A stretch of DNA of 64,000 nucleotides from Phytoseiulus persimilis (lineage: Eukaryota > Arthropoda > Arachnida > Mesostigmata > Phytoseiidae). The translations under genes and the position numbers were made by a program. This document shows positions 1 to 64,000 of the stretch, piece after piece (position 1 is the first letter of the stretch; the number at the start of each line of letters is the position of its first letter). The DNA lies in assembly GCA_037576195.1 (NCBI GenBank), contig CM075102.1, positions 18,534,745 through 18,598,744 on the forward strand, given 5' to 3'. The notes below the pieces were generated by a model. That model worked only from the letters and a program-made list of their open reading frames with translations. It had not been told where the DNA came from and did no database searches.

Positions 1-2286
1 GAGTGACAAAGGTTGTGCCTGACATGGAGGTTATTCGAGGAGCCGTAGCAATCAGCAAGTTATCGCGGCAGTCTGCTCATACTTGTCCTCGGCTTCGGTC
101 AGTGGGGATAGAGAGCGGCAGAGGCAAGAACCTCACGGTCGGCTGTCTTAAAAACCAAAACTCATTGCGTGTATTGTAATTCGAAAATTCAAAATTATTG
201 TCAAGTCCTGATGATATTATATATGTATTGTTTTCTGACCCATTATCATAAATTACTGAGCATAAATTTCATCAGACGTTTTGTGTAATCCCGGAAATCC
301 AGTGATCATCCCTCAGGAATGCCACTCCCTCCGCATGAAGAAGCTACAGAGGCCTGCGTTGACATCTACAGATGGGCTAATGGGTGCGAGCAGCCCAACA
401 TGTTTTTGGTTGGGCTATCGAACGTAGTATGCTCATGTTCTCTCGACAAGTTAGCACTCTCCCGACGTCTCGCTCCACGCTTCTGCATTCAGAACGCAAG
501 AATCGCGGTGTGTTCGGCCAGATTCTGAATTGAACTCGGAAACTTCTCACGACTAGGCATTCTGTTTCGCCAGAAATGTATCCGAACAAGATCAGTGTTT
601 GAATTCGAACCGATTCTCTTTTTTTTCCTTTTTGTGTCTCAAAGCTGTCAGGAAGACGCGTATTCTCTGAACTTCAGTTCTCCTCATCGCTCCCTGAATG
701 CTACAAGTCGGGAATCATCGTTTCTGCCAACTTCTAATCCCCACATCCCAAAGGAGCCATTTCCGAAGGCCGTAATGTCTGAAATGAGCGCATGCGCAGG
801 GCGAACTCCCGCAATCGGAACGCGCAGATCCTGACGAAATCAAAGCCTACGAGGGTATAACAGCCAACACCAACTTGTCGGTGTTCGCACTGACTCGATG
901 ACCCGAGTCGATGAAGGCGTGCCTACCACAAGGGGGGTTCGAGGGGGAGAGAATTCAGCCCCTTGAGCCGTTAAGGCCGAGCTGGTCCTAAATAGTTGAG
1001 AACGACTCGCTCACCACGGCCTCTGATTCATAAACATTCTTTGAGGAGCAGAAGATTCTTTTGAAAAAGAGGGATCCGCTTCATAATTCTCCGTCCCCAT
1101 CAACCGGATGCCAGACCGAGAACCCACAGGCCCCCTCCCCAAAACAACTCTATCAGAGACTTCCCCGGCAGAGAGCTATCGTAATGGATCCACACCTCCA
1201 AAACAGGTTGCCCCGAAGAGAGCTCCGTCGAGCTGAGAGATTGGGAGGGGAACTGAGGTTGGGAGGGTTCTGAGGACCTTGTGCTCTCCCGGTATCCTTC
1301 AGGACGCTGCACGGCGTACAATGATGGTTCAGTGCTAGACCAACGGGAAAAAAAATCAATAAACCCTTCAGCGAATCGCGATGGTCAAGTAGCGAAACTC
1401 CCTCGAGCTCCCGGGAGCGCTCCTGTCAAAACCATTTTCATCACTCTGTCCAGCGTGCCCTTGGCCGAACTATTCCTCGTCGACCGCACGCCTGCACCCC
1501 TACAGTTGACCTTGGTTGGACACGCTCGTAGACCCGTCATGATGGACCTTCCTGAGGTTTAGTTTGACCACACGAATAACCTCCGCGTGGAGCGAAAGCC
1601 TATTCATCTGCGGAATATGTTCAAGAACGGCGGCAGGAAAATCTCTGAACTCTTCCATGACTTAGAATAGGGTCAGATCTCTCCCATAGAGATGCATCGC
1701 ATTGTGACCCGAACACCGAGCTCACTTCCCCACCGTCATGTTGCTCATCAAGACACGTCACGAATAACGTTGCCATGGCATCCGGCCGCTGCACAGAAGG
1801 AGAGCGTCGCCGATCTCGGCAGTGTACCGTCATCGTAGGTGATCACGTTTCAAGTCGCTTATCTGAAAGACAAAGCATGGGAGTTTGGTCCGAGCCGAGT
1901 ACGCTCATCTCCGCGCGAGCGGTTCCCGGGTGTTTCATCTGTGTTTTGGCTTTGTGTGTACATGGCAGAGAGAACGAGGAATGCCATGAGGAATAAGCCT
2001 CGACATTCGTCAGAAGAAAGCGCATCCTCCGATCAATGAGCGAGGTGTCTGAGAGTCACCGGTTGGTACCCAACACACCGCTACACTCTTCCGATTGGTA
2101 GCGTGATCTCATCTGATGGACTGAGTGATTACGCGCGCAGAAGCTTGATTCTCCGAGAGGCTGTTACCCAATCGACGTGATATTCATTCATCCATTTTCG
2201 AGAGCTACGTGAGTTGAGACTAAAAAAAGACCTTCGATGTATCTCGAAGGTATCGGAGTAGCCCTCGACGAGGTTTAAAATCGGAC
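1..2286. other. No supported gene
   Basis: Only short scattered open frames without splice or polyA support. The one notable site is the NRF1-type palindrome at 788-797. Confidence 0.5.
788..797. promoter_or_regulatory. NRF1-type palindrome, no assigned gene
   Basis: GCGCATGCGC identical to the LMO-B copy. I cannot place a transcription start beside it. Confidence 0.3.
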
Positions 2287-2292
2287 TTTATT
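2287..2292 (-). terminator. PolyA signal of the coiled-coil gene
   Basis: AATAAA on the - strand, 35 nt after the stop codon at 2328. Confidence 0.6.
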
Positions 2293-2327
2293 GCATGTTA
2301 TAAAACGAACCCAGAATACTCCATATA

Positions 2328-3005
2328 TCAAGGATTTACAGCTCGCCGGTAGTTGTCCTCAACCGAAATTTGAAAATCTGGCGAAGATCCTTCAGAAATG
2401 CCACTCTCTCTAGAATCGCCTTCGTATGAAACCGGGACCTTCAGAAAGTTGCGTTCAGTTCCGCCTCCAGATTCGCCGGGGCAAGCAAGGGAGGTAACAG
2501 GCTGAACAATCACACGTGGTAAGAGCAAATTTTCTTGAATAGAATCACTGTCCGGACCTTGCCTTTCGAGCTCGTGAAGCCGCGACGAAAGAGTGGCGAT
2601 AAGTTTCTCCAAGTTGCGAATCGAACTCAGAGGCTCTTCGGTTTTGTCCCTGTATGCTTTAGTGTAGATTCCTCTCTTTCGTTCGATTTCGTCCTCGAGA
2701 TGTCTCAGCCGAGAGCACTTGTTCCGGTATATTTTCTTCTGTTCCCTGACTTTTGTTTCGAGAGCCTTTATCTGTTCATCCGAAATTCTCGGGGTGAGCG
2801 AGACAAGTTTTTCTGGTTCCAGCGGGAAGCCCTGTGTATTTTTGATGATCTCTCTGGCACCTGCCAAAGCTGATTCCAGACGTAGCCAGTCGTCAGGCTG
2901 CACTTGATCTTTCGAGTTCATCATTGCCATCTCGATCATCTGCAGTCCACGAGCGGCTACATTTTTGCTTTCTTCGAGCAGCCCTCTGAGTTGCTCAGTG
3001 TTCAT
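2328..3005 (-). CDS. Coiled-coil protein of unknown function, single exon
   Basis: 225 residues from an ATG at 3005 in good context (CCACCAAGATG) to TGA at 2330-2328. The first 60 residues are helical and acidic. Residues about 74-149 give heptad-like Leu/Ile spacing typical of a coiled coil (for example ALETKVREQKKIYRNKC and LEKLIATLSSRLHELE). The tail, 150-225, is Gly/Ser rich and looks disordered. No signal peptide or membrane segment. An AATAAA 35 nt past the stop supports a real 3' end. The frame stays open 27 codons upstream of the chosen Met, so an upstream exon or earlier start is possible. I do not recognise the family; a structural subunit of a multi-protein complex is only a guess. 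Confidence 0.75.
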   Translation of the reverse strand: MNTEQLRGLLEESKNVAARGLQMIEMAMMNSKDQVQPDDWLRLESALAGAREIIKNTQGFPLEPEKLVSLTPRISDEQIKALETKVREQKKIYRNKCSRLRHLEDEIERKRGIYTKAYRDKTEEPLSSIRNLEKLIATLSSRLHELERQGPDSDSIQENLLLPRVIVQPVTSLACPGESGGGTERNFLKVPVSYEGDSRESGISEGSSPDFQISVEDNYRRAVNP

Positions 3006-3086
3006 CTTGGTGGGACACACAACACTTTTGATAAAGAATCCCGGTAAGGCGAGAACTGAATCAAACCAGCCTTGGAACATCCACAA

Positions 3087-4823
3087 GAGGAACCGTCCGT
3101 GGCCCGATCACGGCTGACTGAAGCGTGGAACTAGATGTTATCCTGGACGTCAGTGCGCGGGAACGTGCATCACGCGGAGGGATCGCCTCGTATGTTCCAT
3201 CTGGTGGTGGAAATATGTTCGGCGAAGAAGTCTGTTGCCCCCCTCTGCACTCGCTATTTTGTTCCTGTGGGAGAAGGCCGGCTGTTCGACAGTTTGCGTC
3301 CAATGTGATTTCTTGGTGATTTCATGGTGTCAAAAAGTTCGGTCGGCCTCCGAACACTCGCCGACCCATTTCATGGACGGCTTCGTTCCAATAGGTCGGA
3401 GGAGGTTCGATACCACTTTGCACTCACGACAGACATCTGAAGCCCGTCAGTCCCTCAGACGATGCACGAATTCAGGAGCATAATCGACTCTGTTTGTCCT
3501 CCCTAGTGCTCCCAAAAAGTGTGCGCGGATCGTAACGAAGTGCGCGTCTCGGGGAGATGAGGATGGTCGCAGATCTAGACTCCGCACAGCAGAGGCAGGA
3601 GTTGCTCTATGTTCAACAGCTAGCTGAAAATCGAACGACTCCCGTTGTTTGATTGCCTCTGCTGCAGATCGTTTGAATGGCTGGATAACATGATTCCAGG
3701 GCTCGTTTCTTGACTGGGATCCTCGCCAGAATATGCTTTCTGCTCCAATTTTCATCTCAGGTGAGTCATCAGGCAATGGATGGAGTACGGACCACCTCCG
3801 TTTCCCTGCCTAAATTTGTGAAACGCAGAAGATTAGAAAGTTCGCGAGGTTGCAGAAGTAACCACGCATCCGTGTAACTGTGCAGATGGAATGAGTACTT
3901 CCCCGATCGATTTTGTGGGGGATCAGCAAAATTCCCTCCTGCCAAGGACACTGAAGCTCGGGAGCTACGACAGAAAACGCGACAATCTTCTCTGGGGTTC
4001 TCCCGAGATCGGATCAGTTGAGTCAGCTGAGTCTTCCGATCAGCGGGTGTGAGCTGGGTGGCTTCGGGTCACGGTTGGGACACATCGCATCAGACACTTG
4101 CTCGTCAGAGGTCTCTGTCCAAGGCTCCTCGTCAGCATTTTCTGTCAATGAAGCTCTTTGATTGGCGACAGCGAGAGCATGCTTAGCGCAAGCTTGCTGT
4201 CGTACGTCTATCAAAACTGATGATCCAACGGTTCAGCGAGACTCTCGAATCTCGATACCTGTTTTGATAATGCCTATTCTCAGCTACACAGAGTTGAAGA
4301 TCATTTCCGTTTGGTACAGTCCAATGTTCCTGGCTCATCGAGCTTGACACGGAGAAGGATGGTTTCACTCGGAATTTCGAGCGTTCGCTAATCGTCATCG
4401 GGACATCGCGTCCGTCGATGTTCCGACTCAGATTTCCCGCGACTGGGACAAACAAGGCTTGTTGAATCAGCTTGGTCGCAAAAGATATCGGTATGGAAAT
4501 CAAGACTCGCGCACAACTTTTCGAAGCCCCGAAAAGGTCGTCTTGGACCTCACAGGCTCGACCCTATGCGTCAATAAGCACGGTCGGGAGCGGATTCCGA
4601 ACGAGTGAGCTAGAGGAAGCCGAGCGATGCTGTAGAGCAGACATCGCGGCGGGTACAGGCAAACTGTAATGGCGTTAGCTACATGTGCATCCGCACTCAG
4701 GCCCGTTGGAAGCCAGTCGAGCAGTCAGTTAACCCGCGGGCAAATAGACCGCCAGGCAGGCAGCAAGAGAGCAGTCTTGTGGTGCTCACGTCGTCTAACA
4801 TCTGTTTCTGCTTCGATTTTCAG
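3087..4823. other. Intergenic, no supported feature
   Basis: Lies between the coiled-coil gene and the first secreted gene. Presumed promoter space for both; nothing specific seen. Confidence 0.45.
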
Positions 4824-4846
4824 TGGCGATGTAGCTCTTTTGGAGA

Positions 4847-5409
4847 ATGCACGCCGTTATAGAGTTCTGTTTCATCATTGCGCTGGCTCTCAACTCCCCG
4901 TTGCTTTCCACTTCGCCGGGTTTCGGCTCGGCAATAGGTGTTGGTGAGTTTTCGAACATTTCGGCACGATATTCCAATTCTTTTTCATCAGCCAAATTTG
5001 TATTGAGCAAAAACTCATAATAGCCCGATGAACAGAAGACACGATTAACAGAAGATCCTTATTCCAGGGTGTCCATTCGAACAGAACCTCACTTGTTTCG
5101 GATGCTGCACTAATAAGTTATGGTACGATTGTTCTGACTACATGGGAGGGAAAGGCTGCCTGGTCTCGTATTGTGGTGAGTCGGAAAGCTCTATTATTCA
5201 TTCTCCTGTCTCGATCCGACATCCAGAGATCCTGTCTGCCAGCCGAACTCCAAACGTGTCAAACCACATTGCCAAATCCATCGAGATAGGCTCGATCACA
5301 AACCTTCCCTCCCCGAAGTTTCGGCGGAGCACCACAATACGTCTCTTCCTGCGTTGAAAATGATCATTCTGTTTCACAGTGCCCTGCACCGATCCAGTTT
5401 ACCCGCTAG
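4847..5409 (+). CDS. Small secreted cysteine-rich protein, three exons
   Basis: Exons 4847-4943, 5068-5175 and 5381-5409, with GTGAG donors and TTCCAG/TTTCACAG acceptors, all joined in phase 1; 77 residues. Residues 1-about 30 form a signal peptide (hydrophobic core IEFCFIIALALNSPLL). The mature part has eight cysteines in the order C-x7-C-x2-CC-x7-C-x8-C-x4-C-x2-C, as in many disulphide-knotted extracellular proteins. An acceptor at 4823 just before the start suggests a 5' UTR exon. Past the TAG a frame shifted by one base stays open and continues to place cysteines at similar spacing, so the true third exon may be longer or the gene may be frameshifted. Family and function unknown. Confidence 0.5.
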
Positions 5410-5829
5410 ATGCGCAGGACTGTCCGTTTGCATACTCGGAAAAAGATGAATGTCCATCCTTTTGTATTCATCAAATCGAACCGTACCGAGGGAACCCACT
5501 CGATGAGGATATTTTCGAGGCGGACGTAAACGAAGAACTGTCTTGAGCAGGAGGATGTAACTCTACTCGATCTTTGGGAGTATGCGACAGTACCAAAGAA
5601 GTACAAAGCTTTCTGCTGGAGTTCGCTGGTGAGGAACTACGGAAGTGTGGACTATATCATGGAAATATCCTTCACGTCAGGCAGTTTTGGCCAGGGAGCT
5701 GTTTCCCGATCGCACGCTCCCAGGAATTCCCAAGCCAACAGATATGACTTGGACAGCAGCATCTACGATCTCTTGCTGTGATCCGAAGTTTGTCTTCAAA
5801 CGTTTCTGCCATGTAAAATGACTCCTGAT

Positions 5830-6003
5830 TCAATTCATCGGTGGAGTACTCACGCACAAAGCGTCGCCAGTACAGCCGGCTGCGTAGTATTCTTCCGCAT
5901 ACGTTACTTACTTTCAGGAGGCACCATCCAGTGATGGATGCCGAAGTGGGGCTCAGTAGTGTATTCGAAAGCAAAGTCCCGATAGCTTCGTAATGTAGGA
6001 GCC
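5830..6003 (-). CDS. Possible two terminal exons of an unrecognised gene
   Basis: Exon 6003-5912 follows a pyrimidine-rich stretch with two possible CAG acceptors and ends at a perfect GTAAGT donor. One frame reads FAFEYTTEPHFGIHHWMVPP. A second segment, 5879-5830, joins in phase across a 32-nt gap with GT-AG ends and adds a Cys-containing end with a TGA stop. The splice signals and the His/Trp-rich motif look real, but the intron is unusually short and I could not find upstream exons with confidence. The opposite strand also has open frames here, so strand is uncertain. Confidence 0.25.
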
Positions 6004-7956
6004 CTGAGTCATGTAAAAACCTGGAGAAAAACATTAAACTCGTCACATATTTTGTTATAACTTGAGGCTTTCATTGTTATTCTCCAGGGTCATGTGACTC
6101 ATAGCGAAGAGTTCAGATTCTCCAACCGAGTGTTGATATGGCGCTTGTCCCCGATAGATGACGTAGCACAAACGACCGACCAGCGCTTTGCGTTACCGAA
6201 GGGAGAATAGTGGTAACTCGGCCTTATATCATTCGAGGAATCTAGAGAAAGGTAGCCCGCCGAACGGATCAGCTCGGTAGACTGCGACTGTGGTGAGCAT
6301 CCTTGCCCGCATGTCATCTATATCACAGGGCCGAACCTGACAGGCTAAGAGTCTTCTACCAGACTGCTAAGGAGTTGGATCAAGCGATGGAGTGGAACTT
6401 TTGCTGATTTCTTGAATAATTCTCGCCGTCGTGCAGTTTGGGAAAATTCTCCTCGAAACCGGGGAGGTTCGGTAACGTTCAACAAAAAGCATTGAGTCGG
6501 AGGAAGCGCAGCTGAAAGTTCGGAACGAATATCGCGATCCACTCAAAAAGCTACTTTGGAACCAGACCCACGTTGGGTTCTCGAACACTGAAGCTACGGA
6601 GATGCTCACTCATCTCCCTTATCACTTGTTCAGAGAAATTGATTGCCGCGATGAGCTATACAAGATGAAGCTTCGTTGTTTTCACTCTAGTTCATCATTC
6701 TCCACGGTTCTGTATGGATGAAAATGATGGAGACAACTTTTGTGGGACAGGTCACTGTATTGCTCAGTATTGGTCATGTCAGCTGTCCGTCTTTCTCATC
6801 GTTCCGGTTTAAATTGGGAAAACCCCTGCAAACGTTCCAGTGCGATTTCCGTACTTAGAATGTCATGGTCATGTCTATACACGGAATGAGCAAAAGTGCT
6901 CCCCACCTTTTTGGCATGTCTAACATCATGACGAACAAGACCTCAACGGAACAACGTGGGAACTACGAAGTATTCTTGTCAATTTTCTGCGGCGAACATT
7001 TCCCCCCATGAGACTTCCTGGTTGAATTTCTGTTGATCAAAACTCCGGTGGCATGACTCTGCCAAGAGTCCGAGTTTTTTGCGATTATCAATCGACTCGG
7101 GTGTGGCAACCTGCACAGTGAATGAAAAAAACGGTAGATTCCGTCGAGGTTGCCAGTGAAGGCTTGACTTTATACCCGATTATACACCTTCGCTGTTGAT
7201 GATAGTTGCTGTGACTATTATCGGTGGTTGTCGCTCTCTACTCGAATCCAGTTGATCATCTTATCTCGAATTGTGAGCGGCGGGTCAGGTTTGCGTGGCG
7301 AAAGTTCCGAGCCCTGATGGTGAGCTTGGAACCGATGTTTCGGCTGGTCTGGGGAGCGGGGGAGCAAGGATGTGATGATGATGATGACAATCATCGTCGC
7401 GAGCTTTTAATTACGCAATCGACATGTTTCGAACCATGTGAAGATGTCCCTGATAACGCTGAATCTCTGAGGAGCCATTCCGTTCATAAAAGTAGAATCC
7501 AATCCACCCTTCCCAATAGTGTCGAAGAGCTTTGGGGGGTCATGGGCGAATCACGATTTGGTGCAAGTTTTGGCGCCCTGATTTACGTATGAGCTCATAT
7601 TGGAGTGAAACATCAGCACCGACACTCAGACAATAATTAAGTGCTGTGTTTGGCCTGCTCGGCGACTGGATTCTTCGGAATAGTACAGGAAGGTTGCGAC
7701 CACGATTTCGATTCGAGAACCGATTCCGAACGCTCGAGGAAACCGCGATGCCTCGAGAGCGTCGCGATAAAGATTCGGCGCATAGAGGAAGTTCGAGGAG
7801 CGCTCTTCTCTGTGAGCTCTGTAGAAGAGCGGCCGACGAAATTAGGCGAACTTCTCCAACAATTGAGCGCCGGAAACACCGGCGGGGAAGTGAAGGCACT
7901 AGGGAAGGAACCGAGCTTGAAAGCGAGATCTCGATACCGCGAGCCGTAGAAAACTT
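6004..7956. other. Ambiguous stretch with coding-like fragments on both strands
   Basis: Both strands show 50-85-codon open fragments with protein-like composition. One example is the + frame 6473-6721, which reads EYRDPLKKLLW. The frame changes often and no consistent exon chain emerged. It could hold a broken gene or missed exons. Confidence 0.3.
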
Positions 7957-8332
7957 TTATTGACGACACAGAACGGGAGATATGTCGAAGAAGGGATGGC
8001 TCTCCGCTGCAACCGCTCGCAGCCAGGGCTTTTCAGACTCCTCCGAAACGGTGGCGGCTGTGGAGGAGAGGCGAGAACGACGGCGTTGGCGCGATATGAA
8101 ATAAGCTTTGACACAATTTCGTTTGTATGCTGATTGTAATTTCAAGACCTGCACCACCCTTTTCGAACGCAAGACCGAGGAGGAAGATGACGACGACAAC
8201 AGCAGCCAACCAGAGCCGATAACGCTGAAGAAGCATATTTCTCTGCTGGGTCCTGTTCACGAGCTGAGAATGAAACCGATCGCTCGATTCGAGCCCCAAT
8301 ATCCTCTCCTTCAAAATGAATTCTGATTCCAT
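7957..8332 (-). CDS. Small single-pass membrane protein, two exons
   Basis: Exon 1 runs from ATG 8332 (GGAATGG context) to 8149, exon 2 from 8057 to the TAA at 7959-7957; 94 residues, 91-nt intron, phase 1 join. Residues 1-39 are polar and charged. Residues about 40-57 (LWLAAVVVVIFLLGLAF) form a clear membrane span. The C-terminal 35 residues are mixed and end in LCRQ. An AATAAA overlaps the stop. The donor (CAG|GTCTTG) is weak. A rival reading joins 8371-8480 through a 43-nt gap to another frame of exon 1 without the membrane span. Family not recognised. Confidence 0.4.
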
Positions 8333-8672
8333 TCCGTGCAGGTCTCCCTTTCCATGAGAGCTTACCTCATGTTTCCGTAAGGCAACGGAAGATTGTGAAA
8401 AACGAGATGACCGTGGTCTCGGCTAGAATATCTGATGGGATTCTCGAGTCCTCCCCTGCTCGGTTCATCGTCTGCTTGAGCTAAAGGAGTTAGCCTTGTC
8501 GATCGGATCTTCTCGTTTAAAGATCCGAATATGGTTGTAGAGATTATGGTGAGCTCCTGTCGAATCACGAAGAATTCATCTTCATATTGAGCCCTCCAGT
8601 CCGCCGCATCTCAAGCAGGTGTGCATATGAACCCGTCCATCGATTCGGATAGATCGGAAACAAGATCGATCC

Positions 8673-8822
8673 TCATTCCAGATGACAATCATGCCTGACT
8701 CTGAGACGAAGCAGTGCTGCTCTCCTCGATGCAGCATCGAGATCGCCAGCGTTGAGGGGCAATAATAACCTTTTCAGGCCTTCGGCACTCTCGTACATTT
8801 GATCTTCCGGAGACGATGCATT
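8673..8822 (-). CDS. Candidate exon, perhaps an alternative 3' end of the secreted gene
   Basis: A very strong acceptor (eight T, then CCCGTAG) opens a frame of 49 codons in phase 0, helical in character (MYESAEGLKRLLLPL, LDAASRRAALLRLR), ending RHDCHLE and TGA. Exons 1 and 2 of the upstream secreted gene end in phase 0 and could splice to it. It could equally belong to a separate gene. Confidence 0.35.
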   Translation of the reverse strand, partial: NASSPEDQMYESAEGLKRLLLPLNAGDLDAASRRAALLRLRVRHDCHLE

Positions 8823-8981
8823 CTACGGGAAAAAAATAAAGGTGACGCTCTGCACAAGCGTCGGTGAGTCCCCGTGATAGGACGAACGGTCGGTCTCATG
8901 ATGGACGTCAGTCGTTGTTGTGAATCATCGGGAGCTCTGTGGACTGGTTAATGTTGCTCCGAACCAATCCGTGATCAAGAC

Positions 8982-9629
8982 TCACCAACAATCCCCGCGC
9001 ACGGGCAAGCGCCTTCGAAGTATCCGCCTTTCAGATTGGTTGTTGAACACCTTCACAAATCGGAACCGATAGAGACCGCCGTTAGTTTCGTTGTGAAAAG
9101 GAATCCTCTCAAGTCTGGCATGTATTTCCACCGATGGAAGCCTGCTCCTGGAATCTTATCCGGATGCGGAACTTGCGAGTCGCTGACCTTTCTCCTGGTA
9201 GGGATAGCCGTCGGCACTCTCTTTGAGTGGCGCTCAAGGACACGCAGCATCTTGAAGCGCATTGCGCATTCCATTTACAACTCTCGAAATCACTCAGATT
9301 CTGGAATCGATCACTTGCGCTTTGACTTCCGTCCACGTTCCTACTTGTGGGAGTTGAAAAACAATGGAATTCCGAATCGGATCGGACGCTGCGAAAACCG
9401 GGAACTTACGCGAATTTCGGCGAGGATAACCCCATTCAAATCTCTCGTGACATCTCTTTGTTCATGAGGATTCTGGAAAACGAGTCTTCAAAGTAGCCCG
9501 ACTCACTTGAATCGCTGCTCGATTCGGGAAATCTGAGGTTTGCCCGTCACACGCTTCGGAACTCACCGATCCCTTTCCGACCGCTACACAGAGATTCAGG
9601 AAACAAATCACCATGACGAACCAGCCCAT
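8982..9629 (-). CDS. Secreted cysteine-rich protein, four exons
   Basis: Exons in transcript order: 9629-9567, 9472-9410, 9300-9188, 9147-8982; 134 residues. Exon 1 starts in strong context (ACAATGG) and is a signal peptide (GWFVMVICFLNLCVAVG), ending exactly at a GTGAGT donor. Exons 2 and 3 join in phase 0 behind TTTTCCAG and GATTCCAG acceptors. Exon 3 carries CKWNAQCASRCC and a fifth Cys nine residues on, a C-x5-C-x3-CC-x9-C pattern typical of knottin-like extracellular folds. Exon 4 supplies a sixth Cys near the end (RGDCW then stop). The intron before exon 4 is only 40 nt. Without it the protein would end earlier but still with six cysteines. Function unknown. Confidence 0.5.
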
Positions 9630-12600
9630 TGTTTCCCGGTGTGCACAGTTCTCAACTCCTGCCCTTCGGGAAGAACACTTTCGTGGCCCCGATGGCTGCT
9701 CAGACGAAAACCGGAGAACGTCTCCCTCATTCGGTCAATAACACCGAACGATCGCTTGATGTGGCGAGTTTCCACAGCAAAGATGACGTGAAAGCGCAAT
9801 TAACGGTCTAAGCGACAATTAGAACTGTTCTCTCCGCTTCGTCACGACGCTTGTGAGCGGGAGAGTTTTCCGACCATCCGAGCTGGATCTTTTTCCGGCG
9901 ACGAGAACCATTTTCTTCTGGGAATTCACCCCGCTATATTGGTGAAGCTGATTTAGAGGATCCTACGAGCAAGACCCCCATGAGACCACAAAACTCATGT
10001 TTCACACTCAAGCTCACTTGAAATATGTTATCGTGAACGGAGAATCATTAAGACCGATCCGAGGCATCCGCGTTCCGCACGTTTCCGAATTCATGTTCGT
10101 ACGAGCGTACCGTGGAGGTAGCGATCCAATGTTTGCAGTCCTGATTCTTGGTTCCACTGACCTCAAAACGATCACTTGGGGAACTGTTGGATCGTTGAGG
10201 CGGGGAAATTGTTCAGAGAAGGAGCGAAGCGTGAGGGTATGCGAGTTGGAGTGAGAAAGACGAGCGAGTGAATGAGTTGCCCAGAGAAGGAGTTTCGGGA
10301 TCGGAAGCCGGATTCGTTGAGCAATCTCATGGGTGCCATATGTGACGCTTGATTCGGTCAGTATGAGGAAAGAGCTTCTCGGCTTTTTCGCTCAGATCAA
10401 AGTCCGACTGGAGCATAGAGCTGAGCCCAGACTCCGTGGAGCACTCAAGGCGACTCTGCGAAGGAATGAATTGTTTTGGAATCAAACGCAATATGAGGAT
10501 GAGCTCGGCTCAGGTTCAAGGAATGCCTGAATATACCAGCCAAGTGGCTCGACGTGCGGCACGCACTCTCCAACCTAATTTGATATCAGCCCGTTTTCAA
10601 CCTCATAGTCGGGCTTCTGAACATTCGGCCTTTCGGAGAGAGAGGATAGACTCTCCCAACTGATCCAGGCGTTGAAATAACATTCGAAATCGTCACAAGA
10701 ACTACCATTCGAAACGGAGAACCCAATCGACATACCGGACGGTTGCTTGTGGGTACTGTTTCAGGCAAGCCATATATTTCCAACAGTTCTTCCCGCTCGC
10801 TGCTCCACCGATCCACGGAGGAGCAGGTTGCGCAACGATCAGTAGATCTCAAGTCCTCGTCGTCGTCGACGACGTGTCGGCCTGTATGGGAGCCTGTGTC
10901 GACAAACGGCGGGGCGAAGAGTGCCATTGAGTTTATTTATGGCGAACGAAATAAGCGGAGACGCGTTCTGATTTAATAACGACGCTCGAGAATTCTCGGG
11001 ACCATTCGTTCACTCTGTCTGTCGCTGGCTCGCCAGTCGTTCCTTGTCCAGGAGTTTCCTACCTTACCAGCAAACAGACAGGCTCGGAGCCAACAAACGG
11101 CTCTCCAGGGTAAGATACAAGCTGGGTTGACGCGAAAAACTCGGCCCAAAAACTGAACACAACGGTGGTCGGGGAGAGCACCGAGCAAAAACCCCCTGCG
11201 GGAGGAGTCATTCAGGATGAGAAGGAGATCTTCCGAATGGATTCCGATTTCGCGACGGAAGAATGCCTTCTTTGGGCGGGCTGGACAGAGTGCCTCCTCC
11301 CGGATCGCTCTCCGGTCACGGAACGGAGCCCGCTCTCTATCGTAGGTTCGTAACCGAGTTGTAGAAAAGAAGTTCCGACGAGAGAGTGCGGCAAGCGCGG
11401 ACAGGTTCTGAGATGTAAAACTGTGCGAGTGATTCGTATTCATTAGTGTGGAGTCCAGCGACTCTTGAGTTGCGAAGACGGGGTGGGAGCATGGGACCGG
11501 GGTCGGCCAATCAGAAGGCTGTCAGGGTAAGATGAGTGCAGACGACGGGCCAGAGGGAAAGGGGTCGTTTGTTCAATGGAGATGGCAATAAATATCTTCT
11601 CTGCAGTGGTCCGGCGGGCCACTCGAACGCGGCTACTCTGGTCAGCGCGCCGTTCACTTGAAACAGCTGCGAAAGTATTTGCGGAAAGCTGGCGACTTTC
11701 ATTGCGAGCCTCGGTCAAGAGCCGGACAGACGATCGGATCGGAATGATCAGACAAATGAATCATTACCGACTCCGATTTACTCGATACAGCTCGGGTAAC
11801 ACTTCTTTCCATACGCTCTTTCTCCGGAGTCAGTTTTTCAAAAACTCAGTTGGGCCAATCTGTGTCAATCCAAGCGCCTCACCATCCGTTCGACAGCAGT
11901 ATTGTGGGGAGCCTTGGAATCAAGAGTGTCCTTCTGCCTGAATAATTGTTGGACCTTGCGAGCTGTACAGACCCAGGTCTTGAACCAGACTTGTTTGACT
12001 CAACAGAGAGGAGGGAAACAGAGTCTGAGGAACTCGCAAAGAACATGATAAAGTGTCCGGAGTATTACAGCTACTCTATGCCTCCTCGTCGGCCCGATTC
12101 TCGGGAGTGGGTTTAAGCCGACCGTCGGCGAGCGCACGAGTCTCAAGGGATCCGGGAATCTTCCGATGGTTGAAAAAGGTTCAGACAAGTCGACTCTCTC
12201 GGATCGGGAATTTCAGTTACCGTTCTCCATCGGAGTGAATTTATGGCCTCACCTTTCAAGCGAGACCCGCGGACATGTTCGAGCGGAGCAGATCCCTGGT
12301 CTACAGAGCGTCATAGCAAAATGACTCGACACCACCGATCCCAAAGTAGTTTGAAAACATGAATGTGTTGCATCAAGGACGCTGTACCTCGATTGACATC
12401 GCGAGCGCAATAAGGAGGCACAATAGATACCCTGGGTTCTAGATTCGCCATGGAAACAGGCTCCCTGCTTGATATATTTATTAGTTTGTCAACCATTTCT
12501 AAGCTCAAAACGTTACGTCTCATGCAAGAAGACCCCGCCGCGGGGGCTTCTTCTGAGCTGAGTTTTGTTGCTCGTCTATCCAGATAGCGCGGGAGATGTT

Positions 12601-12890
12601 CTCTTCCGTCGCTCTGTCCGTGGTCCAAAGCTCCAATCGGTTCTCTCTACAATCATCATCTTTGGGTTTCACGGAGCCTTCGGTCCCGTATCGACGCATT
12701 CTTATGAACCTAGCTATTCACGACCTTGTAGGAATACCTCTCGACTCAATGATCACGATCAACAATCCACTGTACAGAAGTCCTCATCGGAACCCGTAGG
12801 TATGCGCCAAGTACTTCACGACTGCGATCGACAATCTGCGACATACCGCACATACAAAACTCGTGAGCTGATCGTGAATAAAACTCACAA
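9630..12890. other. No supported gene
   Basis: Open frames up to 156 codons occur on both strands but none has splice, start or polyA support. Confidence 0.4.
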
Positions 12891-12896
12891 TTTATT
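12891..12896 (-). terminator. PolyA signal of the basic/acidic gene
   Basis: AATAAA on the - strand 23 nt after the stop at 12919. Confidence 0.6.
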
Positions 12897-12918
12897 ATGA
12901 GCAAATGTTCTAAAAAGA

Positions 12919-13527
12919 TTATGACTCTGAGCGACTGGAGGTATCGGAATCTGCAAACACCTCATTCGTACAATCATTATTCATCGTTAGAGGGGAGCTA
13001 CATTCATGACCAGCGTCGACATCCTCGTCCCATCCTTCTACATCCACCAATACATCCCCGCACTCATCTGCCATCTCGAAATCCAGTCGCGGCCCTTGGT
13101 TGCAGTCAGGTGCAACCTTTTCGGGTCCACAGATCCCACATGAAACGTCGTCTTCGGTAAAAATTTCATCGGCGATGATAGAATGAACCCCGAGATCAAC
13201 ATATCCGTGCGTCCTCAATACATCGCGTATCGAATGGATTCCGTCCGCGTATAAAACGTCAAAGAACGATTTGAGGGATAGATGGAATTTTGCCGCTAAG
13301 AGAATGTCGTTTTCACGGACGTACTTCAAAGCAGCTCGAGTTGTTTTGCTCTTTGCCAGTGCATCCAAAAGCAGACCTCGACAGATTTCCGACGTGGAAA
13401 AAGGATGTTTTCTCTTTATTTTCTTCGTAATCCTCCTATATTTCCTCAAGGTGATGACACTCCTCGAGCGACTCATTGCAGCAATCGACCTCGATTTGGT
13501 CTTTCTCCTACCCTGCGTATGGGTCAT
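12919..13527 (-). CDS. Basic/acidic protein of unknown function
   Basis: 202 residues from an ATG at 13527 (in a frame open back to 13551) to a stop at 12921-12919. AATAAA lies 23 nt after the stop, which supports a real 3' end. The first 45 residues are strongly basic (RRKTKSRS, RKYRRITKKIKRKH), like a nuclear signal or nucleic-acid-binding segment. The middle is helical with hydrophobic spacing (LLLDALAKSK, LAAKFHLSLKSFFDVLY). A CGIC motif follows, and the last 60 residues are acidic and Ser rich. The frame continues upstream across a single TAA into another 56 codons, so the true N-terminus may be longer. No family recognised. Confidence 0.65.
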   Translation of the reverse strand: MTHTQGRRKTKSRSIAAMSRSRSVITLRKYRRITKKIKRKHPFSTSEICRGLLLDALAKSKTTRAALKYVRENDILLAAKFHLSLKSFFDVLYADGIHSIRDVLRTHGYVDLGVHSIIADEIFTEDDVSCGICGPEKVAPDCNQGPRLDFEMADECGDVLVDVEGWDEDVDAGHECSSPLTMNNDCTNEVFADSDTSSRSES

Positions 13528-13572
13528 CTCCACGACACCTCCTGGAATCACATGGAAGTGTTCATATTCGGT

Positions 13573-13743
13573 TTAGCAGATGGAGTTTCCAGTGAAAACA
13601 GGTATATCGTCGTACACCAGTTCGAGTTTTTGTATCCGGTCTTCATCAGGAAGCACAGAGGCGATTTTTTCCTTGTCTTCTTCGACTGCCACGGTGTCCT
13701 CGCGCGACATGGATACTGATAATTTCCTCCATCCTGTTCGCAT
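13573..13743 (-). CDS. Upstream ORF in the same frame as the basic/acidic protein
   Basis: 56 residues from ATG 13743 (a second ATG at 13710) to TAA 13575-13573, rich in Glu/Asp (VAVEEDKEK, VLPDEDRIQKLEL). The codons after the TAA continue in frame into the downstream protein. It may be the true N-terminal exon interrupted by a nonsense change, an upstream regulatory ORF, or chance. Confidence 0.4.
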   Translation of the reverse strand: MRTGWRKLSVSMSREDTVAVEEDKEKIASVLPDEDRIQKLELVYDDIPVFTGNSIC

Positions 13744-13800
13744 CTTGCTCTGAAGTAGTAGGTGTTCGGAAAGCCTGCTCAGGCAACCGCTAGTAGTGAA

Positions 13801-16800
13801 CTCCCTCTATTGTTGCTTCCCCTCTCCTCATGGCAATTACTTCTTCCTCCAATGAACTCCGTGCGAACGAAACTCGTGGTTGAAGATGCTCAGAGGGAGG
13901 AGCCGAGGAAAGTGACTTCACCGAACACGTCGGGCTTGTCAGGATCTCAGACGTTTCGAGGAGAATGTCCGTGTCCCGTAGTTTTGGTACCATGGTTCAG
14001 TTTACGGGCGAGTTTCGAAAAGAAAGCTCGGCTATTCTCACGCGACAGAGCAGCCAACATCGGTCAACTTCATCTGATGGTCACATTTGAGAATTCGCAA
14101 TCCGGATACTCCCAGCATTCATAACTCTGACTCAGGTCACCTCTGAGTAGTTATCAACTTCGACAGTCCCCAGGGATTTCATTGACAATGTCGATCCGAA
14201 TGCTGCCTGTTTTAAGGAGGAAATTCCGGTGAATTGCAGCGATACGCTTTCTTAGAGTTTCCGCATCATATCCTTCCCCGGAAATGCGAATACCATGCAC
14301 GCACAGTGGATCCGCAACGAATCATTGAGGGAAGTCGGCCGATATGAGGTAATTTGGACTGTGAACTTCTACAATCGATCGAGAGAATCTATTTAGGAAC
14401 GCATCCCAATACCTTCGTGACTCTCGCGAAGCGAACCACAATTGTCATTAGACGTATGGCGAATATGGAGTTTTTCCGCCACCTGTGAGAACCAAAAAAG
14501 ATGCAGGATCCCTTCGAGGAAGCCACTCCGGAGGGCCGGCGCCACCTGTTTGGTGCTAGCGCAGCACATCGGACTGTGTTGGGCCTAACTAATTCTGCTT
14601 GGGACTATGCTCAGCAGACAGAAAGGAAGCGAGCAAACAAGCGGGGGAATTAGAAGAAGACAGCGGCAAATGATGGGGAGAAGTTGCAGCTCTCGCTGAC
14701 TGAGATGGTTGACTCACGACTCAGTCAAAGGCGCACTTCGTGAATAACTTACGTCTCGCGATACGAAGACCGACCGGCTGGGTCGCAATCATCACTGGGG
14801 CAACGCTGATCATCGGAACACAGCAAACAAACACACTCAGACGCACATGAACGTACATACGAACAAAGAGTCGTTGATAAAAACGTGCACGATTCGAGGC
14901 GCTGCCCCGCGATGCTTCCCAATCGTGCGGATGGTCGTAAAATTTTAATGACACATTAAGTCCAAATAGAGGGATTACAACTGAGAGTCAGTCAGAGTTG
15001 CCTCAGTTCTCTAGCTAGCTGCTGGATGTGCCGCCTGGAGGGAAAGAGGGATGGAAAAGGGTTCGGCGGGACCCAACCTCCCAAAGAGCAAGAAGACGCA
15101 TTAAACTGCCTCACCTACTTACTATTCAACTGCTTCTCCGATTTGCTTCGGCTTGAGATATCCACACACATCTTGCGAGACTCGGGTTTCTCTGGCCGGC
15201 AGGTCCCAGCATTGATCTTCTCAGGACATCCAGCCCGAACCAGTTGGTCATGTTGAGCTGTTTTGTCAAAGGACAGAGTGGGGTTTCTCGAGTCTTCACT
15301 GCAGTGAAGAAAGTTCCGGGGAAGCAGTCGTCGACTCGGGAGCTCGAACAGCTACTCCGATGGCGGCCGGTCGAGGAGGTGGCCGGATGGGTCGGTTGAA
15401 TGTTGGTTCGCCGAGAGCGAAATTGTTTGCTGAGATTCTCACGTCGGGGCTCCAAGAAAGACGAATCGTAAGTTTGACCTCAAACGTTCGTCGAGGGAGC
15501 AATGGGCCCTCGCCGGCCCTAACGGCTCAAGTTTTCCCTCTTTGCTAAGATGATCTCAAGAGTGCCATATGGACGTTCTTGCTCTTCGCACTCCGTTCGG
15601 TTGAGTTCAGAGTCAGTGAAGCAGAGCTCCTCAGCAGATTGAGACCCAACCTAAGCCCACCAGCCACCCTGGCCATCGGCAGATATAGGACAGGCACCTG
15701 AGGATTCTCTAACACAACTTTGGAGGAATTTTCCCGGTAACGCCCTGTCTCCCATACTCTTTGGAACGCGAGCGAGAAGCGAACGATGAGACTCGATGAG
15801 CTGCACGTAGCCCTGTCAAACTAGATTCGAGCAACGCATACTTGACTCAGCCACGGGTTTCTGTCAGTTCCGAGCCGGAGGTTGAGCAAGGCAGATGGGC
15901 GAGAAAAGTCTCGCCAGGAAACAAATCTCCGAGATGCTAATGTTGTTTCCTTCCCGATGTTCGGTAATGGATGCGAACGTTCGGCTGCATCTGCCGGCTC
16001 CGGGCAAAGCCAAAGAAAGTGTTGATATTTTTGCGCATCGCATGTTTTTGCCCGACCGGCAGGGTTGCAGACGGGACTTCGCGCTCGTTTTTTTGCACTC
16101 GCTTGCGCGTCCGTTTGCTCGCCATAGCGCCCGACCGACAGGGTAGTAGCTATCCGTGACATCTATTTGTTCCGATTAGGCACCTACACAGTCACACCAA
16201 ACTCACTCGGGAGCCAAGGAACATACTGATTACCACCGCACTCCCCCGAGAATAGCTCCCTTTCTGAATCGGATACATCTATGCACTGCCGAGCTCGATC
16301 AGGTTCTTACATGCTGGAACGAGAAACATGGCTGACTCCACGGACGACGAGACCATCGGGTTCTCTGGGCGAGTTTGCTCCGCTTTTCGGAATATCACTA
16401 TGATGCAGATCAGAACAATGAAAGGCATCCCTCAGAATCGTTTGTCGACCTCATATCCCTGAATCGAGAGGCAACTTCTTGCGGAGTGAGTTATGTGGAC
16501 GGGGATAATAAGGGCCGTCGCTTCCATGTTGTAGGATGGAAGGCCACTCAGCGTTTCCTTGAAACATGAAGGGATTTTCAGCGACGAGTCAGTCCTACTT
16601 CTTCCCGTCCAGAACCCCGAGCTCAGTCGAGTTGAGAGACGCTAGCGATTAGGGACACAGCGATGAGCACTCTGTCGACACCGTCGTGACCCGAGATCGA
16701 GTTTTCCTCGGACTCACACATTCTCTGGCTGACTTATCAAAGCTAATGGTCCGATAGGGGGAGTGGTTTCCGGTCGATCGCAACTTGCGTTCGCTTATCT

Positions 16801-19800
16801 TATCCTCCACTCAGTGGTGAGTTACAGAGCCGGCTGCATGGGTATCCGATGAGCCTGACGCGTCTTCCAACTGCCTTTTCAGAGAGCCACCGTGAGATGA
16901 TCTGATGATCATCTTGGAGTTGGAAATCGTGTATGGAGCGCTCAATAGGAATTTCGACGGAAACTCTTTCTACGATCTCATTGTCTCGAAACCGGCGGTG
17001 GATCCGCTTCAGGTACGAGTTGAAAGCCAACGAAAACGCTCCCCGGTCGCAGTCACATGAGCTCACAGTCACATTCCCGCAGCAGGTTTTTTCCCTGTTT
17101 TCTTAACTGTTGTAAAGCCATATCCGTTCAGGGCGAAATTTCCTGAGTTCGCCGCTCAACCTCCAAATGCCATCTACCTCTACAGCTATCAGGCATATGC
17201 ACATCCTGAATATGAAGAAGGAATCCCGCTGAATGCATCCTGCGGCTCTAAATGAGTTCATTGGTCCGACCAGAAAAAGATCCCATCCGGCGCAATCGTA
17301 TAGAGTGAACATTCTGTCAAGCCTCATGTCGGGATTCTCGAGAGGTTCAACAGGAACTACAGCGGGGGGAGGGGGAGCCGCGGATATCTTCCCGAGGACT
17401 AACGAACATCGATACTGACGAAAGTAGCAAAATAAAATGCGGCTAATTCTATTATTAGAATCTGGTGTGTGCCAACCGTGTGAAACAAGCAGGATACTTC
17501 CACAATCGTTCCGACGATGCCGAACTCGCTCGCTTGCTCCCTCCCCGCCTGCAGCAAAAATCGTACGAGCGATTTGAATACACACGCCGCACTTGATGTG
17601 CTCAGGAGTCAAACCAGATCCGGCGCAGAGAAAGTCAGACCCAGCTCGAGATGGTTGTGAGAGGTGTTTTATTCTTAGCTGATTATTGCACGAGCAAAAG
17701 CAGAGGACCTCGCGCGTTTCTGCCGCTGGTAAGCGAATTATCGGAGTGAATGGCTAATTCAATGACGGGTGCTGCTGGTGCTCGCGCCGCGACCGCGCTA
17801 GTGGCAGCAGATTCCCCCGTTCGAGTCACCCTAACCTGAGATTCAGGTGTGTCCCATCTCGAGTAGCGCCGCCATTGCTATTGGCGAGATACCGGATCCG
17901 ATTCCATGGCGAGCGCTCCCTCCCCAGGCCGGGAGATCTCGCTATGGTTTAGTCTTGCTCGCGCACGACAACCGACTGCTTAATTTCGTAGAAGCGCGGC
18001 AGTTCTCTTTTTCTTGTCGAAAACTCTGGATCCGACCGCGCGCCGAACTGCGATCCAACCGAAAAGGCAGCGTCTCGACCTCTCGAGAAGATTCCCGACG
18101 AACGAATTCGGAAATTCACAACACGAGTCCAGGGATAAATTGACGCGAAACGACTCCGTCCCGCGAGAGACACTGAGAGCTGGACGAGATGAAGGAAACT
18201 CGGCTCGAACAACCAGCGAGCATCGAAATAAATGAACAGTTTTTAATTTAACGGATAGCTCCCTCGAGTGCCACAACACGAGATATCGACGGCGGAGGAA
18301 CAGAGGAGGTCCGGCTGAATTCCACTCGAAGCCTAAAGCTCTGTCGCATGTATCGCTCCAGCTATTTGCGTTGTTTCACTCCATGATCCGATTCTTGTGC
18401 GCAGATTAGCGATCTCGAGAGACGGATAGCTCTAGGGCGAGATTTGGTTGCAGCCGGTCCCGCCCTTCGGGAAGCTCATTAGGACGATTTATGTCTGCCA
18501 GGGATTCATAGAGAGCTACCGAGCGGCCGACTGACCGACCCGGCAAGAAGTTGACCGACCAGCAGACATTCCAAATTCTTGGTAGAGGTTTGCCTCCTAA
18601 GCCAGCTCAGAGGCCTGCGTCGGAACGACCTCACCATATGCGACCAGGCCATCCGAAACTTCGTGATGCCGGTAAGATGATATGACTACTCTGATAATCA
18701 AAATCGTTCCTGGAACGCACTCCAGCTGCGGTGTTCGGCGCTCATTACCCGTTTAAGGCTTGGTTTGAGGAGCCGAGGAGTTCCCAGCTCAAATCTCGAG
18801 ACCCGAGCCCGAAATCAACGAACGGGGAACGGGTTCTCCACCTAGCCAGAACAAAACGTTTCGGAACGCTCACAGGTACAGCACGTGGTCGCTCGTTGCT
18901 CCCGAGGGATCAGAAGAAACGGATAGCTCGCCCGCCGCTCAGGGATTAACAACGTGCCGGAGGCTGGAGTTAGCCCCAAGTATTTCGTTGGGCAAGTCAT
19001 GAGCAAAAAATTGCTCGATGCCTCATGAGACGCATCGCCCGCGTCTGCTCGGTGTTTGATTTGACGAGCAGGCCATGGGAATATTTGCTTCGCAGGACAG
19101 GGCTAGAAACCCACAGCAGTGCAATCCTTTCCGAGTAACAGACACGTTCAACGGCATCCTTCTCGGCAGGCCTTCATGATGCTCATAATCAAATTCGCGC
19201 CGGGTACAGCCACCATCGAAGGGCCGAAGAAAACCACAAGCTCGAGTACAACAGCGACGGGGACAACAAAAACAACAACCACAGCAGCGCAAGTGCTCCC
19301 TCTGAGAATGGCTCGAACTCGAAACAAAAGTAAACATAATCGTCGACTCGAGCCGCTCTGCGCCGAGTTGAAAGTCGCCTGAAACTGTCTGCAATGCATG
19401 CGATAAACTCAATCAGCCCCGGAACGTTTCCAGTAATGCCAAGAATTCAAGCCAACAGCGCCTCAAACGTGCAGACGAGAGACGCACCTGCTCTCATTAC
19501 GGGTTGCCTCACAAGAACACAATGAATGGAATGGTGGAAAACTGCAAAAAAAACGCAGGCTCTCGGATGCGGCGTAATTGTTATTAATTATTGCTACAAA
19601 CTTCTCGAAGCCATATGTGTGGCTCCATTAAGTGAGATCCGTGGATCGAGGAATTGGCAGCGGGGACCGGAGGCAGAAAGGAACGAATCCCACCGAAGAG
19701 CCTCCGAACTGATCGGCGGGAATGAGATAAAAAGAACGATTCAGAGAGATGACGAGCACTCCCGGTAAAAAAGGAAATTTATATCTCTCTGATATCTGTT

Positions 19801-22283
19801 CGGGTCAGTTCGGCTATACGCATTCCCTGGAGTCCTTTCGTCACGTAAAAGAAAGAAGATGCAAAAAGGCCAGAGAACATCGATCGACTTCGACCAACTT
19901 TTGAGCGAGGAGTACACTATTTACCGAGCGCGCGTTTCGCTGAGTAAGGGCTATGTTTCGTTTGAGAGGACGATTCGAAATCCCCGAGGGGATTTTCCTG
20001 GTGTCCAATCGACTGTGCGGATATTCTCCATCTGAAGAATGCTCCTAGCAACTCCCAGTGAGTTCCCACTCACTTACCTCCGTGAGGCCTCATGACAACG
20101 GCAAAAATTCTGGAGGCCTTCAACTGGACGGCCAGACAGAGATTTCCGAATAGATGGACACCGGCCGTCCACGTTCTCACTCCGAGGATGGTCTCTGAAG
20201 CGAGCGGAGGATGAGAGGGATTCATTTTTTCGGAGGAAACCCTCTTCACAACCAGTGGTTCTCCGAGTGGTGGATTTCTCCCTCGACCGGACTCGATGTC
20301 CACCGTAGCTGCATCGATTCGACATTCTGAAAAACAACGGACATTCCCGCGGCCCACAGTAATCGAATCAAAGCGAATCTCACTCTCTTTCGTTCCGATG
20401 TCTTCGTTTTTGTGCTTGTTCCAAACTCGGTGGGTGAATACGAATAACAACAACAATCGACAAGAATGCACGCACTCGACGTTGCCTGCTCGACGCTGAA
20501 GTTCTACTCCTCAAAGACGGAGGCCTTTCTATTGATATTGGACACTGCTGTCCGAAGTCCTGAGATGTCGCCGAGTCGGGCGGGCAAAAAAAGAGCTACA
20601 AAGAAACACGGGAAGGAGGAGACCGGATCGAAGAGGAGATGTATTCAGGAATCAACTTTTGCTCCGGTGGGTCGTTCCGCGGTCCCAAATCGTGGACAGC
20701 TGGATTCCTCGACGCTTCAACCTCGGGTTCTACTGCTTCCATTCTCAAATCTGACGCAGGGGGGATCCGCGCTCAGAGGACCGAGCAGGGTCTGCCGTTC
20801 GCCATATCCAGGACACCTCGCTCCGGAGATCCCTCCAAATCTCTCCTCTGGCTGGTGCGGCGACTCAGTCAGGACATGAGGGGACTCCCATCGTCTTGCA
20901 ATTAGAACAGGGAGACCGAGAGCGAATCAATTGTTGGTCTCAACCAGGTCCAAGATTTTGGGGACGCAGCGGGCCTCCGATCATCTATCAACGCTGCAAG
21001 AGACTCCACCTTGTGCGTGTCGGTGCACCGGCGCGAGCGCAGCCCTTTATCATGTACCAACTCACGTGTTTGTTCACGATCGATCGAGCGGGCGAGCGAC
21101 GGCCGATGGCTCGTTCGTCCGTCCGTTTATATCTATCGCTCCGTACCTGTCGGCTCTTGAAGTCCTCGAAACACAGAGTTAACAAGGGCCAAACACGCAA
21201 CGCTGGTGGCGATGCGGCGGGATCGAGAGCGTTTTCGCCCTATTGGCTCTGTTGACTCCGAGAACCCGCGTATCCAATTCCTACGATGGGAACTCACCCT
21301 TCCCCCAGTCGCATCCCGCTCACGGCTGCCTCGATGAGCTCCGCTCGCCGAATGAGTCTCGGCTCTTGGGGAAATTCTACAAGCGGGCGAGAGTCAAGAC
21401 TCGCTGCCAAGGCTGTCAATGAGAGCGTCGCACAATGGGACACGTTGTTTGCCATCAACAATAATCAACCGATTTGTTCGTTTGTTTGTTTGTTCGTGGC
21501 GATGCGATGCAAACGGAGGGGAGGGGCTGTTTTGGGAGCCAAAAGACCCGCGACGAGGGAGGCAGGCAAGCAAGCGGGCGCGCGGTTACAGGGCTGAGGT
21601 AATCGGGGGATGATGTTGCCCGGTGCGGTTCGCTGGCAGAGACCGCTCGCCATCGGGGTGGATGTCCTTATCTTCACGGCTGGTGGTCCCTTACATCTCA
21701 AGCAAAGCGGCTGTTCTTCACGATACACACACGAAACGCTTCAGTTGAACTTCTTTTCAGGGTTTCAACAGTTGGCTGAGCCTGCATCCAACACTGCTCC
21801 TCGAAACTGGCCCCGAGAGATCCAAATATTGAAAACACAAAAACCTGATCGCCAAACCGTCGACGGGCACTACGGAATCCAGCGAAGGGATCTTAGATCA
21901 GGCAGAATCGCAGAGATATCGGGGGGGGGGGGGGGGGGGGGGGGTCGGCCTGTGATCGATTGCTGATGGAAGAAAAACTGGAAATGGGAAAAATTCATTC
22001 ATACCTTCATTCATTCATACCTATGGCCAACTCATCCAGCAACAGGGTTCTAGCACCGCAACTCTTCTCTAGACCGAAGTCGATGCGAGGAATCTGAGCG
22101 ATCTGCGACTCTCACAAGCTGCAGGTTCCACTGAAGGAGATGAATGTCAGTCAATGACGTTCAGTTGGTTTCGATCTTTGCGGCCCCAGCCTCGAGTCTT
22201 GTTGTTGAAATACGGGCCCACGTTGCGCCGAAGGCCCTCCCACTCCTGCAGTTGGAGCCCCGGGGCCCGGCCCCAAGCCAGGA
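13801..22283. other. Long gene-poor stretch upstream of LMO-A
   Basis: Overlapping open frames on both strands without consistent splice signals, and the G24 tract at its end. Probably regulatory or intergenic DNA of LMO-A; 5' UTR exons could hide here. Confidence 0.4.
21921..21944 (+). repeat. Homopolymer of 24 G
   Basis: Uninterrupted G tract just upstream of LMO-A exon 1; probably length-variable. Confidence 0.9.
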
Positions 22284-22293
22284 CGCATGCGCA
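22284..22293. promoter_or_regulatory. NRF1-type GCATGCGC site upstream of LMO-A
   Basis: CGCATGCGCA lies about 195 nt before the LMO-A start codon in a GC-rich stretch. It matches the NRF1/Ewg consensus YGCGCAYGCGCR closely. A similar site precedes LMO-B at a similar distance. Confidence 0.45.
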
Positions 22294-22487
22294 AAAGCGG
22301 AGCTGGGCGGACGTTCCACGCAAGGCCGAAACCACGAGTGAGATCCAGATACGGCTGGACCATCGACAGCGACGGAACCAGCAAGTGTTCGTGCGTGTGC
22401 GGTGCTGTCGTAACTTGTTCCTCGGAGACTAAGCTCCGATCGCGGGTCCCGAGCAGATCAGAGCGAAATTTCGGCAATACTGTTACG

Positions 22488-22626
22488 ATGAGGAGCGGAG
22501 CGACGACCCCTTCAAGAGTGAGGCCTTATCCTCGAGCTCTGCAAGATAATCATCCTCTTTATCAAACAGAGCCTGTGCCCGGGAGCCAGGCCCCGCAGCA
22601 GAACACCTCCAACGGGCAGGCTACGG
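22488..22626 (+). CDS. LMO: LMO-A coding exon 1 (N-terminal leader)
   Basis: Opens with ATG at 22488 and encodes 46 residues plus one base, ending at a GTGAGC donor in phase 1. Phase 1 is exactly what the acceptor at 32444 needs. The peptide is Pro/Gln rich and contains LQDNHPLYQ, which parallels PQDSHYYQQ in the LMO-B first exon. Linking it across 9.8 kb of intron is inference; a nearer alternative first exon cannot be excluded. Confidence 0.7.
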
Positions 22627-25600
22627 GTGAGCTCACTTGAGGAATTTTTTCCGTGTTATGCGTCGAAGTAGCTCCAGTCGTTGGTCGAGCTCACCGAGAA
22701 ACTTTTATGCCGAGAGACCGCGAGAACGGTCGCAATCGGCGATGACGTGTTGTTTCCTTGCCTTGTTTTGTGGATGCATGGCTGTCCCCACTGAGCCCGC
22801 CTCGTCGAGAACCATGTGGCGAAAAATATATCTGAGGTGACGGAGCTTCTGGAGGATCAGCAGGAAATTCTGATCCGGACCTGCAACAATTAGCATCTAA
22901 TCCCCGTCATGGACTTTTGGCGGCTGTGCTCCAGCGAGACTCAAAATGGAGGGATTCCCGGAGGTCCTCGTAGAACTCTTCGAGCAAATCCCAAGTTTGG
23001 GAGTGAGCCCGAGCCGGAACTGGGAGAGGAGTGGAATTTCCATCGAGATCCGGTCGACGAGATGTCAAACTCGTTTGAGCTTCGGCGGTCTAACGACTTG
23101 TCAACGAGAAGGAAATCAGGGGATTTTCCGAAATTGCACTGATGGACGCTAGCGGGGACAGCAAGCACGGTGGGGAGAATGTTTGAAAAAGTAAACAACA
23201 TGCAATCAAGTCTCCCTGGAGATCTACTGCAACCTTCTCCTCAAATCCATCCCAGACCCGATGTCCCTTGTCTCCCCCTTCTTCCCGGTTCGTCTCTCTC
23301 CGTCTGCCAGGCCGTTTACCCTGGGCCTTCCTCGTCGCGACTAACGGACTCCAAAGAAAGCAAACGCGGTTTTCGAGCAAGGCCCCGATAAATTCAGACA
23401 AGGTTACAATTCAGCCCAGCGGTGGGGCGCTCGAGAACGTACGAGTGGGACGAAAGCGGAGGGGCCGAGGTCGCATACTTGAACGAGCAGCACTTAGGCG
23501 GCGGAGAGATGATTTAATGAAAACTTTGCATTAACACCTCTCTGAACGAACGAGAAACAAGATGTATCCCTCGTCGCCAACCTGGAGTGGAACACCGCAA
23601 ACTCGTGGTTGCGGGCACTCAAACACATGCACCAACGAGGTCCGGATAGTGCTCTGCGAAAAGTTTCACTCGGAGTTCGTCTGCTGGAACGGAAATTACC
23701 TTGAAAAATCAATAGATGACATCCATGGGTAGGAGAAAGCCCACGAAAATCACTTGGTTGGAAATCGGGCAGCCTGGACCCAATTCAGCGGCCCTGGGGT
23801 TGAGCCTGTGCGCCGCGCGGAGCCTTGTCATATACGAGTTTGGGGGGGGGGGGGGGGAGGGGGGGGGTTCGAACTGTGTTTCTTACGAATCCTGTTCCCT
23901 CGTCAACGCTTTGACCTACCTATCGAGCGTCGATGCGGCCACGGAACCCGCACATGTGGCACAGATGGCTAAATCCACTCGGCTATGTCCTTGACGCGTA
24001 TTTTCAGAAGTTCCGTTCCCCGGATCAGCTGCGAACGTGATCACACCGGATTCTGTGCAGGATAGCCCTCAGCATGTTGCGTTCCTTCGCACCCTTCAAC
24101 GAGTTGTCAGACCATAGAAGAGCGGCGAACGGGGGCGGAAGAGACGGACGAGTTCTGATCGTCAGCCAATCTCGCTTCGATCGGGGATTGATCGACTCCA
24201 TGGAAAGCCGAACTTTGGTAGCTTGCGCCGAAATGGAATCGCTGGGAGACAAGTTTTTCGCATTCCCATCCGACTCACAAATGGAGCGCAACGGCCCTAC
24301 AATGCACGACTCCCGCTCCGTCTCCAACGAGCCGAAGTGACTCTGTCGTGAACAGCGATGTCGCGACCCATTCGGTGATCCCGATCCCAGAACAGGGCCG
24401 AGTTGGGGTCTACGACTCCGATTCTTCTGTGTTGGAGTTTTCCTCATCGACGCTTCCAGCTCGCGCGAACTCCCCGAGCCTTGCGTGAAAAGAAAATGCG
24501 GCAGGTGGATACTTCCGGCGAGACGAGCATCAAACGCGGGAAGACGATAGTGAGATGGGAAGGAGGCCGGGGCTGTCCTTATCGGGGCCCGGTGCACCTT
24601 AACTCTGTTCGGGCTTTTTGAGAGAACAGATGACAATTGTTTTATCTCTGGTGTCGGAATGGCCTCCATCAGATCCTTGCGGAGATAGCGAGAGGGAAAA
24701 TTGTCGCAGTAGAGAGTGACAAAACCCGAGAAGGAGAACCCCGTCGAGGGGCGGGAGAGGACGAGATAGAAATTTGGAGAGATGTATGGACCGAGGAGCA
24801 CAGTGGGAATAACCGGCGCTTATTGGGGCCGCCGAAGATCAAGCTCCTCAAGAAGAGACTCTCACACGTAGTGTCTATCGTCGCGGGAGCCGCTTACCGG
24901 GGACAGCGCGCGGGTGCAAAAGAGGGAAACCCAACGACGCAGACGGCAGCGGAGTGGACGACCGTGCTGGTGATGATACTCAAGATCTCGAGTCACTTGG
25001 TATGTGCGGGCACGCTCGCGCACTTCTTCCACCACTATCAAGGGGTGCTTAACTCTTTAAGAAAAACGCCCTCAAGTAAAACAGTGCGCGGGCTTCTTAG
25101 AGAGACGGCTGTTTCGTCGCCTTGGTAGCTTCTCGTCCAACTCCTATTCCCGTATCCACGTCATGGAGTTTTGAATCTCATGATCCGCTTTTTGTGCATT
25201 GTTTGCATTCCGACTCCGCTCTTTCTGTGGAAACTCCGCCTCAAAACCGAGAGTGAGTTCCATTTGGCTCCAGCTCTGCGCTTCACGCAAGTTCAGCCCT
25301 GATCACGGTATTCATTTTACGGAATAGTCGTTGATTTCGATTATGAGAGACGGATGACAAGGAAAAGTTTTTCGGATTCGAATTCCTCTCACATCGCAAC
25401 CATGTTCTTTGGCGCCTCTGGTTGACGATTTTTCGAAAACATCCTTCTTATATTCACATAAGACGGCCCCATATCCTGTCTGGCGAGCAGCTCACGCTTC
25501 ATTCGCGGTTGACACTACCATCCGTGTACCTGGATGTGCAGCCCCTGAAGACCTCAAAGGATCACAGGTGGATGCTCTTCCGTGACATATGCTCATTTAT

Positions 25601-28600
25601 TCGTGCTCAGGTCGTACCTGACCTTCTGAGCTTCCGGACCTTCCTCCGCAGAGCGGGTTCAAACGACTCCCTCCTGCTCTGGAGAAGAAATGCCCCCGCG
25701 GAAGTATGCGACCGACGGAGGAAGTTAAAGCTTCTTCTCGGTCGACGGCGAATACGAGCCCCATTACTTTCTGTAATTACCAGTGGCTAACCAAATTAAT
25801 GAGAGCAGCGACGATGACTGCTCACTTTCAAACTGACACACTTCATCAAGAGCAGCCCACTAATCCCATGCGCGCAGTCAGCACATTTCCTTCCATCGAA
25901 GCTGCTTTCCCTACCTGATCCCTCTCGTGTATCTGGCCATGCGAGAAGGCTAGCATACAGGCTCGATCGTTACCAACTGCCTCGATTAACGTGAGCCCCG
26001 AGAAGCTACCCGCTTGCTTGCCAGCAACCATCCGCACGTTGACCCAACTACGAGCTACGTGCAACCGGATTCGTTTGGCCAGAATTCCGAAGTCTACGAT
26101 ATATGTACCGCTGAGCGTGAGCCGTACAGTTGCATCGGGGAGGCCAGCTGAAGGGGAAGAAAGGAGTCTGAAGAGAGGTTGGCATATGCAAGGAAGCCAC
26201 TCCGTTCGGAGTTTGGCTCAAATGTAGAAGAAGAGGAGTCTGACCGAAGCCTCTTTCAGTTTGGGCAGCCCAATCATTAACGAAGTTTTTGTGCTATGTA
26301 AACCGCTTGCAGCTCGCGTGGCTTCGTACCGGAGGGCTCCGTCCTCCCGCACAAAGTGTCATTAGGGAAACGGAGAACGAAAGAGAAACAGCCATACATT
26401 CTCATCATCTTTCTTGACGTCGGGAAAAATTTGAATTTCTCCCTCTGCTCGAACGTGGTTGCGATATGTTCTCTCGTTTCTGATCTGAGAGTCGGTGTAC
26501 CACATTTCCGAACGAGGCGTTAGGACTATCCTCATGCGAATAGCCGCAATTAAGAATGATAGTTCGCTCTCAACTGCCGAGTCTTCTAGCTCGAAAAACG
26601 TTCGGCGGCGTCGTTGCTCAACATCAACAGCCATGAGGCGATTGAGAAAAATTCATGCAGAAGCCGGAATTCCGAGATCAGAGAATTGCTCACTCATTAT
26701 GATCATGGAGGCCCCATCTTCCTGGAGGAATTCGTCGGCCAGCCCGGAAGGTAGAACGATGTTTGGCCGAAGCTCCGGGACATGGTTCCGATGAGACCCC
26801 GACAGAACGAGACCACGGATCCGCGGTCGTTGGATCGGATGATTGAATTGCTGCAGCACGGAAGAAACGGAGCTGTGTATCATCTGCACGTCCGTCGCTG
26901 CATTAGTGGGAAGCAACACGCTACTCACCGCTAATTTAGCTTCAATCGGATTGGCAGATGACTCGCCGATATTAACCAGGCCTTCCCGTCCAATTTAGCT
27001 GCAATTGCACTCCGAGCTCGCAGTGTTGGTGGCTGCTGAAGAATGCCGTCGCCGATCGGGGAATGCAGTTGCTAGACGCCGGCAACTGGTTCGCGGTTAA
27101 TGATCGCAGAGCGCGATCCCTGATTCATAGTTTTCGCGATCACATCAACCGAGCGATACCACCAACAGAAGGATCTGTGAGGCAGCAGAAATTCACGGGA
27201 AGAGAGGGGTCAGCTGGGATGCGGACGATCTCGATGGGATAACGAGGCAGCAGAACCGAGGGATGTGCAGAGTCTTACGTTCAGTAGTTATTTTTTTCCT
27301 GCTCCGCGCCGACGCACCGCCGCAGATGTTGCTGGCCTGTTTCGCGAGTGTTGTAGGTGGCACCTCTTGTCTGTGGTACCACACGCGAATCTCCAAGTGG
27401 TACCACTGCGGTGCACGGACCGCCTCGACCAACCCATCGCCTCGTCGCTCGATTGGAAGATAAAGTCTCGTCGAGTCTCTATTTTAGAGGAGCGATGTCT
27501 CCTGTAACTGGAGGAGAATTTGTTCTGTCAGTTGGGAAATCAGGGATCTTCCAAGTCCCATCGAGTGATTTCTTGGAGTTCGCATTGCTCATGCGCTTTG
27601 AGTCCAGCTGCGTTTCGTGTGCGTGGGTATCTTTTCTCTCGCTGGAGCAGATCTAGTCTCGCTCTCGATCTGTGTTCGCTGACCAGCGATGAGGGCTGCG
27701 GCAGCGGCATTTCCTTATCTCGACGAAACCCCGCGCGGACCGTGTTTGATGCAAATATATCGACTTCGCTTCTTTTTAGAATCGTATCATCTCCCTTGTG
27801 GCCGCTTCGACTTCCTCGTGGACGTTTTTTCATCATTCGCAGAGGCATTCTATGCGAGCACAATCAAACAAACTTCTGATGTCGAGGCTGAGAAGGAATC
27901 CCAGGATGGAAATAGTTATCTCCCCACCCGAGTCTCGCAGCGGTTTTGATCGGAGAGTTCCGAAGGACTTGAAATTTCTCGAGGAGAGGAGGGTTCTCTC
28001 TGAATTTTCTCGCTCAGCATTCCATTCGGCACAGTGCGTCGAACGGAGTTCTGTGTCTACGATGTGACAGATCGGCTCTCTTAGTGGGGCTGGTATGATG
28101 GCTCCGTGATGGGTTCGAGATCGGCTTCAAGCTGCGAGAGTAGACATCGCGTCCATCAAAAGTTAGCCGTTATCGTCGCTTTTCAGCTGAATGGTCAACC
28201 GGTGGCCGAGGTGGTTTTTCTCCATCCCTATCCGTTCGGCTCATTGGTCGGCTCTAGCTGGCGGTCGAGCGAGCGAGCGAGCGCGCGCGCGCGGTTTGCT
28301 ACTTGTTATCACTTCACTGACGGGCTGCTGGACGGACACTTACGGCCGGAAGTCATGAGGATGGTTGCTCCGAAAGGAATTCTCACCCGGATGCGCTCTA
28401 CCCTTATCGGACTCGCGCTCGTTAGAGCGAGGGAAGAAAGAGCGTAGGGCTAGCGGGCAGGGCTGGTCGGCGAATAGAACCCCAGCGATGGAAATCTGCA
28501 AAACCACACTGCAAACCATTGCGTCTTCCAGTTCTCGGCGGCTCAGTTCTGCCTCGTCCGACGCTCTACGACACACGAGCTCACCCACGTTCTCGACAAG

Positions 28601-31600
28601 ATCGCAGAACGCATGATTCACACCGGAATTCGCCATTCCCGATTTCGAGGGGTCAAACAAGCGCAGCACCAGAGACGCACATTCCGGCCGGAGGTCGGAT
28701 CAAGGATAGAGCGGGAAGGAGAGCAGCTGGGGCGAAAAACGCGACGCCATCGCGAAAGGAAAAGAGAAACTCAAAACGGAATCATTTTTCGCCGGAGGTG
28801 AGGGCGGCAGCAGCAGAGGTGCTGGTGGACTGGTGTCAATTTTCGTCGCGTCAAATGATTGATCAAGTTCGATGATAGATAAGAAAAGAAGAGACGGGAC
28901 GAGAGATTTTCCTGAAGCGTTCTCACTCAATTTCCTCCCCGGCGTCCGGGATCGCTGACAACTCCCGCACGCCTGGCTCAGAATGAACACTCCGTTCGCT
29001 CGTGCCTCTTTTCTCGGTCATTCCCCCCACTCTCCGTAACTTCGTTTCTCTCAGAGCGAGTCCCGCGCAAATTTTATTCGAAAATTGAAACCGATTGAAG
29101 ATTCCTTTGACAGATTACTTCTCGTCGACGATGATGGCGACGACCATGAGGAATGAAACGATGACGACGACGACCGAGTGTTGGAGGGAAAAAATAGCGC
29201 GAAAGTGTCGAGCAAATACCTTCAACTTGGATTGGATTTCGGGATCCGAGCGAACATTTCTCCGGCACCGATCCATCGTGGGAGGCTTCCCGTGTTTGAA
29301 GGGAAATGAACGAGCGCAAACCTCCCCCCTCGCCTCTGGATTTGGAGACGCCGGACCTGCACTGGTCAACTTGGGGTCAGTGGGATTCGGAAATCCATGG
29401 CAGAACAACGAGAGAAGAAAGTTGTATCCCCGTATATTGGCAGGGCTCGGCTTCGATCGCGTATAACGATCCAGCGTTCAACCGAGCGAGCAGGATCATT
29501 AGAACCGCAACGAAATCCGCTAAATGGTGGAGGGCATTAGAATGCGGCAAACAGCAGCGAGTCCTGTTATCTGTGAACCAATTTCCTGAAGCGGGCACTC
29601 GAAACCAAAAGTGGGATTTGAAGGGGCCTCATTCGCAGCAAAACTGTTGGAATTTCCTCGAAGTTTCACTGTTTCGGAACATTCAAACTTTTTGAAACCG
29701 AAAGCACAGCAATGATGCGCGAATGCCGAACCCAGCCAGCCCGACCTTGTTTCCGAACTCTTGAGAACTCAAGGAATCAGCGTCGACGCCCGCAAGAAGC
29801 AAAGTTGTCAGTAGCCTTGATGTGACGACCGATCAACATCTGTAACACAGTCGAAAACTCTGCCCAGGGAGCGGCTGTCGGCTTTGGACTCTCCGCTTTG
29901 GAGCTTCCGCCACCGGCTTGTTGCTCCCGCTAAACCGTCGGATTTGTTTGGCGCCTCGCAGCACCGTTAGCAGTCAGTATGTTCCTCCGCGCACCGACGA
30001 CGACGAAGAAGGAGAAGAAGAAGAAGAACGGATTCACCTAGCGCTTCTCGTCCAAGAAGCTGCTGTAATGGCTGACTCTTCCCAGGAGCTTGCCCGCCGG
30101 CCCAGGGACTACGGATGGCCTCATCTCATTAGAATATCTCCTTCGTTGTTGAGCTCATCTGCATTCGAGTCGTCACCACCTCACCGATAGCGGTGGTGGT
30201 GGCGGTGTCGGCTACGGGTCGAACGTGGCTCACTGGCCTGCTTTATTTCTCCCTCTTCGTTTCTCTATCTATTTATCTGTCTCTCTCCTCGTGGAGCTCT
30301 TGGCGACAGACGGACAGACGGGGTGGCCGACAGGAGAGCTCAATAGACACTAATTCCCAGCTGTAGCTTGGGGAATCAATTGATTTTCGCGTAATCAAAT
30401 CTTCAGCGCTAACTTTGAACTCCGGGCAAAGAGACCTGGCCCGCCCGTGAATCCGTGCCTGTGCGCCCCGTTTCTCGACGTCTTCTTCGGGACGGGGAAC
30501 CTAGTTATTCAGTTGAACTTTTGACTCTTGCTCGCGATTCTGTTTGGTACCATCCTCTGAAGTGATTCTCTCTGTACTGTGACATTCTCGCCTTGTTTCG
30601 GGTCTCGTCACTCCGGGTCCGATTCCTCTGGATTTTCAGTTCTCCACCTGGTTCCCCACGATATCTCCTACGAAATCCGCGCCGGATTCCGAGTTTTCCG
30701 AGGCGGTGCCGCGGGCGGTCGGGGAGCCTCAGCGCTCGGTCCTGAACTCGTCCGGGGTGTCTTCCCGTGAGTGAAGTAGGTCATTATTGGAGAAAAAATT
30801 AGACTCGAGGGTGACTCCAAGGTGATCGGGTGCTCGGCAAAATACAACATCTGCGGATTGGGTGTCTCCGGCGGGTGAACATCTTGCGTGCCTCAGCGTT
30901 ATTGGACAAGCATTAATCACCGCGTGCGGAGACATGAGATAGAAAAAATTAAGCTCCGAACCGGCAGTACGTCGAACAAGTCGCTGTTTGGCTAGTCGAA
31001 TGTTCGAGTGAGCCGAGGAACAACCTGCTGGTGATTGCATTTGTGTCAGGGCAACTTAGGCTCCGACGTCGAATTATGATCGTTAGCTCACACTATGAAA
31101 CTCGAACTTTGCTTGTCGCTGGCCCGTTCGGCTGCTTCGCTTATGAGAAAGAAAACATCGGCAGGGGAGGAAAGTGCTTTTTGTGATGCGAGTCGAAACT
31201 TCTCAGGTTTGCCCGAAGCTCGACTGGCGGCATCAGAAACCCCCGAGGCATTGCTTCCATCTGCAATTATGTGTGTTCGAGAAAGAAAAATAGGCATCGG
31301 ACCATTCCCCCTCCCTCCCCCCTCTTGTCTAGAATATCCTGGTCCAGTTCGATGCATGGGCGACTGTTTCATGTCAGGGGGCAAACAGGCTTTCCGAGAA
31401 CCAGCCGCAATGTCGAGTCCGTCGGATGCAGTAAGATTCAAGAACGCCCTCTTCCATGCGCAAGCGATGAAAAGAGCATCCCGCCCCGAATCGACATCGA
31501 GGATATTTCTTACAGTCAACTTGAGACTCGTTCCCTCCAAGAAACCAACCAATCAGAGAACGAGTCAATCTCACGTTGAGTTTGAACGGAGTTTATCCCT

Positions 31601-34600
31601 GAAATAGGCGACTTCTTTGTCGACGCATACCATAACAGAGGCCGAGAGATAGCCCGACGATGAAGACCGTCGGCAATCTTTCATTCTTATCTCCTATTAA
31701 AGGCAGCTGGTCGAGCGAGTCTCTTCAACAGTCGTTGGACACGAAGAAGAACAACAGAGGAAGAAGGGAAGGAGGGTAGTCGGTGGGAGGACGGCAGGGG
31801 GAGCCATAGAGGAAGCCTACCGGCTAGAGATTCCCTTAATCTAAATATTATACGCCGATTCATGCCTCCAGATATCGTATCTTCGACCACGTCTTCAGCC
31901 ACAAGTGAACCCGAGTAGAGCCCCTTGCACAGTCTCGTCGTCGACTCGTAAGCGAAGCTTCGCATCGCTTCTCCCCCTTCTGGTCAGGGAGGAATGAGCC
32001 GTCATGGAACTCACACTCGTTGTTCGCGAGCTCACTCATCGACATCGCCGCATTTGACACGCGATTCTCCCGCAAGACGCTGCTCTCGAGCGAGTGTGAG
32101 GATAGAAGGGCTCTCGCACTCTGAGCAAGTTATTGATTGAATATTCGAACGTTCAGCTCACATCCAGGATTATCCCATTCGACGGGAAGTCAATCAAACT
32201 ACTAATCGGCGAAAATTTTCCGAGAAACTTAGTGAGGACAACGTTGAGAGCCCGGAACCGCAACGCAATTCCTCAGCCACTCCTTGATAGATGGGATCAA
32301 ACAGAGCCGACGTTCCAGGATTCCCATAGTGAAAATGCATCTGTCGAATCGCTCGGCAGCTATCAGGGAACGACAACACTTGAAATAATGAGTTGATCAG
32401 TGGAATCCGGAATGTCCTTAACGATCATTTCGTTTTGTTGCAGGCTGCGCGGTTGGGATGGGTCGGAAGATGAAATCAGGCAGACGTTCCCAAAACTCGT
32501 GCACAATGGCCCTCAATCCGAGTAGTTCTGTTCTGATGGGATCCAGCTCCGATGGAGTTTCTCAAGCGCCCTCGAACGTTCAGAACGGATCGCAACCCGA
32601 ATGTGCCGGATGCCAAAAACCTATTAGAGAGAGGTAAGCGTCGTTTAATTCAGAGGAGATTTTCCGACTGTTCACCACAATCTACCTCGATTGCGTTTTT
32701 GTAAAGAGTCTTCGTCGCTTAGAGTCCCCACCTGGCTTGAATTATTTTTGGTTATTTTTGGCTTGGTTATTTTTGGCTTGAATTCGATGGAAATTTTTTC
32801 CAAATCCTTCCCTACAGTCTGTTTACTCTCGTGGCAGGTACTTGTTACGGGCCCTGGATCAGCTATGGCACGAAGATTGTTTGAAGTGTGCGTGTTGCGA
32901 CTGTCGTCTTGGAGAAGTGGGATCAACGCTTTTCCACAAAGCGAATCTGATTCTCTGCAAGCGGGATTACCTCAGGTCAGTTCAACGGGAAGTTCATGAT
33001 CAAGACTCGACTCGTAGAGCTGTTGGACACCTTCCCGTCGAAGCGACGGGGAGGGAGAGAGATAGGAGGTAGGACTCTGATTCCTTTCCAATAGAGTAGA
33101 AGGAGCAGTTCAGCCTCAGATGATCAGGGCTCGCCGCTTCCGACGGCTGCGATGTCCCGGAGCTCGCTCAGGAGCTTGCAGCCCTCACAGGTTGAGACGC
33201 AAGTTGCCTTCATCGCACGTTTGGCTCCCTGAAACGGCTGTGAAAATCCCCGAAGACCCTGGTCTCAGATCCACCCCAGCCACCTACGGAAGTCCAGCCG
33301 CTATGCCATAAACATGAAGTGCTCCGACGTATGGGGTCATAACAGTTTCCTGTAGTCGATTCCCTCATGGCCGAGTAAAAGTCACGTAACTCCCGCACGA
33401 GCTAAGAACATTCGCCCAAAAATCCTGCTCCATGGAACGCGTGTTGGCAAATCGATTCTCCTTTCCGTCTCTGCTGAGGATGGGCGATCGAGAACCGGTC
33501 TTGCTCTACTCAGCCCGCGACGACCGGGGGAACGTGATGCGACTCCGGATGTTGTCCAGCCTAATATTTTGAAATCGCTGTTCCCTTAAAATTCCTAACA
33601 CTCCTTGAAAATCTGAATCGTTGATCGGAGAAAGCTCTGAAAATGAGTATCTCTCCAGATATCTCAATCCAACGTTGTGCTAGAATCGCCAGAAGAATAT
33701 GGTTTTCGCTGATCTCTAGCCATCTGAAAACTCCTATGCACCATGGGATTTGGAAGAAATTAAATCGAAACAATAGCTAAGCGGCACTTGTTTGCGGAGG
33801 TCCTCGATTAGCACGATCGGAGGACTTCTTGGTCGCCCATCCTGAGTTTCTCATCCCAGATGGTTCAATGACATCCATGAAATTACGATTCCTTTCCTAT
33901 GATGCGACTCTTTCGGGATTCGAGGCTGTTCCCGACATATAAGAACTGGAGGAGAGGGAAATATTCGGGCATGCCTTTTTGTCATAGAGACCCGGCTGAG
34001 AAACTGCTCCCAAAACGACTAGAATCAGATTCGGCGGTGTTATGAGGATTCCGACCCCAGAAAAGTGCCCATTCGGGCCGACCCCTCCCCCCATTGGACC
34101 CGTAGACAGGAGCCGACCAGGAAATTACTCGGAATATCAAGACGTCCCCGAAAATGTTCTAGGAGCCCGCAGAGGTGGTACGAAGCCGAGGCGGAGTTTC
34201 CTACGCGGTTCCTCGTTTATGTCGTATCGCGATCGCACCCGTTCGCAGAATTCAACCCGAGGAATGAGGTGACTAGCTCCAAAGTCAATCGCCTATTTAA
34301 TTTGCTGCAAATTCACTTGGGCGCAGCTCAGAGTTCCGCGAATTTCGTGGCTTTTGGCAAATCTTCGAATTTCAACCAAGAAAGGAAAAAATACCTCACC
34401 AGCTGCCAACAACCGCGACTTTACGACCTGGACAACAATTTTTCCCGCAGCAGCGGCTGTGTGCATTGGTATATGAATGTGGCTCTTGGATGGGCGAGAT
34501 TTCTCGATCGCGCGTCACTTTTTACAGCTGAGCTCAGATTCGTATTCGTAGAGTCCGAGAAGAGCCTAGTGGGGTTCTCTATTTTGAAATTCCAACTTGA

Positions 34601-36715
34601 AGCCACGCGCCTGCGTGAAAACCGAGATATATGGCACGCACGACAGAACTCTCATAGCTTCCAGGCGTCAGAGGATGCATCCCAACGTGGGAGACGGAAA
34701 CGAACGTAGCTCACCCTAACTGATTTCTTCGCCGAACCTACAGGTTGTTCGGTGTGACCGGTCTATGCTCAGCCTGTCACAAACAGATTCCGGCATTCGA
34801 AATGGTCATGCGGGCCAGAGGCAACGTTTACCATCTCGAGTGTTTCGCTTGCCAGCAGTGTAACCACCGGTAAGTCAGCGCTGGAGACCCAGAAAGGCTC
34901 AGAAGTCGTCGCTTCGGATCGATCAGGAATCGGATGACTACGAATTCTCTCGTCGAGACAGCTCAGGGCTTGGTGGAAGGCCAACATTTCGCACCGCGAG
35001 CTGGCGGGGACTCTTGACTGCTTCGCGGGAATGGCGATTCCGCGGGATCGAGCCTGCAACTGACTGACTCATGAAATACTTGCTGAACGGAGTTGGCTTG
35101 GGGCGGTCGGAGAGTTGAGCAACAAATAGAGCAGCGAACATTTTGAACAATGACATGAACAAAAGTTTTCAACTCGTTAGCAAAGCGTCTAACTCAATTA
35201 GGATCGTCGTTAAGCTCTTCAAAGTGTCGTTGGTAACATACGAGGTTTACTACTCGCAGCAGTCGACGGGGGGTGAATCGGGAGGGTCAGTGGGAGAAGA
35301 AAAAGAAGGGCGGCGTGAAGTTCGAGGGAAGCGTAAACAGCCAAAGAGTGTGAGACTGGTGATCTATGACTGTGAGTATAGAGGTTGTAGAAACGGATTG
35401 AGTAGAGCTTGTGCGAGCGGGAAAAAGTGAGAGCGGCCTCTGAGCGGAGAGGAAAAGTGACGCGACAAGAATAATAGGTTCATTGATTATCGCACTAGGT
35501 CGGTCGCAACGCTGCTTGGTTGAATTGCAGTAGCCAGCAGTCAGTGACAATAATCTGGGCCATATGTTGCTTTCGTTTCCGCGATGTCGGTCGTTGTTGG
35601 TATCGTTTCGAGTTGGGGGATGAGGGGGGAAGGTGGATGCTCGGCGCTTTGTGAGTGGGTGGCTGGGAGGGAGGCTGAACAAATCAAGTTACAACGGCGA
35701 CCATGGGGGCGACGAAACCAGCTCCTCCATTCGAGGAGCGAGGAGAAACAAGGGGGAGGGAGGAACAAAAGAGACAAAGATGCGCGCGGAGACTTGGACA
35801 GCAGTACTAAGACAGATCGATGTTTCGTTGCAGTTTCTGTGTCGGAGATCGCTTCTATCTCCATGAGAACCGAATTCTTTGCGAGTATGATTACGAAGAA
35901 CGCATGGTGTTCTCCCAGATGGGCGGCCAGTATCCGATCCAAGGCGCCGCTCCACCTATGCAGCAGCACCCGCCACACCATCACCACCATCAGCAGCAGC
36001 CGCAGCAGCAACCCGGCTCGCCATACTCGATGAACGGAACCCATACCCCCACCCATCACCCTCATCAAGGATCGTCGATGATGCCTCTGACCCCTCCTCA
36101 GCAGCAACAGTCCCTTGACAGATCTCCTCTGACAACTGCTCATCACAAACAGCGAACTAATCAGCAGCAAGGCAATCCACAAGCTCCATCGCAAGGTCAA
36201 ACAGGTAGGTTCCAGCGATTCTGGAAAATATCTTCGGGCAAACGCTGCATGCTCGTATGCCCTCATCTTCCGATTCCCATATTCCTCCAAATCAGCTGAG
36301 TCACGGCGCAGCTGTCACCGATCCTCCTAACACCACGTTCCCTCAATGTCCTCCTGAAGACCCTCGCTGATAGGACTCCGATATTCAATAACTCTGATAT
36401 CGAGGGAAGGTGCCATGAGTCTTTGGGACATCTCTACTGGTAGAAAACGAAAGAGCGACATTCAGTTTCCTCAAGGCAACTAGACTTTAGAATTCCGATG
36501 AGCTAGGACGGAATCGAGGACGGGGAGTGCGTGATGAACGCACGCTTCGTAGCGAGCGCAAAACTGAGCAATCCAGGGCGCGTTTTTTTGCAGGCACGCC
36601 TGGCGCACCGACTCAACCCGAGGGCGATATCCTATTTGACGTAACTTCAAATGGATCGACAGTGGCCGGAACTCCTCAGGGTTCTCAGAACCCCGGAAGC
36701 AACAGCGGGAAGTGA
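22488..36715 (+). CDS. LMO: LMO-A: LIM-domain-only transcription cofactor (rhombotin/Beadex type), six coding exons
   Basis: Nuclear adaptor protein. LMO proteins do not bind DNA; they bridge LDB1/Chip and bHLH, GATA or LIM-homeodomain factors. Coding exons are 22488-22626, 32444-32633, 32838-32975, 34744-34869, 35834-36204 and 36594-36715. They total 1,086 nt (361 codons plus stop) with every junction in phase. Residues 1-46 are a Pro/Gln-rich leader. LIM1 has zinc ligands C100, C103, H121, C124 / C127, C130, C150, D153. LIM2 has C164, C167, H186, C189 / C192, C195, C214, D217. Residues about 220-361 form a Gln/His/Pro-rich tail. Vertebrate LMO1-3 are only about 145-165 aa, so the tail is an extension. 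The distal first exon is inferred from phase and from its resemblance to the LMO-B leader. The neighbour LMO-B points toward it from the other strand. Confidence 0.92.
23842..23867 (+). repeat. G-rich tract (G16, A, G9)
   Basis: Simple G run abutting the B box of the 23.9-kb tRNA-like element; the C-rich run on the opposite strand. Confidence 0.85.
23842..23990 (-). repeat. tRNA-like SINE candidate
   Basis: On the - strand an A-box-like TAGCCGAGTGGATTTAGCC (23985-23967) is followed about 100 nt later by a B-box-like GTTCGAACCCC (around 23874-23864) and a C-rich run interrupted once. The box spacing is too large for a normal tRNA, and the 5' and 3' ends do not pair as an acceptor stem. Confidence 0.35.
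26362..27000 (-). pseudogene. Possible decayed coding fragment inside LMO-A intron 1
   Basis: Two consecutive - strand frames (about 26998-26653 and 26634-26362) lie in the same phase with one TGA between them. Together they make roughly 200 codons. The first part contains [20 protein letters not shown], the second opens with ATG and [20 protein letters not shown] one-base shift near 26362 prolongs the open frame further. No splice signals remove the stop. I read it as a broken gene fragment, or chance; the family is not recognised. Confidence 0.25.
32444..32633 (+). CDS. LMO: LMO-A coding exon 2 (linker and start of LIM1)
   Basis: Acceptor TTGTTGCAG at 32435-32443, donor GTAAGC at 32634. 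It encodes a basic Ser-rich linker, then the first two LIM1 zinc ligands (CAGC) and stops inside an Arg codon before YLLRALD. An in-frame ATG at 32458 could serve as a shorter start (310 aa) if exon 1 is not used. Confidence 0.9.
32737..32782 (+). repeat. Short tandem repeat in LMO-A intron
   Basis: GGTTATTTTTGGCTT-type units repeated about three times in the 204-nt intron that splits LIM1. Confidence 0.7.
32838..32975 (+). CDS. LMO: LMO-A coding exon 3 (rest of LIM1)
   Basis: Carries [13 protein letters not shown] and the conserved RLGEVGSTL, and ends at DYLR in phase 2 with a GTCAGT donor. It completes all eight zinc ligands of LIM1. The intron before it, 204 nt, is absent from LMO-B. Confidence 0.95.
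34744..34869 (+). CDS. LMO: LMO-A coding exon 4 (first half of LIM2)
   Basis: Begins after CTACAG and ends at GTAAGT. It encodes [26 protein letters not shown] and NHR. At 126 nt it is the same length and phase (2 to 2) as the matching LMO-B exon. Confidence 0.95.
35834..36204 (+). CDS. LMO: LMO-A coding exon 5 (end of LIM2 and Gln/His tail)
   Basis: Starts with FCVGDRFYL and contains the last zinc ligands in [10 protein letters not shown]. It then runs into a low-complexity tail of Gln, His and Pro (runs of five His and several three-Gln blocks), ending at a GTAGGT donor. The antisense frame is also open here for about 250 codons; that is a shadow of this exon. Confidence 0.93.
36594..36715 (+). 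CDS. LMO: LMO-A last coding exon
   Basis: Follows a TTTTTTTGCAG acceptor, continues the Gly/Thr/Pro/Ser-rich tail in frame and ends with TGA at 36713-36715. The phase 1 junction with exon 5 gives a clean Thr-Gly join. Confidence 0.88.
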
Positions 36716-37156
36716 TTTGACGATCGACGAACTCTGAAGGGAAGCGACGGATCGGATCTCTCATTGTAGATCCTCATTTTTTGCAGTTTGTCGTGTTGAA
36801 ACTTGTGTTCAGGAAGGTTCAAGTTCCCTACGCTCATGTTCGAATAGGAAAAAGTCGAGGGAAGTCCACCGTTGAAGCCAAATGGATGTTTTCCGAGGTC
36901 CAGTCATGCAACAGCTCTCCTTGAGCTGGAAATTCTTGTAAATACTCCATGCGGGAGCCCATGATCCACATCTCGTTTCTGTAAACATTTTCGGAAGAGC
37001 GCACTTTCGCATTTACATATTAGCCTCTCGAAAATGCTCCCGTCGTCGAAAGCGGAGATAACTGAGTGATAACAAAAATCTGTAATTGCGTTTTGTGTGA
37101 GTTGACAATATTGTGATCGAGTTCTGCGAAGAAACATTCGGAAAGAGTCATTTGAA

Positions 37157-37162
37157 AATAAA
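37157..37162 (+). terminator. Candidate polyA signal for LMO-A
   Basis: AATAAA 442 nt after the LMO-A stop and the first canonical hexamer I found downstream. The cleavage site is not determined. Confidence 0.4.
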
Positions 37163-37479
37163 CCGATGATGCAAATCGATCTGAGCACTGATTTTCATTG
37201 TGGTTCAACTCAACCCGATGGCTGAATTTCGCTAGATGAATCATGACCAGTCTGACCGCTGTCGATGTACACATGAGAACGATTCGTACCAGGGCATGGC
37301 CTCCAAGCCGAAGGTGCGGAACGAGGGGAACAGGGAATTCCCACAGCAGCTGACACTTCCTGAAGGATTACGAGGGTCGCTCGTGGACTTCGCTTAGCTC
37401 TGGAGGGGTCCTGGCACCGCAGTCCGTTATTTACCCTCGCTGCCCTACCCTTGAAGATATTTTTCTGGTCGTTCCTGGT

Positions 37480-37615
37480 CTTCGAAGACGGAGCTGGCGG
37501 GAGTCGAGCCGCCTGCCCCGTCCCGCCCTCTCTCCGGAGCAGCGCCGATGCGTCTCATACGATTTGCCCGCGCAACGTTAACCGCATCAACAACTAGGCC
37601 ATCTCGTCCGCTGAA
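37480..37615 (-). repeat. Second tRNA-like SINE candidate
   Basis: A-box-like TGGCCTAGTTGTTGATGCGG (37601-37582) and B-box-like GGCTCGACTCCCGCC (37510-37496) on the - strand, about 105 nt end to end, the same layout as the 23.9-kb element. It lies between the two LMO polyA signals. A 17-bp segment (CAYACGATTTGCYCGCG) recurs at 40474-40490. Confidence 0.35.
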
Positions 37616-38541
37616 GCTCATTCCATCGAGCTCAGAATACGGAGACAATCAATCACACAAATACTGCGGAATTCATTCGTGGGGAAGACATCGCTCCTCA
37701 GCGACATTCCCTTTCCTCTCAGATATCTTCTCCTTCTGTGGAAAAAACGTCGCTCCTCTGAAGAGGTATCCGAATCTCCGATGGATGATTCCAGACGCCT
37801 GATTTCCCGCGCCGAGAGAGGTATACCAGGATCACGGAACTTTTAGGAGGCAATGTCGTTAGAAGAGGATCTAGGCAGAAGAGGAACTCTATTGACATTG
37901 AGCTTCCCACAACACCTTCGAAGTGCCAGGTAGACGGGAACAGGTCGAGAGATTCTCCGTCCGCGCGCATCACGGTCTGTCCGAATCGCGATCAGACGAG
38001 TTTAGCATCTAATTCGGTTCCTGGGAGAAAAACGGGAGAGTCGGATCACTCACATTTACCTCTTCGGTCGAAGCTGAGAAATGGTCACCGTCATGCCAGA
38101 GGACTCCACGCTCTAAACAGCTCTCTTCCGCGTGTGCGTACTGCCGAACATTCTATACGCCTCCATGTATAGAATCGATCCATCTGCCGTCCTCTACCTC
38201 GATCTTGACGAAGGATTCGAGCTCGCTGATCTCGAGATACCCAAAATCACTGAGAGAGAGTTTAACGAAAAAAAAAGTAATTCCCCGATTTTGCATTCAC
38301 CCATACCGGAGCGAATGGCTCATCAGTCCTGGAAATCGTAGCACTCAGAAAACACTTCAGCAGTCTTCCCTGTATCCGAGCAAGCAAGACCCGTCACGGT
38401 CTCCCAAGCAACAGACAGTTTTCTGTTTTCCGAGAAGACGCGCACTTATTTCCGAAGACCGCTAGTTTTGAGCCTCCAGGTAGCTCGCCCTATCAATCGA
38501 TTGAAAACAGGAACAGTTCTTCATCATCATCATGGGCTCTT

Positions 38542-38547
38542 TTTATT
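38542..38547 (-). terminator. Candidate polyA signal for LMO-B
   Basis: AATAAA on the - strand 130 nt after the LMO-B stop. Confidence 0.5.
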
Positions 38548-38676
38548 CTAAACCATTCCATTAGATCTGAGCTGCGTTAACCTACGTTGTCATATTTACA
38601 AAACTCAGCACATATTCAGCAAAAAGATTGCGTTCGTTGGATCACAAATCAGGGAAGCCTCTACGGTTTCGATGCG

Positions 38677-38767
38677 CTAAGCTCCAGTCGAATAATACAA
38701 CGGGCTGTAGTCATCTTCGCAGAGAATCCGATTATTATGGAGATAAAAACGATCGCCGACGCAAAAC
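38677..38767 (-). CDS. LMO: LMO-B last coding exon
   Basis: Follows GCGTTGCAG and encodes [29 protein letters not shown] and a TAG stop. The 120-nt intron before it matches the LMO-A intron position. Confidence 0.93.
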
Positions 38768-41700
38768 CTGCAACGCAGAAGAATCATTCAATCCTCCCAC
38801 CGAGCGTCCTGGAGTCTACCACGACTGACATTACCGATCGAAACTACCCAGTCTTCAATTAAGCATGCGAAACAGTTTTCTACGAACCTATGATTGCACT
38901 GTTGACAAGCGAAACACTCGAGGTGGTAAACGTTGCTACGAGCTCTCATCACCATCTCGAAAGAAGGTATCGTTTTGTGGCACGCGGAGCACAGTCCAGC
39001 CGTCCCGTAGATCCTGCGGGAGAAACAGGGCGTTAGGGATATAGTGTCCCGGAATTCATGTTTTACATCCGCGTTCTCCAGATCGGTCCACGTTCTCGGA
39101 GATCGAATGCTGTTCGCACATTCGGCCAATCGAGGGGGAGGCAGCCTTTGTTTCGATGTCTGAACGTTCTTAGGAAGGAGAGGAGAAGCCGGGAAAAAAC
39201 ACCTCTTTTCACGCGCGATGGAAGCTGAACGCGGGAGGTGATTCTACAAAAACTTGTAAATGGCTGCCGTCCAATGCCTATTAAGCCGCTCAAGCCAGCG
39301 GGGAAAGTACGCCATGTCAGCAGAAATATCTCATAGGGAAATATCCTTTCTGTCCCTCCACTTTCCCGCAATGCTCGTAGTCGTCGTCGTCTCCGCCGCC
39401 GCCACCACCTCCTCCCTTCGGGTTCTTGCGCCCGCGTCGGCAACTCTCGAACGAACATTTGCAAATTTTCAAAAGGGCAAAAGTGCAAAGCGGATTCGGT
39501 GCTCAAGTATTCAAATCGTAAACCCAGCGGACGGAGCGTGGAATACATTGTGAAGATAATCGTCGGCTGTGTTGAAAAAAATTCAGCCTAATCCCTGGCT
39601 TGCTGGATCTGGTCAGCGCACGAACTGACTCATAGATCAACTGGCTGCGTGACTGACCAACCAATAAACTTCAAGACCAAAGCAAACTCAGCGCTGGGTC
39701 CTCGGTCGTGGATCGCGACGATTTCCATCTGCCTAGCATTCGCGAAACTGACGCCCGAGTCCAGCGGGTCTCGACGCTCTCGTTGGAGTTCGATGACACT
39801 TTAAAATGCAGAGAATGGAGTTTCGCATTCGTTGCATTCCTCGTGAGATTCTGAAACTCGATTCGCGAATGTCAAGGGTCAAGGAGCGAGCGCCGAGAGG
39901 AAACAGACTTTACGGAGTGTCGTCAGCGGAGCCGGAATTCTCCCTATAAATCCGGATACAAGGTATCGGGTTGAACACATAGCAGTTCTCGCTCACAATC
40001 CGGCTCGTCGAATCGTTTGGTTTGCCGAAGTGCTACCGTCGATCCGGTCGGATCACATCTTGCAGAGTATGTGGGAGCAGGGCGGTATCACCATCCAAAC
40101 TTTGAATGAACAGCACATATAGCGGCGTTTAATGGTTTTACTGCAACCTTCATTACAAGGAAGCCCACCGGGGCATTTCAGCTCACGCATTGGAGAGATC
40201 CGAGGGATAGATGAAGACTCGCGTGCAAGAGATGGCATGGAAGGAGTGCTAGTGTGGCCTCGTCGCTCGCAGAATCACTGCGTTCGGGTTCGGAAGAACA
40301 TTCGATGCGAATTAGAGACACGACACGCGACTGCCGCGTAGAGGCTTCCTTGGACGGGATGCAGGGTGGAGGCGAGCAGATATGTGCCAGACAACCGACT
40401 CTGCGGAGGAAATTGAGCCCGCAATTGTATCGAATCCGAATTGTTTTACAACGGCCGCGTCCCGGGGTAGCTTCACACGATTTGCTCGCGGTCCTGGCAC
40501 CACGATGTCCTGGCGAGGAGAGCAACGGCGACCTCGCTACGATCATGGTGGACCGCGTGTCGCAGGTTGTGTACGCGGTGCGTACGAAACCCTCTCGCCT
40601 GATGTGCAGCGTCAAGCCTACTTGTTAGCTAGTCCAAAGTCGGCTAATGAATGATTCGATGAAGGCGGTCGCCTCGAGCCGTGACGGCCAGTTCCAGCAA
40701 TATCGTAATGCGTTTATCTATTTAGTTCCAAATCGCTCGATTGATGTTCATTTCGATGTCGAATCAGTTTTGAGTGCTGCAGCCCCCTCCCGCTGACTGA
40801 CAATGAGGGTCGTACTGTTGTATCTGGCTTCATTTGCTCATTGTTGCAGGTTCACCTGGCCGGGCGGGCGGCTCCGTTTCCGCTCGCTCGATGTGCGCCC
40901 GAACGGAGCTGGCCGGGTGACCAAACCGTCACTTTGTCCTTCTATCACGAACATTCGACATCATCGAGCTCGACAAAAGAGCAATGAGAGAGGTTGTGCC
41001 TAGCGCACCCACTGGCCCTGCGGCCGCAGAGCCGGTCTTGTAGGAGCTTCTTGCTGCAGGATCATCAGCCTGGGAAGCCGATACAGAGACCGTCAAGCGG
41101 TCATTGAAAACAGTCATTGAAAACTTCAGGAGTACTTTTCCCTCGTCGTTTCCCTATGAGCCCGCGCTCGGAAGGCGAACGGCTTAAGTGCTTATATGGC
41201 GCGGCCTTATGACAGCACGGCCAGCAACCATAAAATAATGTTTAACTTCCTTTCCCAGGAGGAGCGGAGCAAGGGCCGAAGAAAGGACCACTGGACGCGC
41301 TGGATAGGACCTGCATGGGAGTTTACAACAAGCACGTGGGCAATCATTCGCTTTCGGAGGAGAAATCGCTTTGGCGGTGAGGGTGATGTAATGGGCAGAG
41401 TGAAGTGAAAAAATGGGGAGGAGAACAGCCACCCCCCCCCCTGATTCTGCCTCGAGTAGCAACGTTGTAGATCCCTGCATCGCAGGTACTCGACTCGTCC
41501 GACCTTGCCTCGACGGCCCCCACGGAGGAAACTCGACATGATCCACCGCAGGCTATCTAGACCAGTCCACTGACCTTAAATAATCTCGTCGACAGAGGAT
41601 GAGGTTGTTTTTGAAATACAGCGTGGAGCCGACCTCTCCTAGGCGACAGTCACAGCTCCCGCACTTCAGGCAGTCCTCATGCCACATTTTGTCCAGAGCG

Positions 41701-44700
41701 CAGAGCAGATATCGATCTTTGATGGAATTCTGACACCCGGCGCAGGTCGGTCGCGATTCCGAGAAAAGCGATGGGGGGATGTTGAGACCGTTCAGGTTGT
41801 TCGCAACATTGTCGTTGTCCAGACTGTTGCCGTCCACAGGCAAGGCGTCGCCGGTTGGCGCCCGGACGATGATCGTCGCTCCGGTGGGAAGCGACGGAGA
41901 GGACTGAGGCCTCCTTGGCTTCGTCTTCCTGATGGGTCCGATCGTATCTTCCCGCCGGTCACAATCTGCAAGAGAAGCGGAGAGATCGCTTAGCTAGCAT
42001 CCCGAGTGAACTTTTGCATTTCATCGCTCCTCGTTGGCTGATCGGTCGACTCCTTCTGAGTCAAATCGAGCTCGGACATTCGTTTGTGCAGACGAATGCC
42101 TTGATCAGCCGTGGCGGGAACACGTCTGGCCGCGGGTGGCAGCGACCAATATTATTGACAGAGGGGGCAAATGTTGCTAAGAGAGCCCAAACACTGCTGT
42201 ATCGGGGCAACGCTTCCCTCTATTGCTCTTCATTGTTCTCTACGGCGCTCGAGCCGTCGCTCAGTTTTCCCACCCGCCCCGCGTCGCCGACCGGTCCACC
42301 GACTGACTGACTGGCTCACTCGGTCGTCGTAATAATCATGAAACGGCTCACCCCGAGTAATAAGCCGGGCGTCTGCTGGGATTGCCAGGACCGCCGAACA
42401 CGCCCCTATCAGGTCAGAAAAAAACCCAAGCAGAACATCACTAATCGCCTCGCTCCAGCACTCATGGTCTATATGATCATGGTGTGTTTATCAAGGGTAA
42501 CGGCCACTCGCGGTCCGGTGGAGGGCAAGCCAAAGGTCGGTAAGCTGAGGCAGATGGAGGCGGGCCGCAACGATCGAAGGCAGAAGCGCACCCCTTCCTC
42601 GGCCGCGAATATAAATGACCGTTCAGAACAGATCAGTCAGCTCTTCCGTCTCGCTTGCGGTCTGAGGAGAACGAGCTGCGCTGGCGAAGGTACTTCCGCT
42701 TCTCCTCCACACGCCGCGAATCCCACTCAGCCTCCACCCGTGCTTCTCCGGTTGCCATCGAGAGGGTTAATGGCGAATTTCCCAATTTCATAGACGATCA
42801 GGTTCAGCCGTTCCGTTGCAGTATAGTCTCGTCCCTCTGATCTTTCCCACGTTCTGAGGCGCTGCATGTCATGAAGTTCCCGGAATGATTGAGGTATGAT
42901 ACCCAAATGGATCGGAAATCTGTCGGAGCTGGCACAATAAACATGACCTCGTCATCGCTGAATCCCTCCGTCGCCGAGCGGAGCACCAGCGTCGAGGCTC
43001 AAATGTTCGATTCGGGTTCGACAACTCTGAACAAGTCGGACTTTGAATGCTTGTATTATTTGTTCCGTTGTCAGCTCGCCGCTCGGGACGCTCAAGTGGC
43101 CCGAGACAGGACTTCAACGCAACTGGGGTGATCTTATGGAGTCCGACGACGATTTTGGAGCTTGCTGAAAGTTTTCTCAAGCAGCGGCGAAGAACCGAAC
43201 TCTGTCCGTCGCCGACATAAGTTGGAGCGACGTGGAAGCCGAACGAGAAATGGGATAAACTCTGACACTTGGCAGCCGGTCGGCCGACCAGCCGGCCGGC
43301 TGCCCGGGCGGTGAGATGCTTTCAACACACAGTGCTGGAAAAATAAAAACTGCCCCCTGAGCTAATAAAGTGCTTGATGCTAACTTGGCTCGACTTCCGC
43401 CGATGGGATTTAACTCCTCTTTCTGTTTCCCCCGGCAGTCGCTTTCCGACGCTCACTCGCGCACTCAGCTTTGCTTTTGCTCGGGTTCTTCGTCGAAAGT
43501 GCCCTGCCTCGCTCCTCGCGCTCTCTATCAATCTCTCGGTCCGTCAAATGTTTCGGTGTTTGTCCTCAAATTCGTTCCTCACAACTCCGGGCTCGTTTTT
43601 CGGGAAGTGCTCATCGCTTCCCCACGCCCTCAAGAGAAATCAAAGCGGGTTTGGCCGTCACGATCCCCAGTACTAATTGTCAGCTCTCGAGCGGTACCTA
43701 CAAAAGCTTAAGGACCCACCGACGAGGTCCTATGAGCGACAAGACTCCGTCACGTTGGTCAGATCGCCGTCATAGCTGTAAGTGCACTCTGTATCAGGCT
43801 CTACGTCCTGGATCTGTCCACTCAAACAAGCATCGTTGGGCGCCAATTAGGAAAAATCTCATTGGCTGAATCTGGAGTCGAGAGAGGTATCCGCAATCCT
43901 CGCTGACTCCCTATCCGCCGCCGTAGCTCGTTGCTCGGACTCACTCCAAGTGCCTCGGGCGATCCATTATTTACTTTGAATGAGAGGGTGAGTGGGAATA
44001 GGCTTAACTAATTAGTCCACTTGAAATAGATAGAAGCTTAAGAGAATTTCAAACAGGCCGCGCTGCTCGTCGTCCCGGCCATCAACGAGGGAAGGGCCCA
44101 GCGCTCTCTGGCCTGTCTTTCTTGCCCTCATTCAAGTCCTCGTACTCATCCCTCCGATCGGTTCCCTCGTTTGAAATGGGTGAATATTGCACTGGACACG
44201 AAACCCTACAAGTGGACTCCTGAGGATTCGGACAGATGGACTGGGCGGAAGATAGAGCGCACAAGAGGGCGAGCGTCATGTTATTATTCTTGAAGCCTCT
44301 CAGGACATCCCCACAGGAGGCTTCGGCACAAGACTTGTCTATTTGCCGCTGTAAGAAAGAGTCCGTACCGGGCTTCACGCGGAGTCGGTTCATGAACGAG
44401 GCTCAAAACTCATCTTCATTGGCGGGAGCATCTCGCCATTCACCTACGCTCTATTCTCAGGTGCCAAATGGAATTCACAGACATTGGAGTACGGATCGAC
44501 CTCGAGGTTTCATCCTCTGTCATATCAACTTCTGGAGGAGGCCGGAAGTCAGAGGTCTTAGGGTTTGCGGCTCTTGCGGGACCGCTGCCCAGGATTCGCC
44601 ACGCCTCTAGTGTCCATGGTCCAATATCAACTATTCATTGGAAAAATCGGTTATCGAGGCTTCATACAACACAAGAGTCCGGGGGCGCACCTGCAATGCC

Positions 44701-47700
44701 TAATTTATTTGAGACTGCGCCGTGGATTTCAACTCCGATGGGTTTGTTGGCAAAAACTGCGTTCCGTGGCGAATCGTGAGCTGACGTCGGAGATGAGTTT
44801 GTGACTCTGCGGACTTCTCTCTAACGATTACATGTTTGAGCTCGTGATCGACTGTAGTTGGAGGTTTCCCCACCCAAGAGACTCCGAGAGCCTAGTCTTC
44901 CCCACTGTCTCGGACTATTTATCTATCTGTCTGTTCGTCTTCTCAACCGTCCGTCTGTTCTTCTGTCGGATCGTCCAAGTGTCTAAGCGAGAAAGATTTG
45001 TTCCGACTTGAGATTTGTGCCAATCCGTAGAGTCATCAACGTCAAGGGATGTTCGAGGAAGGAGCGAAATCTTAGCCCGAAGTGGCGGAAACTTACCGAG
45101 AACTCTTTAGCTGTCACAGAGCGAAAGCCGGCACCCGCAAAAGAAGAGTGTCATCCTCGCCCTCTCTCTCTTCCCCGCCGGGGAACAAACTAAGAGAGTT
45201 AAGTTCCAGTTTCGCGAACAAACGTGCGATTCGATGAGAATAGATCGCCCGGGAGATCCCAAAGGCCCGCTGTTGAGCCCGCGGTGCAGCGGCGTCTTTC
45301 CCTCTGCCTGGCTCCTTTGAAGACTCCTCTGCATTAACACAATGCCGTATGAAGCTTCAACAGCCCATTCGGCAGTCTGTTAGCTGCTATCGAAGCCCTT
45401 CCGATCCGGCGATGTGATCGCCCGCCCAGCCTCATGTCAGTGAAGATGCAGATGCGCGTTCCTAACCGGAGAGCAAGTGAGTGTAGCCACCCATTCAGTC
45501 AGCCTGCAATCTATTCAGCCCTGCCGCGCGACGATCCGCTCGGGAGAGGAATTTATCCCACTTAGCTGTCTATCCCGCTGTAGACCGCGCTGGGCGAAAA
45601 TAGCAACTTCGCCCGATGTAGACTAACTCGACGCCTTCGCTGCAACCCACAACCGTTCCCGGCTCAAGTCTGCTCCCTGTCTGCCCAGGTCAACTAAACC
45701 AGGGCAAACGACCGGAGGGGACCGGCACGGAGGCACCCAACAAGCTAATAAGCAAGATTTACGCTCGCTATTAGGCAGACACTCCAAAATCAGCATCAGA
45801 AACAACGCTTGGGAGTTCGCTCGTGACGTCAACGCTTCCGCGCGACGGGCAGCTGAAGCTATAGATAAATGTACAAAACGAAAACGGCGAGGTTTCAGAT
45901 TAGGGCGCGCACAGTGTAACCCGGGATTTTACAGATCAACTCCTCGAGATTTGGAGGGCGGCGTTTCGACCACGGCGACGTGTGCGCGAACTCGGGAACC
46001 GCTACATGCCGAGCTGGCTGATGAGCTGACACCGGATGTTGGAGAGAGGGATCATTTTTTGAAAATGTTGTACGTTTTCGCCTTGGGCCAAAGGTTGGCT
46101 GATGACTTCAGCGAGCCCCTGCGTGCCCCACGTGCCCACACACCCACTCTAGAAGCCGCCCCTCGCTCGCGTCGCACAAGGTATCGATGACGACCTAACG
46201 GTTCTCCCGCGGTTTCTCTTTTTCCCTCGATTCGCTCTGGAGGGTTAGTTGTGAACATTTTAGTTCAGTCCGGAGAAGCCTTCCGCGGCGTATCTCTCCT
46301 CTTGTGTTCAGGGTGTGCTATCGCTCAGCGCATGGCTCTCAAAGCCTGGACAGTGTCCACGGGAGCGGAGCTGATGTGTTCTGCGATAAAGAGAGAAAGA
46401 GAAAAAAAAGAAAATAAACGTCTGAAAGCGTTCAGAACATGACGTGTTTGACCGCGGCAGCGAGAAGCAACGCTCAACCGAGCTTCCCCGCTCCAAGCGT
46501 CGAAAATCCCGCGAGAAAGATTACTGAAAGTCCAGAGGGTTTTCTCCGTGTCGAGAAAGAGCAAAAAAGAGAGCGACGAATGGAAGGTCAGGATGCGGTC
46601 CTTTCTCGCCGTGGGAAACTCCAATCGAAAGTTGACATTGAGTCGTTGAATCAGATTCTACTCATATCGATACGAGCTCAGCGTTGCCCTGGCGGCCGAG
46701 TCGCCTCGAGGCGATCGCTCTCGGCCCGGACGGGATCTCGCCAATGGAAACGTTCACCGAGCTACGGCGTGTTCGACGACGATGACTGGAAGTTACGAAT
46801 GTGCGCTAGGGATCGAAAGAAACAATCGATCAATCAATCTGTAACGGGATTCGAAACAGCCAGTCAGCCGGTCCGCGATACTGCAGCTTTGAACACGTCA
46901 TCAATCATATGTCTGCGACGGCTGAATCGCTCCGACGCCCTATCCGAGCGGAGAGCGGCTCGGTTAGCGAGAGCTTTCTTGGGGAGTTTAGGTGCACCAC
47001 TTTTCGGCTTGATACAGGGATCACGCCCCGCCATCACACCCCTTCACGATCTTTCAACCTCTGAGACGGCGAGACCGGGCCCATCGGGCTTCTGTTCCAG
47101 CTCTTTTCCGTCGAATATGTGTTTCATCAGTGGAACTCCTTCTCAGTATTAGAGTGCGAACGAGCCACGAGGAAGCTTCGCCGCGATGATGCGAAAGCTC
47201 AGAAGCGTCACAGGGTTGCAACGAGTACCTCGGCAGAGTCGCAGATGCTGTATTAGGGTATCAATGAGAATGGCAAATCTATAACGAGCTCATATTTCGC
47301 TTTGATTCTGCCTTCCCCCCTCGTCCCGGTATTCGTTGTCATCTCACCCCGTCGCTCCCGCGTGTGCTACCTTCAGTTTCCTCTCGTCGTCAGCACGGTG
47401 CGCTCCATTCTTTCCCCCTCCCGAAACGGCAACGAGGAGGGGGACGAGGACACGGCAGACGAACTTGTTCGAATGCACGCCCTGGCGTCGTAAAAAATCA
47501 CCGAATACCGTTGAATGTGGACCGCGATAAGATAGGATGGGAGCAACGCGGCTCCGTGAAGTTCCGAGCGCTATCGATGCCAAGGAACTGCTCGAAGCGT
47601 CGGAGCAATTATTATCGATCTCGCCTCCCCCATACGGTTGCAGGATCCGTGCGAGCCCGAGCTATGAGAGACTGACGGGAATAGATCTCACATCGAGAGT

Positions 47701-50700
47701 CCCGCTCCAATAAGGAGGACAGACATCGAATGTCATGACAGAGACAAAAAAGCAGAGCGACAATGATCATCCTGGGGACAAATGATGTCGCCTGTGAGAG
47801 ACTCAAGAACGATTCCAGAGAGTAAACAGACGTCCCCGCAGAGCTCGTCGTGGAAATGATGTGCGGAAGACACCCACCACGTTGCATGAGCAGCTGCTGT
47901 TGTTTTTGCTGTTCTCGTTCACGAATCAGGCCGAATCGGCTGCTTGAACGGTTCCAGATGACATCCTATACTCCCCCGCTCTCGAAGAGCAGCTTTCGGC
48001 TTTCCATCGGCTCGTGATCGATCCCTCATAGCTAAAAGTGTGGAATGGTCAAATATCGGCTAAATAGTTCTCTCTCCTTTCCCCAACCTTCCGAATCTCC
48101 AGGCTCTGTGGTTCACCTTTCCTCGAGTCTTTCTGCGTCCTCCAGATCTGGACGAATCGTCTCGAGGTTTGAGTTCTCTGCTCCGCACGACCATCCCGGT
48201 CTGGGGTGTTCGGAGAAGGGTCAAGAAGATTCTTCGAAGTCGGTGGAACAATTGACATCTGCTTTCTGCTCGAAACCTCACAATTGACACCCCCGGTTCT
48301 GTGGAGATAGCGAGATACACGAGACCGAAGATAAGACGCTGGCCCGCTTGCCCGCTAGTCGGCCATCTTGGCAGTTAGCAACCCGGCAGGCAGGCAGGCA
48401 AGAAAAAGACATTGTCACGAGAATTCCTTTGTTAGCAGCGGATTATGTGGGTGTGTTCTTGGATGTGTTGTAGATGTGCAAGAGGGCCGAAAAGATATGG
48501 CGAACTGTAGGGTAAAATGAAAGCACGCTTAACGACAATCGAAATCACCTCATTTACGGGCTCCTACCCTGCGGGTCTTATCTCTCGGCGGCGGAGTAGC
48601 TGCTCAACCGGGTAGATCGCCGAGTTCACCGACTGTCTGGAATGTGCACTTGCTCCCGCTCAATGACCTCGTGGGATCGCTGTATCACAAGACGAATTTC
48701 TCAACATTGCTAACCAGCCGAAGCGCCCTCACAAACAACCGGAGTCCCCATGACGAGTAGATCCAACGAGCAGCCGAGTCGAGAGCCAGGTTGCTCCCGA
48801 ACTGACAAAGTGGCTCGTTGTCATGGGCGCTTGTCTTCAACGATGCGGAAGCCCCCTGCAGGAAGACTTTATTTCGTCGAGTAAATAGAGAGAAGCACAA
48901 TGCGAGCGAGCGGGGAGATCGGAGCTCAAACCGAAAAGATCCGAGAACGCTATGGGCGTTCAGATATGCGGGCGTTCGAATCAAATTGAGTTGACCAAAA
49001 AATGGCCAATACTAAACCAGAGACGGCGTTTGAACTGCTCAAGCAGAAACGAGCAGTCAGACTCCGCGGTTAAAATTCTCCAACTTGTTCTTGCGTGGCT
49101 GATGCAGCAAGCGGAGTCAGTCACGCTCCGTGCGCCTGCGAGGAATCCTTGAAGAAAGGACACTGACATCCGGACAGGGAGAGAGAACTGCAATGCGAGG
49201 CGTATTTGCGACCGCCGCAGAGCTAAATGCCAGACCCACTATTGTGCTCGAGTCGTAGGATTTTCGACAGCAGGACAGCCGGCAGGCTCGGATCGAGCTC
49301 GACCGGGCCTATCTGCTGTGCAGGTTCATTTGTCCACCTCAAGATCATCTTTTCGATCGAGGAGTCGGAGCGGATTCGCTCAAGGAATGCCAGTCGAAAG
49401 CTCGAGAGATTTTGAGGTGGAGTCCAGATCTCTGACTCGATCGAGGAAGAGCTCCGTGCAATCAATTATTGCTCGTACGATACAGAGTTGGTTCCCTACG
49501 AGCTCGTTTGGGGCCACTTCCCTGTCGCGTCCCATCCGTTGATTGCCTGAATGCGATCATAATAAACGCGGGGTAAGGCTCATGTTGTTGTAGGGGTGGA
49601 TTTGTTTCGGATTTGCGGTGCTCCTCGATTTGATGGCGTGCTGCCGAGTGTGAGTGCGCGGGCTGTATATCCGCAGTGTGTCTGCTCGGTGTGTGTGTGT
49701 GTGTGGGTGCGTGCAGAACACTCTCGTTCATCAAGTCATTTATTGATAATGGACCAGATGGCCATGGGATTTTGTTGTCTGGTCGATCGTGGCATGGCAA
49801 GCTGCTGCTGCGACCAACCACGCCTCGGATCAGGGGATCACAGCCTCGAGTCTCACCTCGACGACACCGTCTACCAAACAGCTTCCACCTCTGTAACTCC
49901 TTCGACGGTTTCCTCTGCTCCCTTTTCCGACTTATCCTCCCTCTATCCCGATCGTCACAAAGAGCAACAACGCCCATCGATTCGAAGAACATCGACGAGC
50001 CTCCGCCTATCTTGACTTCAGGTGGTTCACAGCGAGATTTCCCGGCGGAAGAGAACGGCGAATTCGGACTTGTCAAACGGAACGAAAACTTGGAATTGCC
50101 CGGGCATTCATCGCCCTCAGATCCTTTTCACAACGAGCGTGTTCGAGTCGGTTGTTCACGAGCTAGAGCCGCGGTATTTCAAAGGCCCAACAGCTGCTGC
50201 AGAAGATTTAGTCGAGTTGGCGGCGGCGTTGGCAATTTACAACAACAACGCATCGGAACAAACACCGAAGAGAGTATAAAGCGTGAGGAGACTAAAGAGC
50301 AAGTGAGTTATATGCACCAAGATCTCACTGTCGAGCCTCGGATCCTGAGACCAGGTCGGCTGCTTGATGGACGCCAGCCAGCGCGGCTGATGACTGAAGC
50401 ACCAGGTGTTTCATCCATTAACTCGAAGGCATTTGTCCTCCGTCAACTACTGCCACGCGAGCAAGTTGCTCGCTTTATTTCATCCTCTCTCTCCGTTCCC
50501 CTTGCCACCATCCCTTCGAGTTGCTCACTTGACACCCGTTCTTGCCCCCGTCAGCGGAGGACTCTAATGGCGGGGTGTGCGCGTCGCGCGAGCTCATGAC
50601 GTCGAACGTGATTCATGAACCGACAGACACGGCAACGCATCCGAGGTCGGCTCCAGGAGCTTTATGAGCGCACGAGAGCTCTGTCCGAGTCCCGACCCTG

Positions 50701-53370
50701 ATTCCAACCGGAAACGAAGAGCCCCGTATGGAACATTTCTCGGGTCTTCTCTAGATATCCAACGGATCACGATCCGTTCGAAATGCCCCTCTGGATCAAT
50801 GGTTTTCGTTCTCCTCCCTCCACCCCGATCCGACTGAGAGAGCTCAACAAGGCGCTAGCACTCCAGGCGTTGGTTGAGAACAAGATCGTAAACGCTACTG
50901 GTGATCGCGGAGCTGCTGCTGGGGCTGTTGACGACGCACAGACAGAGTTGACGTTGAGAATACATACATAACATTAACAATAACACAACATAAGTATTCA
51001 TCGGCACGTCCTCCGTTAGACACTCTTTTATGACCGGCTATAACTCCCCATTAGGGCGAACGCAGTCGGGAAGGATCGGAGCGGATCACATCAGCAGCCC
51101 CGTGCAACATTCGATTCGACTCAATTCTCCCGACGATCGCCCATTCGTTCTCGCACTAGTTGGCTCTCCCGTTTTTGTTTGTTTGGATACTGCCACCACC
51201 ATTGCTCCTCTGACTACTGAGCTCCCACAAAAAAGCGCTGATATCCGATCGAGTTCGATACGAACAAAGTTCTAGCGGTGGAAGGATGCGCGGTCACCGT
51301 TCTGGGAATGTAATTGACGCCTCCCACGCACTGCACCGTTACAATCTCACTCGATCAACAAGTTCGCACCTCGAGTCGCAGAGCACATGCTTTCAGTGGC
51401 GTAGCCAGGATTTCCCCTGGGGGGGGGGGGAGAATTTTTTTCCCGTCCGGCCGCCTTCCACGCATTCTGTACCACCCCGAAGAGACCCCCTCCCCCCTTC
51501 ATCTCTCAAACTGATCCACAAAATCTATCTGTCTCTGTTTTCGGCTGAACCTCTCAGCCAGCCCTCAGGAGTGTCCCGGATTCACCTTTCGGTATTGCTT
51601 CAGTAACACTCCCTATCGCCTCGCAAATCCCATTGCGGGCGGTGGGCTTGGGTCTTAAGATGGTTCAGATTTAATTCTGATATAAATTAAATCCTCTTTT
51701 TACCACATAAGAAATTTGCTGTGAAAATCTATCTGTCTATGGACTCCATTGAGAACGCTAGGACCGCCTTGTCGACAACAATGATAGAGCAACGTACATA
51801 ATAAAGCTCAGAAGCGAGGCGTCGAGGTTTCCCCCATGTGATTTAGGATCGATGGTCTTATTTGATCGCCTCCACAACAGTATACTATACATTGATCGGT
51901 TTTGAATGGCTACAGATCCGGAATTTGTTTCGAAAACTCGCCTGAGATACTATGAGCTCGAAAGTTCGGAAGGGGGGAGAGGGGGGGGGGGAGCCTAAAG
52001 CCTGCTCAGCCCCCTTGGCTATGCCAATGCGCGATTTTCTCAGGATTCACTCCGAGAATAACCCAGTCGGAACTCCGGTCTCTTGAGGTGCACATTCACG
52101 CCTTGTTTACGACTTCAGAAGCACATTCGGAAAGGCAGAATGAGATGAACGATTCAATACGCAGATGTAATCGGGACGTTCGAAACGAGAAACGGTCGGG
52201 AGATGAAATAAAGCGCTGCGTGGTCAGGAGCGGCAGTCGCAGCCTTCGAGCGCAGCTGACCGGGCGGCTGGCCGGCTCCGGACTGGGATGATGTCTCCTG
52301 GGAGTCTTGATTGAATGTTTACCTTTTTCTCCAAAGCTCACTGTGGTTGAGAAACGAGTCTTCAACGTCCGAACCAAGGAAGCCTCCATTTTGTCTCCAT
52401 GGCTGCATTCTCTTGAATCCTTACTTCGTTCATCGCCCATGCACTCCGAAGACTGCTTCCTCGTTTATTAAGAAAAGGAGGACGAAACATGCTCTGCGGT
52501 GCCTGTTCATCAGGCCCGCGAAGCCGCCGCTCATCGACTTCTCGATGTTTTCCCGGTTTCTGTCAAACTGTTCTTCTTACTCTGGGCATGGGGGCAGATG
52601 CCAATGTGCAGAAACACGCGGTTCTAAGTTCTTATTTAAAAATTGATCATTTCGCCGTGTTAACCCTGAGCAAAACGCGCCCGCATCCGACGGCGCAGGA
52701 GCACATCTGCGAGGCGCTCCGTCCCAAGACGTCGATCCCTCAGCTGTACGTTTTAGGGTGCAAATTTCCGCTGCTGTCAACAGAATCACCCGGGCACTTA
52801 GCTCCTAATTAAGAGGCAGCGCGTCGGTCACCGAGTACGTCAATGTCGCTCGCTCGCCCGTTTTGTCGGACAGACAGTCAGTCGGCCGATGGAACCGTCA
52901 GTCGGCCGGAGAGCTTGATACAATCGTAAACGCGGATCGCATCGGACCGGATCAAACGTGTTTTTTTTTGGCTCTCCAGTCACCAGTGGTCACCAGGCTG
53001 AGAGGATCCGCTGAGCCGGCCTCATCCATTAACGATTGCAAGACACTGTGACAAATCGGGCCAGTTCAACGCCAGGCATCGAGTATGTGCTGCCGATCTC
53101 GATTTTCCACAGGCGACGGAACAGGGAGATTCGATCACTCCGAGCTCCAATCGAAGAGTCATTTGGAATTCTGTTGAACCGAATATTATCGATCGCACCA
53201 CATGAAAACTCACCAGACGGCATCGTAGAGTCCGGCTGATTTTGAGCACCAGTCATGATAGATTGTTCGCTTTCGTGTCTCGCGAGTTGCGGTTGCTGAT
53301 AGTAATGACTATCCTGAGGGGTCCGTTGTCCTGAGCTGACGGGAGAAGACAAGAGTACACTGCTTCCCAT
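38677..53370 (-). CDS. LMO: LMO-B: second LIM-domain-only cofactor, four coding exons, convergent with LMO-A
   Basis: Paralogue of LMO-A on the opposite strand, with the same inferred nuclear scaffold role. Coding exons in transcript order are 53370-53214, 41965-41575, 39013-38888 and 38767-38677. They total 765 nt (254 aa plus stop) with all phases consistent. Residues 1-52 are a Ser/Gln/Pro-rich leader, followed by a basic Pro/Ser linker. LIM1 ligands are C127, C130, H148, C151 / C154, C157, C177, D180. LIM2 ligands are C191, C194, H213, C216 / C219, C222, C241, D244. The protein ends ten residues after the last ligand, so it has no long tail, unlike LMO-A. The exon beginning at 41965 has no Met before LIM1, so an upstream exon is required. 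The exon at 53.2-53.4 kb fits by phase and composition. Confidence 0.9.
38888..39013 (-). CDS. LMO: LMO-B coding exon 3 (first half of LIM2)
   Basis: Acceptor TTTCTCCCGCAG, donor GTTCGT. It encodes [13 protein letters not shown] through CNHR. It is 126 nt long, identical in length and phase to LMO-A exon 4. Confidence 0.95.
41575..41965 (-). CDS. LMO: LMO-B coding exon 2 (linker and complete LIM1)
   Basis: Acceptor CTTCTCTTGCAG, donor GTCAGT. It encodes a basic, Pro/Ser-rich linker and then the whole of LIM1, from [14 protein letters not shown] to ILCRRDYLR. The intron that splits LIM1 in LMO-A is missing. Confidence 0.95.
41966..53213 (-). other. LMO-B intron 1 (11.2 kb)
   Basis: Inferred from phase. 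Contains the terminal-inverted-repeat element and a GT microsatellite near 49690. Several long but unsupported + strand frames also occur here (46439-47152, 49676-50599). Large first introns of developmental regulators often hold enhancers. Confidence 0.6.
51394..52029. mobile_element. Non-autonomous DNA transposon-like element with imperfect terminal inverted repeats
   Basis: Left end CAGTGGCGTAGCCAGG and right end CCTTGGCTATGCCAATG are inverted copies with a few mismatches. Both ends are flanked inside by G/C-rich runs (12 G at the left, 10 G near the right). The interior, about 600 bp, has no long ORF. Ends of the CAGTGGCGTAGCCA kind are common on cut-and-paste elements of invertebrates. 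I see no clear target-site duplication, so it is probably old. It sits in intron 1 of LMO-B. Confidence 0.55.
53214..53370 (-). CDS. LMO: LMO-B coding exon 1 (N-terminal leader)
   Basis: Starts at ATG 53370 (a CTCAG acceptor-like site 5 nt upstream suggests a separate 5' UTR exon). It encodes 52 residues rich in Ser, Gln and Pro and ends in phase 1 at GTGAGT. The next exon needs exactly one base to make Asp before CDRRED. The 11.2-kb intron is inference from phase. Confidence 0.72.
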
Positions 53371-53639
53371 TTCTTCTGAGATCACAAATGCTCCGACTAC
53401 CGGCCGAAGGGACGTCAGGTTCCACTGGGATTCCCCGAGAGGTATACCAAAACAAGGCCGAAGGGCTCAATGAGGCGGAAAGGAGTCAGAGATTCGTTGC
53501 ACGTGCTTGCTCGAGGATTGATCAGAGAGGCGCTGTGTCCCGCTCGAGAGCTAAGCACCGTCTGAACACTTTCTGAAGAGAGCCAAAGGCCCGCCCTGCA
53601 CTCCTGGGCCGGAGGCAGCAGCGGTAGCCGCCGAGAGTT

Positions 53640-53649
53640 GCGCATGCGC
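53640..53649. promoter_or_regulatory. NRF1-type palindrome upstream of LMO-B
   Basis: GCGCATGCGC, a perfect 10-bp palindrome about 270 nt before the LMO-B start codon. It mirrors the site before LMO-A. Confidence 0.5.
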
Positions 53650-56101
53650 GGTGGCTTATCCGACCAGCCGTCATCGGTTCTCTTATTTGGTGGTGAATAT
53701 TTTTTTATCACTTCTGCGTGCTTGTTGCAGCTAATCGACAGTCCCGTTAGAGTTTGTAGTTCCTCTGGCGATTTCAGTCACGCAACTTCAACAAGGCCTC
53801 CGGTTCGTTCGCTTTTCGAAACCGCTTTTTCTCGGAGCACGGAACGACGTCAGATCAAGAAAGAACCGTCGTGTTTCGCGAATCCGACTGATATGGAACG
53901 TGCCGCTTCCAGGAACTTATCCTGAAACAGATTGAAACAGAGGCTGCGCTCGGAGAGAGAACCTGCTGACATTCTCTGAGGAGCGCACCGCGCAATCGGT
54001 CGTTATCTATTCATCAAACGCGTCCATGGGTCTTCCTGCAACATGCCTGGAAACACCCCAGTTCCGGACGTCGCACTACGATTCACGATATCCAGAGGCT
54101 TGACTCCAATCACAGCAGCCGGAGTACACATTATTGCTGCATTAAGACAGATGAACAGATCGAATGAATACCGATGGAAGTTTGGTCCGTTCGCTAGAAC
54201 ATACTCTGAGGAACTCCTGAGCGATAAGCTCGCTCCTCAGTTTGTTGAGAACTCGATGCTTGACGGGTGATTATCACCTGTGCAATCGGACTAGAGCAGC
54301 TGCCGCATGGATTTCCACGGCCAGCGCGGGAGTTTCCTCGAACAGCTTCCACTGCAACCTTTCAACGTCCGGTGCGAACGTTCAACGAAATGAATGCTGC
54401 GGCAAGATGAATCTTCTCGCAGCGGTTAGGGCTCGGCCCCCGGAGAAGCAGTGGAAGTTCAAGTCAGCGTATCTCGAAGTTTGTGTCGCCGCTTCTGTCC
54501 CTTTCTCCTTCTATTCCTTCCGAGACCCCTTCCAGGCCCCTAGATTCATAGCGGGGGGTTCGTTGATGCTGGCGTTGACTCCATCTCGGCCGGTTAGCGC
54601 TGTGTCTTGCGCCATTCCTCCACGCTTTTGAAAGACTCATGTGTTGATGTCACAAACGCATTCTTCTCATTCATTCGGTTTTCCTTTCATTCGCTGATTC
54701 CGTCTGGATGCCTTTTGTTGAGTCGGCTGTTTGTAGCTCGGGAAACACGGAAACGGGAGCTTTCGCGACACGCTCCAGAGGATCCGTTGCATAGGTGCGA
54801 TCTCCGTGAAGATAACCGCCTCAGACTCGAAACTCCTCCGGCTCAGCAAGCTCTCGTCGACGTGTTTTCTGCCGCCTCTCACTCCGAAATATCTGATTCG
54901 TTCGCCGACATTCGGCGTCGGGACGGGAGAGATTTCCGGCCGACGCTGAGATGTTTGGGGAAAACAATTCTGGGTGAAAAAAGGAACCCGAGTTGATCGA
55001 AGCATCCGGTGTAACTTGAGAACGGCCCGAGGAACACTTTCGGAATAGTTATTCGCGGATGGGACTGCACTCAACGAAGCGACCCCGTGAAAAACGATAC
55101 GATAATTCCAGCATTGAGGTGTTGGGTGACATCGGTGACGAGCACTCGTGGAGCCAGCCCGTCGTACATCATCCAGCGAACATTGTCTGATACATTAGTG
55201 TCCCTGGAGCTGACCAACCGTCAGGAAATACCTCGCGGTATCGAATATGACCAAGAACGTGTATGAAACGAGCCCGTCGTATTTAGCTAGCAGGCGTGAC
55301 ATGGCGTGACGGGCACTTGTTAGTCGAACGACGATCATTGTTCGCTGTATCGAGTAGTAGGCGAGCCCGATCGCAGAAAGCCTTTTCACTGCCTGCGGCG
55401 ACCCGAGGTGGAGTCACATCCCATTCTACGCCAAACGGGAGATTTTGGATCATCAGACACATCATCGTCACAGAAGCTCACGAAGAACATCGACTGCACC
55501 ATATTCGCTGAAATGCTGCGTTTCGGATTCCTCCATTCTCAGACGAAACGAGGATGGCAGCTCTGACGGTCCGTATAGTAGACTCAGCCTACTATTCTCA
55601 TGTCTGGGGAATGGGCACAAATGCTTCTACAGGCGCCTGATGAGAGATGACAAAATCTCCGTTTGGGGCACGACAGAAATACGGGAATCTCATTCGTCTC
55701 AGAGCATATCACTCGTCTCGGCAATTTGGATGTCTTCGAACTCGTAGCTTCAGCAGTTCATAGTAGGTGGTCCTTAGGAAGCATCCGAAGCTTTTCCTTC
55801 CATGTCCCAGCTCTATTGTGAGCATGATGAACAACATGATGTTGTTGTTGTTGTGCATGCTTCGAAATGCACGAGAGAAATTCCGAAATGCGGAAGGATC
55901 TCGAAGTTCAACTTGCCCCCGGAGTCCCCAGCTTGAGCGGGTCGACGATTTCCCGAAGAAGACATGCGGGCTTTCGACCAAAAAAAAATACATTTCTTTA
56001 ATGACTGCCTCTTCCTCAAAAATTTATAAGAAACCTGTTCATACCACTGTCGAATCACCTGGTCGTTGTATCGGAGTCTTCGCAGCAACCACGTACGCCC
56101 T
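53650..56101. other. Upstream region of LMO-B, no supported gene
   Basis: Scattered short frames only (for example an ATG-initiated 75-codon + frame at 54043). Likely promoter and intergenic DNA. Confidence 0.4.
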
Positions 56102-56107
56102 TTATTC
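56102..56107 (-). terminator. Candidate polyA signal after the 56.2-kb exon
   Basis: AATAAA on the - strand 122 nt after the stop at 56229. Confidence 0.3.
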
Positions 56108-56228
56108 AGAGCGCCACATCCTCATCCTGCGACTTCACAAGGAGCGTGCCATGGTTCCGCCGCCCCAAGAAGGAGTAGACACGACATTGATATGGGACGG
56201 GAAAGCGGGAGAGAATGACTGAAGTGGG

Positions 56229-56498
56229 TCAAGTTAGAACGTTACAGGAAACACCGCTTCTGCTAAGATTATTACCGGCACTGCGGCTCTCCCCTTTCTC
56301 GGATGCAGCAGATGGCCGTTTCAATGTTGATGTAACAGCACACAAATGAGATACTTGGTCGGAATCAATGTCTTCCGAACTGTCTCGATAGTTTCGCGCA
56401 AAGTTCCTCGAGATCGCGTCTACGATCATCTTAGCCACGCGGGAGGAGAGCTCGAGTCCGAACCATGAATCAGTGGGGGATGCTGTATATGCATTGCC
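56229..56498 (-). CDS. Possible terminal exon of an unrecognised gene
   Basis: An acceptor-like TTCAACTAG opens a 90-codon frame ending in TGA at 56229. It includes DSWFGLELSSRVAKMIVDAI and NFARNYRDSSEDIDSD, then a Ser-rich tail. AATAAA on the - strand at 56102-56107 follows 122 nt later. A strong GTAAGT donor on the same strand at 57613 could mark an upstream exon, but I could not chain the phases. Not recognised. Confidence 0.35.
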   Translation of the reverse strand, partial: GNAYTASPTDSWFGLELSSRVAKMIVDAISRNFARNYRDSSEDIDSDQVSHLCAVTSTLKRPSAASEKGESRSAGNNLSRSGVSCNVLT

Positions 56499-57613
56499 CT
56501 AGTTGAACATGTGAGAGAGTAGGTATGAGCTTGAGTTATTATCATTCTCAGGTCCTCCGAATTCTTCCCGTTGACACCAATCAAATCGGCCATCAGGTGT
56601 GTCGCGGGTATCACTCTCCTAAAGGCTGTGGACGGATTGGTGGAAGAGCAGGCGGGCGGGAAAGCCAAAGCCACAAGCAGTTCGATGTTCACCGTGAAAG
56701 AAGAAGAGAAAGTTTCAGGGAGGCTGTAATCGTGGTGGTGCGATGGAGGGAACGACCAAGCGTTAGCTTTTCCCTCGCAAGAGCTCTACCTCGCAGCATA
56801 ACTGCATAATTCACCTCTCCGATGGATGAACAGTTTCTCGCAGTTGAGAAACGCTGTCCCACGTGTCGCTAGATCATACAATTCAACATGTCGTGTGAAC
56901 CCGACGGTAGTGTCATTTGAACCATCTTCGTTGACCTCTCCGGTTTTCCTCGGTGTCCAAACGTTCTAAATCCAATCCAATTCTGGAAATCTGAAATAGT
57001 TTGATCGCCTCCGGTATGGAGCCAAGCTTCCGCTCGACCTCGGATCATGATTCATGAACACGAAAGGGATGTTTGTTGCTGAGCCTTTCCTGCACGCCCC
57101 GCCCCTCCTCCTGGCTCGAATGTATGAGCTCCGTTCACGCTTTTGTTAGCTCTCGAAGTGCTCGGAAGAGGAATTTCGCATTGCCATCGTCTGTAGTCAG
57201 CGATACACTCTTTCGAGAAAGAGGTAAAGAACCGCAATCGCAAGAGACAGAAAGGCGATGTGGCGTTTCAGGGACATCACAGAGCCTTCATCCGCACGTG
57301 AGAGGGATGAAACCTCATCTTCGAGTACACTTCTTATCGGATAAACGGAGATGTGGGCGGGGTGAGAACACCACAGAGCGCACGCGACGCCGGAAGGAGA
57401 TAGACGGCTTGCCCGCCAACGAGTCAGTCGAGTATGGATTCGGGAGGGCGAGGCCTGCTAATGGATTTCAAATCTCGCTCTGTCTGCTCAGTTTATATGC
57501 GCGGTCGATGTGCTCGTATCTGCGTATGCGATTGATGCATGAATAATGGAAGACCTCACGCATCATCGCTTTGATTATTTCAAAATATTGAGGTGGTGCG
57601 AGACGAAACTTAC

Positions 57614-57694
57614 CATGGCTTCCTTCAACAGAACACTCCGACAAGAGGGTGAACACCGGTTCATATAGAGTAGGCCGAAGACTCTTATTCTCAG
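57614..57694 (-). CDS. Donor-bounded open stretch, possible internal exon
   Basis: Ends at CCATG|GTAAGTTT, one of the best donor matches in the right flank. In the frame ending in phase 1 it reads RPTLYEPVFTLLSECSVEGS. The 5' boundary is approximate, set by an upstream TAA. Product unknown. Confidence 0.25.
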
Positions 57695-60600
57695 TCGTGT
57701 CTTAGACTCGCGCGATCGATATGTTTGAGCGTCGACATCTTGAAATAATCCGTCTGATTCCGGCTACGCCTGAGCATCTCCCTTCACGCGAAACTGTCCT
57801 GTAGAGACGTGTAGCCATACGCTTAGTCGGCTCAAAACAAGTTTAGCATCGTGGAGTCGAACCAGACGGCTCACAAGCAGCGAAACTAAGCGCTGTGGTC
57901 AGTTCGTGGTCATCATGGGCCTGTGCCGAACGGAAGTGGCAGACAGTTGTATCCTGAGTCCAAGGAGTAGCAATGCAACGGAAACGGCTATGGCTCGAGG
58001 CAACTGATAGTGTCACAGGGACTTTCAGTTGAGCGAAACTCCGATTCGCTCTGTGACTCGGGCTGTAGTAGGTCTCTTCTCACGTCCCAGCGATCTCAAA
58101 TATCTTATTAGCGGCAATTTTGGTAGGCCTGAGCTCAGGATGACTCTTTCGAGCTTGTTGCAAGTTCCGGGACCACAGCGTGCGCCGAACAGATTGAAAA
58201 AAGTCCTAACGGGAGGTCATCATGGAAAACGAGACTACCGCGAGGTGAAGGTTTTCGATACCTGTCCTCTGACAAATCGTCGAAGAGAATCCTATCCTCG
58301 TCCTGATACCGAATGGAGGCGTATCTGTTCTATCTTCCTCCTTCCAGGTCGAAACTTCCACGTATGCAGCCGCCGTGCATCGATCATAACGAGTGTGTAA
58401 GCTAGTGTCGAAACACCGATGAAATTCCCCTGAATCCCGGCCCTGAATTTCAATGACCACGACATCGGATCGTAGCGGTTATCGTCGACGCCATGCCGAT
58501 TCAGTCGTTTCTTGTCGGCTCGTGCAAGTCCTTATTCCAGCTTGGACTCGACAGATTCTGGTCGTTTCCTCAACAAATTCAACCTCCACACGGGATCAGA
58601 CTCGGGAGGTCAGCGACGAGAAACCAGTACTCGACTTCAACAATACTAGTCGAACTGCTCATGATAAGAACGATTTCCGGTCGACTGCACGAGCTTTCGA
58701 AGAACGATAGCATTAGTGGTTGTAGGTGGTCTCGTCGAAGCGCCTCGCTATCTTGTCCGCTCGCCCGCCCGCCTGACTGCCCCTACCCGAGCCAGCGAAT
58801 AGTATCCATCTCTCTCTCCCTTGACTCGCGACGAGTCAATCGTTCGACACAGGACTATCAGGCAACTTTGTGACATTCATGGGTATGATCATCATTCTAA
58901 TGCTGAGAATGGGAGAAACGTTTGTGAGTCCCAGAATCGAAAGTGAGGGTTACATGCATGGTCGAGCGAGTTTATCCTCCGTCGACAAGAGACGCGGGTG
59001 GCAGCACCTGCTGGTCAGAGACCGAGATAAGAAAGAGCAATTCCCAGGCTAATCGATGCGTCGGACTGAGTTTGTCGAGCTTTAAATTTCAGGATCGAAC
59101 GGAGCTCCCTCTCAAACCCTCATAGGGTTTGAGCCTGGAGTTCCTCCCTGACAAGTGCTCAGATTCTCGACCACAATCATCGGAGAAAAACAGGAGAGTC
59201 CTCCATACTTGCGAACGGGTGGCTTGAAACGGCAACCCGGTAGTTGATCTTCGAACCAATGAAGCAACAGGGCCTAGGATTAGGTTCCCGAAAACGGTGA
59301 GAGTCTCGAAGTGCTCAAGTCGTAAGATATTCGACTCATTATCATCCATTCGATTCGGCAGGAGGGAGTTGCGATGATGATGCTCTTCATGCTGAATGAA
59401 GAGGATTCCAGGAACGAGCCCTCCAATATTCTTCCTCATGGCCGCTTCTGGCGTTCTAACATTACCGCACTCGTGAAGACGAAAGAGAGAACGATAAGAG
59501 TCTGTGATCCCTTTTCATCACCAAGAGGTAACCCTTTACGCATTTCGGTGCTCCATGGGCTTAGGTGAATCTAGATTCGTGATACTTCAGAGAATGATAT
59601 CAAATGTCTTCGATTCAGACGATCTTCAGAATAGCAGTCGGGAGTTCATGCTGGAATCTATAGCTACTATTGACTTCTAGTTCCCGCTGTGATTCCGATC
59701 GCACTGTGTTCTCCACCAAACACGGACTATTGAAGAATGGCAAGTAGGAAAGGGTCTAGCCGAATGCGGGGTGGGTAGGTCTCGAGGAGGCTTTCAGGAA
59801 ACGGTGTGTGGGGATGAATGACCCTCTGGCCGGGGAAGGTTTTCCAGCACCAATTGACCCGCGCGGAACTCCCCCATATATCACGTTGTGCAGGTGAATA
59901 CTGGGGTGACCTTGTGTAGCATCCGACCGGACAGAACAACGCTTCCTTCTGAAGACGAACCGGGAGAACAAGCTTTGCTGGAGTAACCCTCATTCGGCAA
60001 AGCTGAAAAAGTTTTCTTTGCGCCTCAATGCCGAGTATTTGCAGAAAAAATTCCAGCCTGATCGGATGAGTGCATCATGCCTCACATGTCAATTTTCATC
60101 TTTGTTTCACAAGCAAGATCCATGTGTCGCTTTCCCGGATGGTGCAGGCAGTTTGCAATGGTACAAAGCCTATCATGGCCTCCCTCATGAGTCATGACCC
60201 ATTTCTGGCGGTACCGTCGGTGTGTTTGAACGGGGATGCTCGAAGCGGCTCGAAAGGAGACTGTCATGTGCCGCAAGTCGAGGCCTAGCTCGATCAGGCA
60301 CTACGCGCTGCACATTACCTAATCTAGCGTACTGGTCCGCGCAGTCCAAGCATCACAGTGGCCGCCTCGCGATGGGTTTCTCGTGCGAGGTCTCGCCCGT
60401 TGGACGATCCGATTGGAGATTTATCCTCGTTCCTGAAGAACCTTTTCTTCTCGTTGTAGAGTCGTGCGAGTCAGCTCAGAGCACCGCCTCCCGGCATAGA
60501 CCCTAGGTAAGCGTTCCGCGGAGGCGGAAGATCGAGAGTTGACCGCGTCACTCCGCGAGAAACATACCGGATCGGAAATGAACAATGCGAGAGCACGATG

Positions 60601-61283
60601 CCCGAATCAAGTCCCCGAGTACTTTCCCGATCCGTTTCAACTTCCGAGATAAAATTCTGCTGCCTGGCAATGGGAGCAGTAGACATTTGTTGTCTCCAGC
60701 TCAGACGTCATGGAGATTCAACACGACGCAATGCGAACATACGATGCTCTGGGGATCCTCTCGGAGTGAAGAGTTACTCTCCAAGCATGTCATGCGCACT
60801 CTCATTTCTCTGTTCGTTCACTTCAGTTCTGTTGTCGCGTACCCGAGTTTGTCTGCCTGCGCGTTCATCTGTGCATAGCGCGGTGTGTTTGTCGGAGGGA
60901 ACGATGGAAATTGATGATACCGCGGTCTGCAATGCCCACTGAAAGCAAGGGTGAAATCTCTGGTGGCCGATGCGATTCCTTGCGGCGGCGGCACGCTCGC
61001 CTGTCCGAGCCATCGCACGAGCGAGCAAGCAAGCAACTCTATGCTATCTTTGGAGCCATCAGTCAAATATTGACAATCCCACGTTGGATGCGGCATCAGA
61101 GATGAAGCTCATCAATGGAAGTTTCTCGTTCTCTTCCCTCCGCACGTCCTCTCCATAGATGGGCTCTTTTAAGATGAGAACTCAATCTACTTCCGAATGG
61201 ATATCGGCGAGTTAGTCGAAGGGTTGTTCATGATAGAGCTGACGAGAGGGCGCGAGACTTTCAAGAATATGAGGGTCACTCAC
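57695..61283. other. Weakly supported region
   Basis: Holds the hairpin at 59.1 kb and small protein-like frames, such as the 71-codon - frame 60686-60471 that opens MSTAPIARQQNFISEVE. None can be tied to splice or polyA signals. Confidence 0.3.
59099..59146. repeat. Inverted repeat / hairpin
   Basis: CTCAAACCCT-CAT-AGGGTTTGAG is a perfect 10-bp stem with a 3-base loop. Imperfect pairing continues outward through GGAGCTCC and GGAGTTCC. It may be a transposon remnant or an RNA hairpin. Confidence 0.6.
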
Positions 61284-61375
61284 TTCGACATCAGTCGACG
61301 GAATCTCTCAGGAACCACCTCGGATTCCAAAAATACGAGGCAATTGAGCCCTTGCTTCTGGACTGATTGGCCCTT
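61284..61375 (-). CDS. Donor-bounded open stretch, possible internal exon
   Basis: Ends at GTCGAA|GTGAGTGA. One frame reads GLNCLVFLESEVVPERFRRL up to the donor. The 5' edge is set only by an upstream TGA. It lies between the branching enzyme and the 57.6-kb stretch on the same strand. Confidence 0.22.
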
Positions 61376-62211
61376 TCCTCAACGGTACCGTTTGAAACCC
61401 GATCGAGGTTCTGTGTTCGAGACATTTGTTCAATTGTTTTAAATCGATTGACTTGCGTCATATCTCAGTGTACAAGTCTAGAATCAGTGAGTGCACGATA
61501 GAATCAACCCTTCAAGACTCTTGCCGCCCCGCTTTCATTAGGAACGATAAGGCTCGTAAAGTCTCCGGTTCCTCCATTCAGAAACCATAGAACGATGATT
61601 TGCCGACTAGACGTGAGCTGAGCACTCCAGGCTCTTCTCCAAAGTTTATGGAAAGGAATCTGCCCCGTGCAGGGATATTCCAGATCCAGCTCAGGATTTA
61701 AGTTCCGCACATGAACCTGGGTGATCCCCGCATTGCCAAAAAAACTTTCCACGTGGCGGCGTTCTCTAAACGAGGGCTACCCGGCCAGCCGCAAAGCTTG
61801 AGGAGCTTGAAAAGAAAACCGAACAAGTTTTATTCGATCGTCATTTTAATAGTAATGGATGTTCGAGTGACGTTGTTGCGACATGTGCAGGTAATGTCAC
61901 TCCTCAACAGATTATTGCGAGATCGCAAATAGCTTGTTCACTAGTCAACAGGTTTCATTGGCACATTCTCCTCAGGGTCGCTACGAGTTTGTGACCCACA
62001 TACGCTCCGTACTCGATTCGAGTCTAATACATTGTTCTGTCCTCACTGTTCAGTGACGTAGCTCGGGATTAAGATCCGCTAGACAGTTTCATACGCGTAA
62101 ATTACCGACTGTTCGATTTGAGGCCGACAGCTGTTTCACAGGTCTGGCCGAACCAATGATGACCAATAGGGCGTCGATCGATCAAGCAATCGAAACTCAA
62201 CGGCGCAGATC

Positions 62212-62313
62212 TCAGCCGGTCTTGGCGAAGACCAGCGCGGTCCGAGAAGGAATGTAGACCAGTACACTGTTTGCCCTGTTCGCGAAACCGTGGGGCTCAG
62301 TGAACGCTTCCAC
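62212..62313 (-). CDS. GBE1: GBE1 last coding exon
   Basis: Acceptor AAATTTCAG, then 33 residues including [13 protein letters not shown], and TGA at 62214-62212. An AATAAA on the - strand at 61829-61834 is a possible but distant polyA signal. Confidence 0.9.
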   Translation of the reverse strand: MEAFTEPHGFANRANSVLVYIPSRTALVFAKTG

Positions 62314-64000
62314 CTGAAATTTGGTTTCATCTTCAGAAAGCATCCCTGATTTTCTAGATTCCCATATGCCCGCAGAACGACCAGAACTCATTGTTGCTCT
62401 CTACTTGAGATCGATCCCTCGAGCTGAATTCGCCAGTGAGAACGCGATACTCACATTCGGGTCGACACGACAGTGACCTTGGAACTTTGCATCGTCACTG
62501 TTCAGCACGATGCTGTATTTGCCAGCAACCTGAAACGGTGTACACGTAGGAGGTAGTTTGAAGTGAGCTTAGAAATGTGAAGGAAACAAAGCGATACGGG
62601 TACAGGCTGAGAAATCACCTCGACGCCAACCCGGTAATCCGGGAAAGACTTCTGTCCGTGGAAGTTTATAACGAAGAGTAACCCTGCTCGTTCGTAGGCG
62701 ACAACCTGAAATAAAGCGGCCCCGAGCTGTGGGATTCCTCGAACAGTTTTCCCCTTCAAGCGAAAGGCTCTCTTCTCCTTGGGAACTGAGAACCTTGACG
62801 GATCGCTCAGGAGAACGTCAAATCCTGGTTTTCGAGGTGGACCGTTCACTGACCTTATCGTCTTCATGCTTCCAGCTAACGTAGGCGGGGTTGGACGCTA
62901 AGTATCCATACTTCTCGTCGAGCTCGTTGAGAGCTTGGTCCCAGTTATTCAAGAACTGATATCTGCAGCCCAATAGGGGATCAGAAATATGCAAGAGCGG
63001 TAAAAACGGACTCAGTTCGGTAACACAAGACTAGCATCATACCTCAACAATTTGTCGTCGATCAAGTTGAACTGTCTCCGAGCATGATGGAAAGAATTGT
63101 TGTTACCAGTACGCGGGAAATCGAGCCATTCCGGATGTCCAAACTCGTTGCCGATAAAGTTCAACCAGCCCTCTCCAGCCATTGAATGCGTGATCAGGCG
63201 GATCAGCTTGTGTAAAGCGATGCCTGGAGTTTCGATCGGAATTACCCATGATTGTCATTATCGTAGAATGTTTTTTCCCGCCTCAGCTTCCTGCGGGACA
63301 CTCGACGTCCCGAATGTACCATTCACACGGCAGGCAAAGACAAAAAAACTCGAGTCCCGCGGTTATTGTTTCCAGGCCCTTCCTCTGATCTGGGTATTCG
63401 TCACGAATGGATGAGAAATGGGTGCTGACGATTGTAGCGATGCTCCAGAATTATGCTCATTCGGCAATGACTTTTTCGTGGGGAAACTTTATCGGAGTGA
63501 AATTATCCAAAAACTTGCGGTCTTTCGATTCATTTGAAATGTCGTGGCGCCCCAAGGCAGAGAGCGCGCTTTTCGTGCTGGCGTCAGAGCGTTAGCCACA
63601 ATCAGATGGATATCTTGAGTGTTAGGGTCATCTTGGAGGCAGCGATCACCAGCGACGCCCTTTCCTCGATTGCTTACTGTGATACAAGGACCTGACGTCG
63701 AACCGTTCTGCTGACAGTATTTCTGAGTCAGCGATAGCCAATGCCGTCTGTTTCTCTCACCCACCTCTATCAATGATGGGCGTGAGCGGCGAAAGAATGC
63801 TCATGTTTGTATACATTTCGGCGTCCATCAGCCAAAACGCGAGTGTTTTGTCGCCCACGAGTGCCTGAAGGGAAAACTCATTGAAAAGAGGAGCCATTCG
63901 GAAGCCGTTTCGGGGTTGCCGACTCGTCGATATCCGAATAAACCCAAGAGTGGGCTGTGAATCTGTTTCCGTCAAGAGATTCCAACCTGGTCATGAGATT
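62212..64000 (-). CDS. GBE1: 1,4-alpha-glucan (glycogen) branching enzyme, 3' part, cut by window edge
   Basis: GH13 enzyme that moves a segment of an alpha-1,4 chain to an alpha-1,6 branch during cytosolic glycogen synthesis. Exons in transcript order are 64000-63987 (partial), 63864-63765, 63223-63043, 62962-62854, 62705-62619, 62529-62455 and 62313-62212, all GT-AG and in phase. About 221 residues are present. They include SHDQALVGDK (the His-Asp of the active site), [67 protein letters not shown] and the C-terminal [13 protein letters not shown]. The order and spacing match animal GBE1. From the RVDPN segment to VYIPSR the length equals the human protein as I recall it, which supports the final splice choice. 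The N-terminal CBM48 region and most of the barrel lie outside the window. Confidence 0.95.
62455..62529 (-). CDS. GBE1: GBE1 exon ([17 protein letters not shown])
   Basis: 25 codons, phase 0 at both ends, with a strong GTGAGT donor after DPN. A weaker donor four bases on would add residues but breaks the length match to the family. Confidence 0.88.
62619..62705 (-). CDS. GBE1: GBE1 exon ([14 protein letters not shown])
   Basis: 29 codons, phase 0 at both ends, encoding the first strands of the C-terminal all-beta domain. Acceptor TTTATTTCAG, donor GTGATT. Confidence 0.93.
62854..62962 (-). CDS. GBE1: GBE1 exon ([19 protein letters not shown])
   Basis: Ends in phase 0 after KHEDDK at a GTCAGT donor. 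The intron before it is 80 nt. Confidence 0.93.
63043..63223 (-). CDS. GBE1: GBE1 exon ([10 protein letters not shown] to NLIDDKLLR)
   Basis: Encodes [20 protein letters not shown], the [14 protein letters not shown] motif and the HHARRQFNL stretch. Acceptor CTCCAG, donor GTATGA. Confidence 0.95.
63765..63864 (-). CDS. GBE1: GBE1 exon (ALVGDK to PIIDRG)
   Basis: Acceptor TTTCCCTTCAG, donor GTGGGT. Carries [20 protein letters not shown] and [13 protein letters not shown], almost invariant in animal enzymes. It ends in phase 1. Confidence 0.95.
63987..64000 (-). CDS. GBE1: GBE1 exon, partial at window edge
   Basis: Only the last 14 nt are present: the end of a Glu-type codon, then SHDQ, then a GTTGGA donor. 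SHDQ holds the conserved catalytic-site Asp of the branching enzyme family. Confidence 0.85.

Follow-up and report, generated by a model that had tools for sequence, protein, structure and literature searches.

The closest described systems include the fly Lmo gene (Beadex). Its product, dLMO, is described as competing with Apterous for CHIP (PMC2921152), and over-expression alleles (Bx) as disturbing the wing margin (PMC2921152; PMC529317). The gene is further reported to begin with alternative exons, separated by an intron of some 30 kb, and one of them adds 71 N-terminal residues (PMC529317); Drosophila is credited with two LMO proteins in all (PMC3305314). The titles and abstract openings that we searched, with most subscription papers outside that scope, describe no tail-to-tail LMO pair.

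Here we present such a pair, found in a window of 64,000 nucleotides (C2:18534745-18598744) from an assembly of 181 Mb in 127 contigs, the bulk of which is held by four large contigs of 54.7, 52.0, 38.9 and 28.1 Mb. Models rebuilt from the sequence gave two intact LIM-only genes lying tail to tail, A on the forward strand and B on the reverse strand. Their stop codons, at 36715 (+) and 38677 (-), are 1,961 bp apart, in agreement with the spacing of about 2 kb given in a first-pass annotation of this DNA. That annotation had also proposed two convergent LMO paralogues, and the models bear out both the orientation and the relationship, the two genes belonging to the same LMO1/2/3 class. With the candidate leader exons counted, A comprises six coding exons (361 aa) and B four (254 aa). 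We consider it likely that A and B are intact LMO1/2/3 cofactor genes, the outcome of an old duplication in a family of at least three such members and one LMO4-like gene, and that they divide the job between them. The exons are listed below with positions in the window, a slash marking the splice junction.

22488..22626, + strand: candidate leader exon of A, ending in phase 1, donor CGG/GTGAGC, one of six candidates on the A side
32444..32633, + strand: coding exon 2 of A, a Ser/Gln-rich stretch and the start of LIM1, ending RE/R in phase 2
32838..32975, + strand: coding exon 3 of A, the remainder of LIM1, RYLL...DYL/R, phase 2, LIM match
34744..34869, + strand: coding exon 4 of A, the first part of LIM2, ending CNH/R in phase 2, LIM match
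35834..36204, + strand: coding exon 5 of A, the end of LIM2 and a His/Gln/Pro-rich tail
36594..36715, + strand: last coding exon of A, stop TGA
53370..53214, - strand: candidate leader exon of B, ending in phase 1, donor CTG/GTGAGT, one of three candidates on the B side
41965..41575, - strand: coding exon 2 of B, an N-terminal stretch without counterpart in A and the entire LIM1, LIM match
39013..38888, - strand: coding exon 3 of B, the first part of LIM2, LIM match
38767..38677, - strand: last coding exon of B, the end of LIM2, a short tail and stop TAG

The two LIM introns previously described as common to A and B in position and phase were recovered as DYL/R and CNH/R, both in phase 2. The mirror-image architecture claimed for the pair is only approximate: the LIM introns are indeed shared, but A has six coding exons against four, and exon 2 of B lacks the additional RE/RYLL intron of A. 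The tails differ as well, being long and rich in His, Gln and Pro in A and almost absent in B.

Searches against Pfam gave LIM alone for both proteins, in two stretches each, with no homeodomain and no other family. Read by eye from the translations, the zinc ligands are complete in A and B, following the LIM pattern (C-x2-C, H-x2-C, C-x2-C, C-x2-D per LIM). In a search of solved structures LMO2 was the best match for both proteins with E of about 1e-45 (157.7 bits for A, 159.1 bits for B), and LMO4 came second (149.2 and 150.8 bits). This gap of about 8 bits supports A and B as members of the LMO1/2/3 (rhombotin) class, and so does an intron, CN[HL]/R, present in both and in a gene C but absent in a gene D (C and D are presented below). 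Placement of the two proteins in distant LMO classes had been named beforehand as evidence against the first-pass reading of the pair; what we found was LMO2 as best match for each. The gene pair is real, and it is a known kind of gene and a moderately interesting case.

A protein search of the same genome with the LIM region of A as query gave 32 matches. The strongest beyond A and B were three exons at C2:49.32 Mb, and they belong to a third LMO1/2/3-class gene, C (C2:49324382-49326120, + strand), which lies 31 Mb from A and B, is modelled with six coding exons and 193 aa, and was overlooked by the first-pass annotation. Among the weaker matches two exons on C3 represent an LMO4-like gene, D, which had LMO4 as its best solved-structure match and in the tree fell with LMO4 and outside the other three genes (support 99-100). 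At least four LMO genes (A-D) are thereby found in one genome, twice the number of LMO proteins that Drosophila is reported to have (PMC3305314). To the left of A we observed two long single-exon ORFs on the reverse strand (window positions 2328-3107 and 12919-13572), one of them coiled-coil-like by eye. Neither these two nor an ORF beside C gave any Pfam match above cut-off, and no relatives were detected in the prokaryote genome collection, as expected.

The intron positions in C and D change the account of how A and B arose, as an inverted duplication, or long-kept convergent linkage, had earlier been read in part from the shared introns. The DY[LV]/R intron (phase 2) is common to A, B, C and D, while CN[HL]/R (phase 2) is common to A, B and C, D having GD/R there. 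Since C has both introns and D has one, they are ancestral and older than the A/B split. Shared introns as proof of sisterhood were hence rejected, and the duplication story is corrected in that such introns alone cannot carry a sister-pair claim. Near the start of LIM1, A and C have a phase-2 intron at R/Y that B lacks. In D there is a splice acceptor exactly at the R/Y place and frame, the match being to the acceptor side of that intron. Most simply, it seems that B has lost this intron. The R/Y intron of C has an apparent GC donor, AAAG/GCGAGT (at C2:49324619-49324631), and A uses GTAAGC.

Over the 119 residues of the LIM region the identities are 102 for A-C, 97 for A-B and 89 for B-C, and each protein is identical to LMO2 at 69. 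It follows that A is nearer to C than to B, which weakens the earlier reading of an inverted duplication. Fourfold sites differ at 22/32 between A and B, 24/33 between A and C and 20/30 between B and C, which is near saturation. Together with the conserved protein this makes A, B and C old copies kept by selection on the protein. A recent inverted duplication was ruled out, with 22 of the 32 fourfold sites different and no noncoding similarity left.

Maximum likelihood with six sequences joined A and C at a support of 86 (ultrafast bootstrap), A+C being preferred over A+B by 5.0 log units, and the AU test gave 0.92 for A+C, 0.133 for A+B and 0.064 for B+C. When provisional LMO1, LMO3 and Beadex sequences were added, A and C were still joined (support 70), and 6 of the 7 topologies were left unrejected by the AU test, including in the test of A-Beadex orthology. 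The branching of A, B and C therefore only leans to A+C, with A+B not rejected, and by identity and maximum likelihood the data prefer the distant gene C as the closest relative of A found in the genome. Of the sites where A equals C and not B, 10/14 lie in LIM1, and 6/9 of those where A equals B and not C lie in LIM2. A conversion of LIM1 between genes A and C was considered and rejected (Fisher p = 0.10), the fourfold sites being without sign of recent exchange.

These data bear on whether A and B are sisters by a single local inverted duplication, C having split off earlier. Adjacency and opposite orientation are what such an origin would give, and the A+B tree survives with the p-AU given above, but the higher A-C identity and the log units and support in favour of A+C speak for another branching. 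The individual sites are divided: A equals B and not C at nine, three of which (columns 93, 102 and 111) match the provisional Beadex and not the provisional LMO1/LMO3, against 14 where A equals C and not B, again with three (columns 6, 52 and 114) matching the provisional Beadex and not the provisional LMO1/LMO3. With three agreeing sites on each side, the Beadex sequence favours neither A+B nor A+C. The R/Y intron, found in A and C and not in B, also counts against sisterhood, although its loss in B would explain the pattern.

To look for traces of the event itself we compared the two halves of the window, positions 1-37700 against the remainder turned to its reverse complement, both as nucleotides and as ORFs no shorter than 35 aa (for these, E <= 0.001). 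The nucleotide comparison returned the LIM exons only, plus one 15-base match at E 2.9, and the ORF comparison only the LIM exons and their antisense shadows. Thus the window halves showed no inverted copy of noncoding or flanking sequence, a result that decay may account for, and the missing flanks are a further point against the sister pair. As C is at least as close to A as B is, a simple mirror-image duplication of A and B is not established. We regard the single local duplication as a possible origin, though less likely than not.

If genes were placed evenly at random in the genome, the chance of any of the 3 pairs falling within 31 kb would be about 0.001. The linkage is hence improbable by chance and has to be explained by past events: the copies either arose by duplication on the spot or stayed linked from earlier on. 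The second case could be an ancient tandem LMO array of A, B and perhaps C, older than the mites, from which C left by rearrangement while shared regulatory DNA kept A and B linked. The near-saturated silent sites indicate old copies as this requires, and the three class members found are all on one chromosome; yet the two sides have no noncoding sequence in common, and the fly has just two LMO proteins in all, as far as reported (PMC3305314). We regard such an array as possible, though also less likely than not.

The array would also fit a genome in which linkage persists for A and B while Antp-like homeodomains are scattered. Such matches (84-97% identity) were found at six places, megabases apart on C1, C2 and C4, and the Hox complement is seemingly dispersed. 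This is akin to the dispersed Hox genes described for the predatory mite Metaseiulus occidentalis, unlike the Hox cluster reported for Neoseiulus cucumeris, and both species are given three chromosomes where we see four large contigs (PMC6902594).

Another LIM-family pair in this genome raises the question of whether tail-to-tail arrangement is specific to LMO genes. Two Lim1-like LIM-homeodomain genes lie tail to tail at C1:5710469-5796393 and form a second convergent LIM-family pair, with LIM identities of 49/55 and 61/63. As several homeodomain neighbours are convergent too, convergence might be usual for duplicated regulatory genes throughout the genome, with nothing specific to LMO. Counting by eye, in seven families and among the matches listed, opposite-strand neighbours of the same family within 100 kb, we obtained 7 convergent, a figure that covers the LMO pair and one weak pair, against 6 divergent (p = 1.0). 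A general convergent bias is not borne out by this count, with the scope just given, and we find such a tendency the least probable of the explanations considered. The two best homeodomain matches of the genome, C3:30750430 (+) and C3:30765658 (-), face each other at a distance of about 15 kb. On the same contig a P450 run lies on the reverse strand (C3:29158442-29214439), where three members among the matches listed are spaced 13.1 kb apart with identical scores; it is apparently a recent tandem array.

The 5' ends of A and B were approached by scanning for an ATG whose frame stays open for 25 codons or more and reaches a GTRAG donor in phase 1, in 18000-32443 for A and 58000-41966 for B, the opposite strands serving as control. 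We found 6 candidates on the A side and 3 on the B side; the respective controls gave 6 and 4. The leader exons proposed previously do end in phase 1 with good donors, but such candidates are no commoner than on the opposite strands. The first introns, claimed to be about 10-11 kb, measure 9,817 bp in A and 11,248 bp in B, values that hold only if the candidate leaders are right. The frame of the A leader stays open beyond 22488 in the upstream direction, where 22287 offers another ATG. The similarity between the two leaders was not significant, 631 of 5000 shuffles scoring at least as high as observed, and their homology is not supported on this ground. The proposed leader of C likewise ends in phase 1 and is a candidate to be read with the same caution. 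As the translation of B exon 2 has no Met ahead of LIM1, B needs some upstream exon. With distant alternative first exons in fly Lmo, the leader idea is plausible by analogy for both A and B.

For the 3' ends we searched both strands between the stops of A and B for four poly(A) hexamers, and a single match was found on each strand:

37157..37162, + strand: AATAAA, probable poly(A) signal of A, the sole match among the four hexamers on this strand
38542..38547, - strand: AATAAA, probable poly(A) signal of B, the sole match among the four hexamers on this strand

These signals place the predicted 3' ends about 1.4 kb apart and do not suggest the overlapping 3' transcripts proposed in the earlier annotation; overlap of A and B transcripts is possible, though nothing in the sequence points to it. 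Sites for the miR-9 seed were absent between the stops on either strand.

Two of the three class members have remained, or have come to be, convergent neighbours, and the third is 31 Mb off on the same chromosome. As to function, we infer that each protein would be a LIM-only cofactor that binds the LIM-interaction domain of the LDB/Chip adaptor through its two LIM domains. An LDB/Chip-type sequence is present in the genome, LIM_bind matching at C2:46245095 (58.8 bits) and C2:44340767 (31.9 bits). Once bound, A and B may drive LIM-homeodomain proteins off the adaptor or serve as a bridge between other DNA-binding proteins, and the outcome would be a dose-dependent tuning of LIM-code transcription. 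The copies probably share out this task in two ways: they would be expressed differently, by virtue of separate 5' ends and large first introns, and they would differ in action through their unlike N- and C-terminal parts, A with its long His/Gln/Pro tail and B with almost none. The short tail and different N-terminal part of B suggest other partners or a different stability. Further, we speculate that A and B might form an ancient convergent LMO block, kept long in arachnids by shared regulatory DNA, in which the relative dose sets the LIM-code output and of which the Lim1-like pair would be a second instance, but we think this unlikely. If the pair proves conserved, it would be a compact natural case of a dosage-sensitive cofactor family that was expanded and kept linked, in contrast to the Hox-like genes scattered in the same genome.

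Compared with known systems, A and B resemble the LMO1/2/3 class, fly Lmo/Beadex included, in having two LIM domains without a homeodomain and, for both, the 69/119 residues identical to LMO2. The tie to Beadex itself is tentative, drawn from a provisional sequence and from the published fly work. The candidate distant first exons are a further likeness to fly Lmo (PMC529317), whereas three LMO1/2/3 members are found here as against two LMO proteins in total reported for the fly (PMC3305314). They also differ from the class in that two members are convergent neighbours and that B is without one intron and without the long C-terminal tail. LMO4 has the same two-LIM layout, and its relative here, gene D, shows both the DY[LV]/R intron and the splice acceptor at the R/Y place, but A and B score about 8 bits better against LMO2, and the third LIM intron of D is GD/R where A and B have CNH/R. 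Lastly, the Lim1-like pair is, like A and B, made up of two paralogues tail to tail; unlike them, its members are LIM-homeodomain genes with LIM domains more alike than those of A and B, and about 38 kb separate the homeodomain matches.
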